A DNA stretch of 64,000 nt from Elusimicrobiales bacterium. GTDB taxonomy: Bacteria; Elusimicrobiota; Elusimicrobia; Elusimicrobiales; UBA9959. The translations under genes were made by a program, and so were the position numbers. The DNA is taken from contig JAQTOU010000001.1 in NCBI GenBank assembly GCA_028713125.1, positions 328,273 to 392,272 on the forward strand, read 5' to 3'. Positions within the stretch are counted from its first letter, which is position 1. Each line of letters begins with the position of its first letter. Positions 1 through 64,000 of this stretch are shown here, piece after piece. Under the pieces are notes generated by a model. That model was not told the origin of the DNA and ran no database searches. It saw only the letters and a list, made by a program, of their open reading frames with translations.

Positions 1-889
1 CGAGCTCGCCGTATGGCAGCAGCGCGTAGTCGAGGGTGAAGGCGGAATAAACCAGGCCCGCGCCGGCGAAAAAGCCGTACATACCAGCTACGCCTGAAAC
101 TGAATCTCCGAAGCCGCGCCCCAGAATGGCGTCCCGCTGCCCGGAGGTGGTGGTCCTGTAGCCGAGGCGCAGGGCTATGCCGTCGAGGCCCCGGTACTCG
201 GCCCCGAACCTTACGGCGGCCGGCCCGTCGTTAGGGAATTCGGCGTCCAAAGCCAGCAGCATATGCGCCGCTGCCATCTTCGCCGCCACCCCGGCCTTGA
301 ATTTCATCGGCAGAGGGAAGCTTTCCTCCTCGAACTTCACCTTCGTCCCGAAGTTGACCAGCGAGACTCCCGCGGAATAAGGCGTTCCCTTGAACCTGTA
401 AAGCAGCCCGAAGTCGCCGGCGAAAGAAGTGGCGCCGCTGGATTTTATCTTCTGACTTATGATCTTGCCTGAAATCCCGGCGTCCAAAGGCCCGAGCTTG
501 AACCCGCGGGAAACCTGCACCGCGACGTCGCGGGCCGTGAAATTGCCGGTCAGCGCGGCCGAGGCGTCCCTTCCCTCCATCTCGCCTGCTGAAAAATAGG
601 TTATAGCCGCGGCGTAGGGGCGGCGCATAAAACCGACCTGGGAGACGGCCGTGTCCTGGATATGGAAGGCGTGGGAGAAGGACAGCTCCCTGCCCTCCGG
701 GCCGGCCGCCAGTCCGGCGGGGTTATAGTAAACGCAGGAGATATCGTCCGCCACAGCGGTATAGGCCTCGCCCATGCCCAGGGCCCTGGCCCCGAAGCCG
801 AGGTTCAGGAATTGGGCGGCGGAGCTTTGCGCGGCGTAAAGCCGCGGCCCCTGCCCTAATAAAATAGCCGCCAATAAAAGTGCTCTCAT
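1..889 (-). CDS. PorV/PorQ-like outer-membrane barrel protein (partial, C-terminus off window)
   Basis: Reading the minus strand from an ATG at 889 gives an open frame that runs off the window edge. It begins MRALLLAAILL, a short signal peptide, followed by FLNLGFGARALGMGEAYTA and then DDISCVYYNPAGLA. This 'GARALGMG ... YNPAGL' start is typical of the PorV/PorQ/UPF0164 family of outer-membrane beta-barrels, which in Bacteroidota accompany type 9 secretion. The rest is alternating hydrophobic/polar strands rich in Gly and Tyr. A purine-rich GGAGG lies just before the ATG. It is the last visible gene of a minus-strand operon (fibronectin-repeat, CARDB-like, FecR, this gene). The family assignment is fairly sure; the secretion role is inferred from relatives. 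Confidence 0.85.
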   Translation of the reverse strand, partial: MRALLLAAILLGQGPRLYAAQSSAAQFLNLGFGARALGMGEAYTAVADDISCVYYNPAGLAAGPEGRELSFSHAFHIQDTAVSQVGFMRRPYAAAITYFSAGEMEGRDASAALTGNFTARDVAVQVSRGFKLGPLDAGISGKIISQKIKSSGATSFAGDFGLLYRFKGTPYSAGVSLVNFGTKVKFEEESFPLPMKFKAGVAAKMAAAHMLLALDAEFPNDGPAAVRFGAEYRGLDGIALRLGYRTTTSGQRDAILGRGFGDSVSGVAGMYGFFAGAGLVYSAFTLDYALLPYGEL

Positions 890-927
890 ACTTCCTCCGG
901 GCGGAGAATCTCTCATCCGCCTCATCC

Positions 928-960
928 AGCGCTGCGGGCGCAGACTTCCGCCGCAGCGCT
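928..960. repeat. Inverted repeat between FecR and PorV-like genes
   Basis: Arms AGCGCTGCGG (928-937) and CCGCAGCGCT (951-960) pair perfectly over 10 bp around a 13-base loop. No T-tract follows on the minus strand, so this is more likely an mRNA-stabilising or processing hairpin than a terminator. Confidence 0.5.
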
Positions 961-987
961 TGCCTTCAGCCGGCCACCCGGCCTCTC

Positions 988-1716
988 TTATTTCTTCTTC
1001 AGGCCGCCCTCGATCTGCTTGACCGAGCCGTCCGGCATCTTCACGGAAGTCTTAAGGCTCTTCCCTGAAGAGGCGCTTTCTTTAAGCAGGTTTACGAATT
1101 TGTCGTAATCTCCGACCTTTATTTCTTCGTGCCATTTACCTATGTCCGACCCGGACATCTTCTTGGCGGCCTCGGGCGCGGCGTTGGCGCCGGAAACAGT
1201 TGTCATCTGGCCCGCCCGCAGTGACTGTTTGCCCACGGAGTTCTGCACGTCGACGTGCCCCTCGTAAACTTTGACCGTCAGGAGGGCCCGCTGCTCGATG
1301 TCGGCTTCGGTGCCGCGTACGGCGCAAACGGCGGAAGGCGTCCGCACGTTTATCTTGGCCATTTTGTGGAGCATCCTGGTCCAGAGATTTCCCACCGACA
1401 GGTTGATAAGCTCGCGGAGCTTGCCCTGCGGGGAGATCTCGAAGTTGGAATTCTCGTTCAGCCGCACCTCGGCGCCGCCTTTGGTGACCAGGCTGGTCCG
1501 GCTCGAGGGGCCGGTCTTGATGTTATCGCCCGCGTAAAGCAGGTCATTCACATTCAGTTCTGCGTAGGCGGCTTCCCCGACGCGCTTTACCTGCACGTCC
1601 CCCATCGCGTAAACCGCCACCGCCACCACCTTGGGCGCGCAAAAAGCCGCCGGCACGGCGGCTGAGAAAGCCGCCAGCAATACTGCTCCCGCCGCCATCA
1701 GTTTTCCAAGTTTCAT
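988..1716 (-). CDS. Exported FecR-domain protein
   Basis: 242-residue product. An in-frame ATG lies 13 codons further upstream, but I place the start at 1716 because GGAGGAAGG sits directly before it and a clean signal peptide follows (MKLGKLMAAGAVLLAAFSA, cleaved near AFCA). The mature N-terminal half is a FecR domain: DVQVKRVGEAAY, then GDNIKTGPSSRTSLV, VRLNENSNFEI, a stretch of beta strands and VRTPSAVCAVRGTEAD, which is the typical FecR 'P.. V.A VRGT.f.v' element. The C-terminal 70 residues are lysine-rich and low in complexity. Stand-alone periplasmic FecR domains without a sigma factor often occur beside surface-protein genes, as here. It is probably a periplasmic or surface-structural protein rather than a sigma regulator, since no TonB receptor or ECF sigma gene is adjacent. 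Confidence 0.85.
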   Translation of the reverse strand: MKLGKLMAAGAVLLAAFSAAVPAAFCAPKVVAVAVYAMGDVQVKRVGEAAYAELNVNDLLYAGDNIKTGPSSRTSLVTKGGAEVRLNENSNFEISPQGKLRELINLSVGNLWTRMLHKMAKINVRTPSAVCAVRGTEADIEQRALLTVKVYEGHVDVQNSVGKQSLRAGQMTTVSGANAAPEAAKKMSGSDIGKWHEEIKVGDYDKFVNLLKESASSGKSLKTSVKMPDGSVKQIEGGLKKK

Positions 1717-1775
1717 ATTCCTTCCTCCATTTTCTTCTTTCTTCGATCTGTTCATCGTTCACAAAATACCCGCGT

Positions 1776-1798
1776 GCGGCCGGCCGCTTCCCGGCCGC
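1776..1798 (-). terminator. GC-rich hairpin at the end of the CARDB/PrcB-like gene
   Basis: GCGGCCGG and CCGGCCGC form an 8-bp stem with a 7-base loop, starting at the stop codon of the upstream gene. Only a weak T-run follows on the minus strand (TATTTTG), so termination would be partial at best. It may set the relative expression of the operon genes. Confidence 0.35.
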
Positions 1799-3537
1799 TA
1801 TTTTTTCACGTCCAGGCGCGTGAAAGAGACCTTCTCTTCGGAACGCTCGTACACACGGAAGATGTAAGCCGCCATCGGCGGGACTACTCCGGCCGGGGCT
1901 TCTATCTGGTAATAGTCGAAGGCCACTCCTTCATCGGTCTTGCGCTTGCCCAGGAGGCGGACGGTCTCTGCCTTATCGTCCGAGCCGGAAATGACGCCGA
2001 TCACCATCGAATTTCTGAAGTCCAGCTCCGGAGCCTCCTCCGAGGAAAGGGTCTTCCAGAGCTTCCGCCATTCCTTCGCGTCCCTCAGCACAAAAGTGGA
2101 AGCCTCTTTACCGCGGGCCTCGGTATAGCCGGTCCACTCGCCGGGGGTCTCTTCCTTCAAAGGCGTGACGTCTAGAGAGGTTTCCTCCGCGGGGGGCGCT
2201 TCCCCCTCCGCGCCGGAGTCCGCGGCGGCCTCGGCCTGCGCTGTCTGCGCCGCGGACGCGGCTCCGTCATCGCCGGAGACGGACGCCCCCACCAGCTGGG
2301 CGTCGCCGCTGATAAGGGCAGCGATGACAAGCGCCAGCTCGTCCTGCGAGCAGTTTCCGCAGGAAAGGCTTTCGAAAGTATAGCCCTCCAGGGCCTTCGC
2401 TGCCTCGGGGCCCAGCCGCCTGAGGATGGCCTGGAACATCTCTTCATAGCTGAGTTTCTTTACGGGTCCCGCCGGGCCGGCCGAGACGGCGTCTTTGGCT
2501 ATAAGACGGGTCTTGCAGTTATCCGGCATATTATCGTCGAAAAGATCGGCGCAGGCCACGGCCAGCCCCTCGTCCTGCCCGGGAGGCATGAAAGCTGTAA
2601 AAGGCAGGCTCACCTTTTCGCCCGGCCCGATAGTCAGGACCTGCTTGGGGGAATCCTGCGCCGCGATGCCGCCCAGGGAGAGCTTCACCGAGATATTGGA
2701 CTCGGTGGCTGAGCCGCTGTTATAAAGGACGGCTTTCAGATTTATCGGCTTGTCGAAATCCAGGGCCGGCGAGCTCAGGTCAAGTGAGGTGATGGCCACG
2801 TTCCGGGTCTGCGCCGAGGCCTGGCCCTTCAGGGAGAAATTGTAAACATTGCTCTCAGAGATCTTATTATTGCTGGCGTCGAGGCCTTCGACCTTCCAGT
2901 AATAGACCTGCTCGGGCACCAGCTGCTCCCTGGGCTGCGACGGGTTGTCGGGATAAGAATAAGAACTCTCGCCGGAATTAAGCGCGGTATGCAGGGCGTT
3001 ATAGAGGCCGGCATTGTCAGACACGGTGACGCGGTAGCGGCTGGCCCCGCTTGCCGTCCAGCGGAAGGTGAGCGGCTTGTCCGCCAGGCCGCGGGCGCCG
3101 TAAGGCGGGTAAATAAGTGTGATATTCGGGCTGGAGATCATGAAGGAAGCCGTCTTCTCCACTGTTTCCCCGTCCAGCGAAGCCGTGCCCTTGAAAGTGT
3201 AATTTCCGGGCGAGACGTAAAAAGAGTTGATTGAAAGGCCGGCCAGCTGCGTCTGCGCCGTGCCGGCCGTGCCGGGGGCGGAGTTCCCGGCGTGGTTAAA
3301 GAGAACCGCGCCCGCCGGGCTCAATATTTTGAAAGTGAAAGCGATGGGATTAGGGCTGGTGACGGTATTGGTCACCTTCTGGCGCAGGGTTATGGTTTCG
3401 GCGTTCGAAAAGGTCTGGCGCTCGGTCCCGGCCGAGTCGTGGACGGACACGGCCTGTCCTGACAGGTTCTGCGCGCTCGCGGCGCCGGGCAGCAGCCCGC
3501 CCGAAGCTAAAATCAAGAATGCATAGATCAGTTTCAT
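1798..3537 (-). CDS. Exported protein with Fn3-like, CARDB-like and PrcB-like domains
   Basis: 579 residues with a signal peptide (MKLIYAFLILASGGLLPGAASA). Residues about 25-135 form a beta-sandwich-like region. About 140-240 is a fibronectin-III-like unit with the pattern LTFRWTASGASRYRVTVS followed by YYWKVEGLD. About 245-350 resembles a CARDB adhesion module (INLKAVLYNSGSATESNISV). A Glu/Ala/Pro-rich linker at about 430-465 leads to a C-terminal domain of about 110 residues (STFVLRDAKEWRKLWKTL, then LDFRNSMVIGVISG) that resembles the PrcB C-terminal domain, a protease-associated module. The gap to the upstream gene is 11 bp, so the two are co-transcribed. The domain calls come from pattern recognition. 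The function is unknown, probably a surface or periplasmic scaffold. Confidence 0.7.
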   Translation of the reverse strand: MKLIYAFLILASGGLLPGAASAQNLSGQAVSVHDSAGTERQTFSNAETITLRQKVTNTVTSPNPIAFTFKILSPAGAVLFNHAGNSAPGTAGTAQTQLAGLSINSFYVSPGNYTFKGTASLDGETVEKTASFMISSPNITLIYPPYGARGLADKPLTFRWTASGASRYRVTVSDNAGLYNALHTALNSGESSYSYPDNPSQPREQLVPEQVYYWKVEGLDASNNKISESNVYNFSLKGQASAQTRNVAITSLDLSSPALDFDKPINLKAVLYNSGSATESNISVKLSLGGIAAQDSPKQVLTIGPGEKVSLPFTAFMPPGQDEGLAVACADLFDDNMPDNCKTRLIAKDAVSAGPAGPVKKLSYEEMFQAILRRLGPEAAKALEGYTFESLSCGNCSQDELALVIAALISGDAQLVGASVSGDDGAASAAQTAQAEAAADSGAEGEAPPAEETSLDVTPLKEETPGEWTGYTEARGKEASTFVLRDAKEWRKLWKTLSSEEAPELDFRNSMVIGVISGSDDKAETVRLLGKRKTDEGVAFDYYQIEAPAGVVPPMAAYIFRVYERSEEKVSFTRLDVKK

Positions 3538-3548
3538 CTCTTGTCCTC

Positions 3549-6500
3549 TTATCTTATGACCGCGAATTTTCTCGTCTCGCCGTCGGTCTCTCCGCTGAGC
3601 TCATGCTTTAACTTCACGCTGTAGAAATAGATCCCGCTGGCCGGCTTTCCGCCGGAGAAGTCCCAGCGGTACTCGTAAACGTTGCCCGGCCCCGCCGTCC
3701 ACCCAGGATCGGAATCCTCCGCCGACTTCACCAGCGAACCGTCCACCGCGAAGATCGAAAGCCGCTTGCGCGCCGGGAGTATTTCCGACTCAAGGTGGAA
3801 TTTAACGTAGGTGGCCGCGGGATTGGGATAGGCGTAAACGGCGCCTTTCACGAGGAGCTGCCCCAGCGGCTTGATCTCCAAATTCTGTCCCGGGGCCAGC
3901 TTTATCTCGAAATTTTTCCAGACGCCATCGTCTCCCATCACGCGGAGGCTGTAAGGGCCGGGGATAAGGTTGCGGATGGCGAAGCGCCCGGTCATGTCGG
4001 GGCGGGCCGACGCGACCATGCGCGCGCCGCGCCAGAGCTGGGCCTGGACGCCGGCCGCCGAAGACCGCATGCCGGAAGGGGCGGAAGCCGGCAGGGTTCC
4101 GCTGACGCTGGCGAGCTGGTAGTCGAGCGTGAGGAGGAAGTTAGCGTCGGAATAGCCCATAGGGATCTGGTCTTTCGCTATGGAGCTTGAAAAGCCGTCC
4201 TCCAGCCAGGTAGCCTGCACGCGGTAAACTCCGTCGGGCAGCGGAACCAGGGTGAAGGTGCCCAGGCCGTCGTCCACCGTATAGACGGAAGAGACGACGA
4301 GCCCCAGGTTGGAGATAGCGTCAACCATAACCCCGGTTATCCCGACCCCGCCCGGCGTTTTTACCGAGCCGGCGATCATATCATTGAGGCGGTCGCCCGA
4401 GACGGCGTACGGGACCGCGGACGGGCCGGACCACTGGTCGGCGTCATCCTTCACCCACATCGTGAAATAGTAAGTCGTCTCCGGGATAAGCCCGGCCACG
4501 GTATAAGCCAGGGAGCCCGCCGGCGGGACCATCGCGGTGGAAATAAGCACCTGGGCCGACTGCGTGCTGAAGACCGCTCCCGCGAAAGTGGAATACTGCA
4601 CCGCGAACTGCCCGTAGGTGAGGGCCAGCGTCCCCCCGTCGTCGCCGGGGAAGGTCCAGGCCAGGTCTACGCGGCCGGGGGCCGAACCCTTGGAGGGACT
4701 GAAAGAAGTAACCGCGTCCGGGGCGACGGTGTCCACCCAGGTAAAGGTCGAGCCAGCCGCTCCGAAGACGGAGGTGTTGGCGGGAAGCGCGGCGTCCTTT
4801 GAGACCGCCGCGACAAAATACTGCTGGTTATGGGCCAGGCCGCCGCGCAGGCCGGCGCCGGGAACAAAAAACCAGGCGGGGCCGGCTACCGTGGCGCTGG
4901 CTACCGGGACCTCGCCCCAGGAATCCGAGGAGAAATTCCACCATTTGCCGTCCGAGACGCGCTTGATGTACAGTTCGATCGAGCCCAGCCCGGACCCGCC
5001 CGTATCGGCGGCCGTTCCCTCTATTCCGGTCAGGGCGTAAACCGTGGTTCCCGCCGGCGGCGTAGAAAGATAGACCGAAGGAGAAACCTGGTCGAGGAGG
5101 AAGGAAGCGTTTGGATAAGGCGCCGGCGTGAGGAAAGAATTGACGTCACGCGACCGGGCTTTTACCTTGTACTGCACGCCCGCGGAAAAAGGCGCCGTAG
5201 AGGCGTTATAAGACCAGGAGGAAAGGCCGGACGCCTGAAGCCACACTTCCACCGCCGAGGAGAAAGAAGAGCCGTCGTAATAAAGATTCCCGCCAAGCTC
5301 CTGTATGGAGACCTGGTTGGCGGTCACCGGGCTGGCTTCGTTCATGGCAGAAGCAGTACCGGTAAAAGCCGTCACCGTGGAGACATAGGCCGAGGCTGGA
5401 GAGGTGATGGTGACCGCCGGCCCGACCGTGTTTTTAAGTATTTTGAAAGCGTCTGCCAGCGTGCGCGTATTGCCGGCGGCGTCTACGGCGCGCACGCTTA
5501 TATAATTAGTGGCGCCGTCGCGAAGCCCGGCGAAGTTCACGCCCCAGAGGGCGGTATAGGAGGAGGGCGCCGGGGTGAACCCGGCCACGGCGGTCCAGCC
5601 AAGGATGTTCGCGTCGGCCAGCCCGGGGTTGGAACTTGCGCTGTAAAGAAGCTGGCCTAGCCCGGAAAGCGCGTCATTGAAGTCGACGTCGAAAACCGCG
5701 CCCGGGTCAGCGGCCTGCCAGCCGGGCGGCGAGGCGGAGTAATTATCTATATTCGGCGGCGTGGTGTCGCGGCGCACATAGAAAGCGTCGGGGTACACGG
5801 TAGTATTCCCGGAATTATCATAGACGCGGACCGAAACGTAGCTGGTGACGTTTTCCTGTATGGCTTCGAAAACCGGCGCGGGCAGCATCCAGTCGGTATC
5901 ATAAGTGTCGGAGTTGATCCCTGTAATGGCCAGGGTCCAGGTAGAGACGACCGTCCCAGTAAAATTCCGGCCGGTCGAGACCGCCACCTGGAATTTATCC
6001 AGCAGCGAGCCAAGATCGGAAAAATGGACCATGTAGGAACCGCTTGCCGCGCCGCGCCAGGTGTCGTCGCCGGCCTGCAGCGGGATCACCGATGGAGGAG
6101 TATTATCCGCCCCGGTAAGGGTTGGCTTCGCGCCCAGGTCTAGCCAGGCGCTGGAGCGGCCCTGGAGGTCGCGCGCTTTCACCCTGAAGTGATAGAGGCG
6201 CCCCGACTCGAGACTATTCACCGTGCGGACGGGCCCCGTGAACCAGACTTTGGGCCCGGAGTCGAACCCAAGGAAATCAGCCGAGGTACTGACCTGCACC
6301 CAGTATTCCGTATAGTTCGGATTGCCGTTGGCCAGCCACTGGGTCGGAACGGAAGTGGCGTCAGGAATCCCTAGGCCGGGCGGGTTATCGGACGGAACCG
6401 CTGCGTGGGTGAGAGTGGCCCCGAAAACCACGAAATCAGAATAAATCCCCCCCCAGCTCACGGCCGCCGCTTTGAAATAATGCGTCGTATTGGGCTGCAG

Positions 6501-7283
6501 TTCCGCGGCATCGTAATAATTCCCGTCGGTGATAGAGGAATAGTTGACCGTAGAAAAGCCCTGAGAAGTTGAAACCACCAGTTCATAGCGGGTTCCGAAA
6601 GGGTTGCCGTTATCGTCCCAGACAAGAGAAAGCCCGGTGGCCGAAACCGCCGGGTAAGCCTCGCTGCCGGGCGGGTATGCGCGGGTAATTGTGGAGAGGT
6701 TATTCGTGTACGGGCTGTCCTGCCCCCCGAAGCCAAGGGCTTTGACGCGCAGAAAGTAGGTGGCATTGGGGTTAAGGCCCTCGTAAAGTACGGCAGACGG
6801 GACGCCGCTGGATATGGTGTTAATTGTGAAGGAGTCATCCTGCGAAGCCTCCGCCCAGTAGATCGTCCCAGTGGCGTTATTGCCGGCGGACCATTGAACG
6901 GCGAGGCTGCTGATATTAACTTCGGAAAGGGTTAAGGCCTCCGGCGCGACCGGGGGCGTAGCGGACGAAACCGGGGAAGAATAGGCCGCGTCGCTTTCCG
7001 TTGAAACTTTAACCTTGAAATAATATGTGGCGTTCGAGAGTAAGCCGTAGTAGGAGGTGGAATTCTGGCCCAGGGTAAGAATAGCGCTGGAGACAGGAAC
7101 GGAAAAAGAGGGGTCGGAGGAAAGGACCATCAGGGGAGTCTCCATACCTGGAGTATCCAAAGTCCATGAAACGGAGAGCGAATTCGAGGAAACGGAGGTA
7201 AAACTTACAGACGAAGGCACGGAGGCCCGGAGCGCCCCCGTGAAAAAAGAAAATACTAGAGCAAAAATAACAGATTTTCGCAT
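3549..7283 (-). CDS. Large secreted fibronectin type III repeat protein with FlgD/T9SS-like C-terminal domain
   Basis: 1244 residues with signal peptide MRKSVIFALVFSFFTGALRA. The first 400 residues contain at least four fibronectin III repeats, each with an 'L.V.W' strand and a 'NATYYFKVK'/'NTTHYFKAAA'-type strand. The middle (about 400-900) has Ig-like/Big-like repeats with 'DNSGNTT', 'DAAGNTR' and 'TAADTGGSG' motifs. A further Fn3 unit follows (ETTYYFTMWVKD), then a carboxypeptidase-regulatory-like unit (GSVKTPGGVGITGVMVDA). The last 90 residues begin AVYAYPNPAATYVKFHLE and end GIYFYSVKLK...KFAVIR, the FlgD-like/type A sorting fold of type 9 cargo. It is the first gene of the surface operon. 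A promoter-like TTACCA-17-TATAAT lies just upstream. Confidence 0.85.
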   Translation of the reverse strand: MRKSVIFALVFSFFTGALRASVPSSVSFTSVSSNSLSVSWTLDTPGMETPLMVLSSDPSFSVPVSSAILTLGQNSTSYYGLLSNATYYFKVKVSTESDAAYSSPVSSATPPVAPEALTLSEVNISSLAVQWSAGNNATGTIYWAEASQDDSFTINTISSGVPSAVLYEGLNPNATYFLRVKALGFGGQDSPYTNNLSTITRAYPPGSEAYPAVSATGLSLVWDDNGNPFGTRYELVVSTSQGFSTVNYSSITDGNYYDAAELQPNTTHYFKAAAVSWGGIYSDFVVFGATLTHAAVPSDNPPGLGIPDATSVPTQWLANGNPNYTEYWVQVSTSADFLGFDSGPKVWFTGPVRTVNSLESGRLYHFRVKARDLQGRSSAWLDLGAKPTLTGADNTPPSVIPLQAGDDTWRGAASGSYMVHFSDLGSLLDKFQVAVSTGRNFTGTVVSTWTLAITGINSDTYDTDWMLPAPVFEAIQENVTSYVSVRVYDNSGNTTVYPDAFYVRRDTTPPNIDNYSASPPGWQAADPGAVFDVDFNDALSGLGQLLYSASSNPGLADANILGWTAVAGFTPAPSSYTALWGVNFAGLRDGATNYISVRAVDAAGNTRTLADAFKILKNTVGPAVTITSPASAYVSTVTAFTGTASAMNEASPVTANQVSIQELGGNLYYDGSSFSSAVEVWLQASGLSSWSYNASTAPFSAGVQYKVKARSRDVNSFLTPAPYPNASFLLDQVSPSVYLSTPPAGTTVYALTGIEGTAADTGGSGLGSIELYIKRVSDGKWWNFSSDSWGEVPVASATVAGPAWFFVPGAGLRGGLAHNQQYFVAAVSKDAALPANTSVFGAAGSTFTWVDTVAPDAVTSFSPSKGSAPGRVDLAWTFPGDDGGTLALTYGQFAVQYSTFAGAVFSTQSAQVLISTAMVPPAGSLAYTVAGLIPETTYYFTMWVKDDADQWSGPSAVPYAVSGDRLNDMIAGSVKTPGGVGITGVMVDAISNLGLVVSSVYTVDDGLGTFTLVPLPDGVYRVQATWLEDGFSSSIAKDQIPMGYSDANFLLTLDYQLASVSGTLPASAPSGMRSSAAGVQAQLWRGARMVASARPDMTGRFAIRNLIPGPYSLRVMGDDGVWKNFEIKLAPGQNLEIKPLGQLLVKGAVYAYPNPAATYVKFHLESEILPARKRLSIFAVDGSLVKSAEDSDPGWTAGPGNVYEYRWDFSGGKPASGIYFYSVKLKHELSGETDGETRKFAVIR

Positions 7284-7293
7284 CTTAGGCTAT

Positions 7294-7322
7294 ATTATAG
7301 ACAATAATATAGAAGATGGTAA
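7294..7322 (-). promoter_or_regulatory. Promoter of the fibronectin-repeat operon
   Basis: On the minus strand, TTACCA (7317-7322) and a perfect TATAAT (7294-7299) are separated by 17 bases. Ten bases separate the -10 from the ATG and there is no Shine-Dalgarno sequence, so the message would be leaderless or nearly so. The same -35 hexamer with the same spacing occurs before the DUF3536 gene at 56.98 kb. Confidence 0.6.
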
Positions 7323-7340
7323 GGTGATGAATGATATATG

Positions 7341-7387
7341 TGACTAAAGTAACTTGACTTTAGTCAAGTTCCGGATGCCTTATCCGG
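7341..7387. promoter_or_regulatory. Overlapping palindromes, including TTGAC-N4-GTCAA, between LUD gene and surface operon
   Basis: TGACTAAAGT (7341-7350) pairs with ACTTTAGTCA (7357-7366). AACTTGAC (7351-7358) pairs with GTCAAGTT (7363-7370). The two folds overlap and exclude each other. A third hairpin, CCGGAT/ATCCGG, lies at 7371-7387, right after the LUD gene stop. The core TTGAC-N4-GTCAA (7354-7367) has the layout of CRP/FNR-superfamily operators and sits about 77 bp upstream of the surface operon start codon. It could be an operator, a terminator/attenuator, or both. Confidence 0.45.
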
Positions 7388-7390
7388 GCA

Positions 7391-8029
7391 TTAATATCCC
7401 AGGTCTTCGTTTATGAGCATGACCAGGATATCGCTGGCGGACGGCTTTTTCCAGAGCAGGGTCACTGCATTGCAGATGCGCCCGGGAGAGGAGCAGTCGG
7501 AGCAGCGGCCGGTTTTAACGCAGGGATTGTCTTTTTTAAGGCGCAGATTATTGGCGATGGCGGCTATATTACGCGAGCGCCATAAGCCCTCCTCCTGGTC
7601 TTTCGCTATCTTGTTGATCCCGGCAAGGAGGACGATCTTCCGCGGGCCGTAAATGACCGCGGCGCCGCGGTTCCCGTTCCCGTCGATAAAGATAAGTTTT
7701 CCATCGAGAGTGACCGCCTGCGGGGACGCCAGGTAAAGATCCGAGGCCTGCGCCGCCAGCCAGGTCGACCGCTTGACTTCGGCGTCCATCCCGGGCCTGT
7801 GCGTCACTATCGTATTGCCCGCGGCCGCCAGCGCTTCTTCCAACCCGAGGGCCTTGACCGTCATAGAACCGCCCAGGCCTATTTTTTTCCCGGCGCCGGC
7901 CAGGGACAGGAGTGCGGCGGCGGCGGAGGAGCCGCTCTCGTAGACCGCGGCCTCGAAGCGGTTGGCCCGGAGAGCCGCCGCCGTATTTTCCAGGATCTTG
8001 AGATTTAAGGTTTTAATATTTTCTTCCAT
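7391..8029 (-). CDS. LUD-domain protein (LutC/YkgG-like)
   Basis: 212 residues that match the LUD (lactate utilisation, DUF162) fold from end to end: AAALRANRFEAAVYESG, IGLGGSMTVKALGL, RPGMDAEVKRSTWLAAQASD, ITLDGKLIFIDGNGNR-like strand TLDGKLIFIDGNGNRGAA, and IVLLAGINKIAKDQEEGLWR. The C-terminal cysteines (CVKTGRCSDCSSPGRIC) are common in this stand-alone subgroup and could bind metal. In Bacillus, LutC acts with the iron-sulfur proteins LutA and LutB in lactate oxidation. No partners are present here, so the substrate is not determined. The start ATG at 8029 is the first residue of a well-formed N-terminal helix. Cytoplasmic. Confidence 0.85.
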   Translation of the reverse strand: MEENIKTLNLKILENTAAALRANRFEAAVYESGSSAAAALLSLAGAGKKIGLGGSMTVKALGLEEALAAAGNTIVTHRPGMDAEVKRSTWLAAQASDLYLASPQAVTLDGKLIFIDGNGNRGAAVIYGPRKIVLLAGINKIAKDQEEGLWRSRNIAAIANNLRLKKDNPCVKTGRCSDCSSPGRICNAVTLLWKKPSASDILVMLINEDLGY

Positions 8030-8045
8030 AAGACATCCTCATCTT

Positions 8046-8072
8046 AAAGAAAAACGGGACCCTTCGGTCCCG
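8046..8072 (-). terminator. Intrinsic terminator after the coiled periplasmic protein gene
   Basis: CGGGACC (8055-8061) and GGTCCCG (8066-8072) form a 7-bp stem with a 4-base loop. On the minus strand it is followed by TTTTTCTTT, a classic Rho-independent terminator for the gene ending at 8100. Confidence 0.8.
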
Positions 8073-8099
8073 CCTTTCCATCCGATCTTGCAGCGCGGC

Positions 8100-8771
8100 T
8101 CAGGGCTGGGTCTTCGAGACCAGGCTCTGGGCGTCGTAGGAGATATCGCGGACTTTCCAGGAGAAATCCCTGCCGTTGCGGGAGATATCCATGGCCGTCC
8201 ACTGGGCGTTGTAGCCGATCAGCTCCGGCTTGGCGCTGCGCACCGCCCATTCAAGGCGCTGAGTAGAATTCTCGATATCGAACTGGACACGGTTCAGGAG
8301 GCTGCGGGCGTCCATATCTATGTCGCGGGCGATCCTGTTAAGCTCCTGGTCTTTCTCGGCGAGATTGAGGAGGTTCTTCACGTTCATTCCCAGGTTCTGC
8401 GCGCTGGTATTGTAGCGGCCTATATCCCAGGACATCCGCTGCAGGTCGTTCTGGAAGAAAGGATCGGCACTGTTGGTCTGGGCGATGCGGCGGGCGGTGC
8501 TCTCGAGGCGGTCGAGGTCGGAGCGGACCCAGGTGGTGTCGCTCTCCAGGCGCCAGATGTCGTTCTTGACCTGGTTGAACCTGTTGATGACGTCCTGCGG
8601 GACCGAGGCCGGGACTACTACGGGCGCGGGGGCGGCCGGGACGGGGACCGCGACGGCCTCCGCTTTGGCGCGCAGATCCGCGGCTTTTAACGTCGATAAT
8701 CTGGAAAAGTCCGCGGCGAAAGCCGAGGACGCGATGGAAACCAGTACGAGAGCGAACATTGATTTTTTCAT
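8100..8771 (-). CDS. Exported helical (coiled-coil) protein of unknown function
   Basis: 223 residues. A signal peptide (MKKSMFALVLVSIASSAFA) is followed by a short Pro/Ala/Val-rich linker (PVPAAPAPVVVPA). The remainder is almost wholly helical with regular heptad-like spacing, for example VINRFNQVKNDIWRLESDT, LDRLESTARRIAQTNS and LNLAEKDQELNRIARDID. I recognise no catalytic motif. It is monocistronic: a TTACTT-17-TATAAT promoter and AGGAG lie upstream and a strong terminator follows. A periplasmic structural or chaperone-like role is possible, but the function is unknown. Confidence 0.75.
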   Translation of the reverse strand: MKKSMFALVLVSIASSAFAADFSRLSTLKAADLRAKAEAVAVPVPAAPAPVVVPASVPQDVINRFNQVKNDIWRLESDTTWVRSDLDRLESTARRIAQTNSADPFFQNDLQRMSWDIGRYNTSAQNLGMNVKNLLNLAEKDQELNRIARDIDMDARSLLNRVQFDIENSTQRLEWAVRSAKPELIGYNAQWTAMDISRNGRDFSWKVRDISYDAQSLVSKTQP

Positions 8772-8808
8772 TCTTAAAAACTCCTGACCTTTCGATTTAC
8801 TGTAATTA

Positions 8809-8837
8809 ATTATACATCCGTGGCGGCGCCGAAGTAA
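8809..8837 (-). promoter_or_regulatory. Promoter of the coiled periplasmic protein gene
   Basis: Minus-strand TTACTT (8832-8837), a 17-base spacer and a perfect TATAAT (8809-8814). An AGGAG motif lies shortly before the ATG at 8771, so this transcript has a normal leader. Confidence 0.6.
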
Positions 8838-8846
8838 GCGGCTAAA

Positions 8847-8866
8847 GGCCTACCCGCGGATAGGCC
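8847..8866 (-). terminator. Weak hairpin terminator after the pullulanase gene
   Basis: GGCCTA (8847-8852) and TAGGCC (8861-8866) form a 6-bp stem just downstream of the pullulanase stop codon. A short TTT follows on the minus strand, so it is a weak candidate. Confidence 0.4.
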
Positions 8867-8876
8867 GAAAGTCCCG

Positions 8877-11366
8877 CTACAGGTCGAGGCGCAACACCGA
8901 CAGGGAGAGCGGCTCGACCTCGAAAGACCCGGAGACCGGCTGCCCGGGCTCTTTTACCAGTCCTACGGAATCGAAAGCTTCCAGCCACCTGCCTTCGGGG
9001 AGCGCGAATTTACGGGGCGCCTTCTCAGGATTTACGAGCACCAAAATGCGGCGCCAGGAGTCCCCCGACTTATCTCCGTAAAGCACATAGGCGATGGCGG
9101 GCGGCTTAAGCTTCAGCCCAAGCTCCTCGTAGAATTTAAGATTCTCCCTGACCTCGGCGGCGGTTTTCATCCGGAAAGCCGGATGGTCCCGGCGCAGCGC
9201 GATCAGGTCGCGGTAATAGGAAAATACAGGGAAATTTTCCTTCTTGCGCGTCCAGTCCAGGCGGTTAATTTCATCCGGCAGGTTATAGGAATTATCGTGC
9301 CCGTTCTTGGTCCGCAGGAATTCTTCTCCGGCGTGGATAAAAGGTATGCCCTGCGAAGTGAGCACCAGCGCGTTCGCCAGTTTGTCCATGGCCGTCTTAT
9401 GCTGCAGCGGCTCGTCCTTCACCGACAGGTCTATGCGGTCCCACAGTGTATTATTGTCGTGGCAGGAGACATAGTTCATCGTCTCGAGCGGGCCGTCGGT
9501 GAAGTCATCCACGGCGCCGCGTATGCCGAGCATCACGCCCTCCCGGTTCTTCGCTGCCTGCACGTAGCCCAGGTCCGCCACGGAAAATACGCTGCCCTTG
9601 ATAGCGTCCCTGAATCCGTCGTTGAACACGGCGTAGCCCTGCGAGCGCTGGCTGCCTTTCTTGACGCCTTTCACCGGCGTTGCCCCGGCGGCCCAGGGCT
9701 CCCCGTAAATGAATATATCCGGCTTTTCAGCCTTAAGGACGCGCACTATTTCGGCGGCCGCGTCGGTATCGATCAGCCCCATCAGGTCGAAGCGGAAGCC
9801 GTCGACCTTGTACTCCCTCACCCAGTACAGCAGACTGTCCAGCAGGAATTTGCGGGCCATGGGCGCCTCGGTGCGGAACTCGTTGCCGCAGCCGGAGCCG
9901 TTGGAGTAGGTTCCGTCGGCATTGAGCCGGTAATAGTAATCCATGGCGACGGCGTTGAAGTTGTAAGTGGTAGCGCGGGTCTCGGCCGTGTGGTTATAGA
10001 CGACGTCCATGATGACCTTGAGCCCCTTGCGGTGGAAAGCGTCTATCATCTGCTTCGCTTCCCGCACCCGTGACGAGTCCGCGGGATCCGTGGCGTAGGA
10101 GCCCTCCGGGGAATTGAAGTTGACGGGCATATAGCCCCAGTTGTAGGCCGAGGTGCTGTCTCCGTTCTCGAAGTCCTGGAAAGGAAGGATGTGCACGGCG
10201 TTCACGCCGAGCTCGGCGATATGGTCCAGGCCAGTGGCGATCTGCGGGAAACCGGGATGCCTTGTCCCGGCTTCGGCGGCGCCCAGGTATTTGCCCTTGT
10301 TCTTTACGCCGGAGAACTTGTCCATGGTCAGGTCGCGGAGATGCACTTCGTAAACCACGGCTTCGGAGACGTCGAAGGACGGGCCGGGATAGACGGGTGT
10401 TTCATCTTTCACGACCAGCGCTTTGCCGGCGTCGCCCGTAACGCAGCGGGCGTAAGGGTCGAGCCCCTCGTAAATCTTGCCGTTCTGCTCGGTGCGCAGG
10501 CGGTAATATTTACCCTCCAGCGGGCCGGGGAATTTTCTTTCCCAGATCCCGCCCGCCCTGGGGCCGAGCTCGTGGACGTAGGGCTGCGCCCCGGGGAAAT
10601 CATAGACCAGGGCCTCTACCTTTACCGCGTAGGGAGCGAAAACGCGGAGGACCGAGCGTCCTTTTTCGGACGTCATCCCCAGTTCGAGCGGACTGTAGAA
10701 TTCTCCGCCGTAAACCGCGCCGCCCAGGCGCAGGACGACCGGCTCGAAACCGGCGGAATTAAGTTTGTATTCCCCGGCATTGACCGTTTTATAATCGGGA
10801 TCAAAACCGGCGAACACCAGCCTGGCCGCGCGGGAGTAGGTCCCGCCGAGAGGCGCCGCCGAAGAGACAGTAAATGTTTCCGTGCCCCGACTGAGCGAAA
10901 AGCCCTGGCCCGCCAGGAAGTCCGCGGCCAGCGGGCGGGTAAAGGTTACGCGCACCTCTCCGGCCCCGTCCAGCCAGGCGCCCGTTACGGCGGTGGAGAC
11001 CGCGGGCGGGGCGGGATAGACTTTCGCGTCACCTTCTAGCAGGTACACTTCGCCCTGGCGGGCCGCCGCGAGGATCTTATCGGGGGCGTCTTTGTTCGTC
11101 CAGTTTCCCTGCCGCGGCAGGAAGCCCGTCCTTTTTCCGGACAGCCCCGATGCGTCGAGGTCGAGCTCGTAAAATACGCCGTAGGGCCCGTCGCCGGCGG
11201 GCGCCAGTTCGAAGCCGGGGGTTTTGTCCTCGTCGTTCCAGACCCAGAGGTTCCAGCCGGAGTAGACCTTGTCCAGCCGGCTGTAATGGACCACGAGTTT
11301 GTCGGCGCCGAAAAGCTGCTGCGGCATAAGCAAGGCCCCCAATAGAACGAATTTGATGAATTTCAT
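8877..11366 (-). CDS. pulA: Exported type I pullulanase-like GH13 debranching enzyme
   Basis: 829 residues with signal peptide MKFIKFVLLGALLMPQQLFG. Residues about 23-110 form a CBM41/PUD-type starch-binding domain (SGWNLWVWNDEDKTPGFEL). A linker/Ig region and a CBM48-like domain (about 220-320, LEGKYYRLRTEQNGKIYEGLDPYA) precede the GH13 barrel. The pullulanase signature appears as YNWGYMP, where type I enzymes usually have YNWGYDP. Catalytic residues are visible: Asp in GFRFDLMG (about 524), Glu in IFIYGEPW (about 556) and Asp in VSCHDNN (about 636). It should hydrolyse alpha-1,6 bonds in pullulan or branched glucans outside the cytoplasm. AGGGGA precedes the start. It is divergent from the DUF4015 glycosidase with only 43 bp between start codons. 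Confidence 0.9.
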   Translation of the reverse strand: MKFIKFVLLGALLMPQQLFGADKLVVHYSRLDKVYSGWNLWVWNDEDKTPGFELAPAGDGPYGVFYELDLDASGLSGKRTGFLPRQGNWTNKDAPDKILAAARQGEVYLLEGDAKVYPAPPAVSTAVTGAWLDGAGEVRVTFTRPLAADFLAGQGFSLSRGTETFTVSSAAPLGGTYSRAARLVFAGFDPDYKTVNAGEYKLNSAGFEPVVLRLGGAVYGGEFYSPLELGMTSEKGRSVLRVFAPYAVKVEALVYDFPGAQPYVHELGPRAGGIWERKFPGPLEGKYYRLRTEQNGKIYEGLDPYARCVTGDAGKALVVKDETPVYPGPSFDVSEAVVYEVHLRDLTMDKFSGVKNKGKYLGAAEAGTRHPGFPQIATGLDHIAELGVNAVHILPFQDFENGDSTSAYNWGYMPVNFNSPEGSYATDPADSSRVREAKQMIDAFHRKGLKVIMDVVYNHTAETRATTYNFNAVAMDYYYRLNADGTYSNGSGCGNEFRTEAPMARKFLLDSLLYWVREYKVDGFRFDLMGLIDTDAAAEIVRVLKAEKPDIFIYGEPWAAGATPVKGVKKGSQRSQGYAVFNDGFRDAIKGSVFSVADLGYVQAAKNREGVMLGIRGAVDDFTDGPLETMNYVSCHDNNTLWDRIDLSVKDEPLQHKTAMDKLANALVLTSQGIPFIHAGEEFLRTKNGHDNSYNLPDEINRLDWTRKKENFPVFSYYRDLIALRRDHPAFRMKTAAEVRENLKFYEELGLKLKPPAIAYVLYGDKSGDSWRRILVLVNPEKAPRKFALPEGRWLEAFDSVGLVKEPGQPVSGSFEVEPLSLSVLRLDL

Positions 11367-11395
11367 ATCGAATCCCCTTTGTTCCTGTTAAATTG

Positions 11396-11401
11396 TAAAA
11401 T
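11396..11401 (+). promoter_or_regulatory. -10-like element for the DUF4015 gene
   Basis: TAAAAT ends 8 bases before the ATG at 11410 and no Shine-Dalgarno sequence is present. It lies in the 43-bp divergent interval shared with the pullulanase gene. I see no convincing -35. Confidence 0.35.
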
Positions 11402-11409
11402 ATATACCT

Positions 11410-12561
11410 ATGCTTCATACAGCGCTATTTTTACTCCTCGCTTCGCTCCCCCCCGCTTTCGCCGGCGTGCAGGCCGCCACCGAAACCGTCAGGATCCAGC
11501 TCTCCACCTCGGCCGTCCGGGAACTGGTACTGGCCGAACCCCGCGTCCGCGGCATCCACCTTACCTGCTGGGGCGCCGGCTCCGCCAAGACCAGGAAAGA
11601 ACTTATAAAGAGGATATCGGACTCCGTCGTCAACACCGTCGTCATAGCCATCAAGGAGACCGACGGGAAGGTTTATATCCCGGGCATAGAAAAAGCTGCG
11701 GCGTGGAAATCGCACGAAAACGCCATCAGCGACCCTGAGGCCATGCTGAAGGATTTCAAGGCCGCCGGTCTTTACACGGTAGCGCGCATCGTGGTCTTCA
11801 AGGACAAGATACTGCCGAAAGCCCGCAAGGACCTCGCCGTGCGGACCCCCGGCGGCGACCTCTGGCGCAGCCGCAACGGCGCCGTCTGGGCCGACCCCTA
11901 CAGCCACGAGGTCTGGGATTACAACCTCGACATAGCCGAGCGCTGCGCCAAGCTGGGCTTCGACGAGATACAGTTCGACTATATCCGCTACCCGTCGGAG
12001 GGAAACACTTCGCTCTGCCGCTACTCCAAGCCCCACAACCGTACCACAGCCACGAACAACCTCAAGGACTTCCTGGATTACGCCCGCAAGCGCCTAGGGC
12101 CTTACAAGGTCAGGATCTCCGCCGACGTGTTCGGCCTGACCACCTCGGTAAAAGACGATATGGGCATAGGGCAGGATATAAAAACGCTTGCTTCCGGCGC
12201 CGATTACGTCTACCCGATGATGTACCCGTCGCATTACGCGCCTGGCGAATATAACCTTAAAAACCCCAATTCCCAGCCCTACAAAGTGATCAACCGCGGG
12301 CTGAGGGACGCTATGGCCAAGCTCGGTCCCGATTACGCCCGCATCCGCCCTTACCTGCAGGATTTCTCGCTGGGCTGGCATTACGGCCCCTCCGAAGTCA
12401 GGGCCCAGCTCCTTGCCGCCCGGCGCAACCTCCTTGAAAGCTGGGTATTGTGGAACGCCGGGAATAAATACACCTGGGCGGCCCTGACCCCCCAATCCTA
12501 CCGGGCTTTCGTCGACCCGGAATACAAGGTCGAAGTCAAAGCCGGAACCGCGAAGCAGTAA
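11410..12561 (+). CDS. Exported DUF4015-family putative glycoside hydrolase
   Basis: 383 residues with a signal peptide (MLHTALFLLLASLPPAFAG). The body matches the DUF4015 'putative glycosyl hydrolase' family, a TIM-barrel: VRGIHLTCWGAGSAKTRKEL, NTVVIAIKETDGKVYIPG, YTVARIVVFKDKILPKARKD, LWRSRNGAVWADPYSHEVW, FDEIQFDYIRYPSEG and DYVYPMMYPSHYAPGEY. The DEIQFDYIRYP strand with acidic residues is the probable active-site strand. The substrate is unknown; extracellular polysaccharide is likely from the family fold and the signal peptide. It is divergent from the exported pullulanase and ends at a strong bidirectional terminator. Confidence 0.85.
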   Translation: MLHTALFLLLASLPPAFAGVQAATETVRIQLSTSAVRELVLAEPRVRGIHLTCWGAGSAKTRKELIKRISDSVVNTVVIAIKETDGKVYIPGIEKAAAWKSHENAISDPEAMLKDFKAAGLYTVARIVVFKDKILPKARKDLAVRTPGGDLWRSRNGAVWADPYSHEVWDYNLDIAERCAKLGFDEIQFDYIRYPSEGNTSLCRYSKPHNRTTATNNLKDFLDYARKRLGPYKVRISADVFGLTTSVKDDMGIGQDIKTLASGADYVYPMMYPSHYAPGEYNLKNPNSQPYKVINRGLRDAMAKLGPDYARIRPYLQDFSLGWHYGPSEVRAQLLAARRNLLESWVLWNAGNKYTWAALTPQSYRAFVDPEYKVEVKAGTAKQ

Positions 12562-12584
12562 CGGAGCCCGCGGCCTTCGCCTCC

Positions 12585-12620
12585 AAATAAAGAAGCCCGG
12601 TTCCCCGGGCTTCTTTATTT
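12585..12620. terminator. Bidirectional intrinsic terminator
   Basis: A 16-bp perfect stem (AAATAAAGAAGCCCGG paired with CCGGGCTTCTTTATTT) around TTCC. A/T-rich ends on both strands serve the convergent DUF4015 and phosphopentomutase genes. Confidence 0.85.
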
Positions 12621-12638
12621 ATTTCAAGGCTTCCTTGC

Positions 12639-13868
12639 CTACGCTTTAACTATCTTTTTATACTCGGCGTGCAGGCCGAAGTACTGCGAAAAAACGCTGC
12701 CGATATCGGCGAGTCCCGGCAGCAGCCCGGTCTTCAGGCCCCCGAGCTTTGCGTCGGAGCCTTTGCGGTAAGCTATAAAGGGAAGAGGCTCGTTGCTGTG
12801 GTAGCCGTAATCCTCCCGGTGCAGCATGCCATGGTCCGCCGTTATCCCGAGCAGGTCTCCCTTCGCGAGGTTTTTTTCGATCAGCGGCAGCGTCCTGTCT
12901 ATTTCTTCCAGCGACTTGAGCGCTCCCCCGACATCGCGCGTATGGCCGTAGACGCTGTCCGTATCTACGAAGTTAGAGAAGATGAAAGTACCCTTCGGGC
13001 GGTAGACCGTATGCGCCGCCTGCAGCGCGTTTATGGTCCCCTGTATCGAAAAAGGGTTCGTATCTTTTTTCTTTGGATGGACGAAGCGGAGCTTCAGCGA
13101 GGGGTCCAGGAAAATTTCTTTATTGAGCTTTACCTTGGCGTGGTAAGCGGTGTTCACCAGGTCGCTGGTCTTCCCCACCGCTACCGTCCACACGGCGCTG
13201 TCGTGAAGGATGTCCACAAGCGTCTTCTGCCCGATAGGAAGCACCGCGTCGTGGCGGTTAGAGGTGCGGATGATCTCCCCCTGCGCGTTCTTTATGTAGG
13301 ACCGGGCTATGGCGCGGGTCATCGGGACCTTCATCTCCATGCCGAGGGCGAAAGCTATATCGGCTATCTTGTGCTGTTCGGCTACGGGGATCACGGCCTC
13401 GTTCATGGCCAACTGGATAAGCGGGTCGCACTTGCTCGCGTAGACGATGGGCTTGCCGGTCCGCTCATGCTCGGCGGCGTTCAGCTCTATCGCCTCCAGG
13501 CCGCCGGCCATCTTATTGAAGAAGGTTTTCCTGCCGATGCGCCTCTCCAGCTCGGAGAGATATTCCCGGCTGAACCCGTCGTTAAAGAGGTCATAGGTGC
13601 GGTGGTCTATCACGCCCATCATCTCGCGGTGGCCGACCAGGCTGTCCGCCGTGGCCGAAACCTGGCTTATCCTCGCGGCGTAGGCCTTGCCTGAAGCCGC
13701 GCCGGGCAGCCGCTTCCTGAATTCGGGGAGCACGATACCGCCGAGGCCGAGCCTGCAAAGATTCGGAAGCTTAACTTTAGCGGGATATTTTGAAAGCAGA
13801 TATTCGAGCGTAGAAAGCCCGACGGCGTCTATCACAAGCAAAAGGGCTGTTTTCTGTGCGTGTTTCAT
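12639..13868 (-). CDS. deoB: Phosphopentomutase
   Basis: 409 residues of the alkaline phosphatase-like metalloenzyme superfamily, interconverting ribose (or deoxyribose) 1- and 5-phosphate in nucleoside salvage. Metal-ligand motifs are visible: LLVIDAVGLS near the N-terminus, DSLVGHREMMG (the DeoB counterpart is DTTTGHWEMMG), NFVDTDSVYGHTRDVGG (DeoB: VDfDmlYGHRRD) and ITADHGMLHREDYGYHSNEPLPF-like C-terminal metal motifs ending near residue 370. The cap region with ASKCDPLIQLAMNEAVIP is also DeoB-like. Length is normal (about 390-410). GGGAG precedes the ATG. A NupC-type nucleoside transporter at 27.2 kb would supply substrate. The Ser-for-Thr change at the presumed nucleophile (DS in place of DT) is noted. 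Confidence 0.85.
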   Translation of the reverse strand: MKHAQKTALLLVIDAVGLSTLEYLLSKYPAKVKLPNLCRLGLGGIVLPEFRKRLPGAASGKAYAARISQVSATADSLVGHREMMGVIDHRTYDLFNDGFSREYLSELERRIGRKTFFNKMAGGLEAIELNAAEHERTGKPIVYASKCDPLIQLAMNEAVIPVAEQHKIADIAFALGMEMKVPMTRAIARSYIKNAQGEIIRTSNRHDAVLPIGQKTLVDILHDSAVWTVAVGKTSDLVNTAYHAKVKLNKEIFLDPSLKLRFVHPKKKDTNPFSIQGTINALQAAHTVYRPKGTFIFSNFVDTDSVYGHTRDVGGALKSLEEIDRTLPLIEKNLAKGDLLGITADHGMLHREDYGYHSNEPLPFIAYRKGSDAKLGGLKTGLLPGLADIGSVFSQYFGLHAEYKKIVKA

Positions 13869-13937
13869 AGGTCTCCCGTTTTCCGGCGGCGCGGCTGAAC
13901 GCCTGTCTTGAAACTTGTTCCGGATGAATACAGGAAA

Positions 13938-13945
13938 ATTATAGT
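13938..13945. promoter_or_regulatory. Overlapping divergent -10 elements
   Basis: Minus-strand TATAAT (13938-13943), directed to the phosphopentomutase gene, overlaps plus-strand TATAGT (13940-13945), directed to the M1-M28 peptidase gene. Polymerase binding in one direction should exclude the other. The plus -10 lies 12 bases from the ATG at 13958. Confidence 0.4.
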
Positions 13946-13957
13946 ATATCTGTAATT

Positions 13958-16900
13958 ATGACCACTAAGCCGCTCAGGTCTTTCCTCCTCCTCTCGTTCT
14001 TTCTCCCCCTCTCCGCCCTCGGCGCGCCGCCGGAAACGGTCTCGCACCGGATAAAAGCGGAACTCAACCCGGGCGACGGGAACCTGAACGTCTCTGACCG
14101 TATCTCCTTCAAATCTCCGCGTTCCGAATTCGTCTTTACGCTTCACCGCGGCCTGAACCCGGCTGCGGAAGGCGCCGCTATCGAGGAACTGCGTCCGGAA
14201 GCCGCCGCCGAAAGATACGGGATCAACTCCTCATCCGCTTCCGGGGTCTACGCCGCCTACCGCCTTGTCACGGACAAGCCGGCGGCAGGCTTCACGCTTA
14301 ACTACCGGGGAGTTATCAGCCACCCGCCGGGGGAGCAGGCGCAGGAATACTCGCGCAGCTTCTCGGAAACTCCGGGAACGATCTCCGCCGACGGCTGCTA
14401 CCTTTCCGGGGCCTCCGGGTGGTACCCGCACTTCGAGAATTCCCTGGTGACTTTCCGCCTGGAGACCGTCCTGCCCGCGCCTTACGATTCCGTCGCCGGC
14501 GGGGACAGGACCGACCGCAAGACGCTCGACGGGAAAACAGTCACGACCTGGGAGACTGCCAAGCCGCAGGACGAGATAACCCTGACCTGCGGGAAGTACT
14601 CGGAATATTCGCGCAAGGACGGCCCCCTTACCTACTACGCCTTCCTGCGCGGCCCGGACCCGGAACTGGCCGACAGGTACCTGGAAGCCACAGCAAGGTA
14701 TATAAAGCTGTACTCGGGCCTGCTCGGCCCGTACCCCTACGGCAAATTCGCCCTCGTCGAGAATTTCTGGGACACCGGCTACGGCATGCCGTCTTTCACC
14801 CTGCTCGGCCCTAAAGTCATCCGGCTCCCTTTTATAATCAATTCCTCTTATCCGCACGAGATACTCCACAACTGGTGGGGCAACGGGGTGTTCGTGGATT
14901 ATGAAAACGGCAACTGGTGCGAGGGGCTTACCGCCTATTTGGCAGACTACCTCATCGCCGAGAACCGCGGCAAGGGCCGCGACTACAGGATGACGACGCT
15001 GCAGAAATACTCGGACTACGTTTCCGCCGGAAAAGATTTTCCCCTTACCGAATTCCGCTCGCGCCACTCCTCTTCCTCGGAAGCGGTAGGGTACGGCAAA
15101 GCGCTGATGATGTACCACATGCTCCGCAACACGCTTAAAGCGGACCCGAGCGACACCGCCCAGGAAAAGCACGACGAGAACTTCAGGAAGGGCCTGAGGG
15201 AATTTTACTCCGCGAACAGTTTCAAGTACGCCTCTTTTGAGGACCTGCGCGCGGCCTTCGAGAAGATCACAGGGCCCGGGCGCCTCGGGCCCTTCTTTGA
15301 CCAGTGGACCCGCCGCGCAGGCGCCCCGGCGCTGCAGCTGAAAGAAGCGCGCGTGACCAGGGGAGGCCTCGACGGGTATACCCTCGAATTCACCCTGGCC
15401 CAGACACAGGAAGGCCCGGCTTACGCCCTGGAGATCCCGGCCGCGGTTTATCTCGATGGGTCCGCGGCCCCGCGCATGAAAACCCTGCAGATGAGCAAAA
15501 AGGAAGAAACCTATCAATACACCTCCCCGTTGCCCCCGGTACGCCTGGAGATAGACCCGGAATTCGATGTTTTCAGGACTTTGAGCCCGCTGGAAACGCC
15601 TCCTACGCTTTCGCGCGTGCTGGGCGCCGAGCGGCCCGGGATAATACTCCCGGCCGGCGCCGCCGGGATCCCCTGGCAGGCTTTCGCGGCGGCCTGGAAC
15701 AAAGATAAGGATAATCTCCCGAAGATCTCGAGCGATACCGAACGCCCCTCGCCCGACGCTTCCGGTTCATACTGGGTCCTGGGCGCTGAAAACCTGATGA
15801 CGGCCGGTTTCGAAAAAAGCCTGGAAAGCTATGGCGCACGGTTTACGCCCGACTCCGTAACGATCGAGAACCGGGTATTCCCTCGCGCGGGGCACACTTT
15901 CGTCTTCGCGGCTTTCAACCCGGCGAACCCGGCTTTTTCCGGAGCTCTCATAACATCTGGCTCAGTCGACAAGCTCCGCCTGCTGGCCACGAAGCTCCCG
16001 CATTACGGCAAATATTCCTGGCTGGTATTCGACGAAGGAATGAACTCCCTGGCCTCCGGGGTCTGGAGCGCTTCCCTCTCGCCGCTGGCGCTGGACCTCG
16101 CGCAGACCCATACGCGTGGCGGCGGGTATCCGTCCCGCCTGCCGCTCGCGACGCTCCCGTCGATATTTTCTCCGGAGAGCATGAAAGTCACGGTCAGCGC
16201 CCTGGCGGCGGGAAGCCGCGCTCCTGGAGAAGCCGGGCACGAAAAGGCTGCGGCTTTCATTAAGCGGGCTTTCCTGGCCGCGGGGCTCAAACCTTATACT
16301 GCGGAACGCTCCCGCGGGGGCGGGGCCAAGCCCTGGCTCGAGAATATCCTGGGCATAGCGGAGGGCACGACAAAGAAAGATGAAGCGCTGATCCTCTGCG
16401 CCCATTACGACCATCTCCCGTCAAAAGACGGCGCGTTCTTTCCCGGCGCCGACGACAATGCTTCCGGCATAGCGCTCCTGCTGGAGCTGGCCCGCTATTA
16501 CGCGAAACGCCCCGGAGCGCGTTCGGTGATCTTCGCCGCCTTCGACAGTGAGGAGCTGGGCCGCCTGGGTTCAAAGGACTTTCTGGCCGGCCTCGCTCCT
16601 GAAGCGAAAGAAAAGATCAACGCGGCGCTGAACTTCGATACGGTAGGCCGCCTCGGGACCGGGAAGATACTGGTCCTAGGCTCGGCTTCGTCGGACAAAT
16701 GGGTGCACATTTTCAGGGGCGCCGGCTTCGTGACCGGCGCGGACTATGAGCTGGTCAAAGAAGATCTGGACTCCAGCGACCAGGCCAGCTTTATCGAAAA
16801 CGGGATCCCGGCCGTGCAGTTCTTCAGCGGGCCGAACGCCGATTACCATAAGGTCTCGGATACGCCTGAGAAGATAGACTATGCCGGCCTCATAAAGCAG

Positions 16901-17266
16901 GCGGAATTCGCCAGGGAGATAATAGACTACCTCGCCGGCGACTCGGAATTCATAACCCGGCCGGCCGGCGGCCCCGCGCCCTCCGGAACGGCGGGCTCAG
17001 CGCGCCGCGCTTCCACCGGGCTGGTCCCCGACTTCTCTTTCCAGGGGAAAGGCGTCCGCGCGCTGGAGATCGCCCCGGGCTCGGCGCTCGAAGCCGCCGG
17101 GCTGAAGCCCGGGGACGTTATAATCAAATTAGAGGGGATGCCGACGGAAGACCTGCGCTCCTATTCGGCGGAGCTTAAGAAATACAGCCCCGGCCAAAAG
17201 ATAACATTGACCTATCTTTCGGACGGGGAAGAGAGAGCGGTCCAGGTGGTCCTGGCCGCAAGGTAG
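13958..17266 (+). CDS. Exported M1 aminopeptidase-like / M28 peptidase / PDZ fusion
   Basis: 1102 residues with a signal peptide (MTTKPLRSFLLLSFFLPLSALG). Residues about 20-450 resemble an M1 (gluzincin) aminopeptidase: the zinc motif HEILH at about 299-303 is followed by Glu in NWCEGLTAY, with the M1 spacing of 18 residues. A beta-rich middle follows (about 450-740). Residues about 780-1000 form an M28 peptidase with its five usual zinc positions visible: CAHYDH, PGADDNASG, DSEELG, NFDTVGR and DYHKVSDTP. The last 80 residues are a PDZ domain (LEIAPGSALEAAGLKPGD). Two complete zinc-peptidase units in one exported chain is unusual. No Shine-Dalgarno sequence is seen. It ends 2 bp from the convergent DUF2892 gene with no terminator between them. 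Confidence 0.85.
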   Translation: MTTKPLRSFLLLSFFLPLSALGAPPETVSHRIKAELNPGDGNLNVSDRISFKSPRSEFVFTLHRGLNPAAEGAAIEELRPEAAAERYGINSSSASGVYAAYRLVTDKPAAGFTLNYRGVISHPPGEQAQEYSRSFSETPGTISADGCYLSGASGWYPHFENSLVTFRLETVLPAPYDSVAGGDRTDRKTLDGKTVTTWETAKPQDEITLTCGKYSEYSRKDGPLTYYAFLRGPDPELADRYLEATARYIKLYSGLLGPYPYGKFALVENFWDTGYGMPSFTLLGPKVIRLPFIINSSYPHEILHNWWGNGVFVDYENGNWCEGLTAYLADYLIAENRGKGRDYRMTTLQKYSDYVSAGKDFPLTEFRSRHSSSSEAVGYGKALMMYHMLRNTLKADPSDTAQEKHDENFRKGLREFYSANSFKYASFEDLRAAFEKITGPGRLGPFFDQWTRRAGAPALQLKEARVTRGGLDGYTLEFTLAQTQEGPAYALEIPAAVYLDGSAAPRMKTLQMSKKEETYQYTSPLPPVRLEIDPEFDVFRTLSPLETPPTLSRVLGAERPGIILPAGAAGIPWQAFAAAWNKDKDNLPKISSDTERPSPDASGSYWVLGAENLMTAGFEKSLESYGARFTPDSVTIENRVFPRAGHTFVFAAFNPANPAFSGALITSGSVDKLRLLATKLPHYGKYSWLVFDEGMNSLASGVWSASLSPLALDLAQTHTRGGGYPSRLPLATLPSIFSPESMKVTVSALAAGSRAPGEAGHEKAAAFIKRAFLAAGLKPYTAERSRGGGAKPWLENILGIAEGTTKKDEALILCAHYDHLPSKDGAFFPGADDNASGIALLLELARYYAKRPGARSVIFAAFDSEELGRLGSKDFLAGLAPEAKEKINAALNFDTVGRLGTGKILVLGSASSDKWVHIFRGAGFVTGADYELVKEDLDSSDQASFIENGIPAVQFFSGPNADYHKVSDTPEKIDYAGLIKQAEFAREIIDYLAGDSEFITRPAGGPAPSGTAGSARRASTGLVPDFSFQGKGVRALEIAPGSALEAAGLKPGDVIIKLEGMPTEDLRSYSAELKKYSPGQKITLTYLSDGEERAVQVVLAAR

Positions 17267-17268
17267 TC

Positions 17269-17475
17269 TCAGGGCTTGTCTATTTTGCAGGTATTTACGC
17301 CCAGCAGGGTGTATAGCCCGCACCAGCCCGCCAGCCCGGTCGCCAGCGCTATTACCGCGGCGGCGCCGAGGATATAAGCCGCGGGCCCGGCGGTCTTGTA
17401 CGCGGCGAAGCCAAGCGCCAGGCCGGCTATGATACGGATCACACGATCTATCGAGCCTATGTTTTTAGTTATCAT
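17269..17475 (-). CDS. DUF2892 (YgaP-like) small inner-membrane protein
   Basis: 68 residues. MITKNIGSIDRVIRIIAGLA is the typical DUF2892 opening ('N.G..DR..R...G'), followed by two hydrophobic helices and the CGLYTLLGVNTC segment with two cysteines seen in many members. In other bacteria this domain is fused to or adjacent to rhodanese or thiol-redox proteins. Here it lies 18 bp downstream of a glutaredoxin-like protein, suggesting a shared redox or sulfur role. That role is inferred from context. Confidence 0.85.
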   Translation of the reverse strand: MITKNIGSIDRVIRIIAGLALGFAAYKTAGPAAYILGAAAVIALATGLAGWCGLYTLLGVNTCKIDKP

Positions 17476-17493
17476 ATTTCCTCCCCCTTAAAA

Positions 17494-18147
17494 TCAGGCC
17501 CCCTGCGCGGCAGCGGCGTCCAGGACCGCCTTGAGCATCGCGGATTCGGACTGGGCGCCTACCAGGTTCAGCTTTTCATTCACCACTATATGGGGGACGC
17601 CGGCTACTTCATATTTCGCCGCGTACTCCGGGAACTCGCTCGCTTCCACCATTTCCGCAGTCACCTGCGCGGAGGCGAAAGCGAACCTGTGCGCCAGCAC
17701 TACGGCCGACGGGCAGTAGGGGCAGGTCGGCGTGACAAAAACCTTGATATTGACGGCCGTCTTCAGCCCGGACAAGGCGGCCAGTGTCTCAGGCTGCAGG
17801 TCAGGGGCCGGCGCAACGGCGTTCTTCAGAGCTTCCAGCAGGGAAACGAATTCATAGCCGGCCGGTATCCCGTAAAACCGCGCCCGCGCCCCCTTGGGAC
17901 CCTCTATGACGGCCGCCGGAGTGAGGGTCACGCCGTAGGCGGCGGCCTTCTCCGTATCGATGACGCGGTTGTAAACCTCGAGCTTCAGCTTGGGGGAAAG
18001 GGCCGCGAGCTCCTTGAAAAAATCCTCGGCGGGGCCGCAGGTCTGGCACAGGAGGGTTTCCTTAAAAAAGACTATCCTGACTTCGCCTTCCAGCGCGTCG
18101 AGCCGTTTTTTCACTTCCTCCGAAGTAGCCTGGTCCATCAAAGCCAT
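17494..18147 (-). CDS. Glutaredoxin-like protein disulfide oxidoreductase (PDO type)
   Basis: 217 residues. An in-frame start 16 codons upstream exists, but the ATG at 18147 has AAGGAG at ideal spacing, so I start there. Two thioredoxin-fold units are visible. The N-terminal one has CQTC (FFKETLLCQTCGPAEDFF) and the C-terminal one has CPYC (VFVTPTCPYCPSAV) followed by a cis-Pro motif VAGVPHIVV. Twin-fold architecture with two CXXC sites is typical of PDO/AhpF-N-like proteins from thermophiles and anaerobes, which transfer electrons in cytoplasmic thiol-disulfide exchange. The operon order is MFS, pseudouridine synthase, this gene, DUF2892. Confidence 0.88.
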   Translation of the reverse strand: MALMDQATSEEVKKRLDALEGEVRIVFFKETLLCQTCGPAEDFFKELAALSPKLKLEVYNRVIDTEKAAAYGVTLTPAAVIEGPKGARARFYGIPAGYEFVSLLEALKNAVAPAPDLQPETLAALSGLKTAVNIKVFVTPTCPYCPSAVVLAHRFAFASAQVTAEMVEASEFPEYAAKYEVAGVPHIVVNEKLNLVGAQSESAMLKAVLDAAAAQGA

Positions 18148-18223
18148 AACGATCTCCTTGTTCGCCCTCTGATAATTAGATGCGGGCCCTGACAAAAAGT
18201 TTCACCGCGGCGCCGGTCCGCCT

Positions 18224-18871
18224 TCAGCGCAGGACTTTTAGCACGCCCATGAAATCCGCGGGCGGATCCGCCTCTATCGACATTATCTTGCCGGCCATAT
18301 CCGCGAAGCGCAGCCGCCACGAGTGCAGCATCAGGCGCGGGAACTTGGCCTGTTTCGCCGCGTCTCCGTAAACGCTGTCGCCCAGCACCGGGTTGCAGAT
18401 AGAGTATAGGTGCGCCCTTATCTGGTGCCGCCGCCCGGTAACGATGGACACCTCCAGCAGCGTGGCGCCGCGCAGCCGCTCCAGGACCGTGTACCTGGTG
18501 AGAGAGCGCTTGCCGTCGAAAGCCACCGACATCCGGCCGGACCCGCGCTGCTTGAGGGGTTTGTCTATCTCTCCCCGCTCCTCTTCAACTTTCCCCTCCG
18601 CGACCACCAGGTATTTCTTCTCGATCGCGCGCGTCTCGAAAAGCCCGGAGTAATAGCGATGCGCCTCGGCGGTGCGCGAGAAAATTATCAGGCCGCTCGC
18701 GTCCTTGTCGAGGCGGTGCGTCACGAAAACCTTGCCGTATTTCTGGTGCAGGAGCCCCAGAAGGTGTTTTTCCTCCGCCAGGCCGCCGCGCGCCGGCATC
18801 GTAAGCATCCCCGACGGCTTGTTCACCACCAGCAGCTCCGCGCTCTCGCGGACGATCTCGAAGTTTTTCAT
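18224..18871 (-). CDS. RluA-family pseudouridine synthase
   Basis: 215 residues. The catalytic motif VTHRLDKDASGLIIFS contains the conserved Asp of the HRLD signature, and the C-terminal RRHQIRAHL and NPVLGDSVYGD motifs are also present. These define the RluA/RluC/RluD branch that isomerises uridine in rRNA or tRNA. It is short for the family and lacks an N-terminal S4 domain, as in RluA and TruC types. The target position cannot be predicted. Its ATG overlaps the TGA of the upstream MFS gene by 4 bp, indicating translational coupling. Confidence 0.9.
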   Translation of the reverse strand: MKNFEIVRESAELLVVNKPSGMLTMPARGGLAEEKHLLGLLHQKYGKVFVTHRLDKDASGLIIFSRTAEAHRYYSGLFETRAIEKKYLVVAEGKVEEERGEIDKPLKQRGSGRMSVAFDGKRSLTRYTVLERLRGATLLEVSIVTGRRHQIRAHLYSICNPVLGDSVYGDAAKQAKFPRLMLHSWRLRFADMAGKIMSIEADPPADFMGVLKVLR

Positions 18872-20121
18872 ATATTTAGCGCCTCTGCCGGGAAGCCGCC
18901 CCCCGGACCTCTTGGTTTACCGTGAAAATCTTTTACATACGCCTCTCCCGCCAGTATCGAGGTCACCCCTCCGAAAACCAGGTAAAGCATCGCCAGGAGA
19001 ATGGCTATGGGAAGCCCCGCCGCGTCGGAAACCACGCCGACCAGGAAAGGGGAAACGGCGTCGCCGAAAGCGTGGATTATGAAGATATCCAGCGCGAAAG
19101 CCATGGAGCGCATGTTCACCGGCACGGTTTCCACGATCGCGGCATGGTAGGGCCCGGAATGGGCAAAGATAAAGAACTCGGCGAAGAACAGCAGGACCAG
19201 GCAGGTCCTGAGGCTGTCGGTCAGTATCGCGGCGACGCCGAAAGGGACGCTGAGGAAAAAGCTGAGGTAACCCACGATAAAGAAAGCGCGCTTGGTATAT
19301 TTTCCCAGCCAGTCGGCGGCCCAGCCCCCCGCGAAACTCCCCGCCACCCCCGCCAGGACGGTGACCAGGCCGAACAAAAAGCCGGCCCTGGCCACGGACA
19401 GGTCGAAATTGCGGACGAAATAGGACGGCATCCAGGCCGCCAGCCCGCCCACCGAGAAAGTACCTATGGACTGGGCGAACGCCGTCAGCAGGTAAGTCCT
19501 GTTCACTAAAAGCGCTTTGTAGGATTTAAGGGAAACATGCCCGGAGCGCTCCAGTTTCTCGGGGGTCTCTTTCAGGAACAGGGCGGCAAAGCCCAGCAGC
19601 GCGCCGGGAACGGCCACGATATAGAAAGCGTTCCGCCAGCCGAAATGCTGCCCGAGGAACCCGCCCAGCAGGTAGCCTATGGCGCTCCCGACGGGGATGG
19701 CCAGGGCGTAAAGAGCCATAATCCTGCCGCGCTGCTCTTTCGGGAACCACTCCGCCAGGTAGGACGGCGAAACGGTGCCGTAGCCGGCCTCGCCTATGCC
19801 GACCGCCGAGCGCGTGAAAATAAGCTGCCCGTAGCTCCTGATAAAGCCGCTGAAGAGAGTGGCCGCGCTCCAGAAGACGGCGCTCACGCCCACTATCAGC
19901 GGCCGGCGCACCCTGTCGCCGAAATAGCCGACGAAAGGCGCGAAGCACATATAGACTATCATGAACGAGGAGGCCAGGAAACCGAGCTCGGAATCGCTCA
20001 GCCGCAGGTCGGCCTTCAGAAGCGGGAAGACGGCGTAAAGGACCTGCCTGTCTATGTAATTAAAAAGGCTGATGCAGAATATCAGCACCAGGACCCTGCG
20101 CGAATACGGGGAGGTCTTCAT
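18868..20121 (-). CDS. MFS transporter (Spinster-like)
   Basis: 417 residues and about 12 hydrophobic helices. The N-terminus FNYIDRQVLYAVFPLLKADL, then SDSELGFLASSFMIVYMCFA and the loop motif GYFGDRVRRPLIVG, identify a major-facilitator protein of the Spinster/ACS-like group (FNYIDR is typical). Motif GEAGYGTVSPSYLAEWFPKE lies in helices 4-5. The substrate is unknown. It is the first gene of a four-gene minus-strand operon with a pseudouridine synthase, a disulfide oxidoreductase and a DUF2892 protein. A -10-like TATCAT lies 10 bases upstream of the ATG. Confidence 0.85.
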   Translation of the reverse strand: MKTSPYSRRVLVLIFCISLFNYIDRQVLYAVFPLLKADLRLSDSELGFLASSFMIVYMCFAPFVGYFGDRVRRPLIVGVSAVFWSAATLFSGFIRSYGQLIFTRSAVGIGEAGYGTVSPSYLAEWFPKEQRGRIMALYALAIPVGSAIGYLLGGFLGQHFGWRNAFYIVAVPGALLGFAALFLKETPEKLERSGHVSLKSYKALLVNRTYLLTAFAQSIGTFSVGGLAAWMPSYFVRNFDLSVARAGFLFGLVTVLAGVAGSFAGGWAADWLGKYTKRAFFIVGYLSFFLSVPFGVAAILTDSLRTCLVLLFFAEFFIFAHSGPYHAAIVETVPVNMRSMAFALDIFIIHAFGDAVSPFLVGVVSDAAGLPIAILLAMLYLVFGGVTSILAGEAYVKDFHGKPRGPGGGFPAEALNI

Positions 20122-20221
20122 TTACATAACAATGATAGCAAAATGGTAATATATGGAAATCATACAGCAGGGACGCAGATCCCGAATTTTTTCTTTTACG
20201 GGATATTCTAACGGAGGAAAA

Positions 20222-21661
20222 ATGAAGAAAACCGCTAAAAAAACCGCCAAATCGTCAGACCTCGCCTACGCCAGCAAGAACGGGTACGAAAGGATCTCCC
20301 CCGCCGACCTCAGGCACTCCGAGGAGGTCAACAAGCTTTATATGGAGTTCATCGGGAGGGCCAAGACCGAGCGCGAGGCCCACGACGAGGCCGTCGCCCT
20401 GCTTGAAGCGGCGGGCTTCAAGAACATGGCGGCGCACGAAAAGGCCGGGACGCGGCTCAACGCCGGCGACAAAGTCTACCGCTCCTGCGAAGGCAAGACG
20501 CTGCTGGCGGCCATCATCGGCAGCAGGCCTCTCGAGGCCGGGATGCACATAGTAGGCGGGCATACGGATTCTCCCCGCATCGACCTCAAGCAGAACCCCC
20601 TTTACGAAAACAGCGGCCTGGCCCTGCTGGACACGCACTATTACGGCGGGATAAAGAAATACCAGTGGGTGACCATCCCGCTAGCCCTCCACGGAGTTTT
20701 CGTAAAACCCGACGGTAAGAAGGTGAAGGTCAGCATCGGGGAGGACCCTTCCGACCCGGTGTTCTGCATAACCGACCTCCTCCCTCACCTGGCGGCCGAC
20801 CAGTATAAAAAGACCATAGGCGAAGCCATCCCCGGCGAGGGCCTGGACGTGGTCGCCGGCTCCATCCCGGTCGACGAGAAGGACCGCAAGGAAAAATTCA
20901 AATATAATGTGCTGAAGATCCTCCGCGCGAAATACGGCGTGACGGAAGCGGACTTCCAGTCGGCCGAGCTGGAGATAGTTCCGGCCGGCCATCCGCGGGA
21001 AGCGGGCCTGGACCGCTCCATGATCCTGGCCTACGGGCACGACGACCGCGTCTGCGCCTACGCCGGGCTGAAGGCCCTCCTGGACGTTAAAGGGATCCCC
21101 GAATACACTTCCTGCGTCCTGCTTTGCGACAAGGAGGAGATCGGCTCCGTCGGTTCCACCGGCATGGCCGCCAACTTCTTCGAGAACACGGCGGCGGAGC
21201 TGCTCAACCTCACCATCCCGGCCTACAGCGAGCTCACCCTTAAGCGCGCGCTCAGCAATTCCTGGATGCTCTCGGCCGACGTGAACGCCCTGTTCGACCC
21301 GATGTTCCCCTCCGTCTCGGAAAAGCGGAACTCGGCCATGCTCAACCACGGCGTCTGCGTGACCAAGTACTGCGGCTCCCGCGGCAAATCCGGTTCCTCC
21401 GACGCAAGCGCCGAGTTCATGGCGCACATCCGCAGGATCTTCGACAAGAACGGCGTGATCTGGCAGACCGGCGAACTGGGGAAGGTGGACCAGGGCGGCG
21501 GCGGAACTATCGCCTACCTGATGGCCCGCTACGGCATGCAGGTCATAGACTGCGGCGTGGGACTCTTCTCCATGCACGCCCCGATGGAGCTGGCCGGCAA
21601 GCTGGACATCTATATGGCCTACAAGGGCTACCTGGCCTTCCTGAAGGACGGGAGAAAGTGA
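20222..21661 (+). CDS. M18-family aspartyl aminopeptidase
   Basis: 479 residues from the ATG at 20222, which has GGAGG five bases upstream. The frame is open further upstream but without family similarity. M18 zinc-site motifs are present in order: GGHTDSPRIDLKQNP (His ligand), AYGHDDRVCAY (bridging Asp), CDKEEIGSVGSTG (Glu pair), and a C-terminal DCGVGLFSMHAPMEL (last His). The N-terminus is lysine-rich (MKKTAKKTAK). It is a cytoplasmic metallo-aminopeptidase that removes acidic N-terminal residues in known family members. It overlaps the next gene by 4 bp, so the two are translationally coupled. Confidence 0.92.
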   Translation: MKKTAKKTAKSSDLAYASKNGYERISPADLRHSEEVNKLYMEFIGRAKTEREAHDEAVALLEAAGFKNMAAHEKAGTRLNAGDKVYRSCEGKTLLAAIIGSRPLEAGMHIVGGHTDSPRIDLKQNPLYENSGLALLDTHYYGGIKKYQWVTIPLALHGVFVKPDGKKVKVSIGEDPSDPVFCITDLLPHLAADQYKKTIGEAIPGEGLDVVAGSIPVDEKDRKEKFKYNVLKILRAKYGVTEADFQSAELEIVPAGHPREAGLDRSMILAYGHDDRVCAYAGLKALLDVKGIPEYTSCVLLCDKEEIGSVGSTGMAANFFENTAAELLNLTIPAYSELTLKRALSNSWMLSADVNALFDPMFPSVSEKRNSAMLNHGVCVTKYCGSRGKSGSSDASAEFMAHIRRIFDKNGVIWQTGELGKVDQGGGGTIAYLMARYGMQVIDCGVGLFSMHAPMELAGKLDIYMAYKGYLAFLKDGRK

Positions 21662-22158
21662 CCATAAAGCTTCTTATCACCGGCGGGACCTTCGACAAGG
21701 AGTACAACGAGCTGAACGGGGAACTGTTCTTCCGCGGGACGCACCTTCACGAGATGCTGGCGCTGGGCCGCTCGCGCGTCCCGGTGAAGGCCAGGACCCT
21801 GATGATGATAGACAGCCTGCTCATGACCGCGGCTCACCGCCGGAAGATACTCGGGGAGTGCCTGGCCGCCAAAGAAAAACGGATAGTCATTACCCACGGG
21901 ACCGACACGATGCCGGAGACGGCCAGGCTGCTGGGGCCGAAGATAAAGGACAAGACCGTGGTGCTCACGGGCGCGATGGTCCCCTACAAGTTCGGCTCGT
22001 CCGACGGGATGTTCAACCTGGGCTCCGCCCTTTCATTCGCCCAGGCGCTGCCCCCGGGAGTCTACATAGCCATGAACGGCAGGTGCTTCGACTGGGATAA
22101 TGTGCGCAAGAATAAAGTACGGGGCGAGTTCGAGCAGGTGAGGCGCGGGGCGGAGTGA
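21658..22158 (+). CDS. Short asparaginase-domain protein (N-terminal domain only)
   Basis: 166 residues starting at GTG (21658), which overlaps the preceding TGA. It carries the motifs of the type I/II asparaginase N-terminal domain: LLITGGTFDKEY (first catalytic Thr region), VITHGTDTMPETARLL (second Thr and Asp), VVLTGAMVPYKFGSSDGMFN and a final helix. Standard enzymes have about 330 residues with a second domain that completes the active site of the neighbour subunit. That domain is absent and the gene ends at a strong terminator, with no frameshifted remnant seen. Either it is a natural minimal family acting with a partner, or it no longer hydrolyses asparagine. Coupling to an aspartyl aminopeptidase suggests Asp/Asn or peptide catabolism. 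Confidence 0.82.
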   Translation: MTIKLLITGGTFDKEYNELNGELFFRGTHLHEMLALGRSRVPVKARTLMMIDSLLMTAAHRRKILGECLAAKEKRIVITHGTDTMPETARLLGPKIKDKTVVLTGAMVPYKFGSSDGMFNLGSALSFAQALPPGVYIAMNGRCFDWDNVRKNKVRGEFEQVRRGAE

Positions 22159-22172
22159 ACGGCGGAGAAGCG

Positions 22173-22207
22173 AATAAAAAAACCCGGGAACCCCGGGTTT
22201 TTTTATT
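22173..22207. terminator. Bidirectional intrinsic terminator
   Basis: AATAAAAAAACCCGGG and CCCGGGTTTTTTTATT pair perfectly around a 3-base loop. T-runs occur on both strands, serving the convergent mini-asparaginase and ApbE-like genes. Confidence 0.9.
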
Positions 22208-22248
22208 TCCGTCCTGGCCTTTCCGGGGAAGCCGGAGGGCGGCCGGCT

Positions 22249-23265
22249 TCAGAACAGCTTCTTCTCTTTCTCCCACCTGGTGCCGCTGGCGGCGTTGATG
22301 AACAGGCTTTCCTTGCCCGAACCGTCTATCCAGACGGCGGCGGCGCCTTTCGTTTTTGAAAGCAGGCCGAAAGCTTTTTCCCTGCCCATCACGGCGAGAA
22401 CGGCCGAGGCCAGGAAGGTGTCGCTTTCAAGGCGCGGGGAATAGACCACCAGGCTCGAGAAATTGTCCAGCGGGTAGCCGGTCTTAAGGTCCAGGATATG
22501 GGAATAAAGCTTCCCCTCTATCTGGACGAAGTGCTCGCGCCCCGACGACGACATCACGACGCCCTCGTCGAAGACGAAGCGGCCGAAGACCTTCTTTTCG
22601 TCGAAGGGGTCCACCACGTCGTAATGCCAGTTCTTTTTTCCGTAGGCCAGCATGTTGCTGCCGAGGCGCAGTTCCACCGGGTAGGCGGGCGCCATCTTTT
22701 TCAGCATCCGGGCCGCGCGCACGAAGCAATAGCCGCGCAGGATCCCGCCCATATTTATCTGCACCGGCTTCAGAAAACGCACCATTTTGCGCTCCGGGTC
22801 GACCTGCACCTGGTTCGAGCCCATGTTGGAGAGGGCCTTAAAGATCTCCTCTTTAGCCGGCATTTTTTTCGTGGAGGCGGCCTCCTTCCAGATAGGCCAG
22901 AGAGGCGCGAAAGTGATATCGAAGGCTCCGTCCGTAAGCCTGTAATAATCCAGCGAGAGCATAAGCAGCCAAAGGAACTCGTCGTTTATCTTCACCCATT
23001 CGCCGTAGGCCTTGGCGTTCACCACGGAGGTCAGGCTGGAGGGATCGGTAAAATTAAAATCCCCTGAAATCCGGTTCCATTCGGCCAGGATCGGGTCGGC
23101 TATAGCTTTCCCCGCGGCATCGTCCGCTCCGTAAACCCTGACCTCGGCGGGAACGCTCATGACCACCGCGGTCTGCTTGTAAGCGGGATCCTCTTTTTCC
23201 CCGCAACCGGAGGCGAGGAGGGCGAGCGAAAATATCAGCGGAAGCTTGAAGGCTGTTCTTGTCAC
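22249..23265 (-). CDS. ApbE-like FAD:protein FMN transferase lipoprotein
   Basis: 338 residues from a GTG at 23265. A longer ATG frame reaches 23319, but the GTG choice has GGGG close upstream and produces a textbook lipoprotein signal ending LALLASGC. The ApbE fold is visible from MSVPAEVRVYG through DYYRLTDGAFDITFAPLW, INMGGILRGYCFVRAARML, VVMSSSGREHFV and YSHILDLKTGYPLDNF, and ends with a FLASAVLAVMG helix. ApbE enzymes attach FMN to Thr of Rnf/Nqr subunits outside the membrane. Two usually conserved signature residues differ: the Lys of GGIAKGYAVD is Arg and the Asp is Val. Activity is therefore less certain. Confidence 0.82.
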   Translation of the reverse strand: MTRTAFKLPLIFSLALLASGCGEKEDPAYKQTAVVMSVPAEVRVYGADDAAGKAIADPILAEWNRISGDFNFTDPSSLTSVVNAKAYGEWVKINDEFLWLLMLSLDYYRLTDGAFDITFAPLWPIWKEAASTKKMPAKEEIFKALSNMGSNQVQVDPERKMVRFLKPVQINMGGILRGYCFVRAARMLKKMAPAYPVELRLGSNMLAYGKKNWHYDVVDPFDEKKVFGRFVFDEGVVMSSSGREHFVQIEGKLYSHILDLKTGYPLDNFSSLVVYSPRLESDTFLASAVLAVMGREKAFGLLSKTKGAAAVWIDGSGKESLFINAASGTRWEKEKKLF

Positions 23266-23391
23266 ATTATTCCCCTGGACCAACCCTACTAAATTACATC
23301 TTTTGGTATTAAACAGCAAGAGCTTTTGCCTTTCTTTTGCTTTCTTTTGTATCCTTGACTAGGCCGGGACCGGGAACAACTGGAGGCGTTT

Positions 23392-24969
23392 ATGAGAACC
23401 TGTATATTAAGTATCCTTATCCTTATGACATTTTGCGGCGGCGCCCGGGCGCAGTCGCTGGACAAGCTGGCCGGGAAACTCACAGCGGGGCTTAAAGACC
23501 GGCCCTCTATCAAACTGGCCGTGCTCGAGTTCCCCTACACCGGGGGAAAGGCCTCCGAAGGACCGGTAGTAGTCCAGGAAAGGCTCACTACCGCCCTCGC
23601 CCAGAACAAGAAGATCACGCTGATAGAGCGCGGGCTGCTTAAAAAAGTGCTGGGGGAGCTGAATCTGCAGGCCTCCGGGTCCATCGACGAGGAAACCGTA
23701 AAGAAGCTGGGCAAAATGCTCGGCGCGGACGCGATAGTCACCGGCACCCTCAACGACCTGAAGGAAAGCCAGACGGAGATAAACGCCCGCGTGGTCGAGA
23801 CCGAGACCGCCAAAATACTCACCGCGGCCTCCCTCTCCGTAAAAAAGACCTGGAAAGATTCAGCCCAGGTGACCGTCACCACTCCGGTAAATCCCCCCCC
23901 GAAGGATTTTGGCTCGAAGCCGCTGGTGCAGGTCGCCGTGCTGCTCGACACTTCAAACTCTATGGACGGCCTGATCAACCAGGCCCGCAGCCAGCTTTGG
24001 AAGATAGTCAGCGAGCTCGTTTCCGCCGAAAAGAGCGGATCGAAGCCGCTTATAGAGGTGGCCCTCTACGAATACGGCAACTCCGGGCTGAGCAGGGAAG
24101 CGGGCTGGATACGCCAGGTGCTGCCTTTTACTCCCGACATGGACGCCGTGTCCAGGGAACTCTTCGCCCTTAAGACCAACGGCGGGGACGAATACTGCGG
24201 CCAGGCCATCAAGGTCGCCGTAGACGATCTTAAATGGAGCCCTAAGTCCGACGTTTACAAGGCTATCTTCATCGCCGGGAACGAGCCCTTCACGCAGGGT
24301 CCCGTGCCGTTCCAGGACGCCGTCGCCCGCGCCAAGGCGAAGAACATCTTCGTGAACACGATCTACTGCGGCGCGCGGCAGCAGGGCCTGGCGGAGCAGT
24401 GGAAAGCGGGCGCGGAGCTCGCCGAAGGCGACTATTCCAACATCGACCAGAGCGCGGTAGCTTACGAAATAGCCGCGCCCCAGGACGACAAGATCTCGCA
24501 GCTAAGCGCCAAGCTAAGCAATACCTACGTCACCTACGGTTCCGCCGGCAAAGCCAAGCTCGCCGAGAAGAAAGAGATGGACACCGCGGCCCGGAGCGCC
24601 GGGGGCTCCGGCTATACGAACCGCGCGGCCTTCCAGGCCGCGGCGGCCCCGGCGCAGCTGGCCTCGGAGGCCTCCTGGGACGCCGTCTCAGCCATCGAGA
24701 GCGGATCGGTGAGGAAAGAGGACATAAAGACCGAGCAGCTGCCGGAGGAGATCCAGAAGCTGGACAAACAAGCGCGGGACAAATACCTGGACGACAAACT
24801 GGCCGAGCGCAGGAAGATAAAGGAAGAGATCAACGCCCTCCAGGCGCAGCGCAAAGCCTATATCTCCGCCGAGGAGAAGAAGAAGTCCGGCGCCGCTACG
24901 CTGGACAGGGCCATGATCGACTCCATCAGGAAGCAGGCCACGCGGCGCGGCTACAAGTTCGCGCAGTAA
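23392..24969 (+). CDS. Exported CsgG/FlgO-like domain fused to a von Willebrand factor A domain
   Basis: 525 residues with a signal peptide (MRTCILSILILMTFCGGARA). Residues about 35-155 look like the CsgG/FlgO/TolB-N type fold: KLAVLEFPYTGG, VVQERLTTALAQNKKITLIE, LGKMLGADAIVTGTLNDL and INARVVETETAKIL. Residues about 180-340 form a VWA domain with a MIDAS-like DTSNSMDG, LIEVALYEYGNSG and a later YKAIFIAGNEPF. After a low-complexity linker the C-terminal 90 residues are a charged coiled coil (EEIQKLDKQARDKYLDDKLA). GGAGG precedes the ATG. Proteins of this type are probably periplasmic or surface-bound; the ligand is unknown. The GH3 gene follows 4 bp downstream. Confidence 0.75.
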   Translation: MRTCILSILILMTFCGGARAQSLDKLAGKLTAGLKDRPSIKLAVLEFPYTGGKASEGPVVVQERLTTALAQNKKITLIERGLLKKVLGELNLQASGSIDEETVKKLGKMLGADAIVTGTLNDLKESQTEINARVVETETAKILTAASLSVKKTWKDSAQVTVTTPVNPPPKDFGSKPLVQVAVLLDTSNSMDGLINQARSQLWKIVSELVSAEKSGSKPLIEVALYEYGNSGLSREAGWIRQVLPFTPDMDAVSRELFALKTNGGDEYCGQAIKVAVDDLKWSPKSDVYKAIFIAGNEPFTQGPVPFQDAVARAKAKNIFVNTIYCGARQQGLAEQWKAGAELAEGDYSNIDQSAVAYEIAAPQDDKISQLSAKLSNTYVTYGSAGKAKLAEKKEMDTAARSAGGSGYTNRAAFQAAAAPAQLASEASWDAVSAIESGSVRKEDIKTEQLPEEIQKLDKQARDKYLDDKLAERRKIKEEINALQAQRKAYISAEEKKKSGAATLDRAMIDSIRKQATRRGYKFAQ

Positions 24970-24973
24970 CTTA

Positions 24974-26575
24974 ATGGGACATTCACGCCGGCTGCTTCTC
25001 CTCGCCTCGCTTTTGCTGCCGGCCGCTCAGCTCCGGGCCGCCGAACCCTCCATCGAGGAGAAGGCGGCCCAGCTTTTGATCATCTCGGCGGAGGCCGCGG
25101 ATATCTCGGCCGCCACCGCGGCGGCCCTGGGCGGGCTGGGCGGGGTGCAGCTGCAATGGGGCTCCTATTCCCTGGAGGAAACCCGCAAGCTGACCGAAAC
25201 GCTGCAGGCGGCCGCCGCCGGCTCGCAGGCTGGAACCCCGCTTTTTATCGCGGTCGATTACGAGGGAGGCAGCGTATACGTGCCCACGACGCTGGGCCTG
25301 CTCGAGCTGCCCACCAATATGATGCTGGGCGCCGCCGCCGACGAGAACAATACCGCCACGCTCTTCTACCTGGCCGGGAAAGAGCTGAAGCGCGCCGGGA
25401 TAAACATGGCTTTCGGCCCCGTGCTGGACATCAACACCAATCCCAGGAACCCGATAATAGGCATCCGCTCGCTTGGCTCGGACCCGGCCGAGGCCTCGAG
25501 GCTGGGCGGGGCCATCATAAACGGCCTTAAAGCGGCGGGCGTGATAGCGGTCGGAAAGCACTTTCCGGGGCACGGCGCGGCCGAGCAGGACTCTCATAAA
25601 ACCCTGCCCGAGATCTCTATCTCGACGGCCGAGCTGCAGGCCACCCACCTCGTACCTTTCAAAAAAGCGGTCGAGCTGGGAATTCCCGCGATCATGACGG
25701 CCCATATCCGCTATCCCGCGCTGGATAAAAAGAACCCGGCGACTCTTTCCCGCGCGGTCCTCGGCGGCCTCCTGAAAAGAGACCTCCGCTACAAGGGCCT
25801 CGTAGTTACGGACAGCCTGGATATGCGCGCCATTACTTCGCGCATGCCGGTGAGCAAAGCGGCCGCCGCCGCCCTCAAGGCGGGGGCAGACATACTGCTG
25901 ATAGGTACCGGAGATCCCGCCGCCGCCGTTCGCGAGATAGCCGCGCAGGTGCGCTCCGGCGCCATCAACGAAGCCCGCCTCGACGACGCCTACGGTAAAG
26001 TGCAGAACGCGAAACGCGCCGCCGGCCTTTTCGAACCGCCGGAAACTTCCTCGCCTTTCGACAAGGCGTACCTGGAGATCACGGGCGACCTCTCCCGCAA
26101 AGCCGTAACCCTGGTCAGGGACGGCGGGATCATCCCCCTTCCGAAAGATAAAAAGATCGCGGTTATTATTTTCTCCCCCCAGCGCTTCGCCGGGAACGCC
26201 ATCCACCTTTACCGCACGCTGCTCGAGAGCGGGTACAAGGTAAGCCAGTCCTTCTTCGATATAGGGGTAAAGAACGGCGACCTGAAAAAGATAAGGGAGG
26301 CCGCCGAGGGCGCCGACCTGCTGGTGCTTGGCAGCTTCCAGTGGACGGGAGCGCAGAACGCCACGCAGCGGGAAGCGATAAACGCTCTTATCAATTCCGG
26401 CAAGCCGGCGGTGATCCTGAGCCTGATGAACCCTTACGATATTCCTTACTACAGGAAGGCGGCAGGGGTTATAGCGCTTTACGGGATGACCGCCCCGTCG
26501 ATGTCCGCCGCCGGGGAAGTGCTGACCGGACAATTATCTCCGACAGGAAAACTCCCGGTCTCGCTCCCGAAGTAG
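24974..26575 (+). CDS. GH3 beta-N-acetylhexosaminidase-like enzyme (NagZ type with GH3 C-terminal domain)
   Basis: 533 residues with a signal peptide (MGHSRRLLLLASLLLPAAQLRA). The barrel domain (about 25-350) has IAVDYEGGSVYVP and NMAFGPVLDINTNPRNPIIG, the NagZ-type loop KHFPGHGAAEQDSHKTLPEI with a catalytic Asp-His pair, and the nucleophile strand LVVTDSLDM. A GH3 C-terminal alpha/beta domain follows (about 370-533: ALVRDGG-like VTLVRDGGIIPLPKDKKIAV, DLLVLGSFQWTGAQNA). Two-domain NagZ-like enzymes cleave beta-GlcNAc from muropeptides or other glycans. Export suggests a periplasmic or extracellular target. It lies 4 bp after the VWA gene and 15 bp before the signal peptidase gene, so an operon is likely. 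Confidence 0.88.
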   Translation: MGHSRRLLLLASLLLPAAQLRAAEPSIEEKAAQLLIISAEAADISAATAAALGGLGGVQLQWGSYSLEETRKLTETLQAAAAGSQAGTPLFIAVDYEGGSVYVPTTLGLLELPTNMMLGAAADENNTATLFYLAGKELKRAGINMAFGPVLDINTNPRNPIIGIRSLGSDPAEASRLGGAIINGLKAAGVIAVGKHFPGHGAAEQDSHKTLPEISISTAELQATHLVPFKKAVELGIPAIMTAHIRYPALDKKNPATLSRAVLGGLLKRDLRYKGLVVTDSLDMRAITSRMPVSKAAAAALKAGADILLIGTGDPAAAVREIAAQVRSGAINEARLDDAYGKVQNAKRAAGLFEPPETSSPFDKAYLEITGDLSRKAVTLVRDGGIIPLPKDKKIAVIIFSPQRFAGNAIHLYRTLLESGYKVSQSFFDIGVKNGDLKKIREAAEGADLLVLGSFQWTGAQNATQREAINALINSGKPAVILSLMNPYDIPYYRKAAGVIALYGMTAPSMSAAGEVLTGQLSPTGKLPVSLPK

Positions 26576-26590
26576 CCTGAGCTTCGCCTT

Positions 26591-27106
26591 ATGAAACCTC
26601 TGCGCACCGCCATAATAGCGATCGTTACCCTGGCCGCCGCTCTCGGCGTGCGCCAATGGGTCGCCGCGCCCATCTACATCGCCAGCGACTCCATGGCGCC
26701 AACGCTTACCGTGGGCCACCACCTGGTGCAGGACAGGGTCACCTATTTCTTCCGTTCCCCCCGCCGCGGAGAGATAATAGCCTTTCGCTCCCCGGTCGGT
26801 GAAGAGCACGAATCTATAAAGCGGGTGATCGCCGTAGCGGGAGACACCATAGAACTCAGGCAAAAGCAGGTCTACCTGAACGGCGAGCACCTGTACGAAA
26901 GGCACGCCTATTACGCGCGAAAGGACGAGATCCTGGCCGGGGACACCCTGGGCCCCCTGACCGTACCGCGGGACCACATCTTCGTTCTCGGCGACAACAG
27001 GGACAATTCCAACGACTCCGCCTCCTGGAAAAATCCGGACACCGGCGAGCCCCTCTATTTCCTCCCCCTCTCCGCGGTGACCGGCAAGGTGCGCGGCGTG
27101 TATTAA
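26591..27106 (+). CDS. lepB: Signal peptidase I
   Basis: 171 residues with one N-terminal membrane helix (TAIIAIVTLAAALGVRQWV). S26 family boxes are complete: IASDSMAPTL with nucleophile Ser34, SIKRVIAVAGD with general-base Lys77, and LGDNRDNSNDSASW near the C-terminus. The length matches compact type I signal peptidases. It cleaves Sec and Tat signal peptides on the outer face of the inner membrane. It is the third gene of a plus-strand run after the VWA and GH3 genes. No clear Shine-Dalgarno sequence lies before the ATG. Many predicted substrates lie in this window. Confidence 0.92.
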   Translation: MKPLRTAIIAIVTLAAALGVRQWVAAPIYIASDSMAPTLTVGHHLVQDRVTYFFRSPRRGEIIAFRSPVGEEHESIKRVIAVAGDTIELRQKQVYLNGEHLYERHAYYARKDEILAGDTLGPLTVPRDHIFVLGDNRDNSNDSASWKNPDTGEPLYFLPLSAVTGKVRGVY

Positions 27107-27164
27107 TAAAGATTTATTGTATAATTGATTCGGTCACAGACGTGAACAAACAACAGGAGATCTC

Positions 27165-28409
27165 ATGTCACCGCGCATAATCAGTTTCTTCGGAATGTTC
27201 GTGCTTCTCGGTATAGCCTGGGTTTTCAGCAAGAACCGCAAAGCCATCAACTACAAGACCGTCGTCACCGGGACCCTCCTCCAGGTAACTTTCGCCATAC
27301 TGATACTGAAAGTCCCCTTGGGCCGCCAGGTCTTCCAGTTCATGAACGACGTGATAATCAAGCTGCTTTCCTTCTCGGACGAGGGAGCCAAGTTCCTCTT
27401 CGGCAGCCTGATAAACAACCAGTCCCTCGGCTTCCTGTTCGCCTTCCAGGTACTCCCCACCATAATTTTCTTCTCCTCGCTGATGGCTGTCCTTTACTAC
27501 CTGGGCATCATGCAGAAAATAGTCCTGGTCTTCGCCAAGATAATGGCAAAGACCATGGGGACTTCCGGCGCAGAGTCGCTGTCGGCCAGCGCCAACATCT
27601 TCGTGGGTCAGACCGAGGCCCCGTTGGTGGTCAGGCCTTATGTTTCCAGGATGACCAACTCGGAGCTGATGGCGGTAATGACAGGAGGCATGGCCACCAT
27701 AGCAGGCGGGGTCATGGCGGCCTATGTCGGGATACTGATGGGCTACCTCCCCAATATCGCCGGCCACCTGCTGGCGGCTTCGATAATGTCAGCCCCCGCC
27801 GCCCTAGTGATGGCCAAGATCCTGGTCCCCGAGACCGAGGAGCCGGTAACCAGGGGCGTCGTAAAAATGCAGCTCGAGATAACCGACGCCAATGTAATCG
27901 ACGCTGCGGCTAACGGCGCGACCGTCGGCCTCCAGCTGGCGCTGAACGTAGGGGGCTGCCTTGTCGCCTTCATGGCTATACTGGCCCTCGCCAATTTCGT
28001 AACCGGCTATGTGGGCGGTGTTTTCCATTATCCGCAGCTCTCGCTTGAAATGATCTTCGGCTGGATCTTCACCCCTCTGGCCTGGGTTATGGGCGTCCCC
28101 TCCGGGGAAGTCCAGCAGGTAGCCAACTGGATGGGCCAGAAGACCGTCCTGAACGAGTTCGTCGCCTATTTTAATATGGCTAATTATCTGAAAGCCAATC
28201 CCGGCGTTATGAGCGAGCGCTCGGTAGTGATAGCCTCTTACGCCCTGTGCGGCTTTTCCAACTTCCTTTCCATCGCCATTCAGATAGGCGGCATAGGCGG
28301 GATAGCTCCGGAGCGCAGGCATGACCTGGCGAAGCTCGGGCTCTATGCCGTGCTGGCAGGATCTTTGGCCTGCTTCATGACCGCGACCATAGCCGGATTC
28401 CTGATTTAA
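27165..28409 (+). CDS. NupC-family concentrative nucleoside transporter
   Basis: 414 residues with at least ten hydrophobic segments. Diagnostic CNT features are present: FQVLPTIIFFSSLMAVLYYL, SLSASANIFVGQTEAPLVVR, ELMAVMTGGMATIAGGVMAA, ANGATVGLQLALNVGG and SYALCGFSNFLSIAIQIGG. The first two contain the nucleoside- and sodium/proton-binding residues of the family (GQTEAP). It imports nucleosides by ion symport at the inner membrane and fits with the phosphopentomutase at 12.6 kb. CAGGAG lies before the ATG, and a TATAAT-like -10 occurs at 27120-27125. A strong bidirectional terminator follows. Confidence 0.93.
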   Translation: MSPRIISFFGMFVLLGIAWVFSKNRKAINYKTVVTGTLLQVTFAILILKVPLGRQVFQFMNDVIIKLLSFSDEGAKFLFGSLINNQSLGFLFAFQVLPTIIFFSSLMAVLYYLGIMQKIVLVFAKIMAKTMGTSGAESLSASANIFVGQTEAPLVVRPYVSRMTNSELMAVMTGGMATIAGGVMAAYVGILMGYLPNIAGHLLAASIMSAPAALVMAKILVPETEEPVTRGVVKMQLEITDANVIDAAANGATVGLQLALNVGGCLVAFMAILALANFVTGYVGGVFHYPQLSLEMIFGWIFTPLAWVMGVPSGEVQQVANWMGQKTVLNEFVAYFNMANYLKANPGVMSERSVVIASYALCGFSNFLSIAIQIGGIGGIAPERRHDLAKLGLYAVLAGSLACFMTATIAGFLI

Positions 28410-28417
28410 ACTTTAAT

Positions 28418-28463
28418 AAAAAAGCGAAAGGGCGTCCCGGCAGGGACGCCCTTTCGCTTTTTT
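28418..28463. terminator. Bidirectional intrinsic terminator
   Basis: A 21-bp perfect stem (left arm 28418-28438, right arm 28443-28463) with a 4-base loop. A-rich and T-rich ends serve the convergent NupC and WD40 genes. Confidence 0.92.
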
Positions 28464-28474
28464 GAAGGCGCCTC

Positions 28475-29404
28475 TCAGGGCAGGCTCCAGATCTTCACCG
28501 TCTTGTCCTTGGAGCCTGAGGCAAGAAGCCTGCCGTCGTGGGAGAAAGCCAGGGCCTGCACGCCCGCATCATGGTCCTTCAGCTCCCTGGCAGGCCCTTT
28601 CTGCGCTCCCTGCAGGAACCAGAGCTTTATCGTGCCGTCCTCGCCGCCGCTCGCGAAACGTTTGCCGTCCGGGGAGATCGCCACGGCCCTGGCTCCGCCG
28701 GCATGCGCGGCGAAGGAATTCACGAGCGAGCCGTCGGCCAGCCGCCACACTTTTACGTATCCGTCGAGTCCCGCGGAAACGGCGTAAGCGCCGTCGGAGG
28801 AAATGGCCAGGCCCCTGACCGCGTCCTTATGCGCGCTGATGGTCTTGGTGATCTTCCCGTCGTTCATATTCCAGACCGTGACCGTGCCGTTGCCGTTGCC
28901 GGAAATTACGTAAGTCCCCTTGGGCAGCCCCGCCACGGCGTTCACCGTCTCCACTCCTGATTTCATTGCGCGGTAAACCTCCCCCTCCGGAAAAGTCCAG
29001 ATCCCGACGCAGCCCAACCCCCCGGAAAGCAGGTATTCCCCCCCGGGTGAGAAGGCTACGCTGTAGAGATTGATGCTCTGGCCGTTATAACTCGCAGAAT
29101 TTTTTCCGCCGGGCATGGCCCAGATCTCCACGGTCTTATTATCGGTGGAGGCAAGATACTCCCCGTCCGGAGAAAAAGCCAGCGCCCTGACCGGGTACTT
29201 ATGGCCCACTAATAATTTTTTCTGCTTTGCCGTCTTGACGGTCCACAGGATCACATTGGCGTCCACGCCCGAGGAGGCAAGCAGTTTCCCGTCCGGAGAA
29301 AAAGCCACCGTCTCGACCGGCGCGCTGTGTCCCACAAGGGTAAGCGGCGTCTGCGCTCCGGCCTGGGCCGCGGCGTATAAAAGCACAAAGAAAAAGTATC
29401 TCAT
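28475..29404 (-). CDS. Exported seven-bladed WD40 beta-propeller protein
   Basis: 309 residues. A signal peptide (MRYFFFVLLYAAAQAGAQ) is followed by seven WD40 repeats, each with the 'GH...V..VAFSPDGKLLASSG...I.LW' pattern, such as HSAPVETVAFSPDGKLLAS, HKYPVRALAFSPDGEYLAS, AVAISPDGKRFASGGEDG and HDAGVQALAFSHDGRLLAS. The last repeat ends KDKTVKIWSLP exactly at the stop, so the propeller fills the whole mature protein with no catalytic domain. GGGGGGAT precedes the ATG. WD40 propellers serve as protein-interaction platforms, and here it would be periplasmic. The partner is unknown. Confidence 0.9.
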   Translation of the reverse strand: MRYFFFVLLYAAAQAGAQTPLTLVGHSAPVETVAFSPDGKLLASSGVDANVILWTVKTAKQKKLLVGHKYPVRALAFSPDGEYLASTDNKTVEIWAMPGGKNSASYNGQSINLYSVAFSPGGEYLLSGGLGCVGIWTFPEGEVYRAMKSGVETVNAVAGLPKGTYVISGNGNGTVTVWNMNDGKITKTISAHKDAVRGLAISSDGAYAVSAGLDGYVKVWRLADGSLVNSFAAHAGGARAVAISPDGKRFASGGEDGTIKLWFLQGAQKGPARELKDHDAGVQALAFSHDGRLLASGSKDKTVKIWSLP

Positions 29405-29505
29405 GATCCCCCCTGAATTTGTCCGGAGCCCCTTCCGGCAATTGATATTTTACAATATCGCGCCGCGAAAAAAGCATGGCCGCCTAAAATATTCTAGAAT
29501 TGGGT

Positions 29506-30720
29506 ATGGGCCTGAAGTTGCTGATAAATTCCCTCTTCCGCGGCGGCGCCGAAAAACAATTCGCCGCGCTGGCCCGTCTGCTCCCCCACGACGCGCTGAT
29601 CCTCCTTGAAAACGAGATAGCCCAGCCGGCTGACCCCACGGCTATCAAAACGCTTTCCGGCCACACCCACTCCACCAGCCCGCTGCTTAAGACGGCTTCG
29701 ATACATTTGTACGCCCGCCGCCTGGCCGCCCTTACCGGGCCGGGAGACACTGTGCTGTCCTTTATGGAAAGGGCCAATATAGTAAATATCCTTGCGGCGG
29801 AGAAGAGCGGGCATAGGGCGGTGATCTGCGAACGCACCAGCCCCTCCGGAGAATTCTCAGGGCTGCGCGGCGCCCTCATGCGCCCCCTTATCCGTCGGTA
29901 TTACACCAGGGCGGCCCTGGTAGTTGCCAATTCAGCCGGAGTCGGAAAAGACCTGGCGGAGAATTTTGCGGTGCCGCCTGAAAAGATACGCGTCATTCAA
30001 AATGGCTGCGATGTTTCCGGAATAGCCGCCCTGGCGTCCGCCCCGATGCCTCCCGGCTGGGGCCCGGTCTTCGAAAGGCAGGTGATAGCCGCCGGCGGGA
30101 GGCTGACCGCCGCTAAGGGCCACTGGCATCTGCTCAGGATTTTCAGCGAATTGAAGAAAACCAGGCCCGGCGCGGCCCTGGTCCTCATTGGGGAGGGCGA
30201 GCTGCGCGCCTACCTGCTCAAACTCTCGGCCGGCCTTGGCCTGAAAACTTTTTCCGGCCCCGGGGCCCCGCCTCCCGACGCGGACGTTTATTTTACCGGC
30301 TACAGGGAGAACCCATACCTGTTCATCGCTAAAGCCGGTCTTTTCGCCTTCACCTCCCTGTGGGAAGGCTTCCCCAACGCCCTGCTCGAGGCGATGGCCT
30401 GCGGGACCGCGGTCGCTTCCGCCGACTGCGCCTCGGGACCGAGGGAGATACTTTCCCCCGGCACAGGCCTGGCTGGCGCCGCTACGACCCCGGACCACGC
30501 GCCCTACGGCCTGCTTATGCCCGTGCTCTCCGGCGCCAGGCTGCGGGCCGGGGCGCCGCTCGAGGCGGAGGAGCGGATCTGGACGAATAAACTGGCGGAA
30601 ATGCTGGAGGCGCCTGCGGCGCTGCGGAGCTACGCCTCGGCCGGCCTTAAGCGGGCCGCGGACTTCGACCTGCAAAAAACCGCCGGGCTCTGGCTGGAAC
30701 TGCTGAAACCTACCACATAA
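29506..30720 (+). CDS. GT4-family glycosyltransferase
   Basis: About 404 residues from the ATG at 29506. A TTG two codons upstream is the alternative start. The N-terminal half opens LKLLINSLFRGGAEKQFAAL, the donor/acceptor glycine-rich loop of GT4 enzymes, and contains VICERTSPSGEF and VVANSAGVGKDLAENF. The C-terminal glycosyltransferase-1 domain has VIAAGGRLTAAKGHWHLLR, ALVLIGEGELRAYL, VYFTGYRENPYLFIAKA and the EX7E-type motif SLWEGFPNALLEAMACG. It is related to enzymes that use nucleotide-sugar donors in polysaccharide or lipopolysaccharide synthesis. The acceptor is unknown. The 3' end overlaps the convergent PorV-like gene by 11 bp. Confidence 0.9.
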   Translation: MGLKLLINSLFRGGAEKQFAALARLLPHDALILLENEIAQPADPTAIKTLSGHTHSTSPLLKTASIHLYARRLAALTGPGDTVLSFMERANIVNILAAEKSGHRAVICERTSPSGEFSGLRGALMRPLIRRYYTRAALVVANSAGVGKDLAENFAVPPEKIRVIQNGCDVSGIAALASAPMPPGWGPVFERQVIAAGGRLTAAKGHWHLLRIFSELKKTRPGAALVLIGEGELRAYLLKLSAGLGLKTFSGPGAPPPDADVYFTGYRENPYLFIAKAGLFAFTSLWEGFPNALLEAMACGTAVASADCASGPREILSPGTGLAGAATTPDHAPYGLLMPVLSGARLRAGAPLEAEERIWTNKLAEMLEAPAALRSYASAGLKRAADFDLQKTAGLWLELLKPTT

Positions 30721-31789
30721 AATAGACTTCGCTGCCTTTTTTCTCTTTCTTCTTATCCTTGCTCTTGTCTTTCTTTTCTACCACCGCTTTCTTAGGGGCA
30801 GGAGGCCTGAGCGAAGCCGGCGCCGGCTTTCTCTGGCGCGGCACGGGCAGGTCGCCGTAGGGGTGCTTTTTAACTTCCTCCGGGCGGGGCGCGCCGAAAC
30901 TTAAAGCCACCGTGACCCTGTGCGCGTCGCCCAGGTCGCCGTAAGGCGCGAAAGCGTAGTCCACCCGCAGGTCCCTGTTCTTAAGCCCGACCCCGACGGT
31001 AAAGCCCGGCCCGGCATAGCGGCTGCGCCCGGTCTTGTACCCGGCGCGGATAAAGAAGAATTCTTTCGGCCCGGCGTGCAGCCGCCCTTCCGCGCCCAGC
31101 GCGGCCGCGGCGCCGGAGTCTCCGGCCTTTACGCCGTCGGCGCTGACCAGGAAATCTTCGGTAAAGCTGCGGGAAATGCCGGCCCTGAGCATCAGCGGCA
31201 GGTCGAAGCTGCGCGTCCCGAACTTCAGCCTGCCCCCGAAATTAGCCGCGGAGATCCCGAACCGCCAGCCGCCTGCGGCCTTCAACAAGCCGGCGTCGCC
31301 CGACCAGGCCATGGCTTTGCGGCCCGCCGCCTGCTGGGTCAAAGCCTTCAGCGCCGCCCCGCCGAAAAAGTTCCCGCCAAGGTCGCCGGAAAGGCCCGCA
31401 GAGAAAGCGCCTTCGAGGGAGCTGAACGAGCCGTTCCTTTCTCCCACCGCATCGTACCTGTTCATGCTTCCGCTGAAGAGCGCGTTGATCCCGGCGAAAG
31501 CGGTAAGGCGCGCGCCGAGAGGATGGACGTACGCCAGCGTTTCATTGCGTATCCCTTCCAGCCATTCGTTGTGTCCGAGCAATATCTCTTTTTCATTTAC
31601 CAGGGCGGTGCCGGCGGGATTATAAAAAACGCTCAGGGCGTCGTCGCCCGCGGCGCAGTAAGCCCCGGATAGAGCGGCGCCGCGCGCTCCTGTGTCCAGC
31701 TTTAGAAAAGGCAAAGCCTCTCCCCCCGCGCCGGCCCTGGCGGGCGGAGCGTAAAGCAGCAGGAAGGAAATAGCGATGGCGGCTTTCAT
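30710..31789 (-). CDS. PorV/PorQ-like outer-membrane barrel protein with Lys-rich tail
   Basis: 359 residues with a signal peptide (MKAAIAISFLLLYAPPARAG). The start FLKLDTGARGAALSGAYCA, then DDALSVFYNPAGTALV, matches the PorV/UPF0164 pattern seen in the gene at 1-889. About 12 amphipathic strands follow, ending VTVALSFG at about residue 296. An unusual C-terminal extension of about 60 residues is rich in Pro and Lys (KKDKSKDKKKEKKGSE) and ends with the aromatic YFMW. The gene starts 3 bp after the M64-like peptidase gene, so they are almost certainly co-translated. In type 9 secretion PorV shuttles cargo bearing C-terminal domains; a similar pairing is inferred here. Confidence 0.85.
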   Translation of the reverse strand: MKAAIAISFLLLYAPPARAGAGGEALPFLKLDTGARGAALSGAYCAAGDDALSVFYNPAGTALVNEKEILLGHNEWLEGIRNETLAYVHPLGARLTAFAGINALFSGSMNRYDAVGERNGSFSSLEGAFSAGLSGDLGGNFFGGAALKALTQQAAGRKAMAWSGDAGLLKAAGGWRFGISAANFGGRLKFGTRSFDLPLMLRAGISRSFTEDFLVSADGVKAGDSGAAAALGAEGRLHAGPKEFFFIRAGYKTGRSRYAGPGFTVGVGLKNRDLRVDYAFAPYGDLGDAHRVTVALSFGAPRPEEVKKHPYGDLPVPRQRKPAPASLRPPAPKKAVVEKKDKSKDKKKEKKGSEVYFMW

Positions 31790-31792
31790 GAT

Positions 31793-34396
31793 TTACCAGA
31801 CTATGAAGAACTTGCCCCTCCCTTTTCCGTAGTTGGCTGTTTTTACCAGGTAGATATAAAGCCCGCTGGCGGCCCGCGAGCCGCCTTTGAGTTTGCCGTC
31901 CCAGGAAGCGATATTAAGGCCATTTATCCCGTCGCCCGGCGCAAGGGACCTGACCAGCTCGCCGGCCTCGTTGTAAATATATACCCGGGTTCCGGCAGCG
32001 TCAGCCGGGATCCCCTCCAGCGTAAGGGCGGCTACGGAGCGGAAATCGCACGGGTTGGGGTAGGCTTTGATAGAGCCGATATCGGCCGCGGCGGCGCCTG
32101 CAGATCTGACCGAATAGACGGAAAAGTGCGAAATCTCGGCCGACAGGGTATTGGCGGCGGTATTCCGCACTACTCCCGGGAGCGGGGTCCATTTGCCGAG
32201 CGCGGAGTCCAGGTAATAGAGCCAGGCGGTAGATTCATTGATCAGGTCCATGTCTATCCTGCCGTCGCTGTCGGCATCGGGATAGGCCATCGTTATAGTG
32301 ACCGTCGTCAAAAAAGCGGTAACAGAGGCGCCATTCCCGTCCCTGGCCGTAAATTGCCTGGCCAGGTCGGAGGAAAAGATCTTTCTTGAATCCGGCGAAG
32401 CGGCGTCGGGGCCGGAGAGCGTTGCCGCCGGCACGGTAGAAATTGAAATATACAGGGTCCCTGTATAGGCGCCGACCGGCACCATTACGGAATTCCCGTC
32501 GCCGTTGGAGATAGTCCCGCTGGAGCCGCCCGTAAGCGCTGGGCTGATAACGAAGGACCCGCCGGAAGTTATCGCGGTCCCGCTATTGCCAGCCAGGTCA
32601 GAAGCGCTGAAGTGGAAAGTGGCGGTCCCGGTAGAGTGGTAGGATTCTATATAGCCTGAAGCAGTCCAGGTAGAATCCGCGACATAGGTCATCGAGAGAG
32701 GGACCGTCAGCCCGTTAAGGTCGGTAAAGGAAACTTGCGGAGTCGCCGCGACGTCGTTCAATTCGTTTACGGTTACCTTCGCGCTGAATGGCCCCGTCTT
32801 TACCGGGACTGGAGAGGTAATAAGAACGGTGGCCGTAGGGCTTGTAGTATCCACCCTCAGCCCGTCGGAGGTCGCCGGGCCGGAAACGGCGCCGTTGACC
32901 GGATAAGCCCTCACGGTGAAATAATAGTAGGCTCCCTCCGCCAGGGAGAGGCCGGTTTTAGTTACGCTCAGCGCGGTTCCCACATTTGTCATCGCTACTG
33001 TGTTCGAAGCCCCGGGCGCGGTGCCTACGGTATATGTGTAGCTGCTTATACCGCTCCAATGGGAAGAAGCGCCCCAATTCGCGGAAAGCGTGTTCTTGGA
33101 ACGCGTATAATCCTCGTCCACGCCGACGCCGTCATACAGGTAGGGGATATCGCCCCCCTGCCCGGTATCCACCGAAAGAGTGTCCGCAGCCGGGGTCGCG
33201 TCATAAGCGCCAAAGTTGTCCTTGGCGCGCGCCTGCATGGTATGCGCGCCGGTGGCCAGCGAGGCCGCGGTAAACGTAAAGCTGTCGATGGTCTGGTTAA
33301 AAGCGCCGTCGCGCGGAGTAGCGGCGGTCCAGGCCGAGCCGTCGACACTATATTCCACCGAGGCTATGCGGTTTATGCTTACGTTATTGGGCGTGCGGGG
33401 GCCACCCCACTGGGCGTAGCCGTTAATATTGGGATAAGCCGAGGTAGAGTGCGCTATGCCATAAAAGACCGGGGAAGTGTTAGTGGTCGGGTCAGGGGCA
33501 TAAGCGGCAAGGGCGGTAGTCGGCGGCAGGTCGATCAGGTCGAGTGTTCCGTTCGTAGGATTATCGTCGCTCCAGCCGAGCGCCCTGGTACTGGCGGCAC
33601 AAACCACCGGGCCATTGCAGGTCGGACAGGAGCCTGAACTGGGGTAATACGGATAAATATCGCCGCGCATTATACAGCTGGACGTAGTCCCGCCGTTCTG
33701 ACAGTTAGTATTCGGCACGTCCAGATAGCCCGATCTGTCCGAGGTAGCGCAGCCGGAAGCCGCGTATTCGTCCAGCGCGTAAAAGATATGCCCGGTTTCA
33801 TGGGCGGCCACCGCGGCTACGTAGTTTATCGTGTAGCCTCCATTATCGTAAGTCATTATCATGAAAGGCCCGCCTATATAGGCATAGGCGAAATAACCGT
33901 CCGAAAATTCTCCGCTGATGCTCTGCTGGCTGTCGACCATGAAGATCGTAAAGGACCAGTCGGCAGAATTGGCCAGGCGCATATCGTTATTGTAGTGGAA
34001 CACCCTGTCGCCGTAGTCGGCCTCGGAGTAGCCCAGCTTGCCCATCACGTCCGCTATCCAGAGGTCCTCGTCGGCACTCGGGTGGTTTATAGGTTCGTAG
34101 CCGGTGGTCAGGGTGATATTATTGTGCACGAAAGTAAGGCTGGCCGCGGAGTTGCGGGCCGCCCACCAGTTCATCGCCTCGGTCACCCCCGTAACGACGG
34201 CGTTCCTTTTGCTGAGGGTCCAGCCCGAGGTTTCGGTCTTCGGATCGATGGAACCGTCGCTCTGGACAAAAACGATATTCACCGCCACCTTCCCTATCAG
34301 GTATTCGCTGGTGTCGTAAAAGCCCGCCCCGTACGGCGCGGCGGCGGCCCGCAGCGAGCAGGCCAGGAGGAGCAGGAAAGCGGCCGTCTTTTTCAT
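31793..34396 (-). CDS. Secreted M64-like zinc peptidase with FlgD/T9SS-like C-terminal domain
   Basis: 867 residues with a signal peptide (MKKTAAFLLLLACSLRAAAA). The zinc motif HETGHIFYALDEY is at residues 199-211. HExGHxFxxLxDEY resembles the M64 (IgA peptidase) family, and a candidate Met-turn SCIMRGD follows at about 240. Downstream are Ig-like and fibronectin-like repeats (ASVEYSVDGSAWTAATPRDG; GLSLAEGAYYYFTVRAYPV) and a beta region. The last 85 residues, from IKAYPNPCDFRSVAALTLEG to GLYIYLVK and KGKFFIVW-like end GRGKFFIVW, form a FlgD-like/type A sorting domain. The gene overlaps the upstream gene by 4 bp and is followed by its PorV-like partner. Substrate unknown. Confidence 0.82.
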   Translation of the reverse strand: MKKTAAFLLLLACSLRAAAAPYGAGFYDTSEYLIGKVAVNIVFVQSDGSIDPKTETSGWTLSKRNAVVTGVTEAMNWWAARNSAASLTFVHNNITLTTGYEPINHPSADEDLWIADVMGKLGYSEADYGDRVFHYNNDMRLANSADWSFTIFMVDSQQSISGEFSDGYFAYAYIGGPFMIMTYDNGGYTINYVAAVAAHETGHIFYALDEYAASGCATSDRSGYLDVPNTNCQNGGTTSSCIMRGDIYPYYPSSGSCPTCNGPVVCAASTRALGWSDDNPTNGTLDLIDLPPTTALAAYAPDPTTNTSPVFYGIAHSTSAYPNINGYAQWGGPRTPNNVSINRIASVEYSVDGSAWTAATPRDGAFNQTIDSFTFTAASLATGAHTMQARAKDNFGAYDATPAADTLSVDTGQGGDIPYLYDGVGVDEDYTRSKNTLSANWGASSHWSGISSYTYTVGTAPGASNTVAMTNVGTALSVTKTGLSLAEGAYYYFTVRAYPVNGAVSGPATSDGLRVDTTSPTATVLITSPVPVKTGPFSAKVTVNELNDVAATPQVSFTDLNGLTVPLSMTYVADSTWTASGYIESYHSTGTATFHFSASDLAGNSGTAITSGGSFVISPALTGGSSGTISNGDGNSVMVPVGAYTGTLYISISTVPAATLSGPDAASPDSRKIFSSDLARQFTARDGNGASVTAFLTTVTITMAYPDADSDGRIDMDLINESTAWLYYLDSALGKWTPLPGVVRNTAANTLSAEISHFSVYSVRSAGAAAADIGSIKAYPNPCDFRSVAALTLEGIPADAAGTRVYIYNEAGELVRSLAPGDGINGLNIASWDGKLKGGSRAASGLYIYLVKTANYGKGRGKFFIVW

Positions 34397-35379
34397 TTAT
34401 TCTTCCGTCTGAACATCCGGGTATCGTTGACTGCCGGCCCGGGAGACTCGATCACTACCTCCGAAACTTCCGACCAGGTCCCGGCGGCCGCGCCGTCCGA
34501 GCCCATCACGCGCATGAAATACGGGGTATCCCGTTTTACCGGCAGGCCCGAGAGCTTATAGGCGCAGGTGTCGGTGAAAACATCCAGGAGTGGCGCCTCA
34601 AAATCTGCCGTCTCGGAGAGCTGGAGGTGGTAATACTTGAAAACTGCAGGGGCGGCCCAGGAAAGCGGCTTACCCTTGACCCTGTTTTTGGGCGGGACCT
34701 GCGGCGCGGCCAGCCGGGCGCCGGAAGCGCGGGCGGGCTTGGAGATGGCGAAGGAATAGACGTCGGAATAGGCCCCCTCCTTGGTTTCGCCCGTATTGAG
34801 AGTAAGCAGGCCGGCCACGCGCCAGTAATAGATACCGTCCTTCCAGAACGACGGGATCAGGCTGTAGCTGTTCCGCGCAAGGACCGTTTCGAGGCCGATA
34901 GCCTCGAAGCCCGCGTCAGCGCTTATCTGCAGGCGGTAGGCGTTGGCTTTCATCACCTCGTTCCAGGTTAGCCTGAGCGCGTCCCCTTTGCGCCCTACCT
35001 GCTGCACCTTAGAGCTGACCACCAAAGGGGCCTCGGGCGGATCCTCCACGAAGCGCTTGTTCCAGGCGTTGACGGCGAACACCGCGTTCTCGCCGTAGCG
35101 GGCGAAGGAGCTCCAGTCGTCCACCTTCTCGCGGTAAACCAGCGCGCCGAATTTCTCGTTCAGCTGTTCGTCGAGCTCCTTGGGGATATAGCCTATAAAA
35201 ACGCTGGGCGGGTGGGACTGGAGCAATTTGGCGCCGTTCTTTTCCAGGAAGTCCTGGAATTTACGGTCGAAGGCCGTCCGCTCGGAGGGAACTACCAGCA
35301 GCGCGTTCGCCGGCGATTCCTCGGCCGCGCGAACGGGCGCGCAGAACACAAAAAAAGCCAGCAGCAGATGTAATTTCAT
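34393..35379 (-). CDS. Exported protein with fibronectin-like repeats
   Basis: 328 residues with a signal peptide (MKLHLLLAFFVFCAPVRA). Residues about 25-115 form an alpha/beta region (NALLVVPSERTAFDRKFQDF, PPSVFIGYIPKELDEQLNEK) that resembles part of a protease propeptide. Two fibronectin III-like units follow: LRLTWNEVMKANAYRLQIS...YYWRVAGLL (about 150-235) and PLSWAAPAVFKYYHLQLSE...PYFMRVMGS (about 250-318). I recognise no active site. Its ATGA overlap with the M64-like gene downstream indicates co-translation, so it may be a propeptide- or adaptor-like partner of the peptidase. That role is inferred from position. Confidence 0.7.
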   Translation of the reverse strand: MKLHLLLAFFVFCAPVRAAEESPANALLVVPSERTAFDRKFQDFLEKNGAKLLQSHPPSVFIGYIPKELDEQLNEKFGALVYREKVDDWSSFARYGENAVFAVNAWNKRFVEDPPEAPLVVSSKVQQVGRKGDALRLTWNEVMKANAYRLQISADAGFEAIGLETVLARNSYSLIPSFWKDGIYYWRVAGLLTLNTGETKEGAYSDVYSFAISKPARASGARLAAPQVPPKNRVKGKPLSWAAPAVFKYYHLQLSETADFEAPLLDVFTDTCAYKLSGLPVKRDTPYFMRVMGSDGAAAGTWSEVSEVVIESPGPAVNDTRMFRRKNK

Positions 35380-35450
35380 AATACTGTCTCCTGAATTACC
35401 GCCACTATATTATAAATAGGCCGTTTTGCGGATTTATTACGGACTTTTGG

Positions 35451-35456
35451 TAAAAT
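35451..35456 (+). promoter_or_regulatory. -10 element for the leaderless small membrane protein gene
   Basis: TAAAAT is followed by exactly 6 bases and then the ATG at 35463, with no Shine-Dalgarno sequence. Transcription would start at or next to the A of the start codon. Confidence 0.45.
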
Positions 35457-35462
35457 AGCTGT

Positions 35463-35795
35463 ATGGCCGAGAGACGGATATCCGTTACCGAAGACTACGT
35501 CGAACCGGAGCTCCTGAGCCCCGGCGGCGGCTCCTTCAAACCGCGCGGGGAAGAGCCCCGCCCCCAGCGCCCCCCCGAAAAACCGGGCCTGCTGACGCGC
35601 CTCAAAATGCTGCTGGCCGCCGGCATGGCCCTGCTCGGCATAGCCCTCTTCACGGTCGGCGCCCTCCTTACCTCCACGGTAATAGGCGCCATAATAGGCA
35701 TCCCGCTCATGCTCATCGGCGCCGCCGTCTTCGTCCTTCTCTTCAAGCTCCTCGCCTCCGGCTCCCCCGCCCCCATCATCTTCCGCCGTTTTTAA
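35463..35795 (+). CDS. Small membrane protein of unknown function
   Basis: 110 residues. The N-terminal 50 residues are Pro/Gly/Glu-rich and probably unstructured (LLSPGGGSFKPRGEEPRPQ). Two hydrophobic helices follow (LLAAGMALLGIALFTVGALL; IGAIIGIPLMLIGAAVFVLL) with a short Ala/Ser/Pro loop at the C-terminus. No known family is apparent. Codon use is like that of its neighbours, so it looks real. It is divergent from the second surface-protein cluster and followed 27 bases later by dispersed repeat copy A. No function can be assigned. Confidence 0.65.
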   Translation: MAERRISVTEDYVEPELLSPGGGSFKPRGEEPRPQRPPEKPGLLTRLKMLLAAGMALLGIALFTVGALLTSTVIGAIIGIPLMLIGAAVFVLLFKLLASGSPAPIIFRRF

Positions 35796-35822
35796 TTTTA
35801 AATTCACTGGCAAACTTCAAAG

Positions 35823-35981
35823 AAAAGAGCCGCGAGATGCGAAGTCGGGGCCTACCACAGGGGCCAGGTTAGCAAAAGCCCGTCGGAGAGCGAGGCTTGC
35901 GTAAGCGCCGAGCTCGAGACCGGCAGGCGCGCGCACGGTGTGCGCGACAACGTTTTTGCGTTCCGGTCGCCACGGTAGGCC
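35823..35981 (+). repeat. Dispersed structured repeat, copy A (candidate ncRNA)
   Basis: Outer arms GGCCTACC (35849-35856) and GGTAGGCC (35974-35981) pair. The rest of the long stem is imperfect, with a paired inner end near 35861-35868/35963-35970. Inside lie GCAAAA (35872-35877) pairing with TTTTGC (35954-35959), the conserved CTTGCGTAAGCGC (35896-35908), and hairpin GCGCAC-GGT-GTGCGC (35931-35945). The tail motif found downstream of copies C and D appears here upstream and inverted (35823-35847). It lies between convergent genes. Confidence 0.75.
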
Positions 35982-36010
35982 GCCCGCGATCTTACGCAGT
36001 AGCGCGCGCC

Positions 36011-39000
36011 TTACTTTACGTTCAGCGTTATCCCTGACGAATGTGCCGCGAATTCCGGGGCGTACATCGACTGGATGACGGCGGCGCCGGCTTTGAAGGT
36101 TCCGGGGGTCGTCGGGCGCAAGCGGTACTTCAGGACGTATTCGCCGTGCGGGAGCCATTCCATGAAGAAGTTCGTCAGCGAATCGCGCGGCTCCTCGTAG
36201 CGGCCGAGCTGGTCCCACTGCCAGCCGCTGGTCAGGGTCTCCGCCTCGAAGCCGGCGGCCTTGGGGTCCTTAAGGTGCACATACTCGAACTGGCTGCGCG
36301 TATTCACCGTCAGCTGCACCTCGATCTGGTCGCCAACCGCCACCGTATCGCCGTCGGCCAGGGGCTTAAGCGTATAACTGTCCCCCTCCTTTTCGCGCAG
36401 GAAATATTTCCGCGAAACGTTCATCATCCCCGACGGAGATTCCTCCGCCGTCTTGTCCGTTGTGTAGATCCCGGTAAAAGCCGCGAAAGCCAGCCCCGGG
36501 CCTTTCTTCTCCACGATCGGAGACAGGTCTTTTTTGGTTATCTCAGCCCCGTACTTGGACCAGCGCAGCGGCTTCGCCACCCAGTCGAAAGGCTGCAGCT
36601 GCACGGACTCCGAAGTATTACCCCATTTAAGGTCGAAGTTCTCCGCCTTGTCCAGCGCGCCCTTGGACTTCATCACGTCCAGCAGCGAATAGATCGCCGC
36701 CGCAGAGGCCTTGGTGGACTTCCATTCATTGGCCTTGCGGTTGAAGAGCAGCCAGCGTACGAGGCCCGCGATCTTAGGGTCTTTAGGGCGCACGGCCAGC
36801 AGCGTTCTCAGGATGAAAGCGTGCTTCTCCACGGTGTCGTTATACCAGAGCCAGGAGATCTTCTCCGGCGTCCAGTAAACCCCGGCGATATCATCGGTGC
36901 GGGCCCCGTCCATGGCCCGCGCCAGGTAGCTCTCCGCCTTGACTTTATCGCCCAAGCGCAGGTAGACGTAGGCTGCGTAAGCCTTGCCGAAAGCCGTCAT
37001 CGCGTTCGAATGCTTGTCGGCGTAATCGACCCAGGCCTTGGCGTAGGTCAGCGCGGTTTTGCTCTCCGGCCAGGAAGCGGGAAAGGAAGTCACGACATAA
37101 GCCGCGTAAAGCACCAATGAAGTCTGGTCTTCCTCAGGCTTCATATGCGACGGGATCTCGCCCAGAACGTAGGACAGAGCCTTCTTTGCGGTGTCCTGAG
37201 GTATGTCCACCCCGTAACGCGCGGCCTCCGCCAGGCCCTCCAGCACATAAAGCGTCATGTGCAGGTTCGGGCGCCCCCCCGGGAACCAGGGGAAAGAGCC
37301 GTCTGGATGCTGATAGGCTTTAAGCTTTGAAACAGCGTCTTCCTTCTCTCCGGACACCACTTTCGGGTCCAGCATGTCCACTACGGGCCAATACGACTTC
37401 CGGCCTTTCGATTCCTGCTCCCACGGAGTTTCCATCAGGCTCATCAGCCGAACCGGGTTGTCGCGCTCCCATTCGGGCGTGATCGTGGTCCTCTTCGGTA
37501 TTTTTGCGACCGAGGCGCGCAGCTCCGGATATTTATTATAGAAGCTGTTGGTTATCGCCAGCGGCACATACCGGTTTAGCAGCTGCTCCGTGCATTCGTA
37601 CGGGTAGTGCACCAGGAAGGGCAGGCTGTTAAGCACGGTAAGGATGAGCTGCGGCTGGATCTCCAGGTGCAGAGACTCCACTTCACGCGTGGGGTCCGCG
37701 GCCTCAAGCTCGGGCAGCTTGAAGGTCTTGGAAGAATTGCCGTCGAGAGAAGCCACGCCGGAGGCGATCAGCCGCTCGCGGGAAGGCAGCACTGGCAGGT
37801 CGTTCTCCTGCGCGTCGGCTAGAGCCCCGGCCCTGGCCACGGCGCGAACCTTGTAAGCGGCCGTCCCGCGCGGCGCCAGCATCTCCCAGTATACGGACAT
37901 CGTCCCGTTCGGCTTGACCGTAAAAGGCCGCGAAAGGTCTTTCAGACCGAACTTATCGTGCGCAGCCTCCCCGTCGAGCGTTACGGAGAGCGAGACTTCG
38001 CCGGAGAGCTGGCCGGCGGTGTCGTTGGTGATAACGGCCGTCAGCCTGGAGCTGTCCCCCTCGCGGAAGAACCGGGGAATATCCAGGCGCACCATCAGGT
38101 CTTTTTTAGTCACGGCCTCGGCGCTGAAAGAGCCGCGCCGGGCGCTTTTCGTAAGCAGGTAGGAACTTATCTTCCACGAGGTGAGCCGCTCCGGGATGGT
38201 AAAAGAAAACCTTCCCGAGCCCTTGGAGACCTTTAGCTGGGGATTGTAATAGGCCGTCTCGGAAAAGTCCGTGCGCGTTTTAACTTCAGGCTCCGCGCGC
38301 TTCCGCTCCGGCGCGGACGCCGGGGCCGAGTCCGCCTTAGATTTGCGCGACGTATCTCTTATAGCCATCCCGGGAGCGGCCGCCTCCGCGAGATTTGAAG
38401 CGGCGCCGCCGGACATGGAAGCCATGCCCGCGTCCTGGATAGACAGGCTCTCGGCGTCTCCCTCGAAAGCCAGACTTTTGGCGAACGAGCCTCTGAACGC
38501 CCCTATGCCGCCGTTCCGCCCGTAGAGCCGCGAAGACCCTATCCGCAGCGAAGCCATATGTTCTTCGCCGGTGGCCAGCCTGAAGGCTTCCAGCATGCGC
38601 TGTATCAGCCCGGTACGGATAGGCAGAGCCACCGCGTAGGGAGTGAACAGCGAGCCCCAGCCCTCTCCGGAGGAGCGCCTGGCGGGATAGAGGCCGTCGC
38701 CCCAGAAACCGGCGTCTCGGCCGTAATATTCAAGCGACCGGTCGAAGATCTTTACCAGCGCCTCGCCGAAAGCCGGCCTGCCGGCCGAATCCTTCGCTTT
38801 AAGAAGCCAGGAGGCCCTCTGCCCCGGGGCGAGAACCTTGTCGTAGTCGAGCGAAAGCGAAATATTCTTGTCTTTAAGCGGGACCTCCGCCCCGTCCATG
38901 GCGGAATAAACCTTGAAGTCCCCGGCCCCGAGCCAGCGCAGGCCGAAACCGCCGCGGTGTTCCGCGGAGACTTTCAGGCTATAGACCGAAAGGCCGCCTT

Positions 39001-41992
39001 CCTGCAGGGTTTCGCGTGAAAGCATGAAACTTCCCGCCAGGATCTCGACGTATTTAACACCTTTCAGGGACGAAGCTCCGATAAGGGCGCGGGCCGTCTC
39101 GCCGGCCTGGTAGGAGTCATGTTCGAACAGGGCGACCGGCGGCAGCTTGAGGCCCGCGTTCCTGCGGCCCTCCGCCGAAGCTGAAATAATTATGAGCTGT
39201 GACTCGCTCTCGCCTCCCCAGGGGTCGGAGGCTTTGAGCTTAAGGCGGTAAACTCCCGGCGCCAGGCTCTTGAAGCTTATTTTGGCCGCGCCGTCCTTTA
39301 GGAATTCCACTTTCCCTTTCCCGGCCTGAGGTCCGTCGGGAACCTGGCTGAATGCCTGCTCCAGCGAAGGGTTATTGCCGAAATACCCCCACTCGCGCCG
39401 CCCGCCTTCTTCGGAGGGAGCTTTCTCCAGCCGGTAAAGAGCGTACTCGCCGGCCCCCGCCTGCTGTATATCGTTGAGGTCCATAAGGCGCGCGTTCACA
39501 ACGGCCGATTTTTCGGGGGTAAAGAACCCGGCGTCCGGCTTTATGTCGAACAAATAAGCCTTGGAACCGGCCCTGTAGGAGCGGGAGTCGGTTATAGTGC
39601 GCCCGCCGGCGTCGCGCGCCTCCGCCTCTACCTGGTAGGAGGACGGGTAGGCCGCGTAGGCCGCGCTTTCCGCCTGCGGCGTAAAGCTGAAACTGAACTT
39701 GCCGTCGTCGCCGGTTTTGATCTCGCCCGAGGCGACTTCGGAGGAGCCGGAAGCCCCGTAGAACCAGGACCAGTAGCGGCAATACCAGGGGATGTAGCGG
39801 GAGCGCGTAATGCGGTACTTAACGGCCGCCCCGGGCACCGGCGAGCCGAAATAATACTTCACGTCGCCGCTTACCTCCGCTTTCTCGCCGTAGCGGTAGG
39901 GCTTCTTCGCCTCGCCGAGCTTCACTTCGAATTCCGGCCGCTTGTACTCCTCCACTCCGAAACCCGCCGCGCCGCTGAAATTATAGCCGTACTCCGTTAT
40001 TTGCGCGGTAACCGAATACCCGCCGAGCAGCCGTCCCTCGGGGATCTTGAAAGACCCCGCCGCGCTGCCGAGGCCGGTAAATGGGAGCGTCTTTTTGTAA
40101 ACCTCCTGCCAGTTCGGGTCGCGCGCGGTAACGGAAAGCTTGCCTTTTCCGTCGTAAACCCTGAAGCCGCGCGGCTCGCGGAGCAGGGCGGTAGCCTTGA
40201 ATTTAACTTCCTGCCCCGGCCTGTAAACGGGGCGGTCTGTTTCCACGAAAATACTGACGGGCTGCGGAACGTTCAACCCGGCCGAAGCCTGGGAGTTCCA
40301 GTAAGCGTAAGCACCGCCGACACTTAAAAGCGGGTCGAGGGAGAAATATTCGTTGGAAGGATAGGACACGGGAAAAGTCTGGGCGAAGGGCGCCGCGCCG
40401 TCGGGGCCCGACTTCAGGGCCGCCTTCTGCCAGGAGCCGTAGTTAGACCTGTGATAGAAAACGTCGATGTCGGCGCCGGCCAGCGGCTTGCCGGTAAGCG
40501 CGTTGACCGCGTAGAGGCGGAACACGTCGGAAGAAGCCTGCCGCCCCGGGGCCAGAGGGTCGTAGAGGAAGTCCTCCGGGTCGCCTTTTATGCCCGAAGT
40601 TCCAAGCAGGAAGATATCGGTGATATTAAGCGTCACCGCTTTTATGAGAGAGGAGCCGTCCTCGAACCCGCTGTCGCCGGAAGCGATGACTATATAGAGG
40701 CCTTTTTTGAATCCCGGGACCGCAACGTCCTGGTCCTTGTACTGGTACGGGGCAGGGTAGGAGATCTTCTGCTGCCATTCGAGGTCCGCGCTCCTGGCAA
40801 GGAAGTTCTTCACCGCCTCCTGCTGGAGGTACTTTACCCTGCCCCAGGCCTGGTCGCCGTACTGGCCGATGGAGGAGAGCTCCTGCGGGGAAGTTTTATA
40901 TGCCTTGAAATAAACAGAGGGCAGGTTCCGGACATTAACCCTGAGGGTCTTAAGGCCGGGCGGCGGCGCGAAAGAGGCGGAAAGTTCCAGCGAGGGCATC
41001 TCTATCTCGGCGCGTATTTTTGAGCAGAGAATGGCCGGCTTTGACCTGGGCGCTTCAGCTTCGGCTTTTTTACAGAGCTCTACCGCGGCTTTATAATCCG
41101 GCGCCTCCTGGTGCAGGGCGGCGGCGTGGTAGAGCGCCCAGCTCCGCGCGAGGGCCGTCTTAAAAGAGGCCGCCCACCCGTTAAGCGTGCCCAGGGCCTT
41201 GCCCCGCAGCGCGGCGCGGTCAAAAGGCGCCACCCTGTTGCCGTGCTCGAACGGGATCAGCAGGCGCTGCAGGCGCCAATATTCGCGCGCGAAATCCATG
41301 GAGGAGGAGCTCATCCCGGCGGCGTCCTCGAAGATGGCCGCCGCTTTCAGGGCGGCCGCGGCGGAGGCGCTGTAATCCGCGCTATAGGCGGACTCCGCGA
41401 ACCTGTCGGCCGGCGGAAGCGCGCCGCCGGCTTCGGACTCATCCAGGAGGTAGCTTGTCCAGCGCAGGACCGCGAAGTCCCAGAGCGTCGGAGTATAGGC
41501 CAGTTCGGCCCCCTTGAGGTCCATGAAATAATCCTGACCCTCAAGGCGGTATTTAAGCAGCTCCCCCCTCAAGTCCCAAAGCGAGTTATAGTCGGCCTCG
41601 ATAAGGCCGCGCCACTGGGCGGAGGTCAGCTTGGTAACGTCTTTCACTCCTTTCTGGATATCCGCGGGCAATGAATAGCCATACTGCCGCAGGAACAGCC
41701 GGCCGGTCTCCGCCCTCAGAAGCAGGAACCTGCCCTGCCACAGGGAGTCGGGCGGCAGTTTCATATCCGAGAGGCGCTGCGCAGCTTCGCCGTAGCGGAA
41801 CAGCAGAGATTCGCATTCGGCGGAGCGGTAAAGCGCTTTCAGCCCGTCCTCCTGCCCGACGGCGGCAGCGGAGGAATAGATCGTCAAAGCCTCCTGGTAC
41901 AGGTTCTTTGAAAAGAGCTGGTCCGCCTTCTGCAGTTCGCCGGCCGCGGACGCGAAGCATGGAAACAGAAAAATGGCAAGGATCGCTTTCAT
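36011..41992 (-). CDS. Bacterial alpha-2-macroglobulin with intact thioester motif
   Basis: 1993 residues with a Sec signal peptide (MKAILAIFLFPCFASA) and no lipobox. A helical N-terminal region of about 330 residues (tetratricopeptide-like) precedes a chain of macroglobulin MG domains (for example PVSIFVETDRPVYRPGQEVK, the MG 'DRPVYRPGQ' signature) and a low-complexity bait-like stretch near residues 1190-1270. The A2M domain follows (YYNPQLKVSKGSGRFSFTIP). The thioester site is CTEQ in YPYECTEQLLNRY (about 1466), within the alpha/alpha toroid (LMSLMETPWEQE, HPDGSFPWFPGGRP). Such proteins trap proteases in the periplasm. The usual pbpC partner is absent; the gene lies 20 bp after murB. Confidence 0.92.
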   Translation of the reverse strand: MKAILAIFLFPCFASAAGELQKADQLFSKNLYQEALTIYSSAAAVGQEDGLKALYRSAECESLLFRYGEAAQRLSDMKLPPDSLWQGRFLLLRAETGRLFLRQYGYSLPADIQKGVKDVTKLTSAQWRGLIEADYNSLWDLRGELLKYRLEGQDYFMDLKGAELAYTPTLWDFAVLRWTSYLLDESEAGGALPPADRFAESAYSADYSASAAAALKAAAIFEDAAGMSSSSMDFAREYWRLQRLLIPFEHGNRVAPFDRAALRGKALGTLNGWAASFKTALARSWALYHAAALHQEAPDYKAAVELCKKAEAEAPRSKPAILCSKIRAEIEMPSLELSASFAPPPGLKTLRVNVRNLPSVYFKAYKTSPQELSSIGQYGDQAWGRVKYLQQEAVKNFLARSADLEWQQKISYPAPYQYKDQDVAVPGFKKGLYIVIASGDSGFEDGSSLIKAVTLNITDIFLLGTSGIKGDPEDFLYDPLAPGRQASSDVFRLYAVNALTGKPLAGADIDVFYHRSNYGSWQKAALKSGPDGAAPFAQTFPVSYPSNEYFSLDPLLSVGGAYAYWNSQASAGLNVPQPVSIFVETDRPVYRPGQEVKFKATALLREPRGFRVYDGKGKLSVTARDPNWQEVYKKTLPFTGLGSAAGSFKIPEGRLLGGYSVTAQITEYGYNFSGAAGFGVEEYKRPEFEVKLGEAKKPYRYGEKAEVSGDVKYYFGSPVPGAAVKYRITRSRYIPWYCRYWSWFYGASGSSEVASGEIKTGDDGKFSFSFTPQAESAAYAAYPSSYQVEAEARDAGGRTITDSRSYRAGSKAYLFDIKPDAGFFTPEKSAVVNARLMDLNDIQQAGAGEYALYRLEKAPSEEGGRREWGYFGNNPSLEQAFSQVPDGPQAGKGKVEFLKDGAAKISFKSLAPGVYRLKLKASDPWGGESESQLIIISASAEGRRNAGLKLPPVALFEHDSYQAGETARALIGASSLKGVKYVEILAGSFMLSRETLQEGGLSVYSLKVSAEHRGGFGLRWLGAGDFKVYSAMDGAEVPLKDKNISLSLDYDKVLAPGQRASWLLKAKDSAGRPAFGEALVKIFDRSLEYYGRDAGFWGDGLYPARRSSGEGWGSLFTPYAVALPIRTGLIQRMLEAFRLATGEEHMASLRIGSSRLYGRNGGIGAFRGSFAKSLAFEGDAESLSIQDAGMASMSGGAASNLAEAAAPGMAIRDTSRKSKADSAPASAPERKRAEPEVKTRTDFSETAYYNPQLKVSKGSGRFSFTIPERLTSWKISSYLLTKSARRGSFSAEAVTKKDLMVRLDIPRFFREGDSSRLTAVITNDTAGQLSGEVSLSVTLDGEAAHDKFGLKDLSRPFTVKPNGTMSVYWEMLAPRGTAAYKVRAVARAGALADAQENDLPVLPSRERLIASGVASLDGNSSKTFKLPELEAADPTREVESLHLEIQPQLILTVLNSLPFLVHYPYECTEQLLNRYVPLAITNSFYNKYPELRASVAKIPKRTTITPEWERDNPVRLMSLMETPWEQESKGRKSYWPVVDMLDPKVVSGEKEDAVSKLKAYQHPDGSFPWFPGGRPNLHMTLYVLEGLAEAARYGVDIPQDTAKKALSYVLGEIPSHMKPEEDQTSLVLYAAYVVTSFPASWPESKTALTYAKAWVDYADKHSNAMTAFGKAYAAYVYLRLGDKVKAESYLARAMDGARTDDIAGVYWTPEKISWLWYNDTVEKHAFILRTLLAVRPKDPKIAGLVRWLLFNRKANEWKSTKASAAAIYSLLDVMKSKGALDKAENFDLKWGNTSESVQLQPFDWVAKPLRWSKYGAEITKKDLSPIVEKKGPGLAFAAFTGIYTTDKTAEESPSGMMNVSRKYFLREKEGDSYTLKPLADGDTVAVGDQIEVQLTVNTRSQFEYVHLKDPKAAGFEAETLTSGWQWDQLGRYEEPRDSLTNFFMEWLPHGEYVLKYRLRPTTPGTFKAGAAVIQSMYAPEFAAHSSGITLNVK

Positions 41993-42012
41993 TGTATTCC
42001 CCCTGACGGCTC

Positions 42013-42909
42013 CTAGAATTCACCCAGCAAGATCTGTTCGAGCTCAAGCTCTATCCCGGTCTTCTCTTTTACCCTGGCGCGGACCTCGCCGATCAGCGCG
42101 TAGATATCGGCGGCCGTGGCGGAGCCGGAGTTTACGATGAACCCGGCGTGCTTGGCGGAAACTTCCGCGCCGCCTATTTTATATCCTTTCAGCCCGGCGG
42201 CGTCTATAAGGCGAGAGGCGTAATCACCGGGCGGCCGCTTGAACACGCTGCCGGCGGACGGGTGATCCAGCGGCTGCTTGGCCTCGCGCGCGGCCAGCAC
42301 GCAGGAGCGGTCCTGGATCAGCCTGGCGGTCTCGCCCGGCTCGAATTCGAACCTGGCGGAAAGCAGGGTGAAGCCGCGCAGACCTTCCACCCGGCGGTAT
42401 CCGAAAGCGATCTCTTTCTTGCCGAGCCTGACAGTTCCTCCGTCGGAGCTGAAAGCGTCCACATATGCCAGCCGGTCGAAAGTTTCCTGCCCGAAGGCGC
42501 CGGCGTTCATCCGGAGCGCCCCGCCCACGGAACCCGGTATGCCGGAGGTTTTTTCAAAACCAGCAAGCCCGTTTTCCGCCGATAGGCGCGCGACTTCATC
42601 CCAGAGGACCCCGGCCTGGGCGGTAATACCGCCGGCGGAAATCTCTATTTTCGAGAGCCTTTCCGTAAGCGCGGCGACTCCCGCCAGCCCTTTGTCGCTC
42701 ACCAGCACGTTCGAGCCCCGGCCCAGCACAAGCAGTGGCGCGCCGCTGGCGCGGCACCAGGCGGTCAGCCAGAGAAGCTCCCCGGCATCAGCCGGCTTCA
42801 CAAGTACTTCGGCGCGGCCGCCCGCCCGGTAGGTGGTAAAATTAGCCGCCGGCTCGCCGAAGAGGCAATGCTCCCCGAACTTTTTTTTAAGGGGAGAATA
42901 ATCAGGCAT
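42013..42909 (-). CDS. murB: UDP-N-acetylenolpyruvoylglucosamine reductase
   Basis: 298 residues. FAD-binding motifs NFTTYRAGGRAEVLVKP and LLVLGRGSNVLVSDKGLAG are followed by GIPGSVGGALRMNAGAFGQE, FGYRRVEGLRG and the catalytic segment HPSAGSVFKRPPGDYASRLID, with its Ser, and AKHAGFIVNSGSATAADI. The short type IIb-like organisation of about 300 residues is seen. It reduces UDP-GlcNAc-enolpyruvate to UDP-MurNAc in peptidoglycan synthesis in the cytoplasm. It overlaps the upstream EamA gene by 8 bp and precedes the alpha-2-macroglobulin gene, so all three are one operon. Other mur genes are not in the window. Confidence 0.95.
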   Translation of the reverse strand: MPDYSPLKKKFGEHCLFGEPAANFTTYRAGGRAEVLVKPADAGELLWLTAWCRASGAPLLVLGRGSNVLVSDKGLAGVAALTERLSKIEISAGGITAQAGVLWDEVARLSAENGLAGFEKTSGIPGSVGGALRMNAGAFGQETFDRLAYVDAFSSDGGTVRLGKKEIAFGYRRVEGLRGFTLLSARFEFEPGETARLIQDRSCVLAAREAKQPLDHPSAGSVFKRPPGDYASRLIDAAGLKGYKIGGAEVSAKHAGFIVNSGSATAADIYALIGEVRARVKEKTGIELELEQILLGEF

Positions 42910-43831
42910 GGGTCTGTACCTCTTTCATGGCTTTTCGCGGCCTTTCTTTCAGATTGACGAGATAGACCCCGGCCAGTATCAGCAGCCCCCCGGCGAAGGA
43001 AACGGCCGAGAGTTTCTCGCCGAGGAAAAAATAAGCGGTCAGCAGCGTAGCGAAGGGCTCAAGGTAAAGAAAGTAGGAAGCCTTTACGGCGCCCAGACCT
43101 TCCACGGCATTGTTCCAGAAAAGGTAGCCGAGGCCGGAGGAGAGCGCTCCGAGGTAGGCGAGGCAAGCCCAGCCCCCCGCGGTAAGGGAGGAGAATTCGG
43201 CCGGCCCCCCGGAAAGCAGCCAGCCGGGCAGCAGGCTCGCCAGCGCCACTATCATGGTGAGCGTCGTGACTTTGGCCTGCGGCCAGAAATTAAGCCACTT
43301 CCTGACGGCCAGTACGTAGAAAGCCCAGGTGAAGCAGGTGCCAAGGAAAATAAGGTCGCCGCGGGTGGAGGGCAGGGCCAAAGCGCCGCCCCGCGAAAAA
43401 ACCACCAGAACGGCGCCGGCGGAGCCGAGCAGGAAAGCCGCCGCTTTGGAAACGCCTATCCTCTCGCCCAGCGCGGCCATGAGCCCCGCCACCACTATGG
43501 GCGTAGCGGCGATCAGCCAGCCGGCGTGAGAGGCCTGCGTGTATTTAAGCGAGTAAGCCTGGAGGTATTGCTGCGCCGAGACGCCCAGCAGGGACATAAT
43601 GGCCAGCTTCCAGAGATAGGCGGGTTTGAAGTCAGCGGCCCGGAGCTTCGACCCGCTGAGCGCCACCAGCACCAGGACTCCGGCGAGAGCGCGGAAGGTT
43701 ACTATTGAAAGCGGGGACAGTTCCACGGCCAGGCGCTTAGTGAAAGGAAAGGAAGCCCCCCACAGCACAGTGGCGAATACGACCTGCAGGTAAAGCCGGT
43801 TAAGCGGCTTTTGTTGTTTAGGTATATCCAT
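42902..43831 (-). CDS. EamA-family (DMT) transporter
   Basis: 309 residues with ten predicted helices in two EamA repeats. The first opens LQVVFATVLWGASFPFTKRL and includes SPLSIVTFRALAGVLVL. The second opens GDLIFLGTCFTWAFYVLAVR and includes FLYLEPFATLLTAYFFLGE and GGLLILAGVYLVNL, the typical C-terminal drug/metabolite-transporter repeat. The substrate cannot be inferred. The C-terminus is a short basic cytoplasmic tail. The gene starts 14 bases downstream of the ornithine aminotransferase terminator and leads the operon EamA-murB-A2M. Confidence 0.88.
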   Translation of the reverse strand: MDIPKQQKPLNRLYLQVVFATVLWGASFPFTKRLAVELSPLSIVTFRALAGVLVLVALSGSKLRAADFKPAYLWKLAIMSLLGVSAQQYLQAYSLKYTQASHAGWLIAATPIVVAGLMAALGERIGVSKAAAFLLGSAGAVLVVFSRGGALALPSTRGDLIFLGTCFTWAFYVLAVRKWLNFWPQAKVTTLTMIVALASLLPGWLLSGGPAEFSSLTAGGWACLAYLGALSSGLGYLFWNNAVEGLGAVKASYFLYLEPFATLLTAYFFLGEKLSAVSFAGGLLILAGVYLVNLKERPRKAMKEVQTHA

Positions 43832-43844
43832 CAGCGGGGGTCTG

Positions 43845-43883
43845 AAAACAAAAGCGGGCAGCGGCCGATGGACCGCTGCCCGC
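43845..43883 (-). terminator. Intrinsic terminator of the ornithine aminotransferase gene
   Basis: GCGGGCAGCGG (43854-43864) and CCGCTGCCCGC (43873-43883) form an 11-bp perfect stem. On the minus strand it is followed by TTTTGTTTT. Confidence 0.88.
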
Positions 43884-43892
43884 CGGGGGCGT

Positions 43893-45107
43893 CTAATTCT
43901 TCAGGACTTTCTTTATGCGCTTGAAGGCCCAGTCGATCTCTTTTTTCGTGATGACCAGCGGCGGCGCGAGGCGTATGACATGGTCATGCGTTTCCTTGGC
44001 CAGCAGGCCCAGGCCCATCAGCTGCTCGCAGTAGGGGCGGGCGGCCGTGTCCAGCTCGATGCCTATCAGCAGGCCTTTGCCGCGCACTTCCTTGATATGT
44101 TTGCCCTTGATCGAGCGCAGCTTCTCCATGAAATACCGGCCCATCTCGAAAGACTGCTCCACCAGTTTCTCGTCAATAAGGACCTTGAGCGCCATGCGCG
44201 CCACCGCGCAGGCCAGCGGGTTGCCGCCGAAGGTGCTGCCGTGGTCGCCGGGGTTGAACACTCCAAGCACGGCCTTGGAAGCGGCCACCGCGGAGATAGG
44301 CATTATCCCTCCGCCCAGGGCCTTGCCCATTATTATCATGTCCGGCTTAACATTCTCGTAGTCGCAGGCGAACTTCTTGCCCGTGCGGCCGAAGCCGGTC
44401 TGGATCTCGTCGGCAATGAAAAGCACGTTATTGGCCTTGCACAGCTCCAGGGCGGCCTTCAGGTAGCCCGCCGGAGGAACTATGATGCCGGCCTCGCCCT
44501 GTATGGGCTCGACCATGAAAGCGGCGGTGTTAGGATTGATGGCGGCCTTCAGCTCGTCGATGCTGCCGTAGCCCACTATCTTGAAGCCGGGCGTGAACGG
44601 GCCGAAGCCGTCCTTGTACTGCGCCTCCGTGGAGAAGGAAATTATGGAGATAGTGCGGCCGTGGAAATTATTCGAAGCGACTATTATCTCCGCTTTGCCG
44701 TCCTGCACGCCCTTGACCTTGTAAGCCCATTTGCGGGCGGCCTTCACCGCCGTTTCCACGGCTTCCGCGCCGGTATTCATGGGCAGGACCATGTCGTACC
44801 CGGTGAACTCGCAGAGTTCCTTGAAGAAAGGGCCGGTCTGGTCGTTGTTGAAAGCGCGCGAGGAGAGCGTGACTCTTTTGGCCTGCTCGGTCAGGGCCTT
44901 AATGATCCGCGGGTGCCTGTGCCCGTGGTTCAGCGCCGAGTAAGCGCTGAGCATATCCATGTATTTTTTCCCTTCGGGGTCTTTAACCCAGACGCCCTTG
45001 GCCGTAGAGATGACTATAGGGAGAGGGTGGTAATTGTTGGCGCCGTAATGCTCGGCCAGTTCTATGTACTTGTGGCTTTCGGTATTCTGTGTCTGATTGG
45101 GTTCCAT
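43893..45107 (-). CDS. rocD: Ornithine aminotransferase
   Basis: 404 residues of the class III PLP aminotransferases. Features that favour ornithine over acetylornithine aminotransferase include [32 protein letters not shown] and [18 protein letters not shown]-site motifs are [40 protein letters not shown] and the Schiff-base Lys in IMGKALGGG, followed by [15 protein letters not shown]. It converts ornithine and 2-oxoglutarate to glutamate semialdehyde and glutamate, linking arginine, proline and glutamate metabolism in the cytoplasm. A purine-rich GGAGA lies before the ATG. It is monocistronic, with its own terminator. Confidence 0.93.
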
Positions 45108-45148
45108 GTTGTTCTCCTTTAGTTGGCAGTTGGAAAGTCAGACCGCTC

Positions 45149-45172
45149 GGCAGCTTCCTTCGGGAAGCTGCC
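45149..45172. repeat. UUCG-type hairpin between rocD and an exported-protein gene
   Basis: GGCAGCTTCC and GGAAGCTGCC form a 10-bp perfect stem with loop TTCG. It has no T-run on the minus strand, on which both flanking genes are read. It may protect the upstream gene's mRNA end or slow polymerase before rocD. Confidence 0.55.
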
Positions 45173-45196
45173 CGGCCGTCCGGCTGTCCGGTCCGC

Positions 45197-45928
45197 TTAA
45201 AATTTCGCGCCGGCGCCCATCGAATAGCCGGTCTGCCCGTGCAGCATATTGTAGGCCCCGTAGACGTAGAGCAGCGGCAGCGGCGAGAAGCGCACGCCCA
45301 CCGTGTAGCGGGGCTTGGAGATGGTTCCGGAAGCGCTGATACCGGGGACGTTCTTCACCTCGAGCTTCGTCCGGTCTATCCCGACGCCGGCAAAGGGCTT
45401 TATGACCGGGATATTGAAGGAAGCAGCCGCGTCTATGGACATATGGCTGCCCTTGAAATAATCGTAGGTTATCACGTCGTAATAGGCGGAAACGGAGACG
45501 TCGGGGATGAACATGGTGATCGTGCCGCTTTTCAGCACCGGGTAGCGAAGGCCGCCGCCGATTATCGAAAAGCCGGAGAGGCTGATCCCCCGAAGCATCA
45601 CGTCGGCGCCTATAACAGGCAGGGCAGCCCCCGCGTGCAATACCGGCATCCCGAAGGATTTCACCTTCGCGTTGCGAAGAATGCGGTTCTCGGTGCTGGG
45701 CTTGGACTGGATGGTGGCGGACAGGCCCGCGTCGAAACCGGGGAAGCCGATGGCCGCGCCGGAGTGGAAGTCGTTTCCGCCCAGAATACCGCCCAAGTCC
45801 GCGGCAAAAGGCTTAAGCTGGGCCGCGCCGAGGGCCTGGATCTGGGCTTTGAATTTGGCGAACGGATCGGCTTTGGCGCCGACCGCAAGCAGCGGCAGTA
45901 TGCAGAGCGAAAGTATAATTTTTTTCAT
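45197..45928 (-). CDS. Exported beta-rich protein, probable outer-membrane barrel
   Basis: 243 residues with signal peptide MKKIILSLCILPLLAVGAKA. The mature part alternates short hydrophobic strands with polar turns (VLHAGAALPVIGADVMLRGI, GGGLRYPVLKSGTITMFIPD, VSVSAYYDVITYDYF, PRYTVGVRFSPLPLLYVYGAY) and ends in aromatic/Phe residues (GYSMGAGAKF). A terminal Phe is typical of outer-membrane barrels recognised by Bam. I do not recognise a named family; the length and strand count suggest 8-10 strands. AGGAG lies before the ATG. It is separated from rocD by a stable hairpin. Confidence 0.7.
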   Translation of the reverse strand: MKKIILSLCILPLLAVGAKADPFAKFKAQIQALGAAQLKPFAADLGGILGGNDFHSGAAIGFPGFDAGLSATIQSKPSTENRILRNAKVKSFGMPVLHAGAALPVIGADVMLRGISLSGFSIIGGGLRYPVLKSGTITMFIPDVSVSAYYDVITYDYFKGSHMSIDAAASFNIPVIKPFAGVGIDRTKLEVKNVPGISASGTISKPRYTVGVRFSPLPLLYVYGAYNMLHGQTGYSMGAGAKF

Positions 45929-45999
45929 GGTATTCTCCTTAGGATGAGGGGCGTAAATCCCCTTTGATTAATAATACAAATAATATAGATAAGGCTCAA

Positions 46000-46075
46000 G
46001 CCTATGGCTGTGCCGTATCAGGCGCTATGCGTATTAGGCCTATGGCCATGCCGTAACAAGCGCTATGCGCATCAG
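46000..46075. repeat. Tandem 38-bp imperfect duplicate with mini-palindromes
   Basis: Two adjacent units begin GCCTATGGC at 46000 and 46038 and differ at 6 of 38 positions. Each contains TAT-centred palindromes (GCCTATGGC; GCGCTATGCGC in the second copy). They lie between divergent genes, 62 bases upstream of the YgiQ start codon. Confidence 0.6.
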
Positions 46076-46124
46076 ACGGCCAACCCCAATCTGGCCGCCT
46101 GTCTCCCCGGCCGCGGCTTTTTGC

Positions 46125-46130
46125 TATTAT
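46125..46130 (+). promoter_or_regulatory. -10 element for the leaderless YgiQ gene
   Basis: TATTAT is followed by exactly 6 bases and the ATG at 46137. No Shine-Dalgarno sequence is present. The -35 is not recognisable. Confidence 0.4.
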
Positions 46131-46136
46131 TTAGCC

Positions 46137-47909
46137 ATGAGTTTCCTGCCGACGACCCTGGAAGAGATAAAAAAACTGCGCTGGGACGCCGTTGACGTAG
46201 TCCTTGTCACCGGCGACGCCTATGTGGACCATCCCTCTTTCGCAATGGCGCTGGTCGGCCGCGTGCTCGAGGCGGAGGGCCTGCGCGTCGCAATCCTGGC
46301 CCAGCCGCGCTGGGACACCTGCGACGATTTCAGGAAGTTCGGCAGGCCCCGCCTGTTCTTCGGCGTTTCCGCCGGGAACATGGACTCGATGATAAACAAG
46401 TATACCCATAACAGGAAGATCCGCTCCTCGGACGAATTTTCCCCCGGGGCCCGCCCCGGCCTGCGGCCGGACAGGGCCACCATAATTTACTCGCAGCGCG
46501 CGCGCGAGGCTTACCCCGACGCACCCATAGTCATCGGCGGGATAGAGGCCACAATGCGCCGCTTCGCCCATTACGATTATTGGTCGGACAAAGTGCGCAA
46601 AAGCGTGCTGCTGGACTCGAAGGCCGACCTGCTGGTCTACGGCATGGGCGAGCGCCAGGTAAGAGAAATAGCCTCCCGCCTGAAGGCCGGCGAAAAGGTC
46701 TCGGCCCTCAGGGATATACGCGGAACCGCCTACCCGCTGGGCGCGAAAGAAGCCGCGGAGCTGGCCGTCCCCGGCGCGATCGAGCTGCCATCCGCAGGGG
46801 AAGTCTCCGGAGACAGGGTTAAATTTTCGACAGCCACCCGCCTGATCTACGAGGAAGCCAACCCCTACAATGCGAAGCCCCTCGTCCAGAAAAGCGAGGG
46901 CAAAGCCGTAGTACAGAATCCCCCCGCCCTGCCGCTCACCACCGCGGAAATGGACCTGGTCTACGGGCTGCCGTTCACAAAACTGGCCCACCCCTCGTAT
47001 ACGGAGCCCATACCCGCCCTGGAGATGATAAAAGATTCGATAGTCATACACCGCGGCTGCTTCGGCGGCTGCTCTTTCTGCTCGCTTAGCCTCCACCAGG
47101 GCCGCTTCATCCAGACCCGCAGCGAAGCTTCCGTCGAAGCCGAAGCCAGGAAACTGCTGGACACCCCGCGCCACCCCGGCAATATCTCCGACCTCGGCGC
47201 GCCGTCCGCGAACATGTACGCGATGCGCGGCAAGGACATGAAGGTCTGCGAACAGTGCAAAAAACTTTCCTGCGTGCACCCCGTGATCTGCCCCAACCTG
47301 GGAACGGACCATAAGCCGCTGCTTTCCCTGATGCGCAAAATAAGGGCGCTCAAAGGCCTGAAAAAAGCTTTTATCGCCAGCGGCATCAGGATGGACCTGG
47401 CGCTGCAATGCGGCGAATACATCTCCGAGATCGCCCGCTTCCACACCGGCGGCCAGCTCAAAGTGGCCCCCGAACATATTTCCCCTAAAGTGCTCGAGAT
47501 AATGAAAAAGCCCTCCGTCGAAGTCTTCAAGCAATTCGCCGACAAATTCCTGGCCGAGTCGAAGAAAGCCGGCAAAGAACAATACCTCGTCCTCTACTTC
47601 ATCTCCGCCCACCCCGGCTCCACCCTGGCGGACATGGCCGAACTTGCCCTCTTCCTGAAAGAGCGCCGCATCCGCCCGCAGCAGATCAACGACTTCCTCC
47701 CGGCCCCCATGGAGCTCGCCACCTCTATCTACTTCACCGGCCTCGACCCCTTCACCCTGGAGCCGATCTACGTCCCCAAAAAAGAAACAGAGCGCCGCAT
47801 GCAGCGTGCGCTCCTCCAGTATTACAAACCCGAGAACAAACCCCTGATAATAAAAGCCCTCCGCGAAATAAACCGCCCCGACCTCCTTAAAAAGTTACTT
47901 GCCCAGTAA
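46137..47909 (+). CDS. YgiQ-family radical SAM protein
   Basis: 590 residues from the ATG at 46137. The frame is open upstream, but the family begins with the FLPT motif found here ([17 protein letters not shown]). The N-terminal B12-binding-like/UPF0313 region ([39 protein letters not shown]) precedes the radical SAM domain with its cluster motif CFGGCSFC (about residues 306-313). Further family motifs are [18 protein letters not shown] and [18 protein letters not shown], then [19 protein letters not shown]. Members are oxygen-sensitive enzymes of unknown reaction. It is preceded by a leaderless -10 and followed 10 bases later by repeat copy B. Confidence 0.93.
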
Positions 47910-47919
47910 CGCGAAAACA

Positions 47920-48047
47920 GGTCCGACGCGCGGGCCGGATAAGCAAAACCTTCCGGAGGCTGAGGCTTGCATAGCGCCGAAGCCGGAGGAGGAGTGAGGG
48001 CACGGTGTGCCCGAACGCGTTTTGCGTTCCGGCCCGTGTGGCGGACC
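47920..48047 (+). repeat. Dispersed structured repeat, copy B (candidate ncRNA)
   Basis: Terminal 19-nt arms 47920-47938 and 48029-48047 pair with 16 Watson-Crick pairs, two G-U pairs and one mismatch. Inside are GCAAAAC (47943-47949) pairing with GTTTTGC (48019-48025), CTTGCATAGCGC (47966-47977) and hairpin GGGCAC-GGT-GTGCCC (47998-48012). It lies between the convergent YgiQ and RNase D genes and lacks a clear tail. Confidence 0.8.
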
Positions 48048-48067
48048 GACAGCAAGCAGTGTAATAT

Positions 48068-49210
48068 TTATTTCGCCAGGTGGTGCTTCTTGATAAATTC
48101 TATAAGCTCGAGCCCGTAAAGAGAGACCTTCTCGGCCCCCAGCCCGCGCACCGCGTGCAGGTCCTCCAGCGACCTCGGCTGCGACTGCGCAAGGCGCTCC
48201 AGCACATCGTTGCCCATTATCGCCTCCGGCAGCATGTTCCGCCGGGCCGCGATCTCCTTGCGCCACATCTTAAGGTCCTTGAACCTGTTTTTCACCGTCT
48301 CGAAATAAGCGCGCTTCTCCCGCGAGATCTCCCGCTTGGGCACATGGTATTCCGGGGCCTTAAGCCCCCGCTGCAGGGCCTCGCGGATCCAGACCCCGTG
48401 GTTCGCCAGCACATAGCCGCTCACGCCCTTGAAGATAGAAAGATTATGCAGCCCCTCGCGCGGCGCCACCGACAGGCGCAACATCAGGTCCTCGCTGATC
48501 ACCTTGAAAGGCGGCGCGTTGCGCTTTATCGCGGCCACCTCGCGCGCGAGGTAGAGCTCGCGCAGCACGGCCAGGCCGCGCCCGTTAAGCTGGCGCGCGC
48601 TCTTCAGCGTCAGGAAGCCGCTCTCGTCGAAGCGCATCGGCGACGGCTCGATCTTGCAGATCTGCGCGAACTGCCCCGTTACCTCTTCCAGCCGGCCCTT
48701 CTTTTGCAGCTCGGCGGCCAGGATGTCGCGCAGCGTTTTAAGGTGGATCGTGTCGGAGCTGGCGTAATCCAGCATTTCCTTAGTAAGCGGGCGGCGGCCC
48801 CAGTCCGCCTTCTGGAACTTCTTGTTCATCTCCGCGCCTATGTACTCCTTCACCATATTGTCCAGGCCGCACTTAATAATGCCCAGGTACTTCGCGGCCA
48901 CCATCACGTCGAAGATATTCACGAAAGTGCAGCCCATCGCAGCCTTGAACACCCTGATATCCGAATCCGCCGAGTGGAAGATCTTTTCCACGGCGGGATC
49001 GGCGAAGACCGGCAATATGGATTTAATGTCCACCGCGAGCGTGTCCACCACGGCGTTGATGTCCTCGCCCGTGAGCTGCATCAGGCAGAATTTCTCTTTA
49101 TAGGCGTAGAGGCTGTTGGACTCGGTGTCTATGGAAATGTATTTATAGCTCGCCAGCCTGGCGGCCAGCTCGTCGAATTCTTTCTGCGTGTCGATGAAGA
49201 TGTAACTCAT
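48068..49210 (-). CDS. rnd: Ribonuclease D
   Basis: 380 residues. The DEDDy 3'-5' exonuclease domain (about 1-175) shows the first acidic pair in YISIDTESNS (Asp28, Glu30), then HSADSDIRVFKAAMG and the last Tyr/Asp in LDYASSDTIHL, and the RNase D-type KADWGRRPLTKEML. One or two HRDC-like helical domains follow (about 210-290 and 310-378, ending QPRSLEDLHAVRGLGAEKV). It trims tRNA and other structured-RNA 3' ends in the cytoplasm. TATCAT ends 6 bases before the ATG, with no Shine-Dalgarno sequence. Confidence 0.92.
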   Translation of the reverse strand: MSYIFIDTQKEFDELAARLASYKYISIDTESNSLYAYKEKFCLMQLTGEDINAVVDTLAVDIKSILPVFADPAVEKIFHSADSDIRVFKAAMGCTFVNIFDVMVAAKYLGIIKCGLDNMVKEYIGAEMNKKFQKADWGRRPLTKEMLDYASSDTIHLKTLRDILAAELQKKGRLEEVTGQFAQICKIEPSPMRFDESGFLTLKSARQLNGRGLAVLRELYLAREVAAIKRNAPPFKVISEDLMLRLSVAPREGLHNLSIFKGVSGYVLANHGVWIREALQRGLKAPEYHVPKREISREKRAYFETVKNRFKDLKMWRKEIAARRNMLPEAIMGNDVLERLAQSQPRSLEDLHAVRGLGAEKVSLYGLELIEFIKKHHLAK

Positions 49211-49216
49211 CTATAG

Positions 49217-49222
49217 ATGATA
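49217..49222 (-). promoter_or_regulatory. -10 element for the leaderless RNase D gene
   Basis: Minus-strand TATCAT is followed by CTATAG and the ATG at 49210, a 6-base gap with no Shine-Dalgarno sequence. Confidence 0.4.
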
Positions 49223-49313
49223 GCAAAGGATGGCCGGGAAAGGCCACGAAAGCGCCCTGAAAGAAGCCGGCCTGCCGGCCCGCGCTTTCTTGCTTTACGC
49301 CGCTTCCAGTTGC

Positions 49314-49319
49314 TATGAT
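49314..49319 (+). promoter_or_regulatory. -10-like element for the RluE-like gene
   Basis: TATGAT lies 8 bases before the ATG at 49328; TTGCTT occurs 18 bases further upstream as a weak -35. No Shine-Dalgarno sequence is seen. Confidence 0.4.
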
Positions 49320-49327
49320 TTGCACAG

Positions 49328-49888
49328 ATGCCGACCATAATTTTCAACAAGCCTTACGGCGTGCTTTCCCAGTTCACGCGCGAGCACGGGCATCCCTCGC
49401 TAGGCGACTTCAAACTGCCCGGCGGCGTCTACCCGGCAGGGCGCCTGGACCACGACAGCGAAGGGCTCCTCCTCCTGACTTCGGACGGGCAGCTGCAGGC
49501 CAGGATCTCCGACCCCCGGCACAAAATGCCCAAGACCTATTGGGCGCAGGTAGAGAAGGAAATAACCCCGGAGGCAGCGGCGAAGCTGCGCGCCGGGCTT
49601 ACGCTAAACGACGGCCCGACCCTCCCCTGCGGGGCCAGCGTCCTGCCCGACCCCGGGCTCCCGCCCCGCGATCCGCCCATACGCTTCAGGAAGACCGTCC
49701 CAACCTCCTGGGCCGAGATAGTGCTTAAAGAAGGGCGCAACCGGCAGGTAAGGCGCATGCTGGCCGCCGTAGGGTTCCCGGTGCTCCGGCTGATACGCAG
49801 GGCCATCGGGCCGCTGACGCTGGAAGGCCTTGAGCCCGGCCAATGGCGGGAACTTACTGAAAAAGAGATCAGGAGCCTGAAAGGCTGA
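49328..49888 (+). CDS. RluE-like 23S rRNA pseudouridine synthase (RsuA family)
   Basis: 186 residues. IIFNKPYGVLSQFT opens the RsuA-family catalytic domain, with the catalytic Asp in PAGRLDHDSEGLLLLTSDG, then KTYWAQVEKEI, LKEGRNRQVRRMLAAVGFPV and LRLIRRAIGPLTLEGLEPG. There is no S4 domain, as in RluE, and the length matches RluE (about 180-220). RluE modifies U2457 of 23S rRNA in E. coli; the target here is inferred by family only. The hydroxyacid dehydrogenase gene follows 15 bases downstream. Confidence 0.9.
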   Translation: MPTIIFNKPYGVLSQFTREHGHPSLGDFKLPGGVYPAGRLDHDSEGLLLLTSDGQLQARISDPRHKMPKTYWAQVEKEITPEAAAKLRAGLTLNDGPTLPCGASVLPDPGLPPRDPPIRFRKTVPTSWAEIVLKEGRNRQVRRMLAAVGFPVLRLIRRAIGPLTLEGLEPGQWRELTEKEIRSLKG

Positions 49889-49903
49889 GGCAAGGAGACT
49901 ATT

Positions 49904-50788
49904 ATGAGCATCCCGCCCCGGATAGGTTTTATAGGGCTCGGCATAATGGGCCGGGCGATGGCGATGGGCCTGGTAAGGGCCGGCTTCCAGGTTTCGGTTT
50001 ACAACCGGACGCGCCAGCGCACCATCGAATTCGCCGACCTGGGCTGCGAAGTGGCCTCCACGCCGCGCGCCCTCGCGAAAATGTCCGACACGGTGATAAC
50101 CATGGTTTCCGACCCGGCGGCCATGCAGGCCATAATGGAGGGGCCGGAAGGGGTGTTTTCCGCCTTCTCCGGCGGGAACACGCTGGTGAACATGAGCACC
50201 CTCTCCCCGGATTACACCGCCGGGCTGGCGAAGAAATGCTTTATGGCCGGAGTTAATTTCCTGGACTGCCCGGTCTCCGGCTCCAAAGGCGCCGCCGAGA
50301 GCGGACAGCTCGTGATCCTCGCCGGCGGTGATAAAGCCGCCGTCGAAAAGCTTTCCCCGGTCCTGAAAGCGATGGGCCGGGCCATCGTATACGCCGGGCC
50401 GGCCCCGGCCGGGACCGCGCTCAAGCTCTGCATGAACCTTATACTGGGCCAGCTTAACACCGCGCTGGCCGAGTCCGCCGCCCTGGCGCAGGCCCAGGGC
50501 ATAGCCCCGGAACTTATCTTCGAGACGCTTTCGCAGAACCCGGCCCTGAACTGCGGATACTTCCAGTTCAAAAAAGAGAAAATGCTGACTAAACATTTCC
50601 AGGCCGATTTCCCACTCAAGCACATGCTCAAGGACGCCAGGTACATGCTGGCCGAGGCCGCGAAGAAAAAACTTTCCCTCCCGGTGACGGCCGCGGTGGT
50701 AACCCTTATGGAGAAATCCTATAATAGCGGTTACGGCGAAAAGGACCTGAGCGTCGTGCTCAATAACCTGACGGAGCCGCTGGGGTAA
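49904..50788 (+). CDS. NAD(P)-dependent beta-hydroxyacid dehydrogenase (GLYR/HIBADH family)
   Basis: 294 residues. The Rossmann motif IGFIGLGIMGRAMAMGLVRA and the cofactor choice segment VYNRTRQRT (basic residues favour NADPH) open the protein. The substrate-binding DCPVSGSKGAAESGQLVILA and the catalytic Lys in GTALKLCMNLILG follow, with the helical C-terminal domain containing FPLKHMLKDARYMLAEA. Glyoxylate/succinic semialdehyde reductases have this signature and length. The physiological substrate is not certain. AAGGAG precedes the ATG. A 59-residue membrane protein gene lies 3 bases downstream, so co-transcription is likely. Confidence 0.9.
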   Translation: MSIPPRIGFIGLGIMGRAMAMGLVRAGFQVSVYNRTRQRTIEFADLGCEVASTPRALAKMSDTVITMVSDPAAMQAIMEGPEGVFSAFSGGNTLVNMSTLSPDYTAGLAKKCFMAGVNFLDCPVSGSKGAAESGQLVILAGGDKAAVEKLSPVLKAMGRAIVYAGPAPAGTALKLCMNLILGQLNTALAESAALAQAQGIAPELIFETLSQNPALNCGYFQFKKEKMLTKHFQADFPLKHMLKDARYMLAEAAKKKLSLPVTAAVVTLMEKSYNSGYGEKDLSVVLNNLTEPLG

Positions 50789-50791
50789 AAC

Positions 50792-50971
50792 ATGAAACAA
50801 GAAACTATCGTCGCGGCAATAAACTCCGCCTTTGAATTCCGACACAAGCACCCGGTGATAAGCGTCGCGCTGTCGCTGCTGATGGTAGCCGCCTGCGCCG
50901 GCGCGATCTACCTGATAATAATTAAGATCCCCTCCATCGTCCCCTGCTTTACAGTCAACGGCTGCCATTAA
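50792..50971 (+). CDS. 59-residue single-pass membrane protein
   Basis: A short open frame, ATG at 50792 to TAA ending at 50971, encoding a basic, helical N-terminus (MKQETIVAAINSAFEFRHK), a 22-residue hydrophobic helix (VISVALSLLMVAACAGAIYL followed by III) and a short C-terminus with two cysteines (CFTVNGCH). It begins 3 bases after the dehydrogenase stop codon and ends before a composite terminator, so it fits as the last gene of that transcript. Codon use is unremarkable. No family is recognised. Confidence 0.6.
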   Translation: MKQETIVAAINSAFEFRHKHPVISVALSLLMVAACAGAIYLIIIKIPSIVPCFTVNGCH

Positions 50972-50986
50972 CCAAGGTTCCGCGGC

Positions 50987-51039
50987 GGCGAAGATCAGGA
51001 GAGAGAAAAGACTCTCTCTTGTTTTTCGCCGTTTTTTTT
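50987..51039 (+). terminator. Composite intrinsic terminator
   Basis: Outer GGCGAA/TTCGCC (50987-50992, 51025-51030) encloses an inner AGGAGAGAG/CTCTCTCTT hairpin, and eight T residues follow at 51032-51039. It separates the dehydrogenase transcript from the iron operon. Confidence 0.85.
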
Positions 51040-51046
51040 GGTATAG

Positions 51047-51060
51047 TTAGCCTTGGCTAA
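51047..51060 (+). promoter_or_regulatory. Palindromic operator candidate for the DtxR-type regulator
   Basis: TTAGCC-TT-GGCTAA is a perfect inverted repeat with 6-bp half-sites. It lies 35 bp upstream of the DtxR-family start codon, overlapping a TATAGT-like -10 (51042-51047). DtxR/MntR-type operators commonly have TTAG..CTAA half-sites, so autoregulation by iron or manganese is inferred. Confidence 0.65.
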
Positions 51061-51094
51061 CATTATTATCCCGCCCTAACATAACAGGACCCTG

Positions 51095-51532
51095 ATGAAA
51101 ACACTCTCGACAAGCCTTGAAGATTATCTCGAAGCGGCCTATACGCTGAGCCGCAAGGACGGCTTCTGCCGCGCGACCGGGATAAGCCGGCAGCTCAAGG
51201 TCTCAAAGCCCTCCGTCAACGCCGCCGTAAAAGCCCTGGCCGCACGAGGCCTGCTAGAGCACGAGCGCTACGGCTATATCCGGCTCTCCCCCTCCGGGAC
51301 GAAGGCGGGCGCCGAAATAGCTGCCCGCCACCTCCTGCTCAAGGACTTCTTTATTTCGGTGCTAGCTATGGACCCCGGACAGGCGGAGCTCGACGCCTGC
51401 AGGGCCGAGCACGCCCTCAGCCCGGGGGCGCTGGACCGGGTAGGGGCCCTCGCCGTCTTCCTGAAGTCCGCTCCCCGGCGCAGGCTCCTCCAGGCGGCGA
51501 GGTCTGCCGTCTCCGCCAGGAGGGCCTTATGA
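51095..51532 (+). CDS. DtxR/MntR-family metal-dependent repressor
   Basis: 145 residues. The N-terminal winged helix (STSLEDYLEAAYTLSRKDG, RQLKVSKPSVNAAVKALAARGLL) matches the DtxR/MntR DNA-binding domain, and the dimerisation/metal domain shows RHLLLKDFFISVLAMD and ELDACRAEHALSPGAL, where the Glu/Asp/Cys/His cluster is the metal site. There is no SH3-like third domain, as in MntR, so size alone does not settle iron or manganese. The ATGA overlap with feoB argues for iron. Confidence 0.9.
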   Translation: MKTLSTSLEDYLEAAYTLSRKDGFCRATGISRQLKVSKPSVNAAVKALAARGLLEHERYGYIRLSPSGTKAGAEIAARHLLLKDFFISVLAMDPGQAELDACRAEHALSPGALDRVGALAVFLKSAPRRRLLQAARSAVSARRAL

Positions 51533-53496
51533 AACTCTCCCCCTCCGTAACCCTGCTCTCGATGCGCGAGGACGAAGCCGGCTACATAGTCGAGGTCGCC
51601 GGCACCGACGAATTCAGGGGAAAGCTTAAAGCGATGGGCCTCTATACCGGCAGGCATATCCTCAAGCGCTCGCCGGAGAGGTCCGGCGGCCCGGTCGTCG
51701 TGGAGGTGATGGGCACGAAAGTAGCGCTTGGCCGCGTTATGGCAGGAAAGATCCTGGTAAAGACTAAATCCCGCCGCATCCTGCTGGCCGGCAATCCGAA
51801 CGTAGGAAAGAGCGTGGTCTTCTCCCGCCTGACCGGCCTGGAGGTGATCTCTTCCAATTACCCGGGGACCACGGTGGAATACACCGCCGGCAATACCATA
51901 CTTGCCGATGAAAGGTTCTCCGTAGTGGACGTGCCGGGCGCTTACAGTCACGCGGCCACCAACAGGGCCGAGGAAGTCGCCGCCAGTCTCCTGGCCGAAG
52001 AGGACAAAGCGCTGATACTCAACGTCGTGGACGCCACCAACCTCGAGCGCAACCTCTTCTACACGCTGGAACTCGCCGGCCTGGGAGCGCCCCTGATAAT
52101 CCTCCTGAACAAATGGGATATCGCCCGGAGGAAGGGCGTCACTATCGACGCTTCGGCCCTGGAGCGCCAGCTCGGCGTGCGCGTGGTTCCTTTCGTGGCT
52201 ACGACCGGGGAAGGCCTTTCCGGCCTGAAGGGAGCGGTAGAAGACTTCAACGCCGGGCGCCTCCCGTCGCCGGCCTGCGTTCCGGACGGGCCTGACGAGA
52301 AGTGGAAACTGATAGGACGCATCTCGGCGGAATGCCAAAAAATAGAACACAAGCACGCCACCCTGCTGGACAGGCTCGAGGACATCACCTCGAGCCCCTC
52401 GACCGGCCTCCCCTTCGCCGCCGCGGTAATGCTGGCCGTTTTCTGGGCCATTCGCTTTACCGGCGAAGGGCTTATAAACCATGTGCTCGACCCTCTTTTC
52501 CTGCACGCCTGGATGCCGCTCCTGAAAGCGGCCCTGGCCGGGCTGGCTGACGGAGCCTTCATTAAAACGCTTCTCCTCGGCGTGACCCCGGTCCCTATGG
52601 AATCTTTCGGCCTGCTCACCACGGGCCTCTATATTCCTTTCGTCACGGTGCTGCCTTATATAATCTCCTTCTACGCGGCGCTCGGCCTGCTCGAGGATAT
52701 AGGCTACCTGCCGCGCCTGGCGATAATGCTGGACAGCTCCATGCACCGTCTGGGCCTTCACGGCTACGGGACGATCCCGCTTATGCTTGGCCTGGGCTGC
52801 AAAGTCCCGGCCATCCTCGCGGCGCGCGTACTGGAAACTCCGCGGGAGCGGGTGATAGCCACGGCCCTGACGCTCTCGCTCGCGCCCTGCATGCCGCAGA
52901 CGGCCATGATACTCAGCATACTTTCCCCCTACCCTTTAAAATATACGCTGGCCGTCTTCGCCGCGATCGCCGCCGCGGGAATAGCCAGTTCCCTCCTGCT
53001 CAGCCGCATGCTGAAAGGCGAGACTCCGGAACTTTTCCTGGAGATACCTCCCTACCAGACGCCCTGCGTGCCGATACTCGGAAAAAAACTTTACTTCAGG
53101 GTAAAGCAGTTCCTGCTCGAGGCCGTCCCGATGATAGTCCTGGGCGTCCTGGCGATAAATTTGCTGGATATCAGCGGCCTGCTTAACGGCCTGTCCGCCT
53201 TTTTCAGGCCCGCGGTCACCGGCCTGCTCGGTCTGCCCGCGGAGACCGTCTCCGTGATGGTGCTGGGCTTCCTCCGCAAGGACGTGTCCATAGCCATGCT
53301 CACGCCCTTCGCCCTTTCACCTGGCTCCATCGTCGTGGCCAGCGTTTTCCTGAGCCTCTACCTGCCCTGCCTGGGCAGTTTCATGGTGACCGTGAAGGAA
53401 CTGGGAGCGAAAGACGCGGCGCGCGTGTTCGTCCTGAACTTCGCGGCGGCCCTGCTTTTCTCCTCGGCTTTGAATCTGCTCGTAAGATTCCTATAA
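51529..53496 (+). CDS. feoB: Ferrous iron transporter FeoB with fused N-terminal FeoA domain
   Basis: 655 residues. Residues about 1-78 are an SH3-like FeoA domain (FRGKLKAMGLYTGRHILKRS, VVVEVMGTKVALGRVMAGKI). The FeoB G domain follows: G1 GNPNVGKS (88-95), G3 VVDVPGAYS, G4 LNKWD, and a GDI-like helical region. The membrane domain has gate motifs LGLGCKVPAILAARVLE and LPCLGSFMVTVKELG. It is a GTP-dependent ferrous iron importer of the inner membrane. In most bacteria FeoA is a separate protein. No FeoC gene is present. It is translationally coupled to the upstream regulator. Confidence 0.94.
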   Translation: MKLSPSVTLLSMREDEAGYIVEVAGTDEFRGKLKAMGLYTGRHILKRSPERSGGPVVVEVMGTKVALGRVMAGKILVKTKSRRILLAGNPNVGKSVVFSRLTGLEVISSNYPGTTVEYTAGNTILADERFSVVDVPGAYSHAATNRAEEVAASLLAEEDKALILNVVDATNLERNLFYTLELAGLGAPLIILLNKWDIARRKGVTIDASALERQLGVRVVPFVATTGEGLSGLKGAVEDFNAGRLPSPACVPDGPDEKWKLIGRISAECQKIEHKHATLLDRLEDITSSPSTGLPFAAAVMLAVFWAIRFTGEGLINHVLDPLFLHAWMPLLKAALAGLADGAFIKTLLLGVTPVPMESFGLLTTGLYIPFVTVLPYIISFYAALGLLEDIGYLPRLAIMLDSSMHRLGLHGYGTIPLMLGLGCKVPAILAARVLETPRERVIATALTLSLAPCMPQTAMILSILSPYPLKYTLAVFAAIAAAGIASSLLLSRMLKGETPELFLEIPPYQTPCVPILGKKLYFRVKQFLLEAVPMIVLGVLAINLLDISGLLNGLSAFFRPAVTGLLGLPAETVSVMVLGFLRKDVSIAMLTPFALSPGSIVVASVFLSLYLPCLGSFMVTVKELGAKDAARVFVLNFAAALLFSSALNLLVRFL

Positions 53497-53497
53497 T
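53470..53497 (+). promoter_or_regulatory. Internal leaderless promoter at the feoB stop codon
   Basis: TTGAAT (53470-53475), a 16-base spacer and a perfect TATAAT (53492-53497) overlap the feoB stop codon. Exactly 6 bases follow before the ATG of the MFS gene at 53504. Confidence 0.5.
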
Positions 53498-53503
53498 TGA
53501 GCT

Positions 53504-54700
53504 ATGGGCTTTTTCAAGGACATGCGCGCCGGCCTGACGCGCAATGTCACCTATCTCGGCGTAGTCAGCGGCCTCACGGACATCTCCAGCGAGATGCTCT
53601 ACCCTATCGTCCCGGTTTTCCTCACCTCGGTGCTCGGCGCGCCGATGCAGGTGGTGGGCATTATCGAAGGCCTGGCCGAATCTACGGCCAGCCTGCTCAA
53701 GATAGTCGGCGGCCGGCTCTCCGACCGCGCCGGGAAGCGGAAACCTTTCGTAGTGGCGGGCTATTCGCTCTCCGCTATTTCAAAGCCTGTCCTCGCTCTC
53801 GCCGCCACCTGGCATTTCGTCCTGTTCTCCCGCCTCATCGACCGCGTGGGCAAAGGCCTGCGCACTTCGGCCCGCGACGCGCTGATAGCCGGCTCGGTCG
53901 ACAAGGAGCACTGGGGAAAGGCCTTCGGCTTCCACCGGGCGATGGACACGCTTGGAGCCGCCCTCGGGCCCCTGGCCGCGCTGGCGCTGATCAGCTTCAT
54001 GCCGGCGGGGAAGCCGGACTACCGCTTTATCTTCATGCTGGCTTTCATCCCCGGCGTCATCGGCGTCTTCGTCCTGCTTTACTTCGTTACGGAGCCCGCG
54101 GCTCCGGCTAAAGCGCCCGGCGCGCCCCCGGCGGTCCGCACGCCCATGACCTCCGACTTCAAAGTCTTCCTGGCCCTTTACTCTATTTTCGCGATCGGGA
54201 ATTCGAGCGACGTCTTCCTTATAATGAAGGCCAAAAGCATGGGCTTCACTCTTACTCACGTAATATTGGCCTACACCGGCTACAACGTCGTCTACGCCCT
54301 GCTGGCCGCCCCGGCGGGCTGGCTTTCGGACAGGCTGGGCAAGATAAAGACCATGGCCTTCGGCTTCCTGGTCTTCGCCGCGGTCTATCTCGGCTTCGCG
54401 CTCGCCGAGAAGCCCTGGATGATCTGGACGCTCTTCGCGCTCTACGGCTTCTACGGGGCTTTCAACGAGGGGATCGCCAAAGCCGTCGTCTCCCATCTGA
54501 GCGCCGGCGACAACCGCGCTTCCGCCATGGGCTACTTCCAGGGCGCTACGGGCTTCCTCGCCTTCTTCGCCAGCGCGCTTGCCGGCCTGCTCTGGGACCG
54601 CGTCTCCCCCGCCGCCCCTTTCGTCGCCGGCGCGGCCTGCGCTTTCATTTCGATGTCGACCCTGGTAATGTGGACGGGTAAAAGGAAATTCTCATTCTGA
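53504..54700 (+). CDS. MFS transporter
   Basis: 398 residues and 12 predicted helices. The signature GLTDISSEMLYPIVPVFLTS and loop motif GGRLSDRAGKRKPFVVAGY indicate the major facilitator superfamily, in a subgroup annotated as sugar or unknown-substrate transporters with 'DISSEM' in helix 1. FSRLIDRVGKGLRTSARDAL follows, typical of this subgroup. The substrate is unknown. It begins 7 bases after feoB and overlaps the following gene by one base (the A of the stop codon is the A of the next ATG), so it bridges the iron operon and the cysteine desulfidase-like gene. Confidence 0.87.
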   Translation: MGFFKDMRAGLTRNVTYLGVVSGLTDISSEMLYPIVPVFLTSVLGAPMQVVGIIEGLAESTASLLKIVGGRLSDRAGKRKPFVVAGYSLSAISKPVLALAATWHFVLFSRLIDRVGKGLRTSARDALIAGSVDKEHWGKAFGFHRAMDTLGAALGPLAALALISFMPAGKPDYRFIFMLAFIPGVIGVFVLLYFVTEPAAPAKAPGAPPAVRTPMTSDFKVFLALYSIFAIGNSSDVFLIMKAKSMGFTLTHVILAYTGYNVVYALLAAPAGWLSDRLGKIKTMAFGFLVFAAVYLGFALAEKPWMIWTLFALYGFYGAFNEGIAKAVVSHLSAGDNRASAMGYFQGATGFLAFFASALAGLLWDRVSPAAPFVAGAACAFISMSTLVMWTGKRKFSF

Positions 54701-55980
54701 TGACGACACTGCTTAAAGAAGTTTTAAAACACGAAGTTTACCCCGCCATGGGCTGCACCGAGCCGGTAGCGATCGCCTTCGCCGCCGCTACCGCTGGCAG
54801 GCTGCTTAAAGGCCGCACTACGTCCGTGCTGGTAAAGATCGACCCCGGAACATACAAGAACGGGCTGGCCGTCTCTATTCCCAACACCCTCGGTAAAAAA
54901 GGGAACCTGCTGGCCGCCGCAATAGGCGCGGTAGTGCGCCGCCCCGAGCTCGGAGCCCAGCTCTTCAAGGGCCTTCCCGCAGCCAGGCTTAAAGAAGCCT
55001 CGGAGCTGCTTAAGAGCAGGCGCGCCGTGATAAGCGCCGATTATTCAAAGCGCGGGATCTATATTTCAGTAGAAGTAAAGGCGGGAGCGGACAAGGCCTT
55101 GTGCGTGCTCGAAGGAAGCCATAACCAGGTGGCGCTGCTGCGGCATAACGGGAAAGTGGTCGCCAGGACCGCCGTCGCCGGGAAAAAGACCCGCCTGCCT
55201 TACAAGGAAACCCTGCGCAAAGCCTCTTTCCGCGACCTGTTCCGGGAAGCCGGGAAAGTAAGCCCGGCCGAACTGCGGTACATTAAAACGGGCGTGGAGA
55301 TGAACCTCGCCGCGGCGCGCGAAGGCCTGAAGCTGAAAAAAGTCGGCTATTACATAGAGGACCTTATCCATAAAGGCTATCTTAAACGCGATATCCTTTC
55401 CACCGCCAAACTTACTTCGGCCGCCGCCACCGACGCGCGCATGGCCGGCGTCCCGGTTCCGGTCATGTCCAGCGGCGAGTCCGGCAACCAGGGCGTGGTG
55501 GCGGTGCTCGTACCCTGGCTGGTGGGGAAGGCTTTCCGCGTGCCGGAGAAGCGGATACTCAAAAGCATCGCGCTCTCCCATCTCGTAAATTCCTATATCA
55601 AGGTTTTCCTCGGAGAATTGGCCCCTATCTGCGGCTGCGCGGTAGCCGCGGGCGTCGGGGCCTCCGTGGCCATCGTCTGGCAGCGCGCCGGGGCCGACAC
55701 CAGGAAAGCCACGCTTGCGGTCAATACCGTAATAAGCGATATCGGCGGCATGCTCTGCGACGGCGCGAAGAGCGGCTGCGCGCTTAAAGTAGCCTCTTCG
55801 GCCGACTCGTCCATACGCGCCGCCTGGATGGCGATGAACGGCGAAGGCATCACCGAAGCGGAGGGGTTCATAGGAAGCACGGCCGAAGCCACCATAAAGA
55901 ACATAGCCCGCATCTCCAGCCTCGGGATGAAAAAAGTGGACTGCATAATTCTTGATATAATGACAGCAAAGACGCCATGA
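54700..55980 (+). CDS. L-cysteine desulfidase / UPF0597 family protein
   Basis: 426 residues. YPAMGCTEPVAIAFAAATAG carries the first conserved Cys of the family. VMSSGESGNQGVVAVLVP, ICGCAVAAGVGASVAIVW and GMLCDGAKSGCALKVASSA hold the remaining Cys residues that coordinate an oxygen-labile 4Fe-4S cluster in the characterised archaeal and bacterial enzymes. The predicted reaction is L-cysteine to pyruvate, ammonia and sulfide, in the cytoplasm. Genes follow on both sides with 1- and 4-bp overlaps. An iron-sulfur enzyme downstream of the FeoB locus is a reasonable partner in iron-rich, anoxic conditions. Confidence 0.9.
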   Translation: MTTLLKEVLKHEVYPAMGCTEPVAIAFAAATAGRLLKGRTTSVLVKIDPGTYKNGLAVSIPNTLGKKGNLLAAAIGAVVRRPELGAQLFKGLPAARLKEASELLKSRRAVISADYSKRGIYISVEVKAGADKALCVLEGSHNQVALLRHNGKVVARTAVAGKKTRLPYKETLRKASFRDLFREAGKVSPAELRYIKTGVEMNLAAAREGLKLKKVGYYIEDLIHKGYLKRDILSTAKLTSAAATDARMAGVPVPVMSSGESGNQGVVAVLVPWLVGKAFRVPEKRILKSIALSHLVNSYIKVFLGELAPICGCAVAAGVGASVAIVWQRAGADTRKATLAVNTVISDIGGMLCDGAKSGCALKVASSADSSIRAAWMAMNGEGITEAEGFIGSTAEATIKNIARISSLGMKKVDCIILDIMTAKTP

Positions 55981-56732
55981 GCTTATACGCATTAGCCATT
56001 AAAGTTCCGTCGATAGAACCCTTAGCCCCGGCCGCCTTCCTGGCGGGAGTAAAAGGCTATAGCCGCGACTCCGCGCGGGCCTTCCTCCGCGCCCAGCCCG
56101 GCTTCCTGGGAAGGAACCTCCAGTTGGAAGCCGCGCGCGAACTTGCCGCCGCGGCCGGCCTCGCGGGCTTCGAAACGATGCTGGTGGAGGAAACCGCGGT
56201 GCAGGCCCCGCCCCGCCCCATCGAGGCAGAGAAGATAGAGCCGAAAGGGAACGGCTTCAACGCCACGGCCGGGGGCGCTCTCACTTTCATCCCCTACGAA
56301 TCAATAACCGTTTTCACCGCCGCCGCCTACGACGCTTTCACCGTCCCGGACACCATCCAGGACATGAACCCGGGCGTCTTCGAAAAGATGGCGCGCCTCG
56401 TGGGCGCCGAAACGCCCAAAGTCCCGGCGCCGGTACGCGAGACTTTTTTCCGGGCGGATATAATATCCGGAGAAGAGCGCCTGCGCCTGCTCCTCAAGCC
56501 CGAGAACCTCGATTTTTCCCCCCTCGGCCCCGCGCGCTCCCCTTCCAGCCTGGTGAATTTCCGCGCCCTCCTCGGCACTATCTCGGCGCCCTGCTTCAAG
56601 GCCGTAAAGAACGAATTCCTCCTCGCCTTCCTCGCCGGCCGCCCCCTCACCCCGCTCAAGATCGCCGGCCCCGAAGCCGCCGACCTGGAACTCACCCGCC
56701 TCCTCCTCCTGACCACCAAACGCGCAGACTGA
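55977..56732 (+). CDS. Unknown protein with L7/L12-like helical N-terminus
   Basis: 251 residues. The N-terminal segment GYSRDSARAFLRAQPGFLGR then EAARELAAAAGLAGFETMLV repeats a pattern of short helices known from L7/L12-like 'peptide-linker' folds. After a Pro/Glu linker, a domain containing GALTFIPYESITVFTAAAYD may be PH-like. The remainder is mixed helix, with no visible catalytic triad. It overlaps the cysteine desulfidase-like gene by 4 bp. I do not recognise a family, and no function is assigned. Confidence 0.65.
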   Translation: MSLYALAIKVPSIEPLAPAAFLAGVKGYSRDSARAFLRAQPGFLGRNLQLEAARELAAAAGLAGFETMLVEETAVQAPPRPIEAEKIEPKGNGFNATAGGALTFIPYESITVFTAAAYDAFTVPDTIQDMNPGVFEKMARLVGAETPKVPAPVRETFFRADIISGEERLRLLLKPENLDFSPLGPARSPSSLVNFRALLGTISAPCFKAVKNEFLLAFLAGRPLTPLKIAGPEAADLELTRLLLLTTKRAD

Positions 56733-56763
56733 AAAAATTCTTCCCCCCCGCTATCTCCCCGGA

Positions 56764-56940
56764 GGGGCGGCAGGGGTATGGGTTTGGAGCGACCTCTCGG
56801 GATGGAGCGAAGCGACAGTTCCCCGCCCCGAGCTTGCATAAGCGCGAGGGCCGAGAGAGGAGGCGCGGCCACGGTGTGGCCGACGCCGTGAGCGACGGGC
56901 CCATACCCCTGCCGCCCCGACTTAGCATCTCGCGGTCTTT
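56764..56940 (+). repeat. Dispersed structured repeat, copy C (candidate ncRNA)
   Basis: Terminal arms of 19 bases (56764-56782 and 56900-56918) pair perfectly. Inside are CTTGCATAAGCGC (56833-56845), hairpin GGCCAC-GGT-GTGGCC (56867-56881) flanked by GGCG/CGCC, and CTCTCGG/CCGAGAG arms. The GCAAAA motif is replaced. The tail CGACTTAGCATCTCGCGG with a TTT end is at 56918-56940. It lies between tandem plus-strand genes. Confidence 0.82.
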
Positions 56941-56953
56941 CCCCTAAAACATA

Positions 56954-56982
56954 TTACCAACAGTAAATTTTCCTGCTATAAT
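56954..56982 (+). promoter_or_regulatory. Promoter of the DUF3536 glycosidase gene, leaderless
   Basis: TTACCA (56954-56959), a 17-base spacer and a perfect TATAAT (56977-56982) are followed by 6 bases and the ATG at 56989. There is no Shine-Dalgarno sequence. Confidence 0.65.
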
Positions 56983-56988
56983 GACCTT

Positions 56989-59451
56989 ATGGAAAAGCAC
57001 CATTCCTCCCATAAGAAATTTTTCACGCTGCACGCTCATTTTTACCAGCCGCCCCGCGAAAACCCCTGGACAGGCAAACTGGATCACCAATCCTCCGCCT
57101 GGCCCTTCCACGACTGGAACTCACGGATAGCCCGGGAGTGCTACCTTCCCAACGCCTGCGCCCGCATCAACGACAATTCAGGCCGCGTCCTCGAACTGGC
57201 CAATAACTACCTGCACCTCAATTTCAACTTCGGCCCCACGCTCTTCTCCTGGCTGGAGAAGCATTATCCTTTCTATTACCAAAAAATAATACACGCGGCG
57301 CGCGCCTCCCGCGAAAAGACCGGCCACTCCAACGCCATCGCCCAGGCCTACAACCACCTGATCATGCCCCTGGCCTCGTTCCAGGACCAGCTCACCCAGG
57401 CCCTCTGGGGGATAAAGGATTTCGAGCACCGCTTCGGCTTCAAGCCGGAGGCCATGTGGCTGCCCGAAACCGCCGCCTCCGACGACACCCTCCGCCTTAT
57501 GCTGGACCTCGGAATGAAATACGTTATACTTTCCCCGTACCAGGCCGACAAGATAAAGATGCACGGCGCCGAAGACTGGGAAGACGCCTCCATGGGCGAT
57601 TTCGACACCACCCGCCCCTACGCCTGGCATGACAAGGCTCCCGACGGAAGCAATATCAGGGGCCGCAGTCTGCCTGTCTTTTTTTACGACGGGCCGCTCT
57701 CTAAAGCCGCGGCCTTCGACGGGCTGACGAAGAATTCCACCGCCTTCGCGGACAGGGTGGAAGCCTGCTACCGGCACGGCCACCACGGGCCGCAGCTGGT
57801 AAGCATGGCGGTCGACGGAGAGACCTTCGGCCATCACCACAAGTTCGGAGATATGACGCTGGCTCACGCCTTCCTGCACGAATTAAAGAATCGCGGCATC
57901 GAGACGGTGAACTACGGGCAGTACCTGGAACACCACCCCCCCGCGGATGAGGTCCTGATAAAAGCCGGGCCTGACGGAGAGGGCACGGCCTGGAGCTGCG
58001 CGCACGGTGTGCGGCGCTGGAAGGGCGGCTGCGACTGCGGCGGCGAGGGCAGCTTCAGCCTCAATTGGAGGCTCCCTCTGCGGGCCGCCCTGAACAGCCT
58101 GCGCGACGCGGCCGCCGACGTCTATACTGCGGAGGGGTCAAAACTATTCAGAGCCCCCTGGGAAGCGCGGAACGCCTATGCGGAGGTCTTCCTCGCGCGC
58201 TCGCCCGAAGCCGAAGAAGCGTTTTTCTCCAGGTTCGCCTCCCGCCCGCTGGACAAAGCGGAAAGAGCCCGGGCCCTCGAACTCCTGGAAATGCAGCGGC
58301 ACGCCATGCTGATGTTCACCAGCTGCGGCTGGTTCTTCGCCGATATCTCGCGCATCGAGGCCCTGCAGAACCTCCGGTACGCCGCCCGCGCCGCGGAGAC
58401 CATGATCCGCCTCGGCTATGAAAACGCCGCGCGGTCCTTCCTCTCCATGCTGGAAATGGCCCAGTCTAATTATCCCGAAGCTGAAAACGGGCTTAAACTG
58501 TACCAGAAGCTGATCGCCGAGAACTCCCTGGCCAGGCAGAAAGCGGCCGCGCTGCTGATCGCCGAAGCCATGCTCGGGGCGGAGCAGAACTGCGCCGCCT
58601 GCGCGGCCATGCAGGCCGAAGAGCGGATGAACAGGGACGGCGTGCTCTGCCTTCGCGGCAAAGTCATGGCCCCGGGGCCTGTCGCCCCCTCTCCCATGAC
58701 TTTCTGCTATCTGCGCCGAGGCGAAGAATTCCCGCTCATGTTTTTCCGGGAGCAGGGCGGGGCGGGCGCCCTTAAAGAGATCTTCACCCTGGGCGGCCCG
58801 GCCGAGATCCAGGCGGCCCTGGAGAAAGACCGCTCCTTCGCCAGGATCACCTTCGATGATTTTTCCTGGGAGGAAAAAACGCTTTACGCCTGGATGCTGG
58901 CCGACGCCTCGAGGCACAGCCACGCCGCCGCTATCTTCAGGATCCTGGAGGACTACCTTTACCTGCTCGCGCGCCTGCCGGGCATGGCCCTCGCCTCCTG
59001 GGCCCCGCTGCGCGCCCAGGCCTCTACCTACGCCAGGCAGGCGGCTGAAATAGTTTTCAGCCGCGCTATGGGCGCAGCCCGGGCCTCTGAGATGGAAAAC
59101 CTGGCCTCGCTGGCCGCTCGCCTCAAAGCGGCAGGGCTCGAGCCCGGCTTCGCCCCTTCCCCGGAAGCCTCCGCGGCCATGGCGGCGGGCATCGCCGGCC
59201 CCGCCCTGGGCTCCCCCTCTCCCCAAACTCTTGCGCCCCTGCTCGACCTCTTGAGGGCGGCCCGGGACCTGGGACTGGAGGACCTGATGTTCCATCTACA
59301 GAACTACCTTATGGAGCTCTTCGCCGCGGCTGGAAAGGAGTCTTTTCCGCCGGAGGCAGCGGAAGCGGTACGCGGGATCTATTCCCTGTCGGGGATAATA
59401 ATCAATAAATTCGACAGCCGGCTGGAGGAGCTGGCGGAAAAAGCCGGATAA
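56989..59451 (+). CDS. GH57 glycosidase with DUF3536 domain
   Basis: 820 residues without a signal peptide. The GH57 N-terminal barrel begins FFTLHAHFYQPPRENPW and contains LHLNFNFGPTLFSWLEKHY, the probable nucleophile Glu in MWLPETAASDDTLR (about 160) and the second acid in SMAVDGETFGHHHKFGDM (about 275). A DUF3536-type C-terminal half follows (about 410-810, FTSCGWFFADISRIEALQNL). GH57 enzymes act on alpha-glucans; DUF3536 proteins are annotated as alpha-amylase/alpha-mannosidase. The cytoplasmic location suggests glycogen turnover. Its next neighbour, on the opposite strand, is a GH57 branching enzyme. Confidence 0.9.
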   Translation: MEKHHSSHKKFFTLHAHFYQPPRENPWTGKLDHQSSAWPFHDWNSRIARECYLPNACARINDNSGRVLELANNYLHLNFNFGPTLFSWLEKHYPFYYQKIIHAARASREKTGHSNAIAQAYNHLIMPLASFQDQLTQALWGIKDFEHRFGFKPEAMWLPETAASDDTLRLMLDLGMKYVILSPYQADKIKMHGAEDWEDASMGDFDTTRPYAWHDKAPDGSNIRGRSLPVFFYDGPLSKAAAFDGLTKNSTAFADRVEACYRHGHHGPQLVSMAVDGETFGHHHKFGDMTLAHAFLHELKNRGIETVNYGQYLEHHPPADEVLIKAGPDGEGTAWSCAHGVRRWKGGCDCGGEGSFSLNWRLPLRAALNSLRDAAADVYTAEGSKLFRAPWEARNAYAEVFLARSPEAEEAFFSRFASRPLDKAERARALELLEMQRHAMLMFTSCGWFFADISRIEALQNLRYAARAAETMIRLGYENAARSFLSMLEMAQSNYPEAENGLKLYQKLIAENSLARQKAAALLIAEAMLGAEQNCAACAAMQAEERMNRDGVLCLRGKVMAPGPVAPSPMTFCYLRRGEEFPLMFFREQGGAGALKEIFTLGGPAEIQAALEKDRSFARITFDDFSWEEKTLYAWMLADASRHSHAAAIFRILEDYLYLLARLPGMALASWAPLRAQASTYARQAAEIVFSRAMGAARASEMENLASLAARLKAAGLEPGFAPSPEASAAMAAGIAGPALGSPSPQTLAPLLDLLRAARDLGLEDLMFHLQNYLMELFAAAGKESFPPEAAEAVRGIYSLSGIIINKFDSRLEELAEKAG

Positions 59452-59476
59452 GAAGGGGATCGCGGATTCCGGAGGA

Positions 59477-59519
59477 AAATAAAGAACCGCGGTCCTTCAT
59501 GGACCGCGGTTCCTTATTT
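59477..59519. terminator. Bidirectional intrinsic terminator
   Basis: Arms 59477-59495 and 59501-59519 pair with one mismatch around a 5-base loop (core ACCGCGGTCC/GGACCGCGGT). A/T-rich ends serve the convergent GH57 genes. Confidence 0.88.
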
Positions 59520-59530
59520 GGAGCCGGCCT

Positions 59531-61150
59531 TCAGCTTCTCGCCGCTTTCTCGGTTTCCTCCGTAGAGAAAACCCTGTAGTTCAGCCCGGGGAAGATATTG
59601 TCGCGCCACTCGATGTCCTTCAGGTAGCCTTCCTCCACCCGGTTGCCCATTATCTGCTCGTAAAGGCCGTTAAAGCGGTGCGTGTGGGCGACGAAGCGCT
59701 TGGTGGAATAGTTCTTGGCCGTGCCCACCGTCATCAGGAAAGCCCAGTCGGAGGACATCCCCAGCACAACTTCGCGCGCGCACTGGTTCAGCGCCCGCAG
59801 CAGGATGCCTTCGGCCGATGGGAACTTGTTGGCCATCTCCACCATCCGCTCGACCTGCTTGTGCAGGTGGCGGTACATCCAGTCGTTGGTCCCGTTGAGC
59901 CAGACCTCGTTGTAGCCCTTGTCCCCCCAGGTGGACATAGACGGCTGCACGACCTGGTTGTCGGGGTGCAGGCCGAGATATTCGCTCGGCGTGACCATCT
60001 TCACGGTTTTCTGGTCGTGGTGTATCTTCTTGAAAAGGAATTCAAGGAAATCGGTGCCCTCGTACCACCAGTGGCCGTACAATTCGGCGTCGTACATGGA
60101 CACTACGATGGGCTTCTTGCCTAGGAAATGGTTGAGGTGCTCTATCTGCCGCTCGCGGTTGAACATGAAATTCCCGGCGTGGCTGGCCGCCATCTCGCGC
60201 GCCTCGGCGGGATTATAGGCGGCCTTCTCGTCGAGCCCGACCTTGCCGGTGATCTTGCAGTACTTCATGCCGATATTGCGGCGCACGCCGTCCTGGTGCA
60301 GGTAGGGCTTCACATAATCGTACTCCAGGTCGTAGCCCAGGTCGCGGTAGAACTCGCGGTAGCGGTGGTCGCCGGGGTAGCCGGTCTCCGCGCTCCAGAC
60401 CTGCTGCGCGCTCTCCATGTCGCGGCCGAAGGCGGCCACTCCGGAGGGACAGTAGACCGGGGCGTAAACCCCGTAGCGGGGTCGCGGGCTGCCGTAAATG
60501 ATCCCGTGCGTCTCAAGGAAAAAATACCGGATCCCCTGCGCCTTCAAAAAAACGTCGTCGCCTGGGTTATAGGCGCATTCCGCCAGCCAGATCCCGCGCG
60601 GACCGCGGCCAAAATGCTTGCGGTAATCGTCGGCGGCCAGCTTTATCTGGGCGTGTACCGCCTCTTTGCGCAGCTCCAGCGGGAGGAAACCGTGGGTGGC
60701 GCCGCAGGTGATGATCTCCAGCTTGCCCATGTCCTGGAACTTTTTGAAGCCCTCCAGGACCTTCCCGTGGTAATAGTCCTCGTAAAGCTCCCTGATGCGG
60801 CGGAACTTGGTCTCGTACATCTTGGCCACTTCATAGAACTTGGTATTGCGGGTGCGCACCACTTCCTTCTCGGCCAGCTCCAGCCGCAGGCTGTAGTAGC
60901 GGCGGAAGCGCTCGCGCAGCAGGTCGTCCGCCATCATATTGCAGAGCGGCGGCGTAATTGACATCGTCACGCGGAAATCCGTGCCTTCCGCGGTCAGGCG
61001 CTCATAGACGTCCAACAGCGGGATATAGGTCTCGCACATAGCCTCGAAGAACCAGTCTTCCTCCAGGAAGTCCTCGTACTCCGGGTGCCGGATGAACGGC
61101 AGATGCGCGTGGAGAACCAGTGAAAGGTAGCCTTTTTCTTTATTTGGCAT
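59531..61150 (-). CDS. GH57 1,4-alpha-glucan branching enzyme
   Basis: 539 residues. YLSLVLHAHLPFIRHPEYED is the GH57 N-terminus. Further markers are MSITPPLCNMMADDLLRERF, the nucleophile Glu in PRGIWLAECAYNPG (about 190), the catalytic Asp in SMYDAELYGHWWYEGTDFLE (about 352), and a DUF1957 helical C-terminus (LLRALNQCAREVVLGMSSDW; FVAHTHRFNGLYEQI). It makes alpha-1,6 branches in glycogen in the cytoplasm. No GlgA or GlgP is in the window. It overlaps the DUF4912 gene by 11 bp and is read after it. Confidence 0.93.
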   Translation of the reverse strand: MPNKEKGYLSLVLHAHLPFIRHPEYEDFLEEDWFFEAMCETYIPLLDVYERLTAEGTDFRVTMSITPPLCNMMADDLLRERFRRYYSLRLELAEKEVVRTRNTKFYEVAKMYETKFRRIRELYEDYYHGKVLEGFKKFQDMGKLEIITCGATHGFLPLELRKEAVHAQIKLAADDYRKHFGRGPRGIWLAECAYNPGDDVFLKAQGIRYFFLETHGIIYGSPRPRYGVYAPVYCPSGVAAFGRDMESAQQVWSAETGYPGDHRYREFYRDLGYDLEYDYVKPYLHQDGVRRNIGMKYCKITGKVGLDEKAAYNPAEAREMAASHAGNFMFNRERQIEHLNHFLGKKPIVVSMYDAELYGHWWYEGTDFLEFLFKKIHHDQKTVKMVTPSEYLGLHPDNQVVQPSMSTWGDKGYNEVWLNGTNDWMYRHLHKQVERMVEMANKFPSAEGILLRALNQCAREVVLGMSSDWAFLMTVGTAKNYSTKRFVAHTHRFNGLYEQIMGNRVEEGYLKDIEWRDNIFPGLNYRVFSTEETEKAARS

Positions 61151-62012
61151 CGGTATTCGTGGCCCTGGTGACTTTTATATCTATCTCCCTGGAATCTGTC
61201 TCGTCCTTGGAGAGGGCCTTTACGGGCATATCGACGACCCCGTCGGGCAGCGCGAAGCGCATCGAAAAAGTCCCGTCGGGGTTCAGGTTTACCCTGCGCC
61301 CCGAAACGGTGACGAAAGCGTCGGGTTCGGTGGCCCCGTAAAGTATAAGTTCACAGTCGGCCACCAGCCAGAAGGGCTTCTGCTGCCCGGGTTTCTGGAG
61401 CGCCTGGGAGGACATGGAGCTTACGCCCCAGGAGGAGGCGCGGGAGAAAACGGCGCGCAGCATTTCCCAGCGCTGGGCCAGGGATTTGGCCACTTCGCCG
61501 GAGCCCTTGCCTATATATTCCACGCCAGAAAGCTGCAGCAGTTTGTCGAAGTCCGCGGTAACGGCCATCCACTTCTCGTCTGTCACGTCCGAGACGCGGC
61601 CCCCCGGCAGCTTCACGGTATTGGTCTTGACCAGGCCGATAAAGGAGCCGTCAGGCATCGCCAGGCCCACCTCGCAGCAGTAGGCGCGGCCGCCTTCCTG
61701 CACGTTCACATACCAGCTCTTTGCCTCGAGCATTACCGGTATATCGAAATATTTCTCGCCCTGCTCGCCGTCCGCGGCGCCGGAGACGTCGAAAACCCTT
61801 ATCACCTGGCGGCCCTTCTTCAAGACATCGTCGCCATGGTCGCGGCGGAGGTTCTTCAGCGAATTTTCCGTGATCTCCCAATAGATGAACATCCAGTTGG
61901 GATCGCGCGGCAGCAGCGCCGCCTCGGTAGTGCCGTAGCCGGCGGGCAGCTCTTTGTGCTCTGCCTCAGGCGTGGTATTGTTTTTTTGTATCTGCCCTGA
62001 CGAAGTCATCAT
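61140..62012 (-). CDS. DUF4912 domain protein
   Basis: 290 residues. The DUF4912 core is visible: LPRDPNWMFIYWEITENSLK, VIRVFDVSG, YFDIPVMLEAKSWYVNVQEG and RAYCCEVGLAMPDGSFIGLV. A C-terminal carbohydrate-binding-like sandwich (LVADCELILYGATEPDAFVT, VNLNPDGTFSMRFALPDG) follows. DUF4912 proteins occur next to GH57 branching enzymes in many phyla and may bind glycogen or assist the enzyme. GGAGA precedes the ATG. The 11-bp overlap with the branching enzyme gene shows co-translation. Biochemical role unproven. Confidence 0.88.
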   Translation of the reverse strand: MMTSSGQIQKNNTTPEAEHKELPAGYGTTEAALLPRDPNWMFIYWEITENSLKNLRRDHGDDVLKKGRQVIRVFDVSGAADGEQGEKYFDIPVMLEAKSWYVNVQEGGRAYCCEVGLAMPDGSFIGLVKTNTVKLPGGRVSDVTDEKWMAVTADFDKLLQLSGVEYIGKGSGEVAKSLAQRWEMLRAVFSRASSWGVSSMSSQALQKPGQQKPFWLVADCELILYGATEPDAFVTVSGRRVNLNPDGTFSMRFALPDGVVDMPVKALSKDETDSREIDIKVTRATNTDAK

Positions 62013-62208
62013 TGTCTCCTTTCGGATCTATAATGTTAATGCGTACCCGGGGGCCTGGCCGGTTAGATGAAAAATAACTTTGGTATCCCCCCATGAACTT
62101 CCCCATAACCATTGTAGCAAATCCCAAAGCTCATAAAAAGTAAAAAAACCCGCTCGCCGGCGCAAAAAAAGGACCCCGGACTGTATTTTTGAGGGATTTA
62201 TATATAGT

Positions 62209-62249
62209 CCCAAGGCCTATATAGCCTTGGGCCCTTTGACGCTGGTCAA
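62209..62249 (+). promoter_or_regulatory. Adjacent palindromes upstream of the MBL-fold gene
   Basis: CCCAAGGC (62209-62216) pairs with GCCTTGGG (62224-62231) across a 7-base loop. Four bases later lies TTGAC-GCTG-GTCAA (62236-62249), the same layout as the site at 7354-7367. A TACAAT -10 (62266-62271) would place the second palindrome over the -35 region. Confidence 0.45.
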
Positions 62250-62299
62250 GCGCCACGGCATCCCATACAATATGCCATGGAGCAAACTCTCGGCGCCCG

Positions 62300-62305
62300 T
62301 ATAAA
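62300..62305 (+). promoter_or_regulatory. Candidate -10 for leaderless MBL-fold mRNA
   Basis: TATAAA is followed by exactly 6 bases and the ATG at 62312. The TACAAT at 62266 is an alternative that would give a leader of about 35 bases. Confidence 0.35.
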
Positions 62306-62311
62306 GGCTAA

Positions 62312-63271
62312 ATGAAAAGACTAACTCTTGCCGTGGCCATTCTACTCCTTGCCTCCGCGAACCTAAGGGCCCAGCTCAACGCCTACTTCGTCAACGTAGG
62401 ACAGGGCGACGCGATCTATCTCGAGTTCCCCAACGGGACCAACGCGCTTATCGACGGCGGCCCTTCGGGCGAGCCGATCTACCAGTTCCTGAAAGGGAAA
62501 GGCGTCACCAAGCTGGACCGGGTGGTCCTCACCCATCCCCACAGCGACCATTACCGCGGCCTTAAAAAAGTTTTCAATTCTTTCGAAGTGGACAAATATT
62601 ACGACACCCGGGCGGAGAACGTGGACGCCCAGGGGGACAATAATCTCCGCGAGCTGGCCGGAGCCGAGCCCGGTTGCAGGACCCTCTACCCCGAGCCCGG
62701 CAGCGAGCTCAAGTGGGACAGCAATGTAACCGTGAAGGTCCTCAGTTCCTGCACCAAAGCGGTGCAGATGCACGACAATGACGAAACCAATAACTGCTCC
62801 CTCGTGCTCCGCGTCTATTATAACGGCAACGGGATACTTCTCACCGGCGACGCCGAATCCACCATCGAAAGCGAAATAATGCGCAACTACAAAAGCGGCC
62901 TTAATTCCACCTATATCAAAATAGGCCATCACGGCGCGCGCACCTCCACTTCCGCCCAGTTCCTGGCCCGCGTCCAGCCCAAGGTCGCCATAATCTCAGT
63001 CGGCAAGGACAATGTCTACGGCCACCCCCACAAAGAATCCTTAGACCGCCTCCGCGCCGCCGGCGCCCAGGTCTACACCACCCTCGGCGGAACCCAGTCT
63101 CTCACCATCCCGGCCCCCCACAAAGGCATGGAGCTGCTCCTGGACGGCCAGCCCCAGTTCGGCGACCTGAGCAGCACCGAAACCCCCAAGTTCAACATGG
63201 AAGAGCGCCCCTTCGAAACCGCCGACCGCGCCGCCCTCCAGCAGCTGCAGGAAACCGCCCCAGCGAAATAA
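62312..63271 (+). CDS. Exported ComEC-like metallo-beta-lactamase-fold hydrolase
   Basis: 319 residues with a signal peptide (MKRLTLAVAILLLASANLRA). It has the ComEC C-terminal hydrolase pattern: YFVNVGQGDAIYLEFPNG, ALIDGGPSG, the zinc motif LTHPHSDHYRGL, NNCSLVLRVYYNGNGILLTG followed by DAE, KIGHHGARTSTS and a final ISVGKDNVYGHPH. Known relatives include the nuclease domain of ComEC and secreted MBL proteins. No ComEC membrane domain is present. Substrate may be nucleic acid or a phospho-compound; not established. Palindromes lie upstream and a strong terminator follows. Confidence 0.85.
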   Translation: MKRLTLAVAILLLASANLRAQLNAYFVNVGQGDAIYLEFPNGTNALIDGGPSGEPIYQFLKGKGVTKLDRVVLTHPHSDHYRGLKKVFNSFEVDKYYDTRAENVDAQGDNNLRELAGAEPGCRTLYPEPGSELKWDSNVTVKVLSSCTKAVQMHDNDETNNCSLVLRVYYNGNGILLTGDAESTIESEIMRNYKSGLNSTYIKIGHHGARTSTSAQFLARVQPKVAIISVGKDNVYGHPHKESLDRLRAAGAQVYTTLGGTQSLTIPAPHKGMELLLDGQPQFGDLSSTETPKFNMEERPFETADRAALQQLQETAPAK

Positions 63272-63278
63272 ACCCCCC

Positions 63279-63319
63279 AATAAAAAACGCGCCCCCTGTC
63301 TCCGGGCGCGTTTTTTATT
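63279..63319 (+). terminator. Intrinsic terminator of the MBL-fold gene
   Basis: AATAAAAAACGCGCCC (63279-63294) and GGGCGCGTTTTTTATT (63304-63319) pair perfectly around a 9-base loop. T-rich ends are present on both strands. Confidence 0.9.
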
Positions 63320-63381
63320 TTTAGAAGGAGATTCGGCACTGCTGCTTCCCGGCTAGAGTAAAGACGCGCAATATCTGTGGA

Positions 63382-63533
63382 GGGGCGGCAAGGGGACCGG
63401 GTTAGCAAAACCGTCGTTGAGCCCGACGCTTGCGTAGCGCGGAGGGCGAATACCGAGCGAGGCCACGGTGTGGCCGAGTGTGTTTTGCGTTCCGGTCCAC
63501 TTGCCGCCCCGACTGGGCATCCCGCGGTCTTTT
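63382..63533 (+). repeat. Dispersed structured repeat, copy D (candidate ncRNA)
   Basis: 19-base arms (63382-63400 and 63492-63510) pair with one mismatch. Inside are GCAAAAC (63405-63411) with GTTTTGC (63482-63488), a CGTCG/CGACG hairpin (63412-63428), CTTGCGTAGCGC (63429-63440) and hairpin GGCCAC-GGT-GTGGCC (63461-63475). The tail CGACTGGGCATCCCGCGG with a TTTT end is at 63510-63533. It lies between the convergent MBL-fold and ABC genes. Confidence 0.82.
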
Positions 63534-63540
63534 ATTGTCT

Positions 63541-64000
63541 TTACTTCGGCAGCAAAGGCGAATCGGGAGGGATGCCATAGGCCGCCGCCAGCCTCTCCGG
63601 CTCCAGCGCTACCGCCGCCGGCCCGAAAGAATACTTCCCCCCGCCGCCAAAAACCAGCGCCTTGCCGCAGCCCAGCCTGGCCACCGCCGGCTCGTGGAGC
63701 ACGGCCGCCACCGCCAGCCCGCGGCCGGCCAGCCGGGCGAGCAGCGCCATGATCCCGGACTTGTATTTAAGATCTAAATGCGAAGTAGGCTCGTCCAGCA
63801 GCAGGACCTTTGTCTCCTGCGCCAGCGCCTGAGCGATAAAGACGAGCTGGCGCTCGCCGGTAGAAAGAGTATTTATCGAGCGCTCCGCGAACGGGGCGAT
63901 CCCCGTCTCCTCCATAGCCAGGTCGGCGGCCTTCCCGTCCTCCGCGGAATAGCCGCGCCAGAACCCGGCCCTCGCCGTGCGCCCGAGCAGTACGGTCTCC
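63541..64000 (-). CDS. ABC transporter ATP-binding protein, FecE/BtuD-like (partial, N-terminus off window)
   Basis: The minus-strand frame is open to the window edge. An internal ATG at 63915 is not the true start, since VLLGRTARAGFWRGYSAEDG upstream already matches the family. The visible part has the signature motif LSTGERQLVFIAQALAQ, Walker B LLLDEPTSHLDL, the D-loop and a switch His in AAVLHEPAVA, then a C-terminal PERLAAAYGIPP. The 'VLLGR.. ...W' phrase with this C-terminal form is typical of iron-siderophore/cobalamin (FecCD-type) importers. Walker A lies beyond the window. It ends directly at repeat copy D. Confidence 0.85.
   Translation of the reverse strand, partial: ETVLLGRTARAGFWRGYSAEDGKAADLAMEETGIAPFAERSINTLSTGERQLVFIAQALAQETKVLLLDEPTSHLDLKYKSGIMALLARLAGRGLAVAAVLHEPAVARLGCGKALVFGGGGKYSFGPAAVALEPERLAAAYGIPPDSPLLPK

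What the first reader, a model, noticed from the sequence alone, without database searches (positions are those of the whole stretch)
3549..34396. Two gene clusters pair FlgD/T9SS-like C-terminal domain cargo with PorV-like barrels
The products of 3549-7283 and 31793-34396 end in a 'YPNP ... GIYFY/GLYIYxVK' domain. Each cluster includes a PorV-like gene (1-889 and 30710-31789). In the second the barrel starts 3 bp after the cargo gene. In Bacteroidota PorV shuttles such cargo for type 9 secretion. Dedicated cargo-barrel pairs would be a variant arrangement.
Basis: partly seen in the sequence, partly recalled or inferred. Interest (0 to 1): 0.6.

Follow-up and report, generated by a model that had tools for sequence, protein, structure and literature searches.

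The report
Cargo proteins paired with dedicated PorV-like carriers
This uncultured Elusimicrobiota bacterium appears to put proteins on its surface through a stripped-down relative of the Bacteroidota type 9 secretion system, in which most tagged cargo proteins carry their own dedicated outer-membrane carrier gene right next to them instead of sharing one general carrier.

Summary
The window is from an Elusimicrobiota genome. Both barrels are PorV/PorQ-family proteins (NF033709, E~1e-40). The second is folded most like F. johnsoniae PorV, and a profile of it matches only PorV in the PDB. The second cluster is a true pair: the barrel starts 3 bp after the cargo gene, conserved in nine relatives. 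The first cluster is one operon, but two genes separate cargo and barrel. The pattern is genome-wide: about 28 PorV-family genes; 18 of 26 HMM-detected C-terminal domains (CTDs) have a barrel within 600 bp downstream on the same strand, none upstream or opposite (chance 0.07). A divergent SprA/Sov translocon is present in 39 of 41 phylum genomes. The motor (GldL/GldM) was not convincingly found, and the C25 sortase in one genome only. At the second locus the passenger has been swapped (unassigned HExxH, M6, papain) while CTD and barrel stayed. Several barrels carry OmpA or LysM tails. Best reading: a SprA-PorV type-9-like system outside the FCB group with cargo-dedicated carriers acting as anchors. 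In Bacteroidota that one-to-one logic is described for type B CTDs with PorP/SprF, whereas type A CTDs share one PorV. New variant of a known kind; cargo-barrel binding is inferred, not shown.

The parts
1..889 (-). PorV/PorQ-family outer-membrane barrel of cluster 1 (reading frame also open from ATG at 925; C-terminus lies just outside the window)
   Evidence: NF033709 139.9 bits, cut-off 90; UPF0164 over cut-off; genome match G000:C11:328238-329095
988..1755 (-). FecR-domain periplasmic protein in the cluster 1 operon
   Evidence: PF04773 E=4.9e-13
1798..3537 (-). Secreted protein with weak CARDB, Ig-like and PrcB-like matches, in the cluster 1 operon
   Evidence: weak hits only; 11 bp downstream of the cargo gene
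3549..7283 (-). CTD cargo 1: signal peptide, fn3 domains, carboxypeptidase-regulatory-like domains, C-terminal sorting-like domain
   Evidence: fn3 1.9e-19, CarboxypepD_reg 5.9e-9, Por_Secre_tail 16.8 bits; PorU-CTD match 1.9e-8
30710..31789 (-). Dedicated PorV/PorQ-family barrel of cluster 2, with a Lys-rich tail ending in a conserved VYFMW
   Evidence: NF033709 134.9 bits; AF2 barrel with best PDB match PorV 8gl6_F; orthologues conserved downstream of cargo
31793..34396 (-). CTD cargo 2: HETGH metallopeptidase-like passenger, Ig-like middle region, FlgD-type CTD (about residues 775-867)
   Evidence: FlgD_ig 30.4 bits over cut-off; passenger swapped in relatives while CTD and barrel are kept
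34393..35379 (-). Conserved small fn3-like secreted protein directly upstream of cargo 2 (4-bp overlap)
   Evidence: same position in the relatives' loci
36011..41992 (-). Bacterial alpha-2-macroglobulin, upstream member of the conserved cluster 2 neighbourhood
   Evidence: bMG10 2.8e-27, A2M 3e-15, MG2 1.9e-14; same position in relatives

Best explanation
The two loci belong to a genome-wide set of surface-protein modules that work like the outer-membrane half of a type 9 secretion system. Shown by sequence: each typical module is a Sec-exported protein with a FlgD/type-A-like C-terminal domain, followed on the same strand by a PorV/PorQ-family barrel gene; the genome has one divergent SprA/Sov translocon. 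Inferred: the cargo crosses the outer membrane through the SprA homologue, the co-encoded barrel captures its CTD at the translocon exit, and because there is one barrel per cargo and no detectable C25 sortase, the cargo stays on its barrel as a surface anchor (in some modules tied to peptidoglycan by an OmpA or LysM tail) instead of being handed on by a shared, recycling PorV. What energises it is unknown; no convincing GldL or GldM was found. Cluster 2 is a clean pair carrying a protease-like passenger; cluster 1 is a longer operon of the same system with two CTD cargos (one outside the window) and one PorV-family barrel.
For: PorV family membership and fold; PDB profile hits are only SprA and only PorV, two chains of one solved complex. 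Adjacency 18/26 vs 0.07 expected, always downstream; 23/46 in five relatives from truncated lists. SprA in 39/41 phylum genomes; the two without it have the fewest barrels (2, 1) and CTDs (1 weak, 0). Barrel and CTD counts per genome track each other, rho 0.97, partial 0.92 after genome size. Conserved pair in nine relatives with gaps from -11 to 3 bp; passengers swapped at the same locus (unassigned HExxH, M6, C1 papain) while CTD stays 63-82% and barrel 61-80% identical to the window copy. CTD and barrel divergence correlate over 37 pairs, Mantel r=0.56, p=2e-4. OmpA (2) and LysM (1) tails on PorV-family barrels. C25 peptidase absent from 40/41 genomes.
Against: No binding or secretion data. 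The CTD-barrel correlation within this genome alone weakens when type-B-like and odd pairs are removed (Spearman 0.24, p=0.12, n=13), and linked inheritance would also produce it. About a third of detected CTDs and 8 of 28 barrels have no adjacent partner, so some carriers may be shared. GldK, GldN, PorX/Y and others were not tested. The SprA homologue is below the equivalog cut-off (119.7 vs 200 bits).
Confidence: 0.68

Rival explanations
1. The barrels are interchangeable shuttles of a general PorV type; adjacency to cargo only ensures co-expression, and any barrel can serve any type-A-like CTD.
For: In Bacteroidota all type A CTDs use one PorV (PMC12618676); unpaired CTDs and unpaired barrels exist here; CTD and barrel distances correlate only moderately.
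Against: About 28 PorV-family genes per genome, strict gene order, pairs conserved through passenger swaps, and barrel tails that differ from module to module are unnecessary if one shuttle suffices.
Confidence: 0.2
2. The CTD is an Ig-like domain that stays periplasmic and tethers the protein to a FadL-like barrel or scaffold; the system is not secretion across the outer membrane, and the SprA homologue serves another role such as envelope assembly, given its place beside lptF/lptG.
For: No convincing motor or sortase; the SprA homologue sits beside lptF/lptG-like genes in most genomes examined; FlgD_ig is also a domain of flagellar FlgD.
Against: Passengers are proteases, Kelch propellers and fn3 chains typical of surface proteins; genomes without SprA have almost no CTDs or PorV-family barrels.
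Confidence: 0.1
3. The barrels are ordinary FadL/UPF0164-type uptake channels that happen to lie near CTD proteins.
For: UPF0164 is the Pfam family over cut-off and FadL structures follow PorV in the fold search.
Against: Adjacency is far beyond chance; PorV-family HMM scores are decisive and the best fold and only profile match is PorV.
Confidence: 0.02

Closest known systems
PorV-dependent type A branch of the Bacteroidota type 9 secretion system (F. johnsoniae, P. gingivalis)
   Same: SprA/Sov homologue, PorV-family barrel, Ig-like CTD with the YPNP...GIYxY...K pattern (TIGR04183/PF18962/FlgD_ig)
   Different: One general PorV serves all type A CTDs in Bacteroidota (PMC12618676); here about 28 PorV-family paralogues, most encoded next to a cargo; no convincing GldL/GldM and no C25 PorU in 40/41 genomes
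Type B CTD with cognate PorP/SprF shuttle pairs (F. johnsoniae SprB-SprF, Fjoh_3952-Fjoh_3951)
   Same: Substrate gene followed directly by its own 14-stranded FadL-like shuttle gene; some modules tied to peptidoglycan (PMC12618676, PMC9143113)
   Different: Barrels here score as PorV/PorQ family, with PorP/SprF matches only weak and only in a few type-B-like modules; most CTDs are type-A/FlgD-like; the peptidoglycan-binding OmpA domain is fused to the barrel instead of being a separate PorE
TIGR04183-bearing proteins of Poribacteria without known Por components
   Same: CTD-bearing repeat proteins outside Bacteroidota whose export route was left open (PMC3909097)
   Different: Here a SprA homologue and adjacent PorV-family barrels give a candidate route

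Membership tests
Type 9 secretion system | SprA/Sov outer-membrane translocon | tested here: met
   TIGR04189 E=7e-35, 119.7 bits in three stretches, below the 200-bit equivalog cut-off; profile hits only SprA in PDB, E=6e-33; in 39/41 phylum genomes
Type 9 secretion system | PorV-family carrier barrel | tested here: met
   NF033709 over cut-off for both window barrels; fold match to PorV for barrel 2
Type 9 secretion system | CTD-bearing, Sec-exported cargo | tested here: met
   TIGR04183, PF18962 and FlgD_ig hits over cut-off across the genome; signal-peptide-like N-termini
Type 9 secretion system | PorL/PorM (GldL/GldM) rotary motor | tested here: not met
   GldM: none in own genome, one chance-level match in 41 genomes; GldL: none in own genome, three weak sub-cut-off matches in 41. 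HMM absence cannot exclude a very divergent motor
Type 9 secretion system | PorK/PorN (GldK/GldN) ring | not tested
Type 9 secretion system | PorU C25 sortase that removes type A CTDs | tested here: not met
   PF01364 in 1 of 41 phylum genomes, not in this one
PorV (equivalog NF033710) or PorQ (NF033711) | score over the equivalog cut-off | tested here: not met
   40.7-49.2 vs 250 bits and 100.6-112.1 vs 220 bits
PorP/SprF shuttle family (TIGR03519, PF11751) | family HMM match over cut-off | tested here: not met
   no match for window barrels; weak sub-cut-off matches only in type-B-like modules
Cognate CTD-shuttle pair | shuttle gene directly downstream of substrate gene | tested here: met
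   cluster 2 gap 3 bp; 18/26 genome-wide. Cluster 1 not met: two genes intervene
Cognate CTD-shuttle pair | specific binding or dependence for secretion | not testable with these tools
   needs complex prediction or experiment

The most novel reading that the evidence does not exclude
Elusimicrobiota possess a motor-less, sortase-less type 9-like system in which each surface protein is exported by a common SprA-like pore and permanently held by its own PorV-type barrel, an ancestral or independently simplified form of T9SS outside the FCB group in which the type A/PorV branch works with the one-cargo-one-carrier logic otherwise described for type B/SprF.
Probability: 0.4. Interest if true: 0.8.

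Novelty: new variant of a known kind. Interest (0 to 1): 0.64.

Why it matters
A recent paper states that T9SS genes are absent outside the FCB phyla (PMC11285876) and another that type A CTDs all use one PorV (PMC12618676). A phylum-wide SprA homologue with dozens of cargo-linked PorV paralogues would extend the system to another phylum, suggest that SprA plus a PorV-like carrier can work without the known motor and sortase, and offer an export route for CTD proteins in lineages such as Poribacteria where none was known (PMC3909097). About 20 natural cargo-carrier pairs in one genome also provide material for working out how carriers recognise CTDs.

Tried and rejected
SprA by Pfam SprA_N alone gave only E=0.013 and would have been missed; TIGR04189 and a phylum profile settled it. 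A single-sequence PDB search with the SprA homologue or with barrel 2 found nothing useful; profiles did. AF2 of full cargo 2 was too poor to use (pLDDT 46), so no cargo fold search was made. The reading of the barrels as plain FadL or UPF0164 uptake channels was considered and rejected on adjacency and PorV scores. The reading of cluster 1 as a strict cargo-barrel pair was rejected on gene order. A paper search for T9SS in Elusimicrobiota found no report, but only openly licensed papers are held.

Full report
Observation. The window lies in a 3.48-Mb, 100%-complete Elusimicrobiota genome. Both barrels are over the cut-off of the PorV/PorQ family NF033709 but far below the PorV and PorQ equivalog cut-offs. 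Cargo 2 has a FlgD-type CTD over the Pfam cut-off; cargo 1 has a recognisable but weaker one. Cluster 2 is a true pair with a 3-bp gap. In cluster 1 a 579-aa protein and a FecR protein lie between cargo and barrel; the operon continues past the window edge with a 3250-aa protein, a 1531-aa Kelch CTD cargo (Por_Secre_tail over cut-off) and a 648-aa protein of unknown family.

The pattern is genome-wide. NF033709 finds about 28 distinct barrel genes (32 matches before merging split hits), and TIGR04183 and PF13860 together find 26 CTDs. For 18 of the 26 CTDs a barrel follows within 600 bp on the same strand; none lies upstream or on the other strand at that distance; random placement gives 0.07 on average and at most 2 in 2000 trials. 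Reading the gene maps adds one type-B-like CTD missed by the HMMs (C11:20378-20782) and two pairs in reverse order (C38:52003-53995; C26:154116-162718), so about 20 of 28 barrels have a neighbouring CTD gene. In five relatives, from truncated hit lists, 23 of 46 CTDs have a barrel directly downstream and again none upstream or opposite.

Translocon. SprA_N alone gave E=0.013, but the 1796-aa protein at C15:291591-296981 matches TIGR04189 at E=7e-35, and a profile of 15 phylum homologues hits only SprA in the PDB (E=6e-33). A homologue is present in 39 of 41 sampled phylum genomes. The two genomes without it have the fewest PorV-family barrels (2 and 1) and CTDs (one weak, none). Barrel and CTD counts correlate across genomes (rho 0.97; 0.92 after genome size).

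Barrel identity. The AF2 model of barrel 2 (11 sequences, pTM 0.66) is a barrel with a low-confidence N-terminal region; its best PDB match is chain F of the RemA-CTD-bound T9SS complex 8gl6, and chain F of 6h3i ranks third, with FadL structures between and after. That chain is PorV. The profile of its orthologues matches only PorV in the PDB (E=5.9e-16).

Missing parts. GldM was not found in this genome with two models, GldL was not found here and gave three weak matches in 41 genomes, and a C25 peptidase (PorU type) was found in only one of 41 genomes. GldK, GldN and regulators were not tested. HMM absence does not exclude a strongly diverged motor, as the SprA_N result itself shows.

Dedicated modules. 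In nine relatives with readable gene calls the cluster 2 barrel directly follows the cargo gene (gaps from -11 to 3 bp; the cargo gene of L021 was not resolved by the simple gene caller). Eight of these cargos were aligned with the window copy. The N-terminal part has been exchanged: an HETGH metallopeptidase-like domain without Pfam match in the window and three relatives, a Peptidase_M6 domain in two checked by Pfam (a third aligns with them), papain plus lectin-like domains in two others. Passenger identity to the window falls to 19-27% in the swapped ones, while the CTD stays 63-82% and the mature barrel 61-80% identical. So CTD plus barrel behave as the conserved unit. Over 37 pairs, CTD and barrel distances correlate (Mantel r=0.56, p=2e-4; own genome alone r=0.59, p=6e-4); without type-B-like and odd pairs the own-genome rank correlation is not significant (0.24, p=0.12, n=13). 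Linked inheritance would also give a correlation, so this supports stable pairing more than specificity.

Anchors. Several PorV-family barrels in this genome have C-terminal domains after the barrel: OmpA in two (with the CTD genes at C14:112122 and C26:129638), LysM in one (C15:551127), HEAT repeats, CsgG/LpoB-like domains or TPRs in others. In Bacteroidota a separate OmpA-domain lipoprotein, PorE, ties the PorP-PG1035 type B complex to the wall (PMC9143113). Fusion of the same kind of domain to the carrier suggests that these carriers are static anchors.

Mechanism (inferred). Sec export; translocation by the SprA homologue; CTD capture by the co-encoded barrel; retention on that barrel as the surface anchor. 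The steps shown by sequence are the components, their linkage, conservation and passenger exchange. Binding, order of events, energy source and surface location are not shown.

Comparison. In F. johnsoniae, type A CTDs all use PorV, whereas type B CTDs use cognate PorP/SprF shuttles often encoded directly downstream and thought to be needed in stoichiometric amounts (PMC12618676). The present system uses PorV/PorQ-family barrels and mostly type-A/FlgD-like CTDs with the type B logic. A 2024 paper states that T9SS genes are absent outside FCB phyla (PMC11285876); Poribacteria were noted to have CTDs without known Por genes (PMC3909097). No paper in the held library reports a T9SS in Elusimicrobiota. 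Verdict: a real, phylum-wide new variant of a known kind; outer-membrane features met, motor and sortase tests not met.

Noticed in passing
L080:7592-12982 (G000:C15:291591-296981) and L146-L160: The SprA homologue lies beside a divergent pair of permease-like genes that read as lptF/lptG, and is usually followed by a comF-like gene, in most phylum genomes examined; a possible link between SprA and LPS export or envelope assembly.
   Followed up: partly
L101:12253-16760 (G000:C11:307252-311759): Cluster of a FliG_C-domain protein with a signal-peptide-like N-terminus, a MotA-family protein and two MotB/OmpA proteins, about 2 kb from a CTD cargo operon; a candidate for a 5:2 type motor, but no link to SprA was tested.
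   Followed up: partly
G000:C35:268907-269161 (L092), also G000:C15:674507 and G028:C6:189665: Very long open frames (14446, 6824 and 13077 aa) end in CTDs; a PorV-family barrel follows closely in the first.
   Followed up: no
36011-41992: A bacterial alpha-2-macroglobulin stands upstream of the protease-like cargo and its barrel in the window and in most relatives' loci; possibly protection against the cell's own or foreign proteases.
   Followed up: partly
L081:5159-7066, L083:17908-19371, L103:11128-12573, L096:10120-11466, L090:10557-11996: PorV-family barrels fused to OmpA, LysM, CsgG/LpoB-like, HEAT or TPR domains.
   Followed up: yes
L078:9411-19160 (G000:C11:318410-328159): 3250-aa protein with no Pfam match between the cluster 1 barrel and a second CTD cargo.
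   Followed up: no
L101:16816-18762 (G000:C11:311815-313761): 648-aa protein with no family match and a barrel-like C-terminus directly downstream of a CTD cargo; possibly another kind of carrier.
   Followed up: no
L024:1988-2986: A PorV-family barrel (31% identical to barrel 2) in a contig labelled as a Clostridia MAG, without an adjacent cargo; perhaps a binning error.
   Followed up: no

Follow-up and report, generated by a model that had tools for sequence, protein, structure and literature searches.

The repeat that we call copy A raises the question of how a palindromic unit can come to lie the wrong way round beside its own tail. An earlier note on this DNA had claimed that a tail motif found to the right of copies C and D is present in reverse complement to the left of copy A, while the inner motifs of A keep the plus orientation. 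In the window (the whole stretch of DNA analysed, 64,000 nucleotides from an uncultured Elusimicrobia bacterium), the tail motif CCGCGAGATGCNNAGTCGGGG, with up to three mismatches allowed, has three matches, compared with 0.06 expected by chance, and these lie at copy A (35830-35850, plus strand, no mismatches), copy C (56915-56935, minus strand, no mismatches) and copy D (63507-63527, minus strand, one mismatch). The tails of C and D are thus on the right of their units, as claimed, and that of A is an exact match on the left; its presence stood, and the position 35823-35847 first proposed for it was off by a few bases. All inner motifs of A (GGTTAGCAAAA, TTGCGTA, CACGGTGTG and TTTTGCGTTCC) are in the plus orientation, the same as in B and D. 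The relevant features are listed below, where T denotes a unit whose end carries the tail (...GGTAGGCCCCGACTTCGCATCTCGCGGTCTTT) and N a unit whose end has no tail (...GGTAGGCCGCCCAGC), both labels having been coined in this analysis from printed sequences; bit scores refer to covariance model R1.

35823..35853, minus strand: T tail and outer base stem (AAAAGAGCCGCGAGATGCGAAGTCGGGGCCT), pointing outward to the left, with its boundary as in the orthologue in genome G242
35854..35867, no strand: left arm ACCACAGGGGCCAG, identical to T-unit arms; the presumed inversion/deletion junction lies in or beside it
35867..35948, plus strand: 82-nt core (GGTTAGC...GCGCGAC), matching the T units of sites 5 and 14 at 82/82 positions and reversed relative to the tail
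35949..35985, plus strand: N-unit 3' segment (AACGTTTTTGCGTTCCGG...GGTAGGCCGCCC), matching the N unit of site 5 at 36/37 positions
35844..35987, plus strand: copy A, whole unit, 104.3 bits, 30/35 pairs, arms 8/13
47915..48053, plus strand: copy B, solo and tail-less, 132.9 bits
56765..56940, plus strand: copy C, a C-type unit (GGGGTATGGG arms), T tail at right
63377..63535, plus strand: copy D, T tail at right, 141.5 bits
35463..35795, plus strand: upstream neighbour ORF, 110 aa, convergent with the downstream gene and adjoining the site in relatives too
36011..41992, minus strand: downstream neighbour ORF, 1993 aa, which by appearance encodes an alpha-2-macroglobulin-like protein

Elsewhere in the window, a 63-base direct repeat occurs four times in diverged form at positions 28517-29335, probably inside a coding gene.

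Each unit is a hairpin of ~140 nt. Covariance model R1, built from 70 aligned units, has 140 positions, 35 pairs and two inner hairpins, and the order within the unit is arm, (C)CGGGTTAGCAAAAC, a hairpin with the loop TTGCRTA, the hairpin CACGGTGTG, GTTTTGCGTTCCGG and the complementary arm. When the copies were used as BLAST queries, A gave 77 matches in its own genome, C gave 68, D gave 62 and B gave 46, and R1 found at least 101 units there at E<=0.01, a minimum because 150 of 2314 first-look candidates were scored. The sequence of the arms varies from copy to copy with complementarity kept: at 22 of the 35 pairs, both sides change in some copy, and 98.2% of pairing cells pair, compared with 33.6-48.7% when the partners are slid, a covariation test somewhat favourable to the structure, which was taken from that alignment. 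The plus strand has 32 G-U pairs versus 17 A-C pairs; the copies are not independent, and we drew no conclusion about RNA or DNA. No curated Rfam model of a structured RNA matched the repeats at the gathering score, either in the window (0 matches) or in six repeat loci, where four weak matches at E<=5 were all far below that score. A terminator or orientation effect was also rejected, as the 77 repeat sites showed no strong preference of gene context (48 tandem, 20 convergent and 9 divergent by a crude GC3 gene call).

Units are often combined. Two of them are held by 23 of the 77 sites, in the order minus then plus in 23/23, so that the GTTAGC sides face one another. The divergent pair is commonly a T unit, with its tail, and an N unit; T-T pairs also occur and measure ~360-410 bases when empty. 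By the motif used, 38 of the 72 units compared with A had no recognisable 3' end of either the T or the N type.

In the rest of the genome, the tail sits at the TTTTGCGTTCC side of its unit. A survey of the 77 repeat sites fetched from the same genome gave 34 tail matches, and at 31 of these the unit reads towards the tail, some being called from few markers and one (C11:78369) having mixed markers owing to a neighbouring unit within the look-back distance. Copy A alone (1/34) reads away from its tail. The other two matches are a decayed site with mixed markers (C24:9776) and a tail match without a unit (C24:21464) that is probably due to chance. The earlier note had allowed that the tail match at A might itself be fortuitous, or that many copies might have tails on both sides. 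The tail of A (query positions 5-50) is 96% identical to C26:408146-408190 (E 1.8e-13), and since it matches tails elsewhere in the genome, we concluded that it is real. Two outer tails are indeed present in T-T pairs, where each is part of its own unit; neither condition was therefore borne out in the form given.

Copy A is a mosaic, with a T tail and outer arm at its start, an N end at its finish and a single core between them. The T units of sites 5 and 14, to which the core is identical at 82/82 positions, have their own tails on the opposite side, and the 3' part of A, identical to the N unit of site 5 at 36/37 positions, is matched likewise at site 39. The best N-type match to the core reaches 77/82, and A-like cores occur within the N-type units of sites 13, 45, 11 and 36, at 76-77/82. 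As the earlier note had proposed, we compared orthologous loci in relatives and found that G242 carries, between the same two convergent genes, a whole T(-)-spacer-N(+) pair with its T unit in the normal orientation and with the same outer boundaries as A. Flanks included, identical columns between A and G242 number 63/81 in the left part and 54/69 in the right part; the core of A matches the T unit of G242 in 72/82 columns and its N unit in 62/80. (Loci L147 and L202 almost certainly come from one genome and were counted once.) The stretches compared measure 225 bases in A and 410 bases in G242, and A is short of about one unit plus the spacer. The core match to T units and the comparison with G242 together suggested that the core of A is most likely T-derived and reversed relative to its tail, the remainder of the pair having been lost.

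These observations bear on the mechanisms suggested in the earlier note. Its statement that the core is bounded by inverted repeats holds for the T units resembling the core of A, which have the arms ACCACAGGGGCCAG and CTGGCCCCTGTGGT. Inversion also finds support in the identity of the core to oppositely tailed T units and in the normal T unit of G242; a clean flip does not, because the right end is that of an N unit and sequence has been lost. Folding-linked transposition, offered as an alternative to recombination, is unneeded, given that the outer boundaries of A and G242 coincide.

We therefore regard A as probably a rearranged relic of a divergent T(-)-spacer-N(+) pair, whose T core was inverted within its arms and now runs on into N-unit sequence. 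With the mosaic, the orthologous whole pair and the common outer boundaries as fixed points, the event may be reconstructed as follows. The T core would have been reversed between its short inverted arms and then joined to the N-unit 3' half, with loss of the remainder of both units and of the spacer. One route to this would be template switching, in which the nascent strand hops strands at the arm ACCACAGGGGCCAG, copies the T core backwards and makes a second hop at the CACGGTGTG hairpin into the N unit. The other would start with crossing over near CACGGTGTG between the T and N cores, which are inverted relative to each other; this would turn the middle round, after which two 14-base copies of the arm would be in direct orientation and a deletion could occur between them. 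Each route would yield exactly A, and we grade both as simplest. The product is damaged: its arms pair poorly, at 8/13 positions (the fewest among the 70 aligned units, with one other tied), and its fold is not significant (z -1.17, versus -4.70 for D, -4.42 for C and -4.13 for B), which suggests that the event broke the hairpin. Against this reconstruction, the donor, site 5, is a paralogue standing in for the ancestor at the A locus, and the core type of the G242 N unit differs from the one that the ancestor of A would have had.

That A is a collapsed pair gains weight from the uniform order of the 23 two-unit sites and from what is found at its locus in other genomes, which we compared in the 28 genomes (the studied one included) that have the neighbouring large gene. 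A complete T-N pair is also present in G240, where the core of the T unit is by eye of a different, G-rich type. In G301 and G207, whose contigs stop there, an N unit or an N end lies on the side where A has it. In G303, a T tail is directly joined to an N end, and other collapsed forms are present in G266 and G106; those of G303 and G266 count for the collapsed-pair reading. G203 and G224 have pairs in the opposite order, four genomes (G271, G219, G297 and G118) have an intergenic gap of <=48 bases with no repeat, and the remaining genomes have single units, two T units, other sequence or a contig end. The A locus is old and has often been restructured. Reversed cores are also found elsewhere. 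A survey of relatives started from 30 tail loci and, leaving out the own-genome locus L254 and tails with no adjacent R1 unit, retained 20 tails paired with an adjacent R1 unit, 18 of them normal and 2 reversed. At one of the latter (L237, in G142), a T tail and outer arm run directly into a plus core that has an N end, the junction falling inside GCAAAAC, an independent fusion similar to A; the other (L251, in G302) is a single unit with its core reversed beside its tail.

Several further observations were made in relatives. Units at L158, L206, L208, L212 and other loci have the G-rich core type (GCACCCGTTGGGGAAGGGGGGCCCC...), and their tails and spacer ends are of the kind found in the units analysed here. 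At the site of copy B (window 47915-48053), G242 has a repeat in the opposite orientation with other arms and another core type (L303:1326-1464), and in G278 (L326) the unit ends, GTTAGC versus GCGTTCC in other copies, have become perfectly palindromic (GGTTAGCAAAAC ... GTTTTGCTAACC). The same orthologous site has insertions of ~800 bases at L306, L314, L315, L318, L320 and L321; several begin near AATAGGGACAG and, by our impression from reading them, seemingly encode a Y1-type transposase.

The inversion itself is the point on which a deletion-only explanation differs. According to it, the plus core of A is that of the N unit in its own orientation, the 5' part of which had earlier become T-like by gene conversion, and nothing but the tail and outer arm of the T unit survived. 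The unit does adjoin the N end and have the N orientation, L237 in G142 could equally be a simple deletion between direct repeats of 7 bases (GCAAAAC), and N units with A-like cores exist (up to 77/82), so that conversion of N by T and then a mere deletion would lead to almost the same sequence. This explanation would still require a T-to-N exchange that stopped at GCGCGAC, even its best N donors match the core at 5 to 6 fewer bases than the T donors do, and the joint would have scant homology unless the N arm were also T-like. We consider it possible, and lean against it; as it shares with the inverted-core reading the view of A as a collapsed T-N pair, our confidences in the two overlap and do not sum to one.

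The other explanations fare worse. The 82-base identity of the core to two other sites is of the kind at which short-read assemblies fail, and the genome is a draft in 39 contigs, so an assembly or amplification artefact joining two repeat copies has to be weighed; we hold it to be unlikely, as the collapse of long identical repeats does not produce the joint (tail, 14-base arm, GGTTAGC), the alignment with G242 has the same boundaries in both flanks, and comparable joints exist in other genomes. We give still less credence to a programmed switch, in which a recombinase acting on the arms would flip the core and both orientations would coexist in the population. Inverted repeats do bound the core, and reversed cores make up 1/33 unit-bearing tails here and 2/20 in relatives, but A is structurally broken and has lost sequence, its two neighbouring ORFs do not look like recombinases, and the arms differ between copies and so offer no common recombination site. 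Equally improbable in our judgement is that a unit transposed independently to a place next to an old solitary tail. Solo units often lack a tail, as the 38 of 72 units with neither type of 3' end attest, but the right end of A is an N end whose flank is as in G242, and this shared right boundary disfavours the idea.

R1 had matches in 37 of 294 genomes of the phylum, comprising 22 of the same genus (the studied genome included), 12 of other genera in the same family and 3 in the class, where the matches were weak; R1 matched nothing in 12 listed genomes of the family. The repeats are thus nearly confined to one Elusimicrobiota family (34/37 positive genomes). Within the genus, the tail pattern occurred in 25 of 32 genomes, and read backwards it occurred in none. 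The parent family is one of non-autonomous, mobile-like palindromic elements. A RAYT/Y1 transposase was rejected as the mover: Y1_Tnp is present in 49 of 59 family genomes, including genera with no R1 matches, while the repeat-bearing genomes G211, G152, G231 and G244 have no Y1_Tnp match (a limited observation, as they are 90-93% complete), and seven loci with Y1 genes, own genome included, have no R1 match at E<=0.01. An integron integrase was likewise rejected, as TIGR02249 exceeded its curated cut-off in 0/32 genus genomes; weaker matches were seen in 32/32 of these and also in 14/14 controls.

In a search for an autonomous copy, the tail sites scanned in G298 and G262 yielded cargo ORFs and no transposase. 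G298 has seven T-T elements, each with one AT-rich ORF between two inverted units; both tails were located in L248 (L248:520-1560), L264, L265, L266 and L286, and one tail each in L278 and L285. The inner G+C content of these elements is 0.40-0.50, versus 0.55-0.61 for the locus, and their ORFs (89-300 aa) look unrelated and by appearance mostly membrane-like or secreted. None of the seven cargo proteins had a Pfam match over the curated cut-off, and the two compared with plasmids gave no match. It is conceivable, though we rather doubt it, that the T-T elements represent a novel class of mobile gene cassettes moved by a putative enzyme, with turned cores such as that of A as by-products of the strand hopping that would also preserve arm complementarity within each hairpin as the arm sequence changes.

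With ~100 copies in this genome and orthologous sites in some thirty relatives, the repeats amount to a natural experiment on the rearrangement of palindromic DNA, in which whole pairs, collapsed pairs and turned cores are visible stages that show how such repeats are shuffled. Strong base-pair covariation among copies is no proof of a functional RNA, since copying templated by a hairpin can also generate it. Should the cargo-bearing forms be mobile, this phylum, known here chiefly through metagenomes, would have cassette-like elements of its own.

We found no description of these repeats in the open-licence literature, and Elusimicrobia go unmentioned in the main text of the RepRanger paper (PMC12306157). 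Short T-T pairs (~360-410 bases, with inverted tails at both ends) resemble MITE-like non-autonomous transposons; terminal inverted repeats are present in the T-T pairs L264-L270 and L272, though not all copies have both. No target duplication was recognised by eye in 15 printed pairs, and no transposase was found between tails in the loci scanned. Long stem-loop repeat families such as ERIC and YPAL likewise consist of imperfect palindromes, intergenic and about 100-170 bp long, with a stem-loop fold (PMC2267715), whereas the units described here are modular, with T and N forms in divergent pairs, and their arms differ between solo copies yet stay complementary.

Two known systems come nearer to copy A. 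According to sections of two reports, template switching between inverted repeats inverts the spacer and homogenises the arms (PMC8604942, PMC8794818) and would predict a turned core and changing complementary arms like those seen here; the perfect palindrome of G278 fits such homogenisation, and PMC8794818 also provides an explanation of the covariation in which selection need not be invoked. The cases in those sections are inversions of a few bases and rRNA hairpins, whereas the turned stretch here is about 80 bases. REPINs and BIMEs, which are REP doublets associated with RAYTs, share with our repeats many dispersed intergenic palindromes, inverted doublets and a less conserved spacer, as set out in part of PMC3116915, and the inverted-doublet arrangement is that of our 23 minus-then-plus sites. 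The REP/REPIN palindrome is given as 20-40 bp in an excerpt of PMC3733652, whereas our units are ~140 nt with two internal hairpins; unlike REPINs, they had no tie to Y1 transposases that we could find, and they have tails and cargo-bearing forms. REPIN singlets are regarded as remnants of doublets (in the same part of PMC3116915), and this is the closest parallel to copy A.
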